Shown in pieces: positions 1 to 36,425 of a DNA stretch of 36,425 bases. A program made the translations under genes and the position numbers. Position 1 is the first letter of the stretch, and the number at the start of each line of letters is the position of its first letter. Below the pieces are notes generated by a model. That model saw only the letters and a program-made list of their open reading frames with translations. It ran no database searches and had not been told where the DNA came from. Origin of the DNA: Bacteroidaceae bacterium (GTDB lineage Bacteria > Bacteroidota > Bacteroidia > Bacteroidales > Bacteroidaceae); contig JAGCNZ010000111.1 in assembly GCA_017645655.1 (NCBI GenBank), positions 1-36,425 on the forward strand, read 5' to 3'.

Positions 1-209
1 CTTAGGGGGAATTATAAACGACACGTGGAGACCCCCTAACCCCCTTTAGGGGGAATTTCAAACGACACGTGGAGACCCCCTAACCCCCTTTAGGGGGAAT
101 TTCAAACATCACGTGGGTAAAATGAAAATATCACGTGGAATATTTCAAATATCACGTGGGTAAAATTGATTTATCACGTGGAATAATTTCAAACATCACG
201 TGCCGCGTC
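1..209 (+). repeat. Phased CACGTG array, locus A
   Basis: CACGTG hexamers start at 22, 66, 110, 132, 153, 175 and 197, so the steps are 44, 44, 22, 21, 22 and 22 bp. The 44-bp units carry a GC-rich hairpin (CCCCCTAA paired with TTAGGGGG). The 22-bp units read roughly CACGTGGGTAAAATgAATTTAT. The single 21-bp unit carries GAATATTTCAAAT instead. The last hexamer is followed by CCGCGT, a cap seen at other loci. The array lies just past the stop codon of the flippase-like gene and probably begins left of the window. Function unknown. Confidence 0.9.
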
Positions 210-241
210 CTGAAACTTGGCTTGGAAAAGTCCGCAATGCC

Positions 242-1240
242 CTACTGGCTGGCTTTGCTCCTCCTCAGCGCCAGAGCCGCAGACGACCAGATGCCCAGCA
301 AGGCGACAAGCAGCGTCTGCAGCGTATGAACGATGAGCACAAACACTGCAGCCTCGGTCTGACCAACGCCGTAAAGCACCAGGACGGTCTTCACGGCGAA
401 GTGCCAAGAGCCCGCTCCGTTGGGTGTAGGCACCAGGACGGCAAACGTGCCGACCACAAAGGCGACCAGCGCTGCCATACCACCCAGCCCTGCCGTGAAG
501 TCGAAGCAGAAGAACGTGAGGTAGAAATGCAGGTAATAGCTCAGCCAAATGCCGGCGGAATAGGCGACGAAAAGCATCGGGCGCTCCACATCCCTGACCG
601 ACAGCAGGCCGTTCTTCAGGTCGGAAACGACATTTTTCGTCCTCGAGAGAATGCGGAAACGACGGGACACAAGCACGACACAAACGAGTGCGAGCAGCCC
701 GCAGGCAGCCGTCACCAGCCATCCGGTCAGCGAGAAACTCCCCAGAATGCTGCTCACGGAGACGCCGGTATGGCGGAAGAAATCCAGAAAGACGGGTATC
801 TGCGTCAGAAACGTCAGCAGGGAAAGCACAAGGATGAACAGCGTGTCGATAATCCTCTCAGTCACCACCGTGCCCACACTCATGGTGAAATTGGTGCCCT
901 CATAGCGCTTGAGCACGCCGCACCGCAGCACCTCGCCCACACGCGGCACGACCAGACTGCTGGCATAACTGAGGAAGACGGCATGGATGCAAGTGGACAG
1001 CCGCGGCCGCTCCCCGGCAGGAGCCAGCACCTGGCGCCACCTGGCAGCACGAAGCACCTGAGCCAGAACGCCGAACGGCATGCTCAGCAGCATCCACGTC
1101 CACGACATCTTGTGCTCCAAAGCGTCCGCCAACTCCTCCCATCCAATGCCACGATACATCCACCAGAGTATGCCGACAGCCAACGCCAAAGGCACCGCAA
1201 CCTTTACCGATTTGACAATCTGACTATTTGACAATTCCAC
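242..1240 (-). CDS. Flippase-like membrane protein (lysylphosphatidylglycerol synthase TM-region / YbhN family)
   Basis: A 332-residue integral membrane protein of the UPF0104 / LPG-synthase transmembrane-region family, whose members are thought to move or modify lipids in the inner membrane. Hydrophobic segments begin at about residues 12 and 46 and recur to the C-terminus. The family hallmark PRVGE is at 99-103, and a second conserved stretch PTPNGAGSWHF lies near 275-285. There is no soluble MprF-type synthase domain, so this is the transporter half only. The start is a GTG inside an octamer repeat (GTGGAATT, GTCAAATA, GTCAGATT, GTCAAATC), so the first ten residues are repeat-encoded and a TTG a few bases later is possible. 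It diverges from rsmA with overlapping promoters. The substrate cannot be read from the sequence. Confidence 0.8.
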   Translation of the reverse strand: MELSNSQIVKSVKVAVPLALAVGILWWMYRGIGWEELADALEHKMSWTWMLLSMPFGVLAQVLRAARWRQVLAPAGERPRLSTCIHAVFLSYASSLVVPRVGEVLRCGVLKRYEGTNFTMSVGTVVTERIIDTLFILVLSLLTFLTQIPVFLDFFRHTGVSVSSILGSFSLTGWLVTAACGLLALVCVVLVSRRFRILSRTKNVVSDLKNGLLSVRDVERPMLFVAYSAGIWLSYYLHFYLTFFCFDFTAGLGGMAALVAFVVGTFAVLVPTPNGAGSWHFAVKTVLVLYGVGQTEAAVFVLIVHTLQTLLVALLGIWSSAALALRRSKASQ

Positions 1241-1259
1241 AATTATTTTTGCCTTTCCT

Positions 1260-1327
1260 TTTGCGCTTTCGCTTATTCTTTGTATTTTTGCACTGCAAAG
1301 GTAAGAAATAAAATTTTAATTGTCAAA
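1260..1327. promoter_or_regulatory. Overlapping divergent promoters for rsmA and the flippase-like gene
   Basis: Plus strand: TTTG at 1260-1263, 19 bp, then TATTTTTG at 1283-1290, driving rsmA. Minus strand: TTTG at 1327-1324, 20 bp, then TACCTTTG at 1303-1296, driving the flippase-like gene. Both fit the Bacteroidota -33/-7 consensus. The two -7 boxes are only five bases apart, so simultaneous polymerase binding looks unlikely. Confidence 0.7.
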
Positions 1328-1352
1328 TTGTATAATTACCAAATTGTGAAAT
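1317..1352 (+). repeat. Octamer tandem repeat at the rsmA start
   Basis: Degenerate 8-bp units GTCAAATT, GTATAATT, ACCAAATT and GTGAAATA run up to and through the GTG start of rsmA. The flippase-like gene has the same octamer family at its own start in the opposite orientation (1207-1240), so the two arrays point outward from the shared promoter region. Confidence 0.7.
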
Positions 1353-2170
1353 ATAGCGCAGTCAAGCCGAAAAAGTTCCTCGGGCAGCATTTCCTGACCG
1401 ATTTGAGCATCGCCAGCCGCATCGCCGACACGGTGGATGCCTGCCCCGGACTGCCCATCCTGGAGGTCGGACCAGGCATGGGCGTCATGACACAGTACCT
1501 TGTTCGCAAGCCGCGACAGGTCAAAGTGGTCGAGATTGACTACGAAAGCGTGGAATACCTCAGGCGAACCTACCCCGAACTGGAGGACAGCATCATCGAA
1601 GACGACTTCCTGAAGATGCATCTCGACCGCACGTTCGGGGGCTCACCATTCGTCCTGACAGGCAACTATCCATATAACATCTCCTCGCAAATCTTCTTTA
1701 AAATGCTCGACAACAAGGACTTGATTCCCTGCTGCACAGGCATGATTCAGAAAGAAGTCGCGGAGCGAATGGCAGCAGGACCCGGCAGCAAGACCTACGG
1801 CATACTGAGCGTCCTCGTTCAGGCCTGGTATGATGTGGAATATCTCTTCACCGTGGAGCCCGGCGTCTTCAATCCCCCGCCAAAAGTTCGCAGCGCTGTC
1901 ATCCGACTGACACGCAACGCGACAACCGGCCTGGGCTGCGACGAGAAACTCTTCAAAAGGCTTGTCAAGACAACTTTCAACCAGAGGAGAAAGACCCTCC
2001 GCAACAACATCAAGCCACTCCTCACGGCACTCGAACAGGAGAGACCGGCGAAACCAGACTTCACGGCACTCCTCGCCGACCCCATCATGCAGAAACGACC
2101 GGAACAGCTCAGCGTCCAGGACTTCATCCAGCTTACCCTAAGGATTGAAGCCAACATCCCTAAATTATGA
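1346..2170 (+). CDS. rsmA: 16S rRNA (adenine-1518/1519-N6)-dimethyltransferase RsmA/KsgA
   Basis: Transfers four methyl groups from S-adenosylmethionine to two adjacent adenines near the 3' end of 16S rRNA, a late step of 30S assembly. The N-terminal signature KPKKFLGQHFL is at residues 7-17, the SAM-binding loop EVGPGMG at 40-46, and the catalytic NYPYN (family N-[LIV]-P-Y) at 107-111. The C-terminal RNA-binding part ends around the QRRKTLRNN stretch. I chose GTG at 1346: homologues start close to KPKKFLGQ, and the open frame upstream is translated promoter and octamer repeat. About 274 residues, normal for the family. Its stop lies in a heptamer repeat that also supplies the fbp start, so the two genes are probably co-transcribed and translationally coupled. 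Confidence 0.95.
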   Translation: MKYSAVKPKKFLGQHFLTDLSIASRIADTVDACPGLPILEVGPGMGVMTQYLVRKPRQVKVVEIDYESVEYLRRTYPELEDSIIEDDFLKMHLDRTFGGSPFVLTGNYPYNISSQIFFKMLDNKDLIPCCTGMIQKEVAERMAAGPGSKTYGILSVLVQAWYDVEYLFTVEPGVFNPPPKVRSAVIRLTRNATTGLGCDEKLFKRLVKTTFNQRRKTLRNNIKPLLTALEQERPAKPDFTALLADPIMQKRPEQLSVQDFIQLTLRIEANIPKL

Positions 2171-2197
2171 ATTATGAATTGTGAATTATGAATTATC
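2163..2197 (+). repeat. Heptamer repeat at the rsmA/fbp junction
   Basis: Five tandem units AATTATG, AATTATG, AATTGTG, AATTATG and AATTATC. The rsmA stop TGA and the fbp start ATG both fall in the repeat, so a change in unit number would alter their spacing. Confidence 0.85.
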
Positions 2198-4161
2198 CCG
2201 ATATGCGTCTGCTGCAGCTCCTCGCCCAAACGTTCCCCAACAGCGAGAGCGCAAGCACGGAAATCATTAATCTCGAGGCAATTCTCAGTCTTCCGAAAGG
2301 CACCGAGCACTTCGTCGCCGACATCCACGGCGAGCATGAAGCCTTCCTGCACATCCTCAGAAATGCCAGCGGAAACATAAAGAGAAAGGTCCACGACCTG
2401 TTCGACGAGTCGCTCCCCAAGCAGGAAATGCGCGACCTCTGCACCCTCATCTACTATCCAGAGAAGCGTCTCGAGATGATAGAGGAGGGCACGGACGACG
2501 ACCTCTCAGGCTTCTACGCCCGCACACTGCTGCAGCTCATACAGGTATGCCAGTCCGTGAGCAGCAAGTACACACGCAGCAAGGTCCGCAAAGCCCTGCC
2601 TCCACAGTTCGCCTACATCATCGAGGAGCTGCTGCACGAAAGCCCTAACGATGAAGATAAGGACGCTTACGTGCAACGCATCGTTGAGACCATCGTGCAA
2701 ATTGGGCAGGCGCGCAACTTCATCATTGCTGTCTGCAACGTCATCCACAAACTGAGCATCGACCGTCTTCACATCCTTGGCGACATCTTCGACCGTGGTC
2801 CGGGGGCTCACATCATCATGGACTACTTGCTTTCTCGCGAGAATTTCGACCTGCAGTGGGGCAATCACGATGCGCTCTGGATGGGTGCCGCTGCCGGTCA
2901 GGACGCGTGTATCGCCATTGTCTTGCGTCTCTCGTTGCGATTTGCGAACTTAGCCACGCTCGAAGAAGGCTATGGCATCAACCTCTTGCCGCTCGCCACG
3001 TTTGCCATGGAGACGTATGCCGACGACCCTTGCCTGCAGTTCCGGCCTATCGGGACGCTGGCCGAGGTGAAGGGCGACGAGAAGCGCCTGCGCCTCATTG
3101 CCCAGATGCACAAGGCCATTTCCGTCATTCAGTTCAAGCTCGAGGGGCAGCTCGTACGCCAGCATCCCGAGTGGAACATCGACCGCCGGGGCACGCTGGA
3201 GAACATCGACCTCGGTCGCGGCACCTATCGCTTCGAGGGGAAGGACTATCCGCTGCTCGACTCCTTCTTCCCTACCATTGACAAAGACGACCCCTATCGC
3301 CTGACGGAAGAGGAAGAGGAACTCATGAAGCGGCTCCACCACTCGTTCCGCATCTCCGAGAAACTGCAGAAGCACATCCGCTGCCTCTTCAGTCACGGCT
3401 CGATGTTCACGGTCTGCAACAGCAATCTCCTCTTCCATGCGTCCGTCCCACTCAATGCCGACGGCAGCCTGAGACAGGTCATGATAGACGGCAAACCCTT
3501 CGAGGGACGCGAACTCATGCAGCAAATCGAGTTCAAGATGCGCACAGCATATCCCTCTACCCTTGGAGGAAGACGGAAAGTGGCAAGCCGCGACTTCTTC
3601 TGGTACCTGTGGTGCGGTCCCGACAGCCCGCTCTTCGACAAGGACAGAATGGCCACCTTCGAGCGTTATTTCCTTGCCAATCCGGCCACGCACCACGAGG
3701 AGAAAGGCGCCTACTACCAGCTCAGGGAAGACCCCGCCGTGTGCACCCGCATCCTGGACCACTTCGGGGTGGAGGGCGAGACGCGCCACATCATCAACGG
3801 CCACGTGCCCGTCCATGCCAGCCGGGGCGAGAACCCCATCAAGGCCGACGGCATGCTCATGGTCATCGACGGCGGATTCTCGAAGTCGTACCACCGCACG
3901 ACGGGCATCGCAGGCTATACGCTCGTCTATCACAGCCGCGGGTTCGAGCTCATTCAGCACGAGCCGTTCACGAGCACCGCAGAGGCCGTCGCCAACGGCA
4001 CCGACATCAAGAGCAGCATGCAAATCGTCGAGATGATGGGCCGCCGCATCCGCGTGCGCGACACCGACAAGGGACGACAGATTCAGCAGCAGATTTCGGA
4101 ACTCCGCAGCCTGCTCCACGCCTACCGCCACGGCATCATCCGCGAGAACACGAAGAAGTAA
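2188..4161 (+). CDS. fbp: Class III fructose-1,6-bisphosphatase
   Basis: Hydrolyses fructose 1,6-bisphosphate to fructose 6-phosphate, the committed step of gluconeogenesis. This is the large metallophosphoesterase-type (class III) enzyme of Firmicutes and Bacteroidota, not the class I enzyme of enterics. At 657 residues it has the usual length. Metal-binding motifs of the calcineurin-like fold are visible: ADIHGEHEAF from residue 44, GDIFDRGPG at 198-206 and WGNHDALWMG from 224. Later histidines in NGHVPVHASRGENPIKADG fit the remaining metal site. The chosen ATG lies in the heptamer repeat; an ATG five codons later would also serve. It follows rsmA by 17 bases and ends before repeat locus B. 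Confidence 0.95.
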   Translation: MNYPDMRLLQLLAQTFPNSESASTEIINLEAILSLPKGTEHFVADIHGEHEAFLHILRNASGNIKRKVHDLFDESLPKQEMRDLCTLIYYPEKRLEMIEEGTDDDLSGFYARTLLQLIQVCQSVSSKYTRSKVRKALPPQFAYIIEELLHESPNDEDKDAYVQRIVETIVQIGQARNFIIAVCNVIHKLSIDRLHILGDIFDRGPGAHIIMDYLLSRENFDLQWGNHDALWMGAAAGQDACIAIVLRLSLRFANLATLEEGYGINLLPLATFAMETYADDPCLQFRPIGTLAEVKGDEKRLRLIAQMHKAISVIQFKLEGQLVRQHPEWNIDRRGTLENIDLGRGTYRFEGKDYPLLDSFFPTIDKDDPYRLTEEEEELMKRLHHSFRISEKLQKHIRCLFSHGSMFTVCNSNLLFHASVPLNADGSLRQVMIDGKPFEGRELMQQIEFKMRTAYPSTLGGRRKVASRDFFWYLWCGPDSPLFDKDRMATFERYFLANPATHHEEKGAYYQLREDPAVCTRILDHFGVEGETRHIINGHVPVHASRGENPIKADGMLMVIDGGFSKSYHRTTGIAGYTLVYHSRGFELIQHEPFTSTAEAVANGTDIKSSMQIVEMMGRRIRVRDTDKGRQIQQQISELRSLLHAYRHGIIRENTKK

Positions 4162-4184
4162 GGAACAGCCGTCGCTCCCAGCCT

Positions 4185-4425
4185 CCTCTCAAGACGTCGG
4201 ACGGAGACGTCCCTAACCAAAGACCCCTCTAACTCCCCCTAAACGTGAAGACCACCTAACCCCCTTTAGGGGGAATTATAAACGTCACGGGAAGACCCCC
4301 TAACCCCCTTTAGGGGGAATTTCAAACATCACGTGGGTAAAATGAAAATATCACGTGGAATATTTCAAATATCACGTGGGTAAAATTGATTTATCACGTG
4401 GGTAAAATGCAAACATCCCACGCGA
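4185..4425 (+). repeat. Phased CACGTG array, locus B, with a flanking hairpin
   Basis: Hexamers (some degenerate) start at 4242, 4286, 4330, 4352, 4373 and 4395, with a worn one expected at 4417. The steps are 44, 44, 22, 21, 22 and 22, the same as locus A at a constant offset of 4220 bp. From about 4284 to 4400 the sequence is almost identical to 64-180. Just upstream a short inverted repeat pairs GACGTC (4193-4198) with GACGTC (4206-4211). The array fills the gap between convergent fbp and pssA. Confidence 0.9.
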
Positions 4426-4437
4426 CATTTTGTTTCG

Positions 4438-5139
4438 TTACGCTTTGACTATCCTGGGGAAGGCAATCGAGACGACCACATACCAGATAATTATAGCCGC
4501 AAGAGCCGAGTAGCCAAGCAGCAAGAGGGGCAGGCAGCCGATGAGGAAGACGTAGCGCTGCCTGTTGTCCGCCCAGCTCAGATTCTTGAACTTCAGCGCC
4601 AGCATGGGCACTTCGCTCACCAGCAAAAAGCAGAAAAGCAGCATGAAGAGGAAAAGGAAGACTGCGTTGAACTTGAGCGAGACGAGGAAGGCATGCTCGC
4701 CCAGCACGAGGCTGCCCCAGAAGAGGGCATTGGCGGGCGTTGGCAATCCGATGAACCCATAGTGCTGACGCTCGTCGAGGTTGAACTTGGCAAGCCTTAA
4801 AGCCGAGAACGCCGCCATCAGGAATGCCGTGTAGGGCAGGAATCTCCTTATCGGGAGCAACACCTCGGGCATGTGCACCTCGTGGAACAAGTAGAAAATA
4901 ATCGCGCTGGGAGCGACACCGAAGGTAACGACGTCGGCCAGCGAATCGAGTTCCTTGCCTATGGGCGACGAGACGCCGAGAGCCCTGGCCACCATGCCGT
5001 CGAAGAAATCGAACACGGCCCCAAGGACTATCATCAGCACTGCAAAATGATACTGACCGTAGAACGCACAGCCTGTAGCCATGCAGCCGCAGATGAGGTT
5101 GCAGCAAGTAATGGAATTCGGAATGTGTCGCTTAATCAT
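4438..5139 (-). CDS. pssA: CDP-diacylglycerol--serine O-phosphatidyltransferase
   Basis: Makes phosphatidylserine from CDP-diacylglycerol and L-serine in the inner membrane, the first step towards phosphatidylethanolamine. The CDP-alcohol phosphotransferase signature is complete: D44, D47-G48, A51-R52, G61, D65 and D69 in the order DG-x2-AR-x8-G-x3-D-x3-D. Several hydrophobic segments follow through to the C-terminus. I chose the start giving MIKRHIPNSITCCNL, where homologues begin; an upstream in-frame start would overlap psd. Length 233 residues, typical of the Bacteroidota and Bacillus-type enzyme. It starts four bases after the psd stop, so psd and pssA form an operon covering both steps. 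The C-terminus runs to repeat locus B. Confidence 0.93.
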   Translation of the reverse strand: MIKRHIPNSITCCNLICGCMATGCAFYGQYHFAVLMIVLGAVFDFFDGMVARALGVSSPIGKELDSLADVVTFGVAPSAIIFYLFHEVHMPEVLLPIRRFLPYTAFLMAAFSALRLAKFNLDERQHYGFIGLPTPANALFWGSLVLGEHAFLVSLKFNAVFLFLFMLLFCFLLVSEVPMLALKFKNLSWADNRQRYVFLIGCLPLLLLGYSALAAIIIWYVVVSIAFPRIVKA

Positions 5140-5143
5140 TTCA

Positions 5144-5881
5144 TTAGCCGTTTTGAGGTTCCTCCTGTTCCGGAGCAGCATCTGGAGCAAGGTCCTTCAG
5201 CCTGGCAACAATGGTTTCATTGCCGACGGTCTTCTGGTTGAGCTTCACCAAGACCTCGGTGTCCAAAGGCAGATACAGGTCAACACGCGAGCCGAACTTG
5301 ATGAAGCCAAGGTGCTCGTCGACGTAGCAATCCTCGCCCACCGTGGGATAGGTGACGATGCGGCGCGCCATGGCACCCGCCACCTGACGCGCCAGAATCT
5401 CCGTTCCGTCGGGTGTCTCGATGACGACGGTGCATCGCTCGTTCTCCTCGCTTGCCTTCGGCAGCCACGCTTTATGGAAGTTGCCGTCGTAGTGCTGTAC
5501 ATACTTCACCGTGCCGTCCACCGGAATCCAGTTGGCATGCACATTGAAAAGACTCATGAAGATGCTCACCATGATGCGTCTGTCGTGGAAATACTCTGTC
5601 TCCTCCGTCTCTTCCACCACGACGACCTTGCCGTCGGCAGGTGCCAGAACCAGCCCCTCCGTCTCGCCATCGAAGGTGCGGATGGGACACTGGAAGAAGT
5701 TGAGCAGCACCGCATAGAGAATGGCGCTCACCATTATGCAGATGTCGAAGGGAAGCCTCGACTCGAAGATATGAAGTATAGCGAAGTTGAGCACCCCGAG
5801 GAAAATGGCACTCCATAAAAGCGTGTCTTTTCCTTCGTGATGCAACCTTATCTTTTTCAGTTTTCGTAACCTTTTACCCAT
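5144..5881 (-). CDS. psd: Phosphatidylserine decarboxylase proenzyme (short type)
   Basis: Converts phosphatidylserine to phosphatidylethanolamine. The enzyme is made as a proenzyme that cleaves itself before a serine, which becomes the pyruvoyl cofactor. That serine is visible as S198 in FGSRVD (residues 196-201), leaving a large N-terminal beta chain and a short alpha chain. Two hydrophobic helices near residues 20-62 anchor it to the membrane. Conserved stretches include [10 protein letters not shown] and [13 protein letters not shown]. The 245 residues fit the short archaeal/Bacteroidota form rather than the longer enteric form. It is the first gene of the psd-pssA operon and is divergent from dnaE. 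Confidence 0.93.
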
Positions 5882-6041
5882 ACGTTTTTCATATAGTGCG
5901 GGTCAAAGTTACAAATTTTTAGTTGAACTACGAACAATGAACATTGATTTTTTACTAAATTCTGAAAAAATACACGCTCCACATTCTTCAATCCCTAATC
6001 TTTTCGTATCTTTGCCTTCTCATTATATAATATAGGTACAC
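5882..6041. promoter_or_regulatory. Divergent intergenic region psd / dnaE
   Basis: A 160-bp AT-rich gap. A minus-strand -7 box TAACTTTG (5911-5904) faces psd, and a plus-strand -7 box TATCTTTG (6007-6014) faces dnaE. I could not find a convincing TTTG -33 box at the right distance for either. No repeat array is present, unlike most gaps in this window. Confidence 0.55.
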
Positions 6042-9000
6042 ATGGAGGACTTCGTTCACTTACACGTCCACTCGCAATACTCTTTGCTCGACGGGCAATC
6101 GTCCATAAAAGGCATGGTCGACAAGGCTATCGCCGACGGTATGCGGGGCATGGCTCTGACCGACCACGGCAATATGTTCGGGGCTAAAGAGCTATATGAC
6201 TACTGCAAGACGGTCAACGAGAAAAGGGAGAAGAAGGGACTCGACCCGTTCAAACCCATCTTCGGCTGCGAGATGTACGTTGCCCGAGGCGGCGACAAAA
6301 GCGTGCGCGAAGGCGGAAAAGAGAACCAGTCGGGTTGGCACCTCATCGTTCTGGCAAAGAACCTCAAGGGATATCACAACCTCATCAAGCTCGTCTCGCG
6401 CTCCTGGGTCGACGGTTTCTACCAGCGACCACGCACCGACCGCAAGGACCTGGAGCTCTTCCACGAAGGCCTCATCATCAGTTCTGCCTGCGTAGGAGGT
6501 GAAGTGCCGCAGAAGATAATGAACGGCGACACCAAGGGCGCCGAGGAAGCCATCAAGTGGTTCCACGACATCTGGGGCGACGACTATTACCTCGAACTGC
6601 AGCGCCACGAAGTGACCAACCCGATGCAAGTGGCAAATAGGACTTTCTACGAAGCTCAACAGAAAGTCAATCCCGTGCTCATCGACCTGGCACGCAAGCA
6701 TGGCATCAAGCTCATCTGCACCAACGACTCGCACTTCCTCAACGAAGACGACGCCGAAGCGCACGACTTGCTCCTCTGCCTGTCGACCGGCAGAGACCTC
6801 GACGACCCCAACCGCATGCGGTACAGCAAGCAGGAATGGTTCAAGACGAAAGCCGAGATGAATGCCATCTTCGGCGACCAGCCCGAGGCGCTTGCCAACA
6901 CCTGCGAGCTACTGGACAAAGTCGAGATGTACGACCTCGAGTCGAACGCCATCATGCCCTTCTTCCCCATACCCGAAGAATTTGGCACCGAGGAACTCTG
7001 GAGACAGAAGTTTAGCGAGGAAGACCTCTTCAAAGAATTCACCTGCGACGAGAACGGAGAACACCCTTTGCCAAAGAAAGAGGCAAAGAAGAAGATAGAG
7101 AAACTAGGAGGCATCGACAAGCTCTATCGCATAAAGTTCGAAGCGGACTACCTTGCGAAGCTTGCCTACGAAGGTGCCGAGCGCCTCTATCCCATGCCGC
7201 TCTCCAAAGAAATCGACGAGAGGATACGCTTCGAGCTGCATGTCATGAAGACGATGGGCTTCCCTGGTTACTTCCTCATCGTGCAGGACTTCATCAACAG
7301 CGCCAGGAACGAACTCGGAGTATGGGTGGGACCCGGACGAGGCTCGGCAGCCGGATCGGTCGTCGCATACTGCCTCGGCATCACACGCCTCGACCCGCTC
7401 AAGTACGACCTCCTGTTCGAGCGTTTCCTCAATCCCGACCGCATCTCCCTGCCCGATATTGATACCGACTTCGACGACGACGGCAGAGGAAAGGTCCTGC
7501 AATGGGTCATGGACAAATATGGAGCAGAAAACTGTGCTCACATCATCACCTACGGAAAGATGGCAGCCAAGAACAGCATCAAAGATGTAGGGCGAGTGGA
7601 GAAGGTGCCACTCTCAGTGGTCAACGCTTGGTGCAAGGCAATGCCCGACCGTCTGCCGGATGGTAAGAAACCAGTCCTCGAAAACTACATCGAAGCGACT
7701 CCCGAACTGAAGGAAGCAAAGTTCTCGCGAGACAAGAAAGAGGCAGACACCATCAAGTACGCTCTGAAACTCGAAGGCACAGTTCGCAATACAGGCATCC
7801 ATGCGTGCGGTTTCATCATTTGTCGCGACCCGATTAGCGATCATGTTCCTGTCTCGACAGCAGACGACCCGGACTTCCCTGACCGCAAGACCGCGGTGAC
7901 CCAATATGACGGACACGTCATTGAGAGCACGGGACTTATCAAGATGGACTTCCTTGGCCTAAAGACCCTCTCTCAGTTGAAAGAAGCGTGCCGCATCGTA
8001 AAGGAGGCGCATGGCATAGACATCGACCTGGACAATATTCCCATCGACGACCCGCTTACCTATAAATTATATCAGGAGGGCAAAACGGTCGGAACGTTCC
8101 AGTTCGAGTCGGCAGGCATGCGCAAATACCTGAAGGAACTGCATCCGACAGTCTTCGAAGACCTCATTGCCATGAATGCACTCTACCGACCCGGGCCGAT
8201 GGAATACATCCCGCGATTCATCAGACGCAAGAACGGACAGGAAGACATCACGTACGACTTGCCGGCTTGCGAGGAATACTTGCGCGACACCTACGGCATC
8301 ACCGTCTATCAGGAGCAGGTCATGCTGCTGGCGCGAAAGCTTGCGGGCTTCACCAGAGGCGAGAGCGACAACCTTCGCAAGGCGATGGGTAAGAAGAAAA
8401 AGGACATCGTGGATGAGATGAAACCCAAGTTTATCGAGGGAGGCACCAAGAACGGACACGACCCCAAGATACTTGAAAAGATATGGAGCGACTGGGAGAA
8501 GTTTGCATCGTACGCTTTCAACAAATCACACGCGGCATGCTATTCCTGGGTTTCCTACCAGACTGCTTACATGAAGGCGCACTATCCGGCAGAGTTCATG
8601 GCTGCCCTACTGACCCGAGGTAAGGACGATGTGAAGGAAGTCACGAAACTTCTGGAGGAGTGTCACGCCATGAAGATTGAGGTGTTGGGACCTGATGTCA
8701 ACGAGTCTCATCGCGACTTTGGCGTCAACGACCGGCAGCAGATACGCTATGGCTTGACTGCCATAAAGGGACTTGGCGAAGCGGCTGTTCAAGCTATTGT
8801 TGACGAGAGGGAGAAGAACGGTCCGTTCAGCGACATCTTCAACTTCGTGGAGCGCGTCAACCTCACTTCCATCAAGCGCAACGGCATGGAGTGCCTTGCC
8901 TTGAGTGGTGCCTTCGATACCATCACTGCGGGCAGTATCAGGCGAGAGCAGTTTGTTGCTGAGAACCAGAAGGGCGACATTTTCCTCGACCTCTTGATTC

Positions 9001-9761
9001 GCTACGGTATGCAGTTCCAGCAGACTCAAATGGAGGCACAGTTCTCGCTCTTCGGCATGGATTCCATCGAGTTGAACAAGCCCACAGTGCCCGATGCAGA
9101 GGAATGGACTGCCCTGGAGCGCCTGAACAAGGAGCGTTCGCTGGTGGGCATCTACCTTTCTGCTCATCCGCTGGACGAGTACTACGTCATCCTGCAGAAC
9201 GTCTGCAACATGAAGATGGCTGATATGGAGTACCTGACAGCCTATGCCGGACAGACCGTTCGGCTGGGCGGCATTGTCACCGCCGTTCGCTCCGGCACCA
9301 CACAGAAAGGGAAGCCTTTTGGCGTGGCGACTGTCGAGGACTTCAGCGGCACGGGTCAGATAGCGCTCTTTGGCGACAGTTGGGTGAAATGGGGAGCTTA
9401 TCTGTGTGTCGACCGCTCTGTGCTCATCACTGGCAACATCGAGAAGAATCGTTTCAGGGACGACAGCTACGAGCTTCGAGTGGGGCACATCGACTGGCTT
9501 GCCGATGTGAGCGACAAGGTGATAGAGCGTATCACGATTGCCGTCAACGTGAATGCCTTGAACCAGGACGACGTGGAGATGCTGACATCCTATGCCGAGG
9601 AGAATCCGGGCAACACGGCGATGCAACTTGTCTTCGTCGATGCCACGAATCCTCACAACCAGCTCCGAATGAACTCGCACAAGCACCGCATCAAGGTGAC
9701 GCGGCAGTTCCTGAACGACATTGAGAATAGCGACGCGCTTTCATACAGTATAAACAATTAA
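6042..9761 (+). CDS. dnaE: DNA polymerase III subunit alpha
   Basis: The catalytic subunit of the replicative polymerase. The 1239-residue protein opens with a PHP domain (HVHSQYSLLDG from residue 8, DHGNMFG near 44). The polymerase catalytic aspartates lie in PDIDTDFDDDGRG near 470-482, preceded by GPGRGSAAGS. The finger region follows with QFESAGMRKYL and NALYRPGPMEYI. A helix-hairpin-helix segment (YGLTAIKGLGEAAV) is near 902, and an OB fold (GQTVRLGGIVTAVRSG) near 1070. This is the DnaE1 arrangement; no PolC-type internal exonuclease is seen. The start is the first ATG after the -7 box. trxA follows 13 bases after the stop. Confidence 0.97.
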   Translation: MEDFVHLHVHSQYSLLDGQSSIKGMVDKAIADGMRGMALTDHGNMFGAKELYDYCKTVNEKREKKGLDPFKPIFGCEMYVARGGDKSVREGGKENQSGWHLIVLAKNLKGYHNLIKLVSRSWVDGFYQRPRTDRKDLELFHEGLIISSACVGGEVPQKIMNGDTKGAEEAIKWFHDIWGDDYYLELQRHEVTNPMQVANRTFYEAQQKVNPVLIDLARKHGIKLICTNDSHFLNEDDAEAHDLLLCLSTGRDLDDPNRMRYSKQEWFKTKAEMNAIFGDQPEALANTCELLDKVEMYDLESNAIMPFFPIPEEFGTEELWRQKFSEEDLFKEFTCDENGEHPLPKKEAKKKIEKLGGIDKLYRIKFEADYLAKLAYEGAERLYPMPLSKEIDERIRFELHVMKTMGFPGYFLIVQDFINSARNELGVWVGPGRGSAAGSVVAYCLGITRLDPLKYDLLFERFLNPDRISLPDIDTDFDDDGRGKVLQWVMDKYGAENCAHIITYGKMAAKNSIKDVGRVEKVPLSVVNAWCKAMPDRLPDGKKPVLENYIEATPELKEAKFSRDKKEADTIKYALKLEGTVRNTGIHACGFIICRDPISDHVPVSTADDPDFPDRKTAVTQYDGHVIESTGLIKMDFLGLKTLSQLKEACRIVKEAHGIDIDLDNIPIDDPLTYKLYQEGKTVGTFQFESAGMRKYLKELHPTVFEDLIAMNALYRPGPMEYIPRFIRRKNGQEDITYDLPACEEYLRDTYGITVYQEQVMLLARKLAGFTRGESDNLRKAMGKKKKDIVDEMKPKFIEGGTKNGHDPKILEKIWSDWEKFASYAFNKSHAACYSWVSYQTAYMKAHYPAEFMAALLTRGKDDVKEVTKLLEECHAMKIEVLGPDVNESHRDFGVNDRQQIRYGLTAIKGLGEAAVQAIVDEREKNGPFSDIFNFVERVNLTSIKRNGMECLALSGAFDTITAGSIRREQFVAENQKGDIFLDLLIRYGMQFQQTQMEAQFSLFGMDSIELNKPTVPDAEEWTALERLNKERSLVGIYLSAHPLDEYYVILQNVCNMKMADMEYLTAYAGQTVRLGGIVTAVRSGTTQKGKPFGVATVEDFSGTGQIALFGDSWVKWGAYLCVDRSVLITGNIEKNRFRDDSYELRVGHIDWLADVSDKVIERITIAVNVNALNQDDVEMLTSYAEENPGNTAMQLVFVDATNPHNQLRMNSHKHRIKVTRQFLNDIENSDALSYSINN

Positions 9762-9774
9762 TAAGCATAAGACT

Positions 9775-10089
9775 ATGGCACAAGTAATCAACAGTGGTAA
9801 CTTCGAGGCTCTGGTGGCAACCGGCAAGCCTCTCGTATTGGACTTTTGGGCAACGTGGTGCGGCCCTTGCAAGCGCCTTGCTCCCGTCATCGAGGAACTG
9901 GCAAAGGACTTCGACGGCATGGCCATCGTGGGCAAATGCGACGTGGAAGAAGACGAAGACCTGCCCATGCGCTTTGGTGTGCGCAACATCCCTACCGTCG
10001 TCTTCATTAAGGACGGCAAGGAGGTGGACCGCAGCGTCGGTCTTGTACCCAAGCCCGCTCTCGAAGAGAAGATAAAGGCAATGCTCTGA
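9775..10089 (+). CDS. trxA: Thioredoxin
   Basis: A single-domain cytoplasmic thioredoxin of 104 residues that passes electrons to ribonucleotide reductase, peroxidases and methionine sulfoxide reductases. The redox site WCGPC is at residues 28-32 and is followed by KR. The cis-proline is in NIPTVV, and the C-terminal helix AL-E-KIKAML completes the fold. There is no signal peptide, so it is not a TlpA-like periplasmic protein. It lies between dnaE (13 bases upstream) and a small acidic protein (about 40 bases downstream, across a heptamer repeat), probably in one transcription unit. Confidence 0.95.
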   Translation: MAQVINSGNFEALVATGKPLVLDFWATWCGPCKRLAPVIEELAKDFDGMAIVGKCDVEEDEDLPMRFGVRNIPTVVFIKDGKEVDRSVGLVPKPALEEKIKAML

Positions 10090-10098
10090 TTCCCATCC

Positions 10099-10126
10099 CC
10101 TAATCCCTAATCTCTAATTCCTAATC
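10099..10126 (+). repeat. Heptamer repeat between trxA and the next gene
   Basis: Four tandem 7-bp units, CCTAATC, CCTAATC, TCTAATT and CCTAATC, fill most of the 40-bp gap and end three bases before the next ATG. A purine-rich ribosome binding site is absent. Confidence 0.8.
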
Positions 10127-10129
10127 CGC

Positions 10130-10453
10130 ATGAGTACCTTTGAAGAAGACCTGCTCCTCGATGCTGAGGATGACCGCAAGACGGTCGAGTACATCCGGAA
10201 CTACCTGCCGCAGGAGCTCAAGGAAAAGTTCACGGAAGATGACCTCTACTACTTCATCGACGTTCTTGGCGAGTACTATGTCGATTTGCTCGACAAGCAC
10301 AATGGCGACGAGGACATCGATATCGACGTGGAGGAAGTGGCGAAACATCTTGCAGGGCAAGCCAAGAAGGACAAGATGGGCGACTTCGCTCCCGAAGACC
10401 TCCGCTGGGTTGTGGACGGCGAGCTGGAGTACGGCGAGACTATTGACAATTGA
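10130..10453 (+). CDS. Small acidic protein of unknown function
   Basis: A 107-residue soluble protein that I cannot assign to a named family. It is very acidic, with clusters such as [11 protein letters not shown] near the start and [12 protein letters not shown] around residues 58-69. Predicted helices include the conserved-looking [14 protein letters not shown]. No membrane segment, signal peptide, cysteine motif or nucleotide-binding motif is visible. Proteins of this look follow trxA in other Bacteroidales, as I recall without being able to check. Its last bases run into the octamer-like repeat ahead of cysS. Third-position GC matches its neighbours and the frame is open throughout, so it is a real gene. 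Confidence 0.75.
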
Positions 10454-10469
10454 AAATTGATGATTTAAT
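10442..10469 (+). repeat. Heptamer repeat overlapping the cysS start
   Basis: Units ATTGACA, ATTGAAA, ATTGATG and ATTTAAT (7 bp each) carry the stop of the acidic-protein gene (TGA at 10451-10453) and run into the cysS ATG at 10468. As at rsmA/fbp, the repeat covers both stop and start. Confidence 0.75.
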
Positions 10470-11967
10470 GGAACAACCCCTATTGATTTATAACACGCTG
10501 AGCCGGCAGAAGGAACTCTTCAAGCCGCTCACCCCGGGTCGCGTCGGGATGTACGTTTGTGGCCCGACAGTTTATGGTGACGCGCACTTGGGGCACGCAC
10601 GGCCTGCCATCACCTTCGACCTGCTTTTCCGCTATCTGCAGCACCTTGGCTACAAGGTTCGCTACGTGCGCAACATCACGGACGTGGGCCATCTCGAACA
10701 CGATGCCGATGAGGGCGAGGACAAGATTGCAAAGAAGGCTCGGCTGGAGCAACTCGAACCGATGGAGGTCGCGCAGTACTACACGAATCGCTTCCACGAG
10801 GCGATGGACGCGCTGGGCTGCTTGCCGCCAAGCATCGAGCCGCATGCCACGGGTCACATCATCGAGCAGCAGGCCCTTGTGCAGCAAATCCTCGACAACG
10901 GCTATGCGTACGAGAGCAACGGAAGCATCTACTTCGACATCGAGAAATACAATAAGGACCATCGCTGGGGCATCCTCTCGGGGCGCGACCTCGAGAACAT
11001 CAAGGACGCGAGCCGCGAGTTGGCAGGAGTCGGCGAGAAGCACAATCAGGCGGATTTCGCTTTGTGGAAAGCCGCACAGCCTGAACATATCATGCGCTGG
11101 CCCAGTCCCTGGAGCGACGGCTTCCCGGGTTGGCACTGCGAATGCACGGCGATGGGACGCAAGTACCTGGGCGAGCACTTCGACATACACGGCGGAGGCA
11201 TGGACCTCATCTTCCCGCACCACGAATGCGAGATTGCGCAGGCAATCGCCAGCCAAGGCAGCCAGATGGTGCACTACTGGATGCACAACAACATGATTAC
11301 CATCGACGGCAAGAAGATGGGCAAGTCCTACAACAACTTCATCACGCTGCCGCAGTTCTTCGCGGGCGACCATCCGCTGCTCTCGCAAGCCTATACGCCC
11401 ATGACCATCCGCTTCTTCATCCTGCAGGCACACTATCGCTCGACCGTCGACTTCGGCAACGAGGCCCTTCAGGCTGCCGAGAAGGGACTGGCACGACTGA
11501 TGGACGGACTGAAGAACCTGCGCCGCCTCCAGGAGGGACAGAAGGTGAAGGGACAGCCGCAGGTGGAGATGAAGTATGTCGACGAACTGCGCGAGAAGCT
11601 TTACGACGCGATGAACGACGACTTGAACTCGCCCATCGTCATCAGCCACCTGTTCGATGCATGCCGCATCATCAACACCTTGACGGACAAGAAGGCGAGC
11701 ATCGCGGCCGAAGTGGCACAGGCGCTCCTCCAACTCATGGAGACGTTCACGACCGACATCCTTGGTCTCCGTCAGGACACAGGCGTGAGCAACAAGGCTC
11801 GCGAGGAGGCGTTCGGAGCCGTCGTGAACATGCTGCTCGAGCAACGTCAGGCAGCAAAGGCTGAGAAGAACTGGGCTTTGAGCGACAAGATACGCGACGA
11901 CCTGGCTGCCCTCGGCTTTGAGGTGAAGGACACGAAGGACGGCTTCAGCTGGACCCTGAACAAGTGA
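10468..11967 (+). CDS. cysS: Cysteinyl-tRNA synthetase
   Basis: A class I aminoacyl-tRNA synthetase that charges tRNA-Cys. The 499-residue protein has the zinc ligand C31 in [15 protein letters not shown], the HIGH-type motif HLGH at residues 40-43, the second cysteine and histidine ligands in WHCECTAM and [10 protein letters not shown], and KMGKS (KMSKS type) at 283-287. The C-terminal DALR-type helical domain is visible in the last 120 residues. I chose ATG 10468 because homologues start close to the LIYNTLSR stretch; an in-frame TTG six codons upstream lies in the heptamer repeat and overlaps the previous gene. It ends before repeat locus C. Confidence 0.95.
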
Positions 11968-11985
11968 GTTGAATCACCAGGCAGG

Positions 11986-12120
11986 CGACGCCGTAAAACG
12001 TCACGTGGGTTAATTCAAATTATAACGTGGGTAAAATGAATTTATCACGTGGAATATTTTAAATATCACGTGGGTAAAATCAATTTATCACGTGGGTAGT
12101 TTGAAATTATCACACGTCGC
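11986..12120 (+). repeat. Phased CACGTG array, locus C
   Basis: Hexamers start at 12002, 12024 (AACGTG), 12046, 12067, 12089 and 12111 (CACACG), giving steps of 22, 22, 21, 22 and 22. The 21-bp unit again carries GAATATTTTAAAT. The last unit is followed by TCGCGA, a worn form of the CCGCGT cap. There are no 44-bp hairpin units here. The array fills the gap between convergent cysS and the DUF4294 gene. Confidence 0.9.
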
Positions 12121-12122
12121 GA

Positions 12123-12758
12123 TTATATCTGCCCCGTTTCAACCTGGCGGACCACACGCTCGATGAGCTTGTCTTCCTCCTCCGGATGATACTCTTTCTT
12201 CAGGCTGGCCCGGAACGTCCAGGCAAAGACCTGATAGAACGCGGCACGCGCCGGACCGAGGAACGCCTGCACAATCTCGTAGGAAGACTGATTGCACTCG
12301 CGGTCCACGAGCTTTATGAGTAGCTTTCCCTGCGAGTAGGTGAGCTTCTTCATCTGCGGCGTGTAGGTCTGCTTGATGTCCCGCTCCACCGCACTGATAT
12401 GGGCGCTCTTCTCCTTTTGGGTAGGCAGCATCTCCAGCGTCTCGTATGTCTCGGCAATGAGCTCATTGACCTGTTGGGCGATGGGCAACACCTTCTTCAC
12501 ATTATAGACGAGTCGGTTGTAGGCACGTCGCTGCTTCTCGCTCTTGAAGACCATTGGCGGATAGACCCACAGCTCGGGCAGGAGGTAGCACCACATCGTG
12601 TCGCCGTTCTCCACGATGGGCTTCACGTAGCGGAACCTCTGCAGCTTGAGCTTATAGTTGACCGGCTCCTGCGGCAACAGTTCATCTGCCTCATCCTGAG
12701 CAAAGACACAGGGAGACAGCAGCACCAACAGGCTCAATATAATCGCGTTGCGTATCAT
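12123..12758 (-). CDS. Secreted DUF4294-domain protein
   Basis: A 211-residue exported protein with an N-terminal signal peptide (IILSLLVLLSPCVFA, cleavage likely after CVFAQ). The mature part matches the Bacteroidota family DUF4294 as I remember it: GDTMWCYLLPELWVYPP, then KKVLPIAQ, a helical stretch with TYETLEMLPTQKEK, and KLLIKLVDRECNQSSYE followed by FLGPARAAFYQVFA. The function of the family is unknown. The cysteine at the end of the signal region (SPCVFA) could suggest a lipoprotein, but the flanking residues fit a cleaved signal peptide better. It is transcribed alone from TATTTTTG at 12774-12767 and ends against repeat locus C. Confidence 0.8.
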   Translation of the reverse strand: MIRNAIILSLLVLLSPCVFAQDEADELLPQEPVNYKLKLQRFRYVKPIVENGDTMWCYLLPELWVYPPMVFKSEKQRRAYNRLVYNVKKVLPIAQQVNELIAETYETLEMLPTQKEKSAHISAVERDIKQTYTPQMKKLTYSQGKLLIKLVDRECNQSSYEIVQAFLGPARAAFYQVFAWTFRASLKKEYHPEEEDKLIERVVRQVETGQI

Positions 12759-12766
12759 ATCCGCTG

Positions 12767-12894
12767 CAAAAATACGACTTTTTCATTCATAGTCCATAGT
12801 TCATCGTTCATAATTATGTTTTTTTAATTCTTTGACAGCTGGCTTTAATTATGAATTATGAATTATGACTTATGAATTTTAATTCGTACCTTTG
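12767..12894. promoter_or_regulatory. Divergent promoters with two heptamer arrays
   Basis: The minus-strand -7 box TATTTTTG (12774-12767) serves the DUF4294 gene, and the plus-strand -7 box TACCTTTG (12887-12894) serves the radical SAM gene. Each is preceded, where a -33 box would lie, by a heptamer array instead: TTCATAG-type units at 12786-12813 and AATTATG-type units at 12847-12881. I saw no TTTG at the expected distance for either gene. Confidence 0.6.
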
Positions 12895-12924
12895 CACCCG
12901 TTAAGGTGCAAAGAAACGAAACAC

Positions 12925-13701
12925 ATGAGCACAATCATCTACGATTCGCCTGTCTTCGGGCCCATCCACAGCCGCCGGCTGGGCATCTCCCTCGGCATCA
13001 ATCTGCTGCCGAAAGGCGGCAAGGTGTGCAGCTTCGACTGTATCTATTGCGAGTGCGGCCTGAACAAAGAGCGTCGCACAAAGAACCCGTTGCCTACCGT
13101 GGAAGAAGTCGTCGATGGCCTCGAAAGCAAGCTCCAGGAACTGAAGGCAGAGGGCATCGTGCCCGACGTGCTTACTTTCGCCGGAAACGGCGAGCCGACC
13201 TTGCATCCGCATTTCCCCGAGATAGTCGACAGAGTGCGTCAGGTCAGGGACATCTACTGCCCGTCGGCAAAGATGAGCATCCTCTCGAACGCCACACAGA
13301 TACGCCGGCCCGAGATTCGCGAAGCGCTCCTCCACTTCGACAACAACATCCTCAAGCTCGACACCGTCAGTCCCATATATATAAATAATGTGGACCGTCC
13401 GCAGGGACACTACGACGTGGAGGAACAAATCGCCTGCCTCGCACTCTTCCAAGGCAAGTGCATCATCCAGACCATGCTCATGCAGGGCGAGTACGAAGGC
13501 CGAAGCGTCTGCAATACCGGCGAGGAATACATTGTCCCCTACCTCGACGCCCTGGCTCGCATCAAACCTCGCTCCGTCATGCTCTACACGCTTGACCGCG
13601 AGACACCCGTCGCCGGCCTCAAGAAAGCTGCGCCCGAAGCAATGCAAGCCATCGCGGACCGCATCCGCCAGCTCGGCATCGAAGTATCTGTCAGTTGCTG
13701 A
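12925..13701 (+). CDS. Radical SAM protein (COG0731-like)
   Basis: A 258-residue radical SAM enzyme. The cluster-binding cysteines are C35, C39 and C42 in CSFDCIYC, the canonical CX3CX2C spacing. A GNGEPTLHP motif near residue 90 provides the GGE-like SAM contact. The family is related to the TYW1-like Fe-S oxidoreductases of COG0731, but lacks the flavodoxin domain, and the reaction is unknown. No C-terminal SPASM cysteines are evident, only a terminal VSVSC. I chose ATG 12925, giving MSTIIYDSPVFGPIHSRRLG, because homologues start there; an upstream alternative begins in the promoter. The gene stands alone and converges on trkH across repeat locus D. Confidence 0.85.
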   Translation: MSTIIYDSPVFGPIHSRRLGISLGINLLPKGGKVCSFDCIYCECGLNKERRTKNPLPTVEEVVDGLESKLQELKAEGIVPDVLTFAGNGEPTLHPHFPEIVDRVRQVRDIYCPSAKMSILSNATQIRRPEIREALLHFDNNILKLDTVSPIYINNVDRPQGHYDVEEQIACLALFQGKCIIQTMLMQGEYEGRSVCNTGEEYIVPYLDALARIKPRSVMLYTLDRETPVAGLKKAAPEAMQAIADRIRQLGIEVSVSC

Positions 13702-13828
13702 TGCCATCCACAAAATGACTGGCTACGTCCGAAATGTCCTCTGCACTGCACTCCCCTCTCCCTCCGCAAGGTCTATGAATACGACCTCCCGACCTCTGCC
13801 GGCAAGACCTGCAGGGTAAAAACGGAAA

Positions 13829-13941
13829 GATAACGTGGGATAATTGAATTTATCACGTGGGTAAAATCAAATTATTACGTGGAATATTTCAAATATCACG
13901 TGGGTAAAATGAATTTATCACGTGGGTCATTTGAAAACGTA
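13829..13941 (+). repeat. Phased CACGTG array, locus D
   Basis: Hexamers start at 13832 (AACGTG), 13854, 13876 (TACGTG), 13897 and 13919, with steps of 22, 22, 21 and 22. The 21-bp unit carries GAATATTTCAAAT. The terminal unit at about 13941 has decayed beyond recognition. The 127 bp between the radical SAM stop and the array holds nothing I can name. It lies between convergent genes. Confidence 0.88.
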
Positions 13942-13975
13942 GGCAGACAAACTTCAAAATCAGGAACGGAACGCT

Positions 13976-15448
13976 CTATTTCCTATCCTTCCAGTAGTTC
14001 GGCATGAACAGGAAGAGAACGGTGAAAATCTCAAGGCGGCCGAGGAGCATATAGGCACTCATGAGCCATTTGCCTGAGGCGGGGACGTTGGCGAAGGTGC
14101 ATGCGGGACCTGTGGCGCCTGTGGCGGGACCTACATTACTCAGCATGCTGATGCTGCTGCCAAGTGCTGTGTCGACGTCGGCACCGAGCAGAGAGTAGCA
14201 GGTCATCGCGATGACTACCAAGAGGAAATAGATGAAGACAAAGATGAGAGCCTGCCGCACTTTATGGTCTGGCACGATTTGTTTGTTGACGCGGACACCG
14301 AGGACGGCTCTGGGATGCAGCATCTGGATGAGTTCATTGAAGGCGCTCTTGGCACAGATGATAATCCTGATGACCTTTATGCCACCTGCCGTGCTGCCTG
14401 CACACGAGCCAATTGCCATGATGACGACTGTCGGCATCCAGAACGAGGCTCCCCATGCCACATAATCAAACTTCTGTGCCGAGAAGCCGGTGCTCGTCGC
14501 AACGCTGCTCACATGGAATAGTGCCGAGCGGAACGACTCTTCGAAGCCCTTCGGCAGCAATGGGTCGGCACTCTCTGGAACAGGGGCGAAGTAGAAGAGC
14601 AGCATGAACACAACGACTGCGATGCCTATGTAGGAGAGGAAGACGCGCACCTCTTCGTTCTGGAAGAGCACGCGGTTGCGGCGAATGGTCATGTAGTAGT
14701 AGAGCGAGAAGTTGATGCTGCTCACCACCATGAACATGCTGGCAACGTACTCGATGTAGCCGCTGCGGAAGTACGCGATGCTGTCGGAATGCGTGCTAAA
14801 GCCGCCGGTAGCGATGGTGGTGAACGCGTGGCAGACTGCGTCGTAGAGGTTCATCGGTCCGAGCCAGTAGCAGAAAGCACAGGCACTGGTCAGGACGAGA
14901 TATATCAGGAGCACCCGTCGTGCCGTGGCACCTATCTTTGGTCGCAACTTGTCGAGTCCCAAGCCTGTTATCTCAGCCGAGTAGATGTTGCTGTTCTTCA
15001 TCTCATAGACGGGGATGAGGGCAAACGAGAAGACCACGATGCCGAGGCCTCCAATCCATTGTGTAATGGCTCGCCAGAAGAGCAAGCCTTTCGGCAGGGT
15101 GTCTATCTCTGTGATGCAAGTGGCGCCCGTCGTGGTGAAGCCGCTCATGGTCTCAAAGAAAGCGCTCGACAAATCCATGTCTGTCAGGTAGAGGAACGGC
15201 ACCATGCCGATTGCGGAGAATATAATCCAAGAGAGTGAGACGATGAGAAAATTGTCGGCACGGCGCATGCGCTTGTTCTCGTCCCTGCGGCTCAGGAAGA
15301 TGCAGAACGAGCCAACTGCTATCGTGCCCAGTGCCGTGAGCAGAAAGCAAAGCCAGTCGGACTCGTCGTTCAGAATGGCGACGAGCATGGAGAGCAGCAG
15401 GAAGAAACTCTCCATGACGATGAGCATGCCGAGGATTCCTTTCTTCAT
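13976..15448 (-). CDS. trkH: Trk/Ktr-type potassium transporter membrane subunit
   Basis: The ion-conducting subunit of a Trk/Ktr potassium uptake system in the inner membrane. The 490-residue protein has the four-fold M1-P-M2 architecture, and the filter loops are visible as TTTGATC, TIATGGFST, VATSTGFSA and NVGPATGATGP, each with the conserved glycine. The charged start MKKGILGMLI leads straight into the first membrane helix. Its usual partner, the cytoplasmic NAD-binding TrkA, is not in the window, so it must be encoded elsewhere. It follows nadB by 34 bases on the same strand and may be co-transcribed, with a heptamer repeat in the junction. Confidence 0.92.
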   Translation of the reverse strand: MKKGILGMLIVMESFFLLLSMLVAILNDESDWLCFLLTALGTIAVGSFCIFLSRRDENKRMRRADNFLIVSLSWIIFSAIGMVPFLYLTDMDLSSAFFETMSGFTTTGATCITEIDTLPKGLLFWRAITQWIGGLGIVVFSFALIPVYEMKNSNIYSAEITGLGLDKLRPKIGATARRVLLIYLVLTSACAFCYWLGPMNLYDAVCHAFTTIATGGFSTHSDSIAYFRSGYIEYVASMFMVVSSINFSLYYYMTIRRNRVLFQNEEVRVFLSYIGIAVVVFMLLFYFAPVPESADPLLPKGFEESFRSALFHVSSVATSTGFSAQKFDYVAWGASFWMPTVVIMAIGSCAGSTAGGIKVIRIIICAKSAFNELIQMLHPRAVLGVRVNKQIVPDHKVRQALIFVFIYFLLVVIAMTCYSLLGADVDTALGSSISMLSNVGPATGATGPACTFANVPASGKWLMSAYMLLGRLEIFTVLFLFMPNYWKDRK

Positions 15449-15453
15449 CTCAC

Positions 15454-15482
15454 ATTTACCATTTGGTCATTTACCATTTAGC
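15454..15482 (+). repeat. Heptamer repeat in the nadB-trkH junction
   Basis: Units ATTTACC, ATTTGGT, CATTTACC and ATTTAGC (7 or 8 bp) occupy almost the whole 34-bp gap between the nadB stop and the trkH start, where the trkH ribosome-binding site would be. Confidence 0.7.
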
Positions 15483-17075
15483 TTAATTCTTCTTGTCCAA
15501 CGCGTGCTTGGCGTAGTCTATTGTATAGTGCAGGCCGCGGCTCTCCTTGCGCTCGAGGGCCTGTCGCGTGATGAGGTAGCCCACGTTTATCATGTTGCGG
15601 AGCTCGCAGATGTCTTTCGTGGGTTTGACGCGCTTGAAGAGATGCTCCGTCTCTTCGTACAGGAGATCGAGTCGCTCCCAGGCGCGGTGCAGACGAAGGT
15701 CGCTGCGAACGATGCCGACGTAGGTGCTCATGATCTGGTTCACCTCCTTGACGTCTTGCGCGATGAGGACTTTCTCCTCGTTCGTCATGGTGCCTTCGTC
15801 GTTCCATTCGGGCACCTTGTCGTTGTAGTCGTACTGGTCGATGACTTCAAGCGAGTGACGTGCTGCTGCGTCGGCATAGACGACGGCTTCGATGAGCGAG
15901 TTGCTGGCCAGTCGGTTGCCGCCGTGCAGTCCGGTGCAGGAGCATTCGCCGACGGCATAAAGACGCCTGATGCTGCTTTGTCCGTCGAGGTCGACCTTGA
16001 TGCCGCCGCACATGTAGTGCGCGCTGGGCGCCACGGGGATGTACTGCTTCGTGATGTCGATGCCGATACTAAGGCATTTGGCGTAGATGTTGGGGAAGTG
16101 ATGTTTCGTTTCCTCCGGGTCTTTGTGGGTGACGTCGAGGCAGACGTGGTCCAATCCATGTATCTTCATCTCGCGGTCTATCGCGCGAGCCACGATGTCG
16201 CGGGGTGCCAGGGAGAGCCGTTCGTCGTATTTCTGCATGAATTCTTCCCCGTTTGGCAGCCTGAGAATGCCGCCATAGCCGCGCATCGCTTCTGTGATGA
16301 GATAGGCGGGATGCGTTTCCTGAGGGTTGTAGAGCACTGTCGGGTGGAACTGCACGAACTCCATATCCTGCACTTTTCCCTTGGCACGATAGACCATGGC
16401 TATGCCGTCGCCGGTCGCGATGTTAGGGTTGGAGGTGGTGGCATATATGGCTCCGGTGCCTCCTGTCGCCATAAGCGTGACCTTACTAAGGTAGGTGTCC
16501 ACCTTGCCGGTCTTGGGATTGAGGACGTAGGCTCCGTAGCATTCGATGTCTGGCGTGCGGCGAGTGACGCGGATGCCGAGGTGGTGCTGAGTGATGATCT
16601 CGACCGCAAAGTGGTGTTCCAGCACTTCGATGTTGGGGTTCTGGCGCACCGCAGCCATCAGTCCGCGCTGTATCTCGGCTCCGGTATCGTCGGCATGATG
16701 GAGGATGCGGAACTCCGAGTGGCCTCCTTCGCGATGCAGATCGAACTCGCCATCCTCTTTCTTATCGAAGTTGACGCCCCACTTGACGAGGTCTCTGATG
16801 CCCTGCGGCGCATTGCGCACCACTTGTTCCACGGCAGCGGGGTCGCTGATGTAGTCGCCCGCAACCATAGTGTCTTCTATGTGCTTCTCGAAGTTATCGA
16901 CGAGCAGGTTGGTGACGGATGCTATGCCGCCCTGCGCCTTCGCCGTATTTGCCTCTTCGAGGGTCGTCTTGCAAATGAGGGTAACCTTTCCCTTCCCTGC
17001 GTTCGCCACCTTCAGCGCATAGCTCATTCCGGCCACACCACTGCCTATAATCAGGAATTCACTCTTCTTAATCAT
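15483..17075 (-). CDS. nadB: L-aspartate oxidase
   Basis: FAD enzyme that oxidises L-aspartate to iminoaspartate, the first step of de novo NAD synthesis; nadA in this window does the second step. The 530-residue protein opens with the FAD-binding GSGVAGMSYALK. GGTGAIY, QFHPTVLY and ITEAMRGYGG are typical of the succinate dehydrogenase / L-aspartate oxidase flavoprotein family. HYMCGGIKVD and the GLHGGNRLASNSL stretch fix it as NadB rather than SdhA, as does the lack of a neighbouring iron-sulfur subunit. A C-terminal helical domain follows. The promoter is clear (17112-17142). nadA lies about 15 kb away. Confidence 0.93.
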   Translation of the reverse strand: MIKKSEFLIIGSGVAGMSYALKVANAGKGKVTLICKTTLEEANTAKAQGGIASVTNLLVDNFEKHIEDTMVAGDYISDPAAVEQVVRNAPQGIRDLVKWGVNFDKKEDGEFDLHREGGHSEFRILHHADDTGAEIQRGLMAAVRQNPNIEVLEHHFAVEIITQHHLGIRVTRRTPDIECYGAYVLNPKTGKVDTYLSKVTLMATGGTGAIYATTSNPNIATGDGIAMVYRAKGKVQDMEFVQFHPTVLYNPQETHPAYLITEAMRGYGGILRLPNGEEFMQKYDERLSLAPRDIVARAIDREMKIHGLDHVCLDVTHKDPEETKHHFPNIYAKCLSIGIDITKQYIPVAPSAHYMCGGIKVDLDGQSSIRRLYAVGECSCTGLHGGNRLASNSLIEAVVYADAAARHSLEVIDQYDYNDKVPEWNDEGTMTNEEKVLIAQDVKEVNQIMSTYVGIVRSDLRLHRAWERLDLLYEETEHLFKRVKPTKDICELRNMINVGYLITRQALERKESRGLHYTIDYAKHALDKKN

Positions 17076-17111
17076 GACCTGTTACACTTGGATTTTACTC
17101 TTTTGACGGCG

Positions 17112-17142
17112 CAAATTTACGAATTACCCAGCGAACGACAAA
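17112..17142 (-). promoter_or_regulatory. nadB promoter
   Basis: Minus strand: TTTG at 17142-17139, 19-bp spacer, then TAAATTTG at 17119-17112. Good match to the Bacteroidota consensus. The leader to the nadB start is about 30 bases, too short for a riboswitch. Confidence 0.7.
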
Positions 17143-17188
17143 AGAAAAACCATTTTTTCTTTTACTATGTGGGCAGGAGCGATTCCAA

Positions 17189-17325
17189 ACGCAGCACGCG
17201 TCGTTTTCAAATGACCCACGTGATAAATTAAATTTACCCACGTGATAATTTCATTTTACCCACGTAATATTTAAAATATTCCACGTAATAATTTCATTTT
17301 ACCCACGTGACGTTTTCCTGCCCTG
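17189..17325 (-). repeat. Phased CACGTG array, locus E (reverse orientation)
   Basis: Hexamers start at 17195 (CACGCG), 17217, 17239, 17261 (CACGTA), 17282 (CACGTA) and 17304, giving steps of 22, 22, 22, 21 and 22. The 21-bp unit contains AATATTTAAAATATT. Read on the minus strand, the array ends in a CGCGTG-CTGCGT cap, as at locus G. This is one of two arrays in a divergent gap (nadB / metH). Confidence 0.9.
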
Positions 17326-17400
17326 CCTGCCACGTACCGATATTTTGAATTATATAATTCTGAATACTGAATTATATGTCGTACCTTTGAGGACAAGCCT

Positions 17401-17477
17401 CGAAAGTACTTTCGCTCGGAAAACCAAAAGAAAAACAACCAATTCTTTTGCTTTTCGCTCACTTAATCGTACCTTTG
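17401..17477 (+). promoter_or_regulatory. metH promoter module with an inverted repeat across the -33 box
   Basis: TTTG at 17447-17450, 19 bp, then TACCTTTG at 17470-17477, ten bases before the metH ATG. The module (TCGCTCGGAAA, A-rich spacer, CTTTTGCTTTTCGCTCACTTA) is shared with the dacB promoter at 28810-28883. Its two arms, GAAAACCAAAAG and CTTTTGCTTTTC, are nearly complementary, so the -33 box sits in one arm of an inverted repeat. A second TACCTTTG at 17382-17389 may be an alternative start. The leader is too short for a cobalamin or SAM riboswitch. Confidence 0.6.
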
Positions 17478-17486
17478 CACCCGAAT

Positions 17487-20400
17487 ATGGAGCAGACGTT
17501 TAAGGAAATAAGGGATCTGCTGGCACAGCGCATCCTCATTCTCGACGGGGCGATGGGCACCAGGATACAGGCTTTCGGGCTCTCCGCAGACAGTTTTCAT
17601 CGCGGACGGTTCGCGTCGTGGCCCGTCTCGCTGACTGGCAACAACGACATCCTTTCACTGACCCAGCCCGAAGTCATCAAGCAGATTCACCGACTCTACA
17701 TCGAGGCGGGAGCCGACATCATTGCCACCAACACCTTCTCCTCCAACCGAATCAGCCAGCAGGAATACGCCTGCGCAGACATCGCGGCTGAAATGGCTCG
17801 CGAAGGTGCCCGCCTGGCCCGCCAAGTGGCCGACGAGCGGAACACCCAGATCACCAGCCACCCTGTAGAAGGAGAAATGGTCAATGCTCAATGGTCAATG
17901 GCCAATGACAGAAGGATCTACGTGGCCGGTTCCATGGGTCCCACGTCGAAGTCCCTGACTTTGCCTTCCAACATGAGCGAGCCGGCACATCGCATCGTTT
18001 CTTTCGATGAAATGGCCGATTCTTATCGCCAGCAGGCAGAAGCGCTCCTCGAAGGCGGTGCCGATTTCCTTCTCCTGGAAACTTGCTACGATGCACTCAA
18101 CACGAAGGCTGCTCTCTCTGCAATAAGTGACATAAATCGACGGTTTCATCGGGAAATTCCGGTCATGGTGTCGGTCACTATCAACGACCGAAGTGGCCGT
18201 ACACTCACGGGACAGACGCTCTGGGCATTCTTCACGAGCATCAGCCACTATCCCCATCTCCTCAGCTTCGGCCTGAACTGTTCGTTCGGAGTCACTGAAT
18301 TGCGGCCCTTCATGGAACAGCTCTCCGCCAATGTTCCCCTGCCGATTTCCATCTATCCGAACGCCGGATTGCCCAACCAAATGGGTGAGTATGAGGAACT
18401 TCCCGACTTCACTGCGTCGCATCTCCGCAAGATGGCAGACGCCGGACTGCTCAACATCGCCGGTGGCTGCTGCGGTACTGACGAACAGCACATCAGGGCG
18501 ATTGCCGACGCACTGCGCGACGTCAAGCCGCGAACCATTCCTCCCGCAGACAACAAACTGCGAGTCTCAGGTCTCGAGCCATTGCTCATCGACCGAGAAA
18601 CGCAGAACTTCACGAACGTCGGGGAGCGTACGAACGTCGCCGGCTCCAGGCGTTTCGCACGACTCATCGCAGAGAAACAATACGGCGAGGCACTTTCCGT
18701 TGCCCGAAATCAAATAGAAGGAGGGGCTACAATCATCGATATAAATATGGACGACGCGATGCTCGACAGCCGACTCGAAATGCAGACTTTCTGCCGACAC
18801 ATCAGCGGAGAGCCCGCCGTGGGCAAGGCCGTCCTGATGATTGACAGCAGCGACTGGCCGACGGTCCTCGCCGGACTGAAGAACGCGCAAGGCAAATGCA
18901 TCGTCAACTCCATTAGTCTCAAGGCTGGGGAACAGGATTTCCTTGCCAAAGCCACTGAGCTGAGACGCTTGGGCGCCGCGGTGGTCGTGATGGCATTCGA
19001 CGAGGAGGGACAAGCCACGACATACGAACGCAAGATTGCCATCGCTCGTCGCGCATACGATTTGCTCGTCGGAATTGGTTTCCCGCCACAGGACATCATC
19101 TTCGACGTCAATATCCTTTCGGTCGGCACGGGCATCAAGGAGCATCAGACCTATGCCGTCGATTTCATCCGCGCCGTGCGATGGATAAAGGAGAACCTGC
19201 CCTATGCGAAGACCAGTGGCGGTGTGAGCAACCTCTCCTTCGCGTTCCGAGGCAACAATCAGGTCAGGGAAGCGATGCACTCGGTGTTCCTATATCATGC
19301 CATCAGCGCAGGTCTCGACATGGCAATCGTCAACCCGTCGATGCTCCAAATATACGATGAAATCGACCAAAACCTGCGTCGAGCAGTCGAAGACGTCATC
19401 TTGAACACCGACGACGAAGCAACCGACAGGCTGCTTGCCTTGAGTGAAGAACTAAGAATGAAGGGTGAAGAATTAAATTCACCAGCAGAACCTAACGGTA
19501 ATTCCACATCTTCACTCCCCATCGAGGAGCGTTTGAAACTTGCTTTGACGAAGGGCGACAGCAGTCATCTTGCGGAAGACATGCCGGAAGCGCTTGCCAA
19601 ATATGGCGAACCGATTAAGGTCATCGAAGGTCCTCTCATGTCGGCAATGGAGCACATCGGCGTCTTGTTTGGCGACGGAAAGATGTTCCTGCCGCAAGTT
19701 GTCAGGTCGGCTCAGGTCATGAAGGACGCTGTGGCGATTCTCCAGCCATACATCGACGCTCAGGAAAGCGCTTCGGAAGGGAAAAAGAAGCCCTGCGTGG
19801 TGCTCGCCACAGCTAACGGCGACGTGCACGATATCGGCAAAAACATCGTCGGCATCGTGCTTGCGTGCAACGGTTTCGAAGTGGTCGACCTTGGCGTCAT
19901 GGTGCCGTGCGAGACGATTCTTGAGGCGACGTTGAAGCACAACCCAGTCCTCGTGGGCATCAGCGGCCTGATTACACCGTCGCTGAAGGAGATGGAGAAA
20001 CTCTGTCAGACGTTCCAGCAGGAGCATCTCGACGTGCCCATCCTGGTCGGCGGGGCAACAACGTCGGCCGTCCACACTGCCGTGAAGCTCGCACCACTCT
20101 ACCGAGGATTGGTCGTCTATGGCGGCGACGCCTCCCAAACCTCTGTGCTGGCAAAGCGATTAACCACAAAAAATGCCCATTTCATCGAGCAAATAAAGGT
20201 CGAACAAGCACAGATACGCGATGCCTACAACGAGCATCATGCACCCCTCACACCTTACGAAGAAGCCAACAGACTTGCGAGTGAAGAACGAAGAACGAAG
20301 AGTGAAGAATTATCTTCACCAGCAGCTATTGGTAACACAGATTCCTCACTCCTCACTCTTCACTCTTCACTCTTAAAATCCCTCATCGATTGGCGGATGT

Positions 20401-21110
20401 TCCTGCTGTTCTGGGGCTTTAAAGGCGAAACGTTGCCGCAGCTCCTGGTCAACCCCGAAGCAGAGAAGACACTGCAGAAAGGCAAGCAACTCCTCGAGTC
20501 GCTCCTGCAAAAAGGACTGCTCGAGGTGCAGGCTTTATATAAGGAAGAGGCGGCAATAAGAAGGGGAAACGACATCGTGCTCTGTGCTGACGGGCAACTC
20601 CTGCCCATGCTCCGCAGCCAATCCGCCACGTATCATTACCGCTGCCTTGCCGACTACTTCGACGAGCAGCAGTTCTCTCCCATCGGTCTCTTTGTGGTAA
20701 CTGCAAGACCTTTGCAGGAGCCGGCCAACGAAGAGGAACGCCTGATGACGCATGCTCTCTGTGCACGCCTGGCAGAAGCGGGTGCCGAGTGGCTAAGTTC
20801 TTCAATGGTCAATGGTCAATGGTCAATGAGAGTCGCCTTCGGATACGCTACTTGCCCGGACCATTCGCTCAAGCGCATCGTCTTTGACAGGCTGCAGGCT
20901 GAGCAGAAACTCAACGTCACGCTGACCGACCACTACAGCATCCAGCCCTCCACTTCCGTGTGCGGTCTGTTTATCCACCATCCTGAAGCACAATACTTCC
21001 CTGTTGGCCGCATCGACCGCGAGCAATTGACAGACTATTGCCAGCGTCGAGGCATCAGCATCGAGGAAGGCGAAAACCTCTTATCCAAGTTCATAACACA
21101 CACAACATAA
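17487..21110 (+). CDS. metH: Cobalamin-dependent methionine synthase
   Basis: Transfers a methyl group from 5-methyltetrahydrofolate to homocysteine through enzyme-bound cobalamin. About 1207 residues with all four modules: homocysteine-binding (zinc ligands in LNCSFG and C328-C329 of GGCCGT), pterin-binding ([14 protein letters not shown], then INMDDAMLD), B12-binding ([11 protein letters not shown], axial ligand H781) and the C-terminal SAM-dependent activation domain, which looks shortened and ends in [10 protein letters not shown] chose ATG 17487; the longer open frame upstream is promoter. Four segments encoded by heptamer repeats interrupt the protein in frame (residues about 131-141, 654-680, 933-964 and 1107-1115), two at domain linkers. 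metF follows one base after the stop. Confidence 0.96.
17877..17907 (+). repeat. In-frame heptamer repeat inside metH (1)
   Basis: Units ATGGTCA, ATGCTCA, ATGGTCA, ATGGCCA, ATGACAG encode [11 protein letters not shown] near residue 131. Typical MetH proteins run from VADE to the RYVAG-like strand without this stretch, so it looks like an insertion into a surface loop of the homocysteine domain. Confidence 0.75.
19446..19520 (+). repeat. In-frame heptamer element inside metH (2)
   Basis: Units GAAGAAC, TAAGAAT, GAAGGGT, GAAGAAT, TAAATTC are followed by ACCAGCAG and a short unique stretch ending in TCTTCACTC. It encodes residues about 654-680 ([18 protein letters not shown]) in the linker between the pterin and B12 modules. 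It is a paralogue of the element at 20283-20378: over 22 aligned bases at the core only two differ. Confidence 0.75.
20276..20378 (+). repeat. In-frame palindromic heptamer element inside metH (3)
   Basis: The left arm is GAAGAAC, GAAGAAC, GAAGAGT, GAAGAAT (20283-20110 + 200, i.e. to 20310). The right arm is CCTCACT, CCTCACT, CTTCACT, CTTCACT (20344-20371). The arms are complementary (AGTGAAG against CTTCACT), making a coding palindrome of about 100 bp. It encodes residues about 933-964 ([17 protein letters not shown] and on) in the linker before the activation domain. Confidence 0.78.
20805..20828 (+). repeat. In-frame heptamer repeat inside metH (4)
   Basis: Three perfect ATGGTCA units, then ATGAGAG, encode MVNGQWSMR at residues 1107-1115, inside the activation domain just before [12 protein letters not shown]. 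It is the same heptamer as at 17877. It seems to replace, rather than add to, a normally longer segment of the domain. Confidence 0.75.
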
Positions 21111-21111
21111 C

Positions 21112-22068
21112 ATGAAAGTCATTGACATCCTGAACAATAGCCAGCGTCCTTTCGCCAGTTTCGAACTCGTTCCGCCCCTGAAAGGCAGCGACGCAAGCCG
21201 CCTTTACCAGAGCCTCGACCCGCTGATGGAGTTCCAGCCTCCCTTCATCAACATCACGTGCCACCGCGACGAGATAGAATATGTGCCCAACGCCGACGGC
21301 ACCTACACTCGCATGACTTTGGCGAAACGCCCTGGCACAGTTGCAATCGTGGCAGCCATCATGCGCCGCTACCCCGAGTTGGAGATTGTGCCGCACGTCA
21401 TCTGCGGAGGCTCTTCGTGCAGCCGCGTCGAGTCGGAACTGCTGGACCTCCACTTCCTGGGCATCAAGAACATCATGGCTTTGCGAGGCGATGCGCTCCC
21501 AGGCCAAAAGGTCTTCATCCCCGAACCCGACGGCTTCAAGCACAGCTCGGAACTGGTGGGGATGATCAACAACCTGAACCACGGCCAGTACCTCGACCCG
21601 ACGGTCAAGAACGGCCTCAGCACCGACTTCTGCATCGGCGTGGCAGCCTATCCCGAGAAGCACTTCGAAGCGGCCAACCTGGAGAGCGACATCCGGCATC
21701 TCCGCGAGAAGGTGGAGGCCGGAGCCGACTATATCGTCACCCAGATGTTCTTCGACAACGACCGTTTCTTCCGCTTTGTCGATAAGTGCAGGCAGGCAGG
21801 CATCGGCGTTCCCATCATTCCCGGACTGAAACCCATCTCGTCGAAGAAGCAGATCGACTTGCTTCCGCGAGCCTTCCACATTGACATCCCGCAGGAACTT
21901 GTCAGCCTGATGGACAAGACAAAAACCGCCGAAGAAGCCTACCAGGCCGGCATTGACTGGGCAGTCCGCCAGAGCCGCGACCTCCTGGAACACGGCGTCC
22001 CGGCCATCCACTACTATACCATGGCCAAACCAGACAACGTCTGCCAAATCGTACGGGCAGTGTTCTGA
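21112..22068 (+). CDS. metF: Methylenetetrahydrofolate reductase
   Basis: Reduces 5,10-methylenetetrahydrofolate to 5-methyltetrahydrofolate, the methyl donor used by MetH. The 318-residue protein is an FAD-binding TIM barrel. Visible family features are FASFELVPPLKGSD at the start (catalytic glutamate in FELVPP), NITCHRDE, the LRGD motif (MALRGDALPG) near residue 125, a GVAAYPEKH stretch and ADYIVTQMFFDND. The 1-base gap after metH implies translational coupling. Hairpins at 22095-22147 downstream may end the transcript. Confidence 0.95.
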   Translation: MKVIDILNNSQRPFASFELVPPLKGSDASRLYQSLDPLMEFQPPFINITCHRDEIEYVPNADGTYTRMTLAKRPGTVAIVAAIMRRYPELEIVPHVICGGSSCSRVESELLDLHFLGIKNIMALRGDALPGQKVFIPEPDGFKHSSELVGMINNLNHGQYLDPTVKNGLSTDFCIGVAAYPEKHFEAANLESDIRHLREKVEAGADYIVTQMFFDNDRFFRFVDKCRQAGIGVPIIPGLKPISSKKQIDLLPRAFHIDIPQELVSLMDKTKTAEEAYQAGIDWAVRQSRDLLEHGVPAIHYYTMAKPDNVCQIVRAVF

Positions 22069-22094
22069 AAAAACTAAACGTGCCTAGTTGACAA

Positions 22095-22147
22095 ACTAAA
22101 CAAGCCTGAAAAGGCTTTAGTACTGAATAACTGGGGGCAAAGCCCTC
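22095..22147 (+). terminator. Possible terminator hairpins after metF
   Basis: Stem 1: AAGCCT (22102-22107), GAAA tetraloop, AGGCTT (22112-22117), extended by ACTAAA / TTAGT across a small bulge. Stem 2: GGGC (22135-22138), AAA, GCCC (22142-22145). There is no clean U-run, so this could also be a processed RNA end. Confidence 0.45.
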
Positions 22148-22397
22148 GGACAAAGGATAGAGAACAACTCACCTCACTAGGCTGCATGGTGCAACATATC
22201 CGCTTATTCCAATGGATTCTCCCCGGTTACTCAAAGTAAAATCTTATAGACTTACCACGAAAACACTAACTACATCCTTGTTAAGCCTTCCAGACTTGGT
22301 TGTTAGTTTGCAATCATCGGCTAGATAGTAACTCTATTAAGTAAACAATAATTTCTATTAAAGAATTTCCTCATAAATAACATTTTTCTCCTAATCG
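22148..22397. other. AT-rich spacer, no feature recognised
   Basis: About 250 bp between the metF hairpins and the next promoter. No open frame of useful length, no CACGTG array and no heptamer array are seen. Base composition shifts to AT-rich here, which probably marks the left edge of the acquired glycosyltransferase block. GCCTAG (22083-22088) and CTAGGC (22189-22194 region) are a weak inverted pair. Confidence 0.4.
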
Positions 22398-22429
22398 CTT
22401 GGTGGTTCGGTTATTTTTACTTAACTTTG
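22398..22429 (+). promoter_or_regulatory. Promoter of the structured RNA / glycosyltransferase unit
   Basis: CTTG at 22398-22401 (one mismatch to TTTG), 20 bp, then TAACTTTG at 22422-22429. The predicted transcript start is about 22435, the first base pairs of hairpin 1 of the structured leader. Confidence 0.6.
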
Positions 22430-22433
22430 CAGG

Positions 22434-22642
22434 CGAAAGTGGGTAAATCCACTTCGGCAGAGAAGCGTAATGCTCTTTCATTGCGAGTGAAAACCTAGGA
22501 AATTTTCATTCTATGACAATAAAAGCAAGAGGGCAAGACGGCTTCCACGTATATGCGTGGGGTATGTCTCCTTTTTCTTTTATTGGGTTTTCCTAGGACC
22601 TTCACTCGGAACTGGTTAAGACAGTCCCACGCCTTTGCCGTG
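22434..22642 (+). ncRNA. Candidate highly structured leader RNA
   Basis: Five hairpins lie end to end between the promoter and the glycosyltransferase start. H1 22434-22456 (AAGTGG/CCACTT). H2 22459-22478 (AGAGAAGC/GCTCTTT, one bulge). H3 22484-22608, a 125-nt arm built from CGAGTGAA/TTCACTCG, CTAGGAAA/TTTCCTAG, CAATAAAAG/CTTTTATTG with a further AAGAGG/CCTTTT helix, AGAC/GTCT and the tip CCACG-TATATG-CGTGG. H4 22611-22625 (ACTG/CAGT). H5 22628-22642 (CACG/CGTG). A Shine-Dalgarno-like AAAGGA and the ATG follow directly. I do not recognise it as a known riboswitch, 6S, SRP, RNase P or tmRNA. It may be a regulatory leader or a processed small RNA. Confidence 0.6.
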
Positions 22643-22659
22643 TGAAGAAAGGAAACGTA

Positions 22660-23616
22660 ATGACCATTGAAACAGAAAAAAAACCTTGTCTTGCTATCAT
22701 TGTACCTTGTTACAATGAGGCCTCGGTACTTGTAAAAACAATGCATCAACTGCTTAATGTGCTTGAAAGCATGCAGAACATTGTTCATCCTGACAGTCGC
22801 ATCTTGTTTGTTGATGACGGGAGCCATGATGCTACTTGGAACTTGATAGAGCATTTTTATGCTGACGATAGACGTATTGCAGGCATAAGTCTTGCTGCCA
22901 ATAGTGGACATCAAAATGCTTTAATAGCTGGCCTTACAATAGCCATACGTTTTGCAGACTTCATGGTGACTATTGATGCAGATCTGCAAGATGATGAAAC
23001 TGCTATAAAAGAGATGATGCAACGGGCTATAGAAGGCTACGACATAGTATATGGCGTGAGAATTTCCCGTATTTCTGACACATGGTTCAAGCGTAACACA
23101 GCCCAAATGTTCTACCGCCTTATGTCTTTTATGGGTGTAAAGACTGTATATAACCATGCCGACTTTCGTCTTATGTCGCGAAGAGCTGTTGAATCCTTGC
23201 TTCTTTATGAAGAACGGAATCTCTTCTTGCGAGGAATCGTTCCGTTGCTTGGATATCGTACTACTCAAGTAGAATATATTCGCAAACAACGTATGGCAGG
23301 AGAAAGTAAGTATCCACTCAGCAAGATGATTAGTTTTGCTTTCGTCGGCATCACAAGCTTTTCTATGAGCCTTGTACACTTAGTGATGTGGTTTGGTATT
23401 GTTTTTCTTATAATGGCATTAGGAATTGCTATTTGGGTAGCAGTGTGCCTCATTCAGCATAGGACAATAACAGGTTGGGCATCGCTCATGTTGTCCGTAT
23501 GGTTCTGCAGTGGTTGCATATTGCTTGGCTTGGGCATTGTGGGCGAATATATTGGCAAGATTTATATAGAAGTAAAGCACCGGCCTCGTTACAATATAAA
23601 AGATGAAAAACTTTAG
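22660..23616 (+). CDS. GT2 family glycosyltransferase with C-terminal membrane anchor (GtrB / DPM1-like)
   Basis: A 318-residue polyprenyl-phosphate glycosyltransferase of the GtrB/ArnC/DPM1 type, which loads a sugar from a nucleotide donor onto undecaprenyl phosphate. The N-terminal GT-A domain starts LAIIVPCYNE (residues 11-20); the metal-binding DADLQDD is at 106-112; the RKQRMAGESKYPLSKM stretch precedes two membrane helices (roughly residues 230-265 and 275-305). I chose ATG 22660: it has AAAGGA six bases upstream, unusual for this genome, and homologues start there. A GTG at 22642 falls in hairpin H5. It overlaps the next gene by 14 bases. Base composition is more AT-rich than the surroundings, suggesting transfer. 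The sugar is unknown. Confidence 0.88.
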   Translation: MTIETEKKPCLAIIVPCYNEASVLVKTMHQLLNVLESMQNIVHPDSRILFVDDGSHDATWNLIEHFYADDRRIAGISLAANSGHQNALIAGLTIAIRFADFMVTIDADLQDDETAIKEMMQRAIEGYDIVYGVRISRISDTWFKRNTAQMFYRLMSFMGVKTVYNHADFRLMSRRAVESLLLYEERNLFLRGIVPLLGYRTTQVEYIRKQRMAGESKYPLSKMISFAFVGITSFSMSLVHLVMWFGIVFLIMALGIAIWVAVCLIQHRTITGWASLMLSVWFCSGCILLGLGIVGEYIGKIYIEVKHRPRYNIKDEKL

Positions 23617-25399
23617 AACTACCTTATTACTGCTTCTGCTGGCAATAGTGTTTATCACGCTTTTCAGCTGCTGCTCATGGATCTACCCTCTCCAGCCTGT
23701 TGACGACGCTAACACTTACATGTCCATAGCTAAGAGCATGCTTTCTGGCAAACTGCTCTACACTGATGTACACGACCAAAAAGGGCCTCTTCTCTTCTTC
23801 ATACATGAATGGGCGGCAATCTTGTCATCAAAGTCTTTCTTCGGTATTTATCTACTTGAGATTCTTTGTTGCTTCGGATTCCTAAAATACTCATATAAGA
23901 CGATGCGCTTGTTTGCTGAGCATCGCATCTGTTTGGTTGGTACTTGCTTAGTTGGCGTACTTACCTACACGTCCGACTTTATGTGGTACGGCGATACCGT
24001 CGAGGAACTTTCCTTGCCTATCTTACTTTTCATTCTGTACAAAGCTTTGCGATATGCCAAGTTGGATGAATTACCAAAGAACGGTGAATCGGTTATTATA
24101 GGTATAGCCATAGCAGTCATCTTCTGGATGAAATTCACAGTTCTGGCGATTTGCATGGGAGCATTTGCCGCTTTACTCATACTAGCTTGGCAACGCAACC
24201 AGATGTCACAACTACTGCAATGTTTGACATGGTGCATCGCAGGTGCAGGAACTTTGACAGCTTGCATACTTCTTTACTTCGTGGTGAACGACAATGAAGC
24301 AGACCTTTATCACTCCTACTTCTACTTCAATATTTTTCTATATACAAAGGGAGGGGGAACACCTGAAGCATGGTGGGCCACTCCCTTCAAGTGGATAGGG
24401 TGGGCCTTTCTCGTAAACCTCGTACTAACTAGACGCATGTCTGCCGACGTGAAGATATTGGTAACGTTATGCTGGGGGACTGCATTATTGCCCTTCGTCC
24501 TGTTTAAGGTCTATCTTTATTATTTTCTTACTATCTTTGTATTTGCTCCTCTTTTGGTATATTACTTACGGAACATACACTCCCAAACCCTTTTTATTGT
24601 AGGAGCGACAATTGTCACAATATTTGCTACATTCACAAATTTCAATCTAATGACACTGCTCTCTGGCAACTTCCCTAAAGCTGTCTTGCCTCTTGCAGAA
24701 ATTGTGAATGCTGATAACGATGACAAACAAGTGCTGACGGTAAAATCTTACGACACTGGCATATACACTCTTACCGACTGCCTTCCCCCTATCAAGTACT
24801 TCGTCACTCCAAATGCATACACAGAAGAACTTATACATGAACAGACAAATTATTTAGAATCTTGTAAGGCAAAGTTCGTCATTATGAAAACCGATGGTTT
24901 TGCACATTACTACGGCGACTTCCAGCCCAACCTAACACGCGACTATGAACTTGTTCAAGAAACGTCGTGCATCTATCGCACAGAGTTCCTGCTGCATCCA
25001 TTGGAGTTCTTATGGTCGCTTGGATATATGAATGGACTCATCGAACGCATCTATTCGCCCGAACAAAGGAAAGTTATTTATAGACTTTACAAATGCAAAC
25101 ACGCTGTTAAAGATGACTTTTATAACCTTCTAGGAGAGTGGCTTATGAAGAGTGACAAAGATCAGGAATTTTCCCTTAACTTTACAAAATACAATCTTAT
25201 ACGATGCAAAGAATTTGAAGATGGAAAACTAAAGAATGACAAAACATACAGCTATACTTATCGTTTTGATAACTTAAAACTGGGCTATATGTTTACTGGC
25301 GAAGAGTTTAAAAGTGTACGAATTGTTGAGTTATCGCAAGCAAAACTTGTCCTTCGAGGCTGGCCTACAAAAGGAAATTGCACATTCACGAAACTCTAA
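23603..25399 (+). CDS. Polytopic GT-C-like glycosyltransferase
   Basis: A 598-residue protein with about nine to eleven membrane helices in its first 370 residues and a soluble C-terminal domain of about 200. The first loop carries PVDDANTYMSIAKSMLSGK followed by DVHDQKGPLLFF; an acidic pair plus DQKGP is typical of GT-C enzymes of the PMT/ArnT kind, which take sugars from lipid-phosphate donors on the outer face of the inner membrane. Its start overlaps the GT2 gene, so the pair would form a charge-and-transfer module like Gtr glucosylation systems, though no GtrA flippase is seen. The acceptor is unknown. AT-rich like its partner. Confidence 0.78.
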   Translation: MKNFRTTLLLLLLAIVFITLFSCCSWIYPLQPVDDANTYMSIAKSMLSGKLLYTDVHDQKGPLLFFIHEWAAILSSKSFFGIYLLEILCCFGFLKYSYKTMRLFAEHRICLVGTCLVGVLTYTSDFMWYGDTVEELSLPILLFILYKALRYAKLDELPKNGESVIIGIAIAVIFWMKFTVLAICMGAFAALLILAWQRNQMSQLLQCLTWCIAGAGTLTACILLYFVVNDNEADLYHSYFYFNIFLYTKGGGTPEAWWATPFKWIGWAFLVNLVLTRRMSADVKILVTLCWGTALLPFVLFKVYLYYFLTIFVFAPLLVYYLRNIHSQTLFIVGATIVTIFATFTNFNLMTLLSGNFPKAVLPLAEIVNADNDDKQVLTVKSYDTGIYTLTDCLPPIKYFVTPNAYTEELIHEQTNYLESCKAKFVIMKTDGFAHYYGDFQPNLTRDYELVQETSCIYRTEFLLHPLEFLWSLGYMNGLIERIYSPEQRKVIYRLYKCKHAVKDDFYNLLGEWLMKSDKDQEFSLNFTKYNLIRCKEFEDGKLKNDKTYSYTYRFDNLKLGYMFTGEEFKSVRIVELSQAKLVLRGWPTKGNCTFTKL

Positions 25400-25414
25400 G
25401 AACAAGGTATGTTG

Positions 25415-25456
25415 ACAAATATCACGTGGGTAAATTCAATTTATCACGTGCCGCGT
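25415..25456 (+). repeat. Phased CACGTG array, locus F (short)
   Basis: Only two hexamers, at 25423 and 25445, 22 bp apart. The second is followed by CCGCGT, the terminal cap. It lies between convergent genes, beside a strong terminator. Confidence 0.8.
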
Positions 25457-25483
25457 TTGGAGAGACAGCGTGGAATGACGAAA

Positions 25484-25523
25484 AATTAGCCGTGCTCGGT
25501 TTGTGGACTGAGCACGGCTAATT
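25484..25523. terminator. Bidirectional terminator hairpin
   Basis: A perfect 14-bp stem: AATTAGCCGTGCTC (25484-25497), a 12-nt loop, GAGCACGGCTAATT (25510-25523). It is preceded by a short A-run and followed by TGTTTG, so it can serve both the GT-C gene and the convergent beta-helix gene. Confidence 0.85.
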
Positions 25524-25549
25524 GTTTGTAAACCTATGGGGATAAAGGT

Positions 25550-28393
25550 TTACTGTGCTGTGAAGCTTTGAACTTGGGTTGTGCCTGTTGCGGAACTTCC
25601 CAAGTAAAGTCCGTGCCATTCGGTCGTCGCGTCGGTAGGCTTCGAGCTATTATATTTGAGAGTATATGTGCTGCCTTTCGTCATGCCGGTTGCCGTGAAG
25701 AGCGACAGGCTGCTGGTCAGCGCGCCCTCTAAAGCGTAGGTGACGAGGTTGTTGCCGCTTGCGTCGGCAAGTGTGTAGTAGCGTCCTGTCTGATAACTAA
25801 TGCTCGACGTGCTGAGGTAATAGCCCTGGACGGCGCTGCCGATGCTGCTCGACGAGCCGCTTCCTCCCCAGCCTCCGCCGCCGCCACCTTGCGAACCGCC
25901 TGCGCTGATGCCGATGCCGTTGCCGGTTATCTGGATGTAGGAGTTGTTGTCGCAGTCGAAGCCTTCTTCCGGACCACCCGCTGTCGTGTAGGAAAGCACG
26001 GCTCCATTGCCGATTTGGATGGCTCCGGCCTGTCCGTAATTACTGTCGATGGCGTCGTTTCCGTTGCTATAGCAGACGACGATGCCGCCGGCGAACTTGA
26101 TGCAGCCAGCCGTGTTGATGCAGTCATCGTAGCACTTGAAGTAATGTTTGCCGCCGTTGAAGACGATTGAAGCATTTGCCTTGAGTTTGCTTTCCATGCC
26201 TTCCGCGCCATCCTGACTGGTGCCGACGGTCATCTCGCCACCGTTGACGGTGATAGTTCCCTGCGCTTTGATGGCTTTTGCCGACGATGTGCTGAGGTAC
26301 TTGGCGCCCGTCGTGTTGACGGTCAGCACAGGTCCCTCCGTGTCGCTCTTGCCGATGACGATTGTGCCGTCGCTCTTGATGCCCTTGCCTCCCTGCCCGG
26401 ACATCGTGATGCTTATCGTTCCGCCTTGCAATTCGATGCTTCCGTCGGACGTGAGACCCTTGGCTGTCGAGTAGCTGCTGGTCGTTCCGGTGCCCGTTCC
26501 GCTGTTGGTAATCGTGATGTTTCCTCCGGTTGTAGTGAGCACTTTGTCGCATGAGATGCCCTTTGCAGCAGCCCCTGTGTTGTTTATGACGATGGTGCCG
26601 CCGCCGATAGTAATGTTTCCGTCGCCCTTGATGCCTGCAGCCGTCGCGAACTTTCCGCTGGAAGGTGTTACGGAGCCGCTGTCTGTGATGGCGCCATCCT
26701 CGTAGCGCGATGTGTAGTCAGTAACTGTGAAAGTATAGACGTTGCCGCTTCTCTGCGGACTCGACGTGTTGATGTAGTAATAGACAGCCGGTGTGTCTTC
26801 GGTCGGACCGTTTACTGCGGATGTTCGAATCGTGTAGGTTTGTCCTGCGCCACCGCCTGGGCCGCCTCCTCCCTGACGTGTGTAGTCGTCGCTTGCAAAG
26901 TAGAACTGGCCGTCGGGAGCTTCGTCGAAGTCATAGTAATAGAAGGTGCGAGTGGTCTGACCCGTGGCCTGAACGGTGATGGTATTGGTGAGTTGAGCAA
27001 TCCTGGTGCCCGTGGAAGAGTAGAGATACACGACGTCGTGCCAGTACTGGCTGGTTGTCGAGCTCAGTGCGACACAGATGCGATAGACGGTCTCCGGCTC
27101 GTCCGGGTCGTCGCCGCCGCCGTCGCCTCCACCGCCGTCAGCAACCTCGACGTTTCGGGAGTAGTCGAGAGCAGCGCCGGAACCAAGCGCCTTGATAGTT
27201 ATGATGGGCGACGTTTCTCCGTCGGCAATGTTGAGGTCGCCGTCGGCACTCAGTCCCTTGCCTGCTTCGGCGTTGTTTTCGATGGTAATCGACCCGCCAG
27301 AAACGCTGAGACTGCCGTCCGCTTTAATAGCCGTGACGTAGCCCGGGTCGTTGTTCTCCACGATGTACTGTCCGCTTTGGGTAATCGTGATGTCTCCTCC
27401 GCCGATAGTCATGTCCGCTTTGCTCTTGATGGCTTTGTCGCCGTCGCCAGTCGTATTGATGGTGATGGTGCCTCCCGTGATGTTGATCAGGCTGTCACAC
27501 TTGATGGCGGCTACGTCTCTTTCGGTGACGCTGACGTCGAGTGTGCCGCCTTTAATGATGACTTGTCCGTCGTTTTCATCGCCTTCCTGAGTTGCCTCGG
27601 CCTGTATGCCGTCGCCTTTCACGCCGTTGACGGAGACTGTGCTGCCGTTCATCTTGAAGTACTGCCCGGCATGTATGCCGTCTCCTTCCGCGCCGGCGAT
27701 GCTCAGGCCGCCTGTCGTGGTCTTCACCAGCATGTATTCCTTGGTCTTGATGGCGTGGGTATAGTTGCCTTTGACGGTCAGCGTGCCGCCTTTGCTCACC
27801 TCGAGGTGTCCCTTGCAATACAGGGCAGCCTTCTGTCCGAGGCTGTCGGGAGCGTCTTCCAGGTAGTTTTCCGTACCCTCCAGGAGCTCGAGAGCGATGC
27901 GTTTGCCGCATTTGATGTCGAGCGCCGCACCTGTAGTGCTCTTCAGGCTAAGCCCGGCCAGTCGGATGCAGGCCTTGTATTCGCCGTTGTATGTGAAGCT
28001 TCCCGTCGTGCTCTCTCCGCTGAGGATGAAGGTCATCTCGAAGTCCGTGTTGGTATTCGTCAAGTTGACCGTCGCCCCATCCACCTCGACAGAGATGCCT
28101 TTCACGTTCTCCGGAGTGACCGTCGCCACGTTTCCATCGTAGTTGACATACACGACATTTGTTTCAATTTTGCCGATTTCATCGGGATTTTTGAAAGTGA
28201 TGCTGTCCACGTCAGCCACGTTGAAAGTGGTGTCGGCAACAGTCATCTCGCTGTTCGCAAAGAGTATATCTCCCACGCTGAACCCGATGTAGGTTCCGTT
28301 TTTCCAGAAGTAGAGGCCGTCTATCTCCGCTGCGGAGAGTGCGAGCAGCCCGATAGCCATGCCCGAGGCCAGTATGTATTTGAGCGATTTCAT
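25550..28393 (-). CDS. Large secreted beta-helix protein, Cthe_2159-type carbohydrate-binding
   Basis: A 947-residue exported protein with a signal peptide (MKSLKYILASGMAIGLLALSA) and no lipobox. Residues 25-70 have the short ADVDSITF motif common at the N-terminus of Bacteroidota surface proteins. From about 80 onward it is built of repeated short strands with GDGI, ALDIKCG, AIKTK, GKGIKSDG and similar turns, the pattern of the Cthe_2159 family, known as a polysaccharide-binding right-handed beta-helix. Glycine/aspartate-rich linkers near 422, 508 and 838 divide it into segments, with an inserted beta-rich domain around 430-560 and a C-terminal domain starting YYLSTSSISY. It probably binds plant or host polysaccharide or acts as an adhesin. 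No catalytic residues are identifiable. Confidence 0.8.
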   Translation of the reverse strand: MKSLKYILASGMAIGLLALSAAEIDGLYFWKNGTYIGFSVGDILFANSEMTVADTTFNVADVDSITFKNPDEIGKIETNVVYVNYDGNVATVTPENVKGISVEVDGATVNLTNTNTDFEMTFILSGESTTGSFTYNGEYKACIRLAGLSLKSTTGAALDIKCGKRIALELLEGTENYLEDAPDSLGQKAALYCKGHLEVSKGGTLTVKGNYTHAIKTKEYMLVKTTTGGLSIAGAEGDGIHAGQYFKMNGSTVSVNGVKGDGIQAEATQEGDENDGQVIIKGGTLDVSVTERDVAAIKCDSLINITGGTITINTTGDGDKAIKSKADMTIGGGDITITQSGQYIVENNDPGYVTAIKADGSLSVSGGSITIENNAEAGKGLSADGDLNIADGETSPIITIKALGSGAALDYSRNVEVADGGGGDGGGDDPDEPETVYRICVALSSTTSQYWHDVVYLYSSTGTRIAQLTNTITVQATGQTTRTFYYYDFDEAPDGQFYFASDDYTRQGGGGPGGGAGQTYTIRTSAVNGPTEDTPAVYYYINTSSPQRSGNVYTFTVTDYTSRYEDGAITDSGSVTPSSGKFATAAGIKGDGNITIGGGTIVINNTGAAAKGISCDKVLTTTGGNITITNSGTGTGTTSSYSTAKGLTSDGSIELQGGTISITMSGQGGKGIKSDGTIVIGKSDTEGPVLTVNTTGAKYLSTSSAKAIKAQGTITVNGGEMTVGTSQDGAEGMESKLKANASIVFNGGKHYFKCYDDCINTAGCIKFAGGIVVCYSNGNDAIDSNYGQAGAIQIGNGAVLSYTTAGGPEEGFDCDNNSYIQITGNGIGISAGGSQGGGGGGWGGSGSSSSIGSAVQGYYLSTSSISYQTGRYYTLADASGNNLVTYALEGALTSSLSLFTATGMTKGSTYTLKYNSSKPTDATTEWHGLYLGSSATGTTQVQSFTAQ

Positions 28394-28427
28394 ATAATAT
28401 ATATAATGTATAAACGTTTAGTGACTG

Positions 28428-28458
28428 CAAAAATATGACATTTTGTTCATTTATCAAA
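28428..28458 (-). promoter_or_regulatory. Promoter of the beta-helix gene
   Basis: Minus strand: TTTG at 28458-28455, 19 bp, then TATTTTTG at 28435-28428, about 35 bases before the start codon. Close to the Bacteroidota consensus. Confidence 0.75.
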
Positions 28459-28559
28459 CGTTTTAGAGAATAATATGCACACAATTCCTACCTTTTGCAC
28501 AGCGTGGAGACCGTAAAGGCATCAGCAGGGAGATTATCGTCGCAGAACAGGTAGCCGGA

Positions 28560-28731
28560 AAGCGACGCGTGAAGACCTCCTGACCACCTTTAGGAGGAAT
28601 TGAAAACATCACGTGGGTAAAATAAATTTATCACGTGGGTAAAATGAAATTATTACGTGGAATATTTTAAATATTACGTGGGTAAAATGAATTTATCACG
28701 TGGGTCATTTCAAATTATCGCATGCTGCGTG
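28560..28731 (+). repeat. Phased CACGTG array, locus G
   Basis: Hexamers start at 28566 (CGCGTG), 28610, 28632, 28654 (TACGTG), 28675 (TACGTG), 28697 and 28719 (CGCATG). The steps are 44, 22, 22, 21, 22 and 22. The 44-bp unit holds a hairpin CCTCCTGA/TTAGGAGG in which both arms differ from loci A and B but still pair. The last hexamer is followed by CTGCGT, a cap variant. Divergent gap between the beta-helix gene and dacB. Bases 28459-28559 show nothing recognisable. Confidence 0.9.
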
Positions 28732-28745
28732 TTTTGGTGTTAAAC

Positions 28746-28883
28746 AAAAAAATTCCTGTTTTCCTTTGCGTTTCTCTCACTTATTCGTAACCGTGACTGG
28801 CGTCGAACTTACTCTCGCTCGGAAACGCAACTGAAAAAAATTCCTGTTTTCCTTTGCGTTTCCCTCACTTATTCGTAACTTTG
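28746..28883 (+). promoter_or_regulatory. dacB promoter with a decayed upstream duplicate
   Basis: The active copy has TTTG at 28853-28856, 19 bp, then TAACTTTG at 28876-28883. A 46-bp segment (28834-28879) is duplicated 88 bp upstream (28746-28791) with one mismatch, but there the -7 box reads TAACCGTG (28788-28795), so that copy is probably dead. GGAAACGCAA (28821-28830) and TTGCGTTTCC form an inverted repeat across the -33 box. The same module drives metH. Confidence 0.7.
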
Positions 28884-28904
28884 CACCCATAAACGCACGT
28901 TCGG

Positions 28905-30233
28905 ATGAAATACACAAAGTATCTGCTGCTGATTCTTTTGCTGGCATCGTGTGCCTCGAAACGCACCATACGCCAGCACGGCTATCAGCCCTACGTCCCT
29001 TCTGCCGCGCCAGCCGTGGTGCAGGAGCCTGCGCAGGTGGTGGTCGAGGAAGAGGTGGCAGCGGAAGAACCCGTGGTGAGCGCCCGGCCGCTTATCTCGC
29101 AAGTGCGTCGCGCTCCCGAAGGCACTTGGCAAGCAGCCAAGCAGCAAGCACTGGAACAACTGTGCCAGTCGCCCATCTTCGAGACCACACAACTCGGACT
29201 CTACGTGTATGACCTGACCGATGGGGAGCCTCTGTTTGCCGTCAACGCTGCACAGAGAATGCGCCCCGCCTCGTGCCAGAAAGTGGTGACGGCTGTCACG
29301 GCACTCCACTTCCTCAGAAACGACTTCAAACTGACTACGGACTTCCGCATCACAGGAACAGTGAGCGGCGGCGTCCTCAACGGCGACCTCATCGTGGTAG
29401 GCGGCATGGACCCGCTCGTCACCTCTGCCGAGCTGCTCCAGGCAGCTGCCTCCATCCGGCAACAGCAAGGCATACAACGCATCACGGGAAACATCATCTA
29501 CGACCGCTCGATGCGCGAGGACACACCCTACGGCTGGGGATGGTGCTGGGACGACGACTATGGGCCGCTCTCGGCACTGCTCGTCGACGGCAAAGACAAC
29601 TTCGAGCAGAAATGGACAAACGCTTTGGAGCAGGCCGGCATCACGGTCGGCTACGCTGCCGGCACAGGAAAAAAAGGCAAGCAACAAACGAAGTCTGTCT
29701 ACGCAATACGCCACTACATCGACGATTTGCTGGCTCCCATGATGAAGCAAAGCGACAACATCTATGCCGAATGCCTGTTCTATCAGACAGCAGCCACTAC
29801 CGGAAAGAAAGGCGCAGGACATAAAGAAGCCGCACAAAGGACGGAAGAACTGCTCAGACGAATCGGCGTGAATCCCACTCCCTACAAGGTCGCCGACGGA
29901 AGCGGGCTGTCGCTCTACAACTATGTCTCAGCCGAAATGCTCGTCGCCCTGCTCGGCTATGCCTGGCAGACTGAGTCGATCAGGGAACATCTGCTGCCAT
30001 CGCTGCCTGTCTCAGGCTACGACGGCACCCTCAAAAACAGGATGACAGGCACTGCGGCCGAAGGCAACGTCAGGGCCAAGACAGGCACCGTGACCGGCAT
30101 CTCCTCGCTCGCAGGATACATCACGGCAGCAAACGGACACGTACTCGCCTTCGCCATCATCAACCAAGGCGTGGCACAAGCATCAATGGGGCGCGCCTTC
30201 CAGGACAAGGTATGCCAGGAACTTTGCCAATAA
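28905..30233 (+). CDS. dacB: D-alanyl-D-alanine carboxypeptidase/endopeptidase (PBP4 type, family S13)
   Basis: A low-molecular-weight penicillin-binding protein that trims or opens peptidoglycan cross-links in the periplasm. The three active-site motifs are intact: S123-C-Q-K126 (SxxK, nucleophile S123), S283-D-N (SxN) and K392-T-G. The start MKYTKYLLLILLLASCASK is a lipoprotein signal with lipobox LASC, so it is probably anchored by a lipid at the cysteine. Residues 30-60 are a valine/glutamate-rich tether (VVQEPAQVVVEEEVAAEEP) before the catalytic domain. The large insert between SxxK and SxN is usual in S13 enzymes. 442 residues. It has its own promoter; a small gene follows 49 bases after. 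Confidence 0.93.
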   Translation: MKYTKYLLLILLLASCASKRTIRQHGYQPYVPSAAPAVVQEPAQVVVEEEVAAEEPVVSARPLISQVRRAPEGTWQAAKQQALEQLCQSPIFETTQLGLYVYDLTDGEPLFAVNAAQRMRPASCQKVVTAVTALHFLRNDFKLTTDFRITGTVSGGVLNGDLIVVGGMDPLVTSAELLQAAASIRQQQGIQRITGNIIYDRSMREDTPYGWGWCWDDDYGPLSALLVDGKDNFEQKWTNALEQAGITVGYAAGTGKKGKQQTKSVYAIRHYIDDLLAPMMKQSDNIYAECLFYQTAATTGKKGAGHKEAAQRTEELLRRIGVNPTPYKVADGSGLSLYNYVSAEMLVALLGYAWQTESIREHLLPSLPVSGYDGTLKNRMTGTAAEGNVRAKTGTVTGISSLAGYITAANGHVLAFAIINQGVAQASMGRAFQDKVCQELCQ

Positions 30234-30282
30234 CCCTACGTATAACGACTGAAACACATTATAAACCCAAAACTTAACTGTT

Positions 30283-30861
30283 ATGAAAAAGATTTTAGCA
30301 ATGATGGCACTGGCCATCTCACTGCCTACAATGGCACAAAGCATGTACGACGGCAAGAGCTGCGCCGAGTGGCAAGCAGAGTTCAACACTGAAGTAACAA
30401 GGCTGAAAATGGAGTTGAAAACACTGAAACAAAACGCTAAATTGGCCGGCGCATCGACCAGCGTAGCCGAAATTAGCCAGAAGGCTGCTGAACTGAAGAA
30501 GGCCGAAGCAAACCTCAAGGTTGCCAAGAAAGCCGCTGCTCTCGAGAAGAAAGGCGAATCCTCACACGAAAAGGCTCAGAACAGAACACTCAAACTGCAG
30601 TCTCAACAAGCAAAGCACTCGGACAAACTCACTAAGATGCAGAGCAAGGAGACCAAGGCTGAGCAAGCTGTCACCAAGGCTGAACAAAACTTGCAAAAGG
30701 CTCAGCAGAAACTCGAAAACGTTCGCGCTGAGATAGAAAGCACAAAGCGCGACATTGAAAACGTGAAGGAAGAGCATGAGACGGCCAAGGGCGACATCGA
30801 CGAAGCCAAGACCCTGAAGGAACAAGCCAAGAAGATGCTCATCAACGGCGTAGTGAAGTAA
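30283..30861 (+). CDS. Exported coiled-coil protein of unknown function
   Basis: A 192-residue secreted protein with a clean signal peptide (MKKILAMMALAISLPTMAQ, cleavage after AQ). The mature chain has one cysteine near its start (GKSCAEWQAEF) and is then almost wholly charged helix from about residue 35 to 185, rich in Lys, Glu, Gln and Ala, with runs such as KAEQAVTKAEQNLQKAQQKL that give a long coiled coil. I do not recognise a family. It may act as a periplasmic scaffold or envelope tether next to the cell-wall hydrolase upstream. It may share the dacB transcript; no clear promoter was seen in the 49-bp gap. A strong terminator follows. Confidence 0.75.
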   Translation: MKKILAMMALAISLPTMAQSMYDGKSCAEWQAEFNTEVTRLKMELKTLKQNAKLAGASTSVAEISQKAAELKKAEANLKVAKKAAALEKKGESSHEKAQNRTLKLQSQQAKHSDKLTKMQSKETKAEQAVTKAEQNLQKAQQKLENVRAEIESTKRDIENVKEEHETAKGDIDEAKTLKEQAKKMLINGVVK

Positions 30862-30901
30862 GAGAACAAAGCGTGCCGAGTTTGAAAACCAAGCACGTGA
30901 T

Positions 30902-30955
30902 GATGACCAACACAGCACGTTAAGTTGACCGACTTAACACGCTGTGTTTGTCATC
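30902..30955. terminator. Long bidirectional terminator hairpin
   Basis: Left arm 30902-30925 and right arm 30932-30955 are 24 nt each and complementary except at three positions, one a G-U wobble, with a 6-nt loop TGACCG. It separates the coiled-coil gene from the convergent methyltransferase gene; the right arm touches the latter's stop codon. One isolated CACGTG lies just upstream at 30894. Confidence 0.8.
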
Positions 30956-31491
30956 TAACCACGTTGCAACTCTTTTCTCGACATATACCAAAGGACGATA
31001 CCGGCTGCGACGCTGACATTCAAACTGTGCTTCGTGCCGTACTGAGGTATCTCAAGACAGCCGTCGCACATGTCGACAACCTCCTGCTGAACACCCTTCA
31101 CTTCATTACCAAGCACGATGGCATACCTCACTTCGGGCTGTCGCTGAAAGTCTTGCAGCATGGTGCTACCCTCGCATTGCTCAATGGCAAGAACCGTGTA
31201 TCCCTGCTCCTTCAGCCAACATACCGCGTCTTCCGTCCGCTCGAAATACTTCCAGTCCACACTCTCCTCTGCCCCAAGCGCTGTCTTATGGATTTCAGGA
31301 TGAGGAGGACAGGCTGTGATGCCACATAACACGACACACGCTATGCGGAAAGCATCGCTGCTACGGAACACACTGCCTACATTGTAAAGACTCCTCACAT
31401 GGTCCAATACCACCACAATCGGCTGCTTGTCCGAGGCTCTGTACTCAGCCACACTCATGCGCCCCATCTCCGTAACTTTCAACTTTCTCAT
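30955..31491 (-). CDS. TrmH/SpoU-family RNA 2'-O-methyltransferase
   Basis: A 178-residue SPOUT methyltransferase. The three SpoU motifs are present: LDHVRSLYNVGSVFRSSDAF from residue 29 (catalytic-type N37 and R43), IVLGNEVKGV near 127, and IPQYGTKHSLNVSVAAGI near 149 forming the SAM-binding knot. It lacks the N-terminal RNA-binding extension of RlmB and the C-terminal extension of TrmH, so it is the minimal form; it probably methylates a tRNA or rRNA ribose, but the target cannot be told. The stop codon abuts the terminator hairpin. Its start faces the candidate origin region. Confidence 0.88.
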   Translation of the reverse strand: MRKLKVTEMGRMSVAEYRASDKQPIVVVLDHVRSLYNVGSVFRSSDAFRIACVVLCGITACPPHPEIHKTALGAEESVDWKYFERTEDAVCWLKEQGYTVLAIEQCEGSTMLQDFQRQPEVRYAIVLGNEVKGVQQEVVDMCDGCLEIPQYGTKHSLNVSVAAGIVLWYMSRKELQRG

Positions 31492-31499
31492 GCTTCTAT

Positions 31500-31927
31500 G
31501 ACTATTTTTATGTTGACAAAGTTAACACTTTCTGTGGATAAGTTGGTGAATAAGTTGGAAGTTATTCACAATAAAAGCAGCAAAACGCACCTGCACAACC
31601 CTTTATCAACACTAACCAAAAGTTATAAAACTTGTTTCAACGCAAAAAATGAGACTTATCAAAGCAGCATATCAAAGAAATTTATTAACTTTGCATATTG
31701 TTAACAGGTGTGGATAATTCTCCGTAGAAAAGCAGAGCATCGAACTGACAGACAAGGGATAAGTAGCGTAGCAGGGCAGTTGATAAGTCAGGCAAGAATG
31801 TTGAAGAAGTGTGAACAACGTTTCGAGCGATGAAATGAAGTAAAATGTTATAAACTTATCAACCGCATATCATCATCATCATAAAGTATTTATTTTAAAA
31901 TATAAAAAGAAATATAATAATATAAAG
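31500..31927. other. Candidate chromosomal replication origin (oriC)
   Basis: A 436-bp AT-rich gene-free stretch with three exact DnaA boxes (TTATNCACA): 31533-31541 (minus), 31562-31570 (plus) and 31709-31717 (minus). One-mismatch boxes lie at 31545-31553, 31603-31611 and 31810-31818. Three of these fall within 38 bp. GTTAAC palindromes occur at 31521 and 31700. From 31880 to 31925 almost every base is A or T, suitable as an unwinding element. A -7-like TAACTTTG at 31686-31693 may serve nadA. In Bacteroidota the origin need not be next to dnaA. Box clustering of this kind is absent from the other gaps I scanned. Confidence 0.65.
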
Positions 31928-32911
31928 ATGGTTGACAACACATGGAAGGCTGCCGGTTTCGTTACGGAACCCGTGCCGCAGGGAACGGACATGAAGGCTG
32001 AGATACGCCGTATGTGCAAGGAAAAGAATGCTATCATCATGGCGCATTACTACACGCATGGTGAGATACAGGACATTGCCGACTTCGTAGGCGACAGTCT
32101 TGCGCTGGCTCAGCAGGCTGCGAAGACGGATGCGGACATCATCGTGATGTGTGGCGTCCACTTCATGGGCGAGACGAACAAGATTCTCTGCCCAGACAAG
32201 AAGGTCCTCGTGCCTGACCTCAACGCCACTTGCTCCCTGGCTGAAAGTTGTCCGCCGAAGGAGTTCGGCGAGTTCGTGAAAGCCCATCCTGGTCATACAG
32301 TCATCAGTTACGTGAACACGACTGCTGCCATAAAAGCCCTTACCGATGTGGTAGTGACGAGTGGCAACGCGCTGAAGATAGTTAACTCGCTGCCTAAGGA
32401 CGAGAAGATAATATTCGGTCCTGACCGCAACCTCGGCAATTACATCAACTCGATTACTGGCAGGGAGATGCTCCTCTGGGATGGCGCTTGCCATGTTCAC
32501 GAGAAGTTCAGCTTGGAACGAATCCTTGAATTGAAAGCCGACCATCCCCACGCCAAGATACTTGTCCACCCAGAATGCAAGGGACCTATCGTCAAGGTGG
32601 CTGACAAGGTAGGCAGCACGGCTGCTCTTCTCAAGTTCAGTCAGGAAGACGAGGCAACCGAGTTTATCGTCGCGACTGAGAGTGGCATCCTCCACAAGAT
32701 GCAGCAAGCCTGTCCGCAGAAGCTCTTCCTTCCTGCTCCGCCTGACGACAGCACATGTGCATGCAACGAGTGCAACTACATGAAGCTCATCACGATGGAG
32801 AAGCTCTACAATTGCTTGAAGTATGAATGGCCGGAGATAAAGGTCGACAAGAACGTTGCGGAGAAAGCCGTGAAGTGCATCAACAGAATGCTCGACCTTT
32901 CGGCACAATAA
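31928..32911 (+). CDS. nadA: Quinolinate synthase
   Basis: Condenses iminoaspartate, made by NadB, with dihydroxyacetone phosphate to give quinolinate for NAD synthesis; an oxygen-sensitive 4Fe-4S enzyme. The 327-residue protein has MAHYYTHGEIQDIADFVGDS near the start, candidate cluster cysteines C102 (NATCSLAESC), C188 (DGACHVHEKF) and a C-terminal cysteine in STCACNECNYMK, plus the substrate-contact HPECKGP. Extra cysteines in the CACNEC stretch are common in this subfamily. It is preceded by the AT-rich candidate origin. nadB lies about 15 kb away on the other strand, and nadC is not in the window. Confidence 0.95.
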   Translation: MVDNTWKAAGFVTEPVPQGTDMKAEIRRMCKEKNAIIMAHYYTHGEIQDIADFVGDSLALAQQAAKTDADIIVMCGVHFMGETNKILCPDKKVLVPDLNATCSLAESCPPKEFGEFVKAHPGHTVISYVNTTAAIKALTDVVVTSGNALKIVNSLPKDEKIIFGPDRNLGNYINSITGREMLLWDGACHVHEKFSLERILELKADHPHAKILVHPECKGPIVKVADKVGSTAALLKFSQEDEATEFIVATESGILHKMQQACPQKLFLPAPPDDSTCACNECNYMKLITMEKLYNCLKYEWPEIKVDKNVAEKAVKCINRMLDLSAQ

Positions 32912-32939
32912 TTATAATACGATACATTACATATTATAT

Positions 32940-32975
32940 AGTTGTAAATTGTACATTGTCAAATTGTAAATCAAC
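32940..32975 (+). repeat. Octamer/heptamer repeat before the antiporter gene
   Basis: Units TTGTAAAT, TGTACAT, TGTCAAAT and TGTAAATC (7-8 bp) occupy most of the 69-bp gap between nadA and the next GTG start. The unit belongs to the same family as the octamers at the rsmA and flippase starts. Confidence 0.7.
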
Positions 32976-32980
32976 TTAGG

Positions 32981-35227
32981 GTGTCTCCTTTAATAACCGA
33001 TCTGGCGTATATACTTGTTGTTGCAAGCGTGGTGACCATCATCTTCAAGCGCTTGAAGCAACCGCTCGTGCTTGGTTATATTGTGGCGGGATTCCTGGCA
33101 GGACCGCACATGACCTACACCCCTTCGGTCAGCAGCATGGAGGGTATCGAGGAGTGGAGCCAGATGGGAGTCATCTTCTTGATGTTTACACTTGGCCTTG
33201 AGTTCTCGTTTAAGAAGATTGTGAAGATGGGTATGCAACCCATCCTGACTGCCATCATGATTATGTGCTGCATGATAGGTGTGGGCGGCATGGTGGCGTC
33301 GCTGTTCGGTTGGAGCAACATGGACAGGGTTTTTCTCGGGGGAATGCTGAGCATGAGCTCAACGACGATTATCTACAAGGCGTTCGACGACCTGGGACTC
33401 AGGAGCAAGCGTTTTGCGTCGGGAGTCATTTCGGTGCTTATCATCGAAGACATACTTGGCATTCTTCTCATGGTGATGCTGAGTGCGCTGGCAGTGAGCC
33501 GAACCTTCCAAGGCTTTGAACTCATCAAGAGCCTCATGCAGCTCGGGTTCTTCTTGCTGCTTTGGTTCATCGTCGGCATCTACCTGCTTCCGCTTCTTTT
33601 GCGTAAGGCTAAGAGTTACATTAACAGCGAAACCTTGCTCGTCGTCTCGGTTGGACTGTGTTTCCTGATGGCTGTGGTGGCCACCAGGGTTGGTTACAGT
33701 CCTGCTTTCGGTGCGTTTATGATGGGAAGTATCCTGGCCGAAACGCTTGAGGCAGAGAGCATCGAGAAGGGAGTAAGCTCGCTTCGAGACTTGTTTGGGG
33801 CAGTCTTCTTCGTGTCTGTAGGCATGATGGTGGAGCCTTCGATATTGCTTGAGTACTGGCTTCCGATATTGGTTTTGACGCTTGGAGTCGTGCTTGGGCA
33901 GATGTTTTTCGGCAGTCTGAGCTTCTTTGCGACGAGCGGCAATGTCCAGTCGGCCGTGCGAAGTGGCTTCTCGATGGTGCAGATAGGTGAGTTTGCCTTC
34001 ATCATCGCGGCTTTGGGACAAGAGCTTGGAGTGACGAGTCAGTTCCTCTATCCGGTCGTCGTCTCTGTGAGTATCATCACGACCTTCCTGACGCCTTACA
34101 TCATCAAGCTCGCTCCGAAGTCTGCCAACCGCATTGAGAGTTCCCTGAGCAGCGAGATACAGTCGCTCATCAAGCACGGCAAGACGTTCGCAGTAAACAG
34201 GCGAGTGGACCGCATGAGGCTGTCGAAGGGCCTTGCATGGAAGCGTTTGTTGTCAGCAATCCTCTCTCAGACGGCTGCTTACCTGACCATCAGCATTGCT
34301 CTTGCCCTGTTCAGTTTTGCCACGATTCTGCCTCTGTTCCAACACATTGTTGGCGAGAAATACGTCAACATCGTGGGACTCTTCATCACCTTGCTGCTCC
34401 TGTCGCCCTGCATCAGAGCGATTGTAGTGAAGAAGAACAATAGTAGAGAGTCAAAATACCTGATTTCATCGGGCAAAATGGCTGCTTTCCTGGTCCGTCT
34501 TCTGCTTTTTGGTAAGGCATTATTGGGCTTTATAATAATATTTAATGTAGTGTCTTCCGTCCTTCCTCTCTGGTGGGTTTGGGAAATGCTCATCAGCCTG
34601 GCGGCCCTCGTCGTCATAGTCCTGAGCCGTCTTGTCAAGTACATAAGCATCAGGATGGAGCGCACATTCAAGCAGAACCTGCGGCTCAGGGAGCAACAGA
34701 ACGCTTTGAGTTATGGCAAGCGGCTGAGGGGAAAGGACTTGCAGATAGCCCGAGTGAAGATTCCTGCCCATTCGCGTTGGGGCGGCAAGACGCTTGCGCA
34801 ACTGCATTTCGGCAAGACCGACCGTGTCCACATCGCGGCTATCCTGCGGGCAGGACACAGGATAAACATCCCCGGCGGCAGCCATCGCATCTATCCCGGC
34901 GACGTCCTCGAGGTGGTGGCAGGCACCGAAGCCATCGAGTCTCTGCGTCTGCGAAGCGAACAGGAGGTGCTGCCTCTGCAGGAGCGGAACAAGGAGACGC
35001 ACAACCTGACTGTCATCTCGCTCAAACTTGGCGAGAGTAGCCCCCTGATAGGGCACACCTTGCAGGACGTCGACTTCCGCTTGCGCTACCATTGCATGGT
35101 GGTAGGAGTGGAAAACGAAGAGGGTCATCTCGGCATCGTCCCAGCGAAGCGTCAGTTCATGGAAAACGATATCGTGTGGGTCGTAGGCGAGGAAGCCGAC
35201 CTCAGCGTGCTCTCGATGGTGATTTAG
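32981..35227 (+). CDS. CPA2-family cation:proton antiporter with two C-terminal RCK_C domains
   Basis: A 748-residue membrane protein. Residues 5-375 form a Na+/H+ exchanger (CPA2) unit: QPLVLGYIVAGFLAGPH, MFTLGLEFSFKK, SMSSTTIIYKAF, GVISVLIIEDILGIL and AFGAFMMGSILAETLEAE. A further set of four or so helices spans about 421-553. Two RCK_C (TrkA_C) domains follow, at about 590-665 and 672-748. There is no NAD-binding RCK_N, so it differs from KefB/KefC; RCK_C domains are thought to sense small ligands such as nucleotides. It probably exports K+ or Na+ for pH or turgor control. The GTG start follows the octamer repeat; the next suitable start would cut into the first helix. It converges on polA. 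Confidence 0.85.
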   Translation: MSPLITDLAYILVVASVVTIIFKRLKQPLVLGYIVAGFLAGPHMTYTPSVSSMEGIEEWSQMGVIFLMFTLGLEFSFKKIVKMGMQPILTAIMIMCCMIGVGGMVASLFGWSNMDRVFLGGMLSMSSTTIIYKAFDDLGLRSKRFASGVISVLIIEDILGILLMVMLSALAVSRTFQGFELIKSLMQLGFFLLLWFIVGIYLLPLLLRKAKSYINSETLLVVSVGLCFLMAVVATRVGYSPAFGAFMMGSILAETLEAESIEKGVSSLRDLFGAVFFVSVGMMVEPSILLEYWLPILVLTLGVVLGQMFFGSLSFFATSGNVQSAVRSGFSMVQIGEFAFIIAALGQELGVTSQFLYPVVVSVSIITTFLTPYIIKLAPKSANRIESSLSSEIQSLIKHGKTFAVNRRVDRMRLSKGLAWKRLLSAILSQTAAYLTISIALALFSFATILPLFQHIVGEKYVNIVGLFITLLLLSPCIRAIVVKKNNSRESKYLISSGKMAAFLVRLLLFGKALLGFIIIFNVVSSVLPLWWVWEMLISLAALVVIVLSRLVKYISIRMERTFKQNLRLREQQNALSYGKRLRGKDLQIARVKIPAHSRWGGKTLAQLHFGKTDRVHIAAILRAGHRINIPGGSHRIYPGDVLEVVAGTEAIESLRLRSEQEVLPLQERNKETHNLTVISLKLGESSPLIGHTLQDVDFRLRYHCMVVGVENEEGHLGIVPAKRQFMENDIVWVVGEEADLSVLSMVI

Positions 35228-35243
35228 AAGCAGACGTTTTGAA

Positions 35244-35455
35244 ACGCGGCACGTGATGTTTTGCGTCTGCGCACTAAAAAGCGCGACTTGGTGCTGAGGC
35301 ATCCAGGAATTCACCCACGTGATAAATTGATTCTACCCACGTGATAAATTGATTTTACCCACGTGATATTTGAAATATTCCACGTGATAAATTGATTTTA
35401 CCCACGTGATAAATTGATTTTACCCACGTGATAATTTCAATTTACCCACGTGATG
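35244..35455 (-). repeat. Phased CACGTG array, locus H (reverse orientation)
   Basis: Seven intact hexamers start at 35316, 35338, 35360, 35381, 35403, 35425 and 35447, with steps of 22, 22, 21, 22, 22 and 22. An isolated one at 35250 is 66 bp (3 x 22) from the first and, read on the minus strand, is followed by CCGCGT, the cap. This is the most regular copy; most units are identical. Gap between convergent antiporter and polA genes. Confidence 0.92.
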
Positions 35456-35471
35456 TTTTTTCCCTTAACGT

Positions 35472-36425
35472 TTAGTGGGCTTCGAGCCAGTTCGTGCCCC
35501 AGCCGCAGTCGGCGATGAGTGGGACGCTGAGACTTGCGGCGCCTTGCATCTCTTCTATCACTAAGGCTTGCAACTTCTCCTTCTCCTCCGGCAGGACAGA
35601 GAAGTTGAGTTCGTCGTGCACCTGCAGTATCATCTTCGACTTCAAGCCCTCCTGCTTCATGCGACGGCTGACGCGAATCATGGCTATCTTGATGATGTCG
35701 GCCGCCGAGCCCTGTATCGGCGCATTGATGGCATTGCGTTCAGCGTAGCCGCGCACCACCGAGTTGTTCGAGTTGATGTCGGGCAATTGGCAACGTCTAT
35801 GGAAAATCGTCTCCGTGAAGCCTTTTTCGCGAGCCATCGCGATGCTCTTGTCCATGTAAGCCTTCACGCCGGGATAGGTCTGGAAGTACTCATCTATAAG
35901 CTGTTTGGCTTCCGTTCTCGACACGCCCATCCGCTCTGCCAGACCGAAGGCACTGATGCCGTAGATGATGCCGAAGTTGGCAGTCTTGGCCTTTCGCCTT
36001 TCGTCGGGAGTGACGTCCTCAAGGGGCTTCTTGAATATCTTTGCCGCCGTGGCCTGATGAATATCGTTGCCATGCAGGAAGGCCTCTATGAGGTTCTCGT
36101 CTTTGCTGAGGTGCGCCATGATGCGGAGCTCGATTTGGCTGTAGTCGGCGCTGAAGAAAAGCTGTCCCGGATAAGGGATGAAGGCCTTGCGCACCTCTTT
36201 TCCCTGGGCGTCGCGAACAGGGATGTTCTGCAGGTTGGGGTTCGACGACGAGAGGCGTCCCGTGGCTGTAACCGTCTGGTTGAACGACGTGTGGATGTGT
36301 CCGGTCTGCTTGTTTATCAGCTCAGGCAGGGCGTCGATGTAGGTGCTCAACAGCTTCTTCAGTCCTCTGTAGTCCAGTATTTTGCCGACAATCGGGTGTT
36401 TTTGCCTCAAGGCCTCAAGCACCTC
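35472..36425 (-). CDS. polA: DNA polymerase I, C-terminal part (partial)
   Basis: The last 317 or so codons of a family A DNA polymerase, used in Okazaki fragment processing and repair. The polymerase motifs are all present: motif A FSADYSQIELRIMAHLS, the O-helix motif B DERRKAKTANFGIIYG (basic residues plus the family phenylalanine in NFG), and motif C LQVHDELNFSV with its catalytic His-Asp-Glu. The C-terminus ends GWGTNWLEAH. The frame stays open to the last base (36425) with a Glu codon, so the gene continues beyond the window, where the 5'-nuclease and 3'-5' exonuclease-like domains should lie. The GTG near the edge is an internal valine, not a start. Confidence 0.96.
   Translation of the reverse strand, partial: EVLEALRQKHPIVGKILDYRGLKKLLSTYIDALPELINKQTGHIHTSFNQTVTATGRLSSSNPNLQNIPVRDAQGKEVRKAFIPYPGQLFFSADYSQIELRIMAHLSKDENLIEAFLHGNDIHQATAAKIFKKPLEDVTPDERRKAKTANFGIIYGISAFGLAERMGVSRTEAKQLIDEYFQTYPGVKAYMDKSIAMAREKGFTETIFHRRCQLPDINSNNSVVRGYAERNAINAPIQGSAADIIKIAMIRVSRRMKQEGLKSKMILQVHDELNFSVLPEEKEKLQALVIEEMQGAASLSVPLIADCGWGTNWLEAH

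What the first reader, a model, noticed from the sequence alone, without database searches (positions are those of the whole stretch)
1..35455. Dispersed CACGTG arrays with an exact 22-bp ruler and one 21-bp step
Eight loci (near 1-209, 4185-4425, 11986-12120, 13829-13941, 17189-17325, 25415-25456, 28560-28731, 35244-35455) carry CACGTG or one-base variants at 22-bp steps. Seven of the eight contain exactly one 21-bp step, and that unit always has GAATATTT(C/T)AAAT in place of GGGTAAAAT. Locus H: 22, 22, 21, 22, 22, 22. Locus C: 22, 22, 21, 22, 22. Steps of 44 and 66 (2 x and 3 x 22) also occur. About two helical turns per unit puts every palindrome on nearly the same DNA face, suggesting cooperative binding by a symmetric protein, or a structured RNA. 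Spacing is kept even where the hexamer has mutated. I know of no described family with this architecture.
Basis: seen in the sequence. Interest (0 to 1): 0.88.

Follow-up and report, generated by a model that had tools for sequence, protein, structure and literature searches.

The report
Species-private DNA words, fixed 22-bp ruler
A genus of gut bacteria seems to carry, just behind many of its genes, short ladders of a palindromic DNA word whose rungs are 22 base pairs apart; the word differs between species while the spacing stays, which points to an unknown protein that reads both the word and the distance.

Summary
In detail: seven of eight window arrays have exactly one 21-bp step, and the genome has 502 CACGTG pairs at 21/22 bp against 2 for the reversed pattern. 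It is one case of a genus-level pattern: relatives carry 22-bp arrays, often at the same gene 3' ends, with other words (CCGCGTGCGG, TAACGTGTTA, GGTTAACC). In stretches of three relatives all 117 same-strand word pairs within 100 bp lie at multiples of 22 bp although most spacers differ. Between two sister species the word changed at 1 of 192 positions, mid-spacers at 21 of 144, with no gap inside six arrays. Gaps of 100-400 bp hold an array in 21 of 29 convergent but 3 of 30 divergent cases. No arm covariation or strand bias was found, so RNA hairpins are unlikely; REP/RAYT, parS/ParB and gyrase-type GC phasing were tested and not met. Best reading: cooperative arrays of sites for an unidentified symmetric DNA-binding protein whose word differs between species. 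Word and spacing constraint are shown; protein and function are inferred. The single 21-bp step was regular only in the window's species.

The parts
22..202 (+). array A: 7 CACGTG sites, steps 44,44,22,21,22,22; 21-bp unit at 132-152
4286..4400 (+). array B between FBPase (+) and a CDP-alcohol phosphatidyltransferase (-): steps 44,22,21,22 from 4286; 21-bp unit 4352-4372
12002..12094 (+). array C in the 155-bp convergent gap cysteinyl-tRNA synthetase / DUF4294: steps 22,22,21,22; 21-bp unit 12046-12066
   Evidence: same gap in relatives
13832..13924 (+). array D in the convergent gap radical SAM / TrkH: steps 22,22,21,22; 21-bp unit 13876-13896
17195..17309 (-). array E in a 372-bp divergent gap (FAD protein / methionine synthase): steps 22,22,22,21,22
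25423..25450 (+). array F, two sites, one 22-bp step, convergent gap; no 21-bp unit
28610..28702 (+). array G in a 511-bp divergent gap: steps 22,22,21,22; 21-bp unit 28654-28674; a further CGCGTG 44 bp upstream at 28566
35316..35452 (-). array H in the convergent gap Na/H exchanger / DNA polymerase A: steps 22,22,21,22,22,22; lone CACGTG 66 bp away at 35250
   Evidence: same gap in relatives
32..53 (+). 22-nt CCCCCTAACCCCCTTTAGGGGG element between two CACGTG sites of array A, part of a 44-bp step; again at 76-97, and related forms in arrays B and G

Best explanation
Each array is a row of about 2 to 8 palindromic DNA words (6-10 bp, an inverted 3-4 bp arm on each side of a 0-2 bp centre) whose dyad axes lie 22 bp apart, about two turns of supercoiled DNA, so that every word faces the same side. 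Shown here: one word prevails in a genome, it differs between species, it is kept between sister species, and its distance is kept while the spacer letters change; the arrays lie outside genes, mostly next to a gene 3' end and above all between convergent genes. Inferred: a symmetric, sequence-specific DNA-binding protein occupies neighbouring words cooperatively and so marks or insulates transcription ends (stopping read-through or converging polymerases, or anchoring the nucleoid); its specificity and the arrays change together between species. The protein was not found.
For: Ruler against sequence: same-strand word pairs within 100 bp lie only at 22/44/66/88 bp in G024 (39 of 39), G008 (38 of 38) and G043 (40 of 40), with 32 of 32, 41 of 44 and 39 of 53 spacers distinct. 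Patterns allowing steps of 13-35 bp in six genomes gave 260 hits in G043, 209 in G008, and 114 and 105 in G024 and G012, reversed control 0, and 0-15 in the other species; in the capped lists every row is 22 bp but one and two places. Sister species G012/G024, six orthologous arrays: word 1 of 192 changed, within 3 nt of it 5 of 108, mid-spacer 21 of 144, outside flank 62 of 506; gap columns 0 of 444 inside, 23 of 529 outside. With only the three sites that were not chosen by word hits: word 1 of 96, mid-spacer 10 of 72, p 0.001. Words of both orientations share an array with dyad spacing kept in 8 of 17 arrays of G043 and 3 of 20 of G008. Spacer halves vary independently. Array orientation against tandem genes is even (14 same, 15 opposite). 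Gaps of 100-400 bp: convergent 21 of 29, divergent 3 of 30 with an array.
Against: No reader protein was identified: ParB has the same helix-turn-helix segment in four species with different words, and RHH_1 gives no hit in 7 of 8 genomes. One genome can hold several words (G005, G008, G020), which a single protein would not read. In 13 of 24 sampled genus members lag 22 is not the top lag, though only 11-40 kb of each was read. At site D only 1 of 28 relatives has an array. Divergent gaps over 400 bp do hold arrays (6 of 19). Word conservation was measured in one species pair and for one word; gene conversion between arrays could help to keep words alike. The absence of gaps at H, B and C is matched by no gaps in their flanks, so fixed length rests. 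No expression or binding data.
Confidence: 0.58

Rival explanations
1. Selfish dispersed repeats in the manner of REP/BIME or MITEs: copies spread by an unseen transposase or by recombination and settle where they do least harm, behind genes.
For: Hundreds of near-identical cores in the window's genome, avoidance of genes and of short divergent gaps, orthologous gaps without an array and only a few bases long (L049).
Against: No Y1 transposase (RAYT) in the own genome; 4 of the 16 genus genomes searched, own included, have any hit, one of them strong. In three relatives the word recurs while spacers mostly differ, so arrays are not recent copies. Array cores join older outer units in register, unlike a transposon insertion. 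The own core has no exact match in viral contigs.
Confidence: 0.16
2. Hairpins in RNA or single-stranded DNA at transcript ends (terminators, RNase barriers), either within a unit or between neighbouring self-complementary words.
For: Units are palindromic beyond chance, with a second dyad 11 bp from the first; lower folding energy than column-permuted arrays on both strands and than shuffles in several window arrays; location behind genes.
Against: No covariation between arms: the consensus-phased test in relatives is null; across the spacer the largest z is 1.6 in 56 distinct G008 units (2.5 with duplicates kept) and none is positive in 68 distinct G012/G024 units. Sense and antisense fold alike, G-U 27 against A-C 34. 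Orientation is even in the own genome (14/15) and 12 to 7 in G008 and G043 together. No terminator-like hit over arrays, no Rfam family in the window. A loop need not be of exactly fixed length.
Confidence: 0.1
3. Neutral satellite drift: an ancestral 22-bp repeat whose letters drift and are homogenised genome-wide by gene conversion, the period being merely inherited.
For: Sister species share a word and more distant ones do not; homogeneous core and diverged edges in the window's genome.
Against: Conversion should homogenise spacers too, yet they are nearly all distinct in G024 and G008; word and mid-spacer rates differ 28-fold between sisters.
Confidence: 0.1
4. Strong gyrase or topoisomerase sites, like BIME-2, absorbing positive supercoils between convergent genes.
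For: Location between convergent genes; arrays of 5-7 units approach the 130-bp gyrase motif; BIME-2 and regions downstream of operons attract gyrase in E. coli (PMC6379681, passages).
Against: GC phasing near 11 bp, the kind of signal in the gyrase motif, is absent in relatives' arrays (0.089 against null 0.093) and weak in the own arrays (0.122 against 0.091).
Confidence: 0.06

Closest known systems
REP / BIME elements (PMC3733652, passages)
   Same: Dispersed, extragenic, palindromic, mostly downstream of genes and between tandem or convergent genes; families differ between species
   Different: No GTAG/CGTC tag in the consensus units, no RAYT found in the genome, and a strict 22-bp direct ruler kept across species with unrelated words
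BrickBuilt minisatellite MITE of Porphyromonas gingivalis (PMC4596501, section 5 and passages)
   Same: Intergenic tandem repeats of similar unit length (23 nt) in a Bacteroidales species, 19 loci
   Different: BrickBuilt has leader and tail segments carrying terminal inverted repeats and up to 22.8 copies; here no leader or tail was seen, the word changes between species and loci number in the hundreds
Plasmid iterons and operator arrays (recalled)
   Same: Cooperative protein sites at about two-helical-turn spacing
   Different: Single origins or operators, iterons as a rule not palindromic; here hundreds of chromosomal loci behind genes
parS sites of ParB / Noc (recalled)
   Same: Palindromic, CACGTG core, related proteins differ in specificity
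   Different: The ParB helix-turn-helix segment is identical in four species whose words differ; no parS-like 16-mer in the stretches of four genomes searched

Membership tests
REP/BIME | 20-40 bp palindromes with a GTAG or CGTC tag | tested here: not met
   unit tables and consensus of own arrays show no such tag; tag rule from PMC3733652 abstract and passages
REP/BIME | RAYT (Y1 transposase, PF01797) in the genome, near the repeats | tested here: not met
   0 hits in the own draft genome, 84% complete
REP/BIME | extragenic, mainly downstream of or between convergent genes | tested here: met
BrickBuilt-type MITE | 23-nt repeats between leader and tail segments | tested here: not met
   period 22; edges grade into diverged in-register units
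BrickBuilt-type MITE | terminal inverted repeats and target-site duplications | tested here: inconclusive
   own arrays tend to have AAAC at the left and GTTT at the right edge, which may be halves of an outer unit; duplications not tested
parS / ParB | TGTTNCACGTGNAACA sites and a ParB of matching specificity | tested here: not met
   0 parS-like 16-mers in stretches of G000, G008, G024, G043; ParB segment VGKNRATIANYLRLLKLP identical in G005, G008, G043, G051, one or two changes in G000, G013, G024; G012 not read
strong gyrase site | 130-bp motif with about 10-bp phased G/C content | tested here: not met
   no 11-bp GC power in relatives, weak in own; motif from PMC6379681
strong gyrase site | gyrase cleavage in vivo | not testable with these tools
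   needs Topo-Seq
structured RNA / intrinsic terminator | covarying stems, U-tract, strand bias | tested here: not met
cooperative protein-site array | conserved word, free spacer letters, fixed helical spacing | tested here: met
cooperative protein-site array | a protein that binds it | not testable with these tools
   two candidate families tried without success

The most novel reading that the evidence does not exclude
A genus-wide chromosomal marking system in which the distance (22 bp, dyad to dyad) is the inherited part and the recognised word is replaced wholesale between species, so that a species reads its own private word at scores to hundreds of gene ends; reader and sites must switch specificity together, a bacterial counterpart of fast-evolving recognition systems such as PRDM9 (recalled).
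Probability: 0.38. Interest if true: 0.93.

Novelty: new variant of a known kind. Interest (0 to 1): 0.84.

Why it matters
It separates two things that usually evolve together: the spacing of DNA sites and their sequence. If a protein reads these arrays, its recognition surface should change between species while the architecture stays, giving a natural series of matched site/reader pairs. It would also give a role to much of the DNA behind genes in a genus of gut Bacteroidales, and a handle on what insulates convergent genes there. Seven searches of the held library aimed at such arrays turned up no description of them (listings only, and most subscription journals are not held).

Tried and rejected
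Structured RNA: Rfam on the window, folding, covariation in the own arrays (unit-type linkage), in relatives (one search gave p 0.005 but chose its phase on the tested quantity; the unbiased repeat was null) and across spacers (null). RAYT, ParB, RHH_1, gyrase-type GC phase and the own core in viral contigs were tried and not supported. One search read the wrong side of genes on the minus strand; one search replaces it. In one search the G012 row is a wrong frame and was not used. Structure prediction was not used, since no reader protein was in hand.

Selection effects. Nine loci (L036-L044) of the 133, and eight of the forty stretches, were chosen on contigs with CACGTG pairs, which favours lag 22 there; 7 of the 64 arrays listed come from those nine loci. 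In one search I used 45 of the 80 loci for site C; for H, D and B the 30 loci that each search gave (of 40, 37 and 30 genomes with a match), less one too short at D and one at B. Stretches were chosen on contigs with word hits (steps of 13-35 bp allowed), which raises array density but not the preference for 22. Three of the six arrays were chosen by word hits in both species; one search gives the other three alone. In one search the unit statistics, not the distances, require a word with at most 3 mismatches at +22. Gene calls are my own crude ones; they miss the gene right of array B.
Full report
Observation. The window holds 37 CACGTG against a mean of 10.0 (sd 3.4) in 100 shuffles. Eight loci carry them at 22-bp steps, and seven have exactly one 21-bp step with the unit GAATATTT(C/T)AAATAT. 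In the whole draft genome there are 502 exact pairs at 21 or 22 bp against 2 for the reversed pattern, and 188 central units against 0, a few of them adjacent doubles. In a 363-kb sample 36 of 43 arrays have one 21-bp step, 7 none, 0 two. The central unit usually has one to three further units on either side; farther out the units diverge but stay in register: CGTG is found at the expected place in 27 and 14 of 55 arrays two and three units to the left, and in 23 and 10 of 55 at the third and fourth hexamer to the right, against a mean of 0.3 at far positions.

High copy of CACGTG is special to this genome: of 24 same-genus genomes 14 have at least one 21/22-bp pair, at most 29, and of 16 other-family genomes none.

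The pattern is wider than CACGTG. At the orthologous gap behind DUF4294 (array C) relatives have arrays with the same 22-bp step and other words. With the best lag between 13 and 40 bp as a blind score (identity at least 0.6), lag 22 wins in 13 of 45 relatives at C, 7 of 29 at H, 5 of 28 at B (one more at 21) and 1 of 28 at D, own genome left out; no other lag wins more than three times; in 350 bp upstream of the genes at H, D and B it wins in 0 of 89. A detector run at every lag from 13 to 39 over 133 loci of near and far relatives (1.44 Mb) found 67 arrays at 22, 11 at 21, 6 at 23 and at most 5 at any other; 16 stretches of other families (197 kb) gave 1 each at 16, 18, 22 and 36 (for the choice of loci see Tried and rejected). 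By 6-mer autocorrelation lag 22 is the top lag, multiples of 3 and 7 aside, in 11 of 24 genus members and 1 of 16 other-family genomes.

Words differ, the ruler does not. G043 uses CCGCGTGCGG at sites B, C and H, G008 TAACGTGTTA, and the sisters G012 and G024 GGTTAACC; G005 shows three different words at these sites. Searches of six genomes that allowed steps from 13 to 35 bp gave 260 hits in G043 and 209 in G008 (both strands), and 114 in G024 and 105 in G012 (palindrome, one strand), reversed control 0, and 0 to 15 in the other species; the lists are capped, and every listed row is 22 bp but one and two places. In sampled stretches all same-strand word pairs within 100 bp lie at 22, 44, 66 or 88 bp: 39 of 39 in G024, 38 of 38 in G008, 40 of 40 in G043, while spacers are distinct in 32 of 32, 41 of 44 and 39 of 53. 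The polA nucleotide identity (C-terminal 315 codons) is 98% for G012/G024, which share a word, and 88% for the window's species and G005, which has 15 CACGTG pairs against 502. By equal contig lengths (inference) G005 is RUG606, G008 RGIG7250, G043 RGIG2699, G012 RGIG9433 and G024 RGIG4268; the records are titled uncultured Prevotellaceae or Bacteroidaceae bacteria, the last four with gut sites of buffalo, goat, yak and roe deer.

Constraint between sisters. In six orthologous arrays of G012 and G024 the word changed at 1 of 192 positions, positions within 3 nt of it at 5 of 108, mid-spacers at 21 of 144 and outside flanks (within 50 bp, partly coding) at 62 of 506; inside the arrays there is no gap column in 444, outside 23 of 529; word positions are the same in all six. 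Word against mid-spacer: p 1e-7; mid-spacer against flank: p 0.48. Sites H, B and C, which were chosen from the window and not by word hits, give 1 of 96 against 10 of 72, p 0.001, and none of 48 positions changed in words that are imperfect in both species over all six arrays. The gaps outside come from the other three arrays only, so fixed length rests mainly on the within-genome spacing.

Place. In 649 kb, 1 of 65 arrays lies inside a called gene. Gaps of 100-400 bp hold an array in 21 of 29 convergent, 19 of 76 tandem and 3 of 30 divergent cases (p 9.5e-7 for the first against the last); gaps over 400 bp in 2 of 7, 9 of 23 and 6 of 19; convergent gaps under 100 bp in 0 of 24. In tandem gaps the array's orientation is even, 14 same and 15 opposite. 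The median distance is 53 bp to an adjacent 3' end and 162 bp to an adjacent 5' end. Relatives, gaps of 100-400 bp: 14 of 45 convergent, 12 of 137 tandem, 1 of 54 divergent. In G008, G024 and G043 0 of 51 arrays lie inside genes; the convergent bias is there but weaker in G043 (5 of 10 convergent, 2 of 9 divergent).

Structure. Relatives' consensus units are palindromic, with the second dyad exactly 11 bp from the first (2.44 of 5 pairs against 1.22 in shuffled units, 64 arrays; also 85 arrays). This looks like a property of double-stranded DNA and not of a folded strand: arms do not covary within units or across spacers in 56 and 68 distinct units, sense and antisense fold alike and G-U is not preferred to A-C. 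In G043 words of both orientations share an array at kept dyad distance in 8 of 17 cases, in G008 in 3 of 20. Covariation in the own arrays is linkage of unit types.

Mechanism. A word under strong constraint, a spacer free in letters but fixed in length, dyad symmetry, and indifference to strand fit a symmetric DNA-binding protein that fills neighbouring sites cooperatively on one face of the helix. That 22 bp is two turns at about 11 bp per turn of supercoiled DNA is recalled. What it does at gene ends (insulation, termination, nucleoid anchoring) is inference. RHH_1 is found in 1 of 8 genomes. RAYT transposases, gyrase-like GC phasing and the own core in viral contigs gave no support.

Limits. 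The genomes are drafts without names; one species pair and one word carry the rate test; some genomes hold several words; the 21-bp step is regular only in the window's species among those examined, although arrays of period 21 occur. Sigma-70-like promoter matches, more than in shuffles over the window, include some inside arrays C, D, E and H; whether such promoters are used in this phylum was not tested. Literature: passages of PMC6379681, PMC12393610, PMC3733652 and PMC4596501 and section 5 of the last were seen; other papers only as listings.

Noticed in passing
window 32-53, 76-97, 4252-4273, 4296-4317, 28576-28597: A 22-nt CCCCCTAACCCCCTTTAGGGGG element (or a relative of it) sits between hexamers of arrays A, B and G, each time within a 44-bp step.
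   Followed up: partly
window arrays C (12019-12083), D (13871-13899), E (17220-17249), H (35406-35435): Sigma-70-like promoter matches lie inside arrays; the scans found 18 and 29 in the two window halves against 8.9 and 15.0 in shuffles.
   Followed up: no
G000:C116:1454-1506 and G000:C57:17036-17089: A few arrays of the window's genome carry the words of G043 or G008, one with a spacer also found in G043: transfer, ancestral remnant or a misbinned contig.
   Followed up: no
L283, within 350 bp after 3465 (G013, site B): An array of 21-bp period, palindrome GAAAATATATTTTC plus a 7-bp linker, at the orthologous gap B.
   Followed up: no
L050, L072, L237, L253 behind genes: Tandem repeats with 7-bp-type periods (lags 7, 14, 21) behind genes in several relatives, apparently another repeat kind at similar places.
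   Followed up: no
L126:1-268 (G002:C14): Eleven near-perfect 22-bp copies at a contig start, without clear palindrome; the array may be cut by the assembly.
   Followed up: no
G043 arrays, e.g. L280 3555-3663: In arrays that mix word orientations the flipped word (centre AC instead of GT) always follows the GT words when read GT-first.
   Followed up: partly
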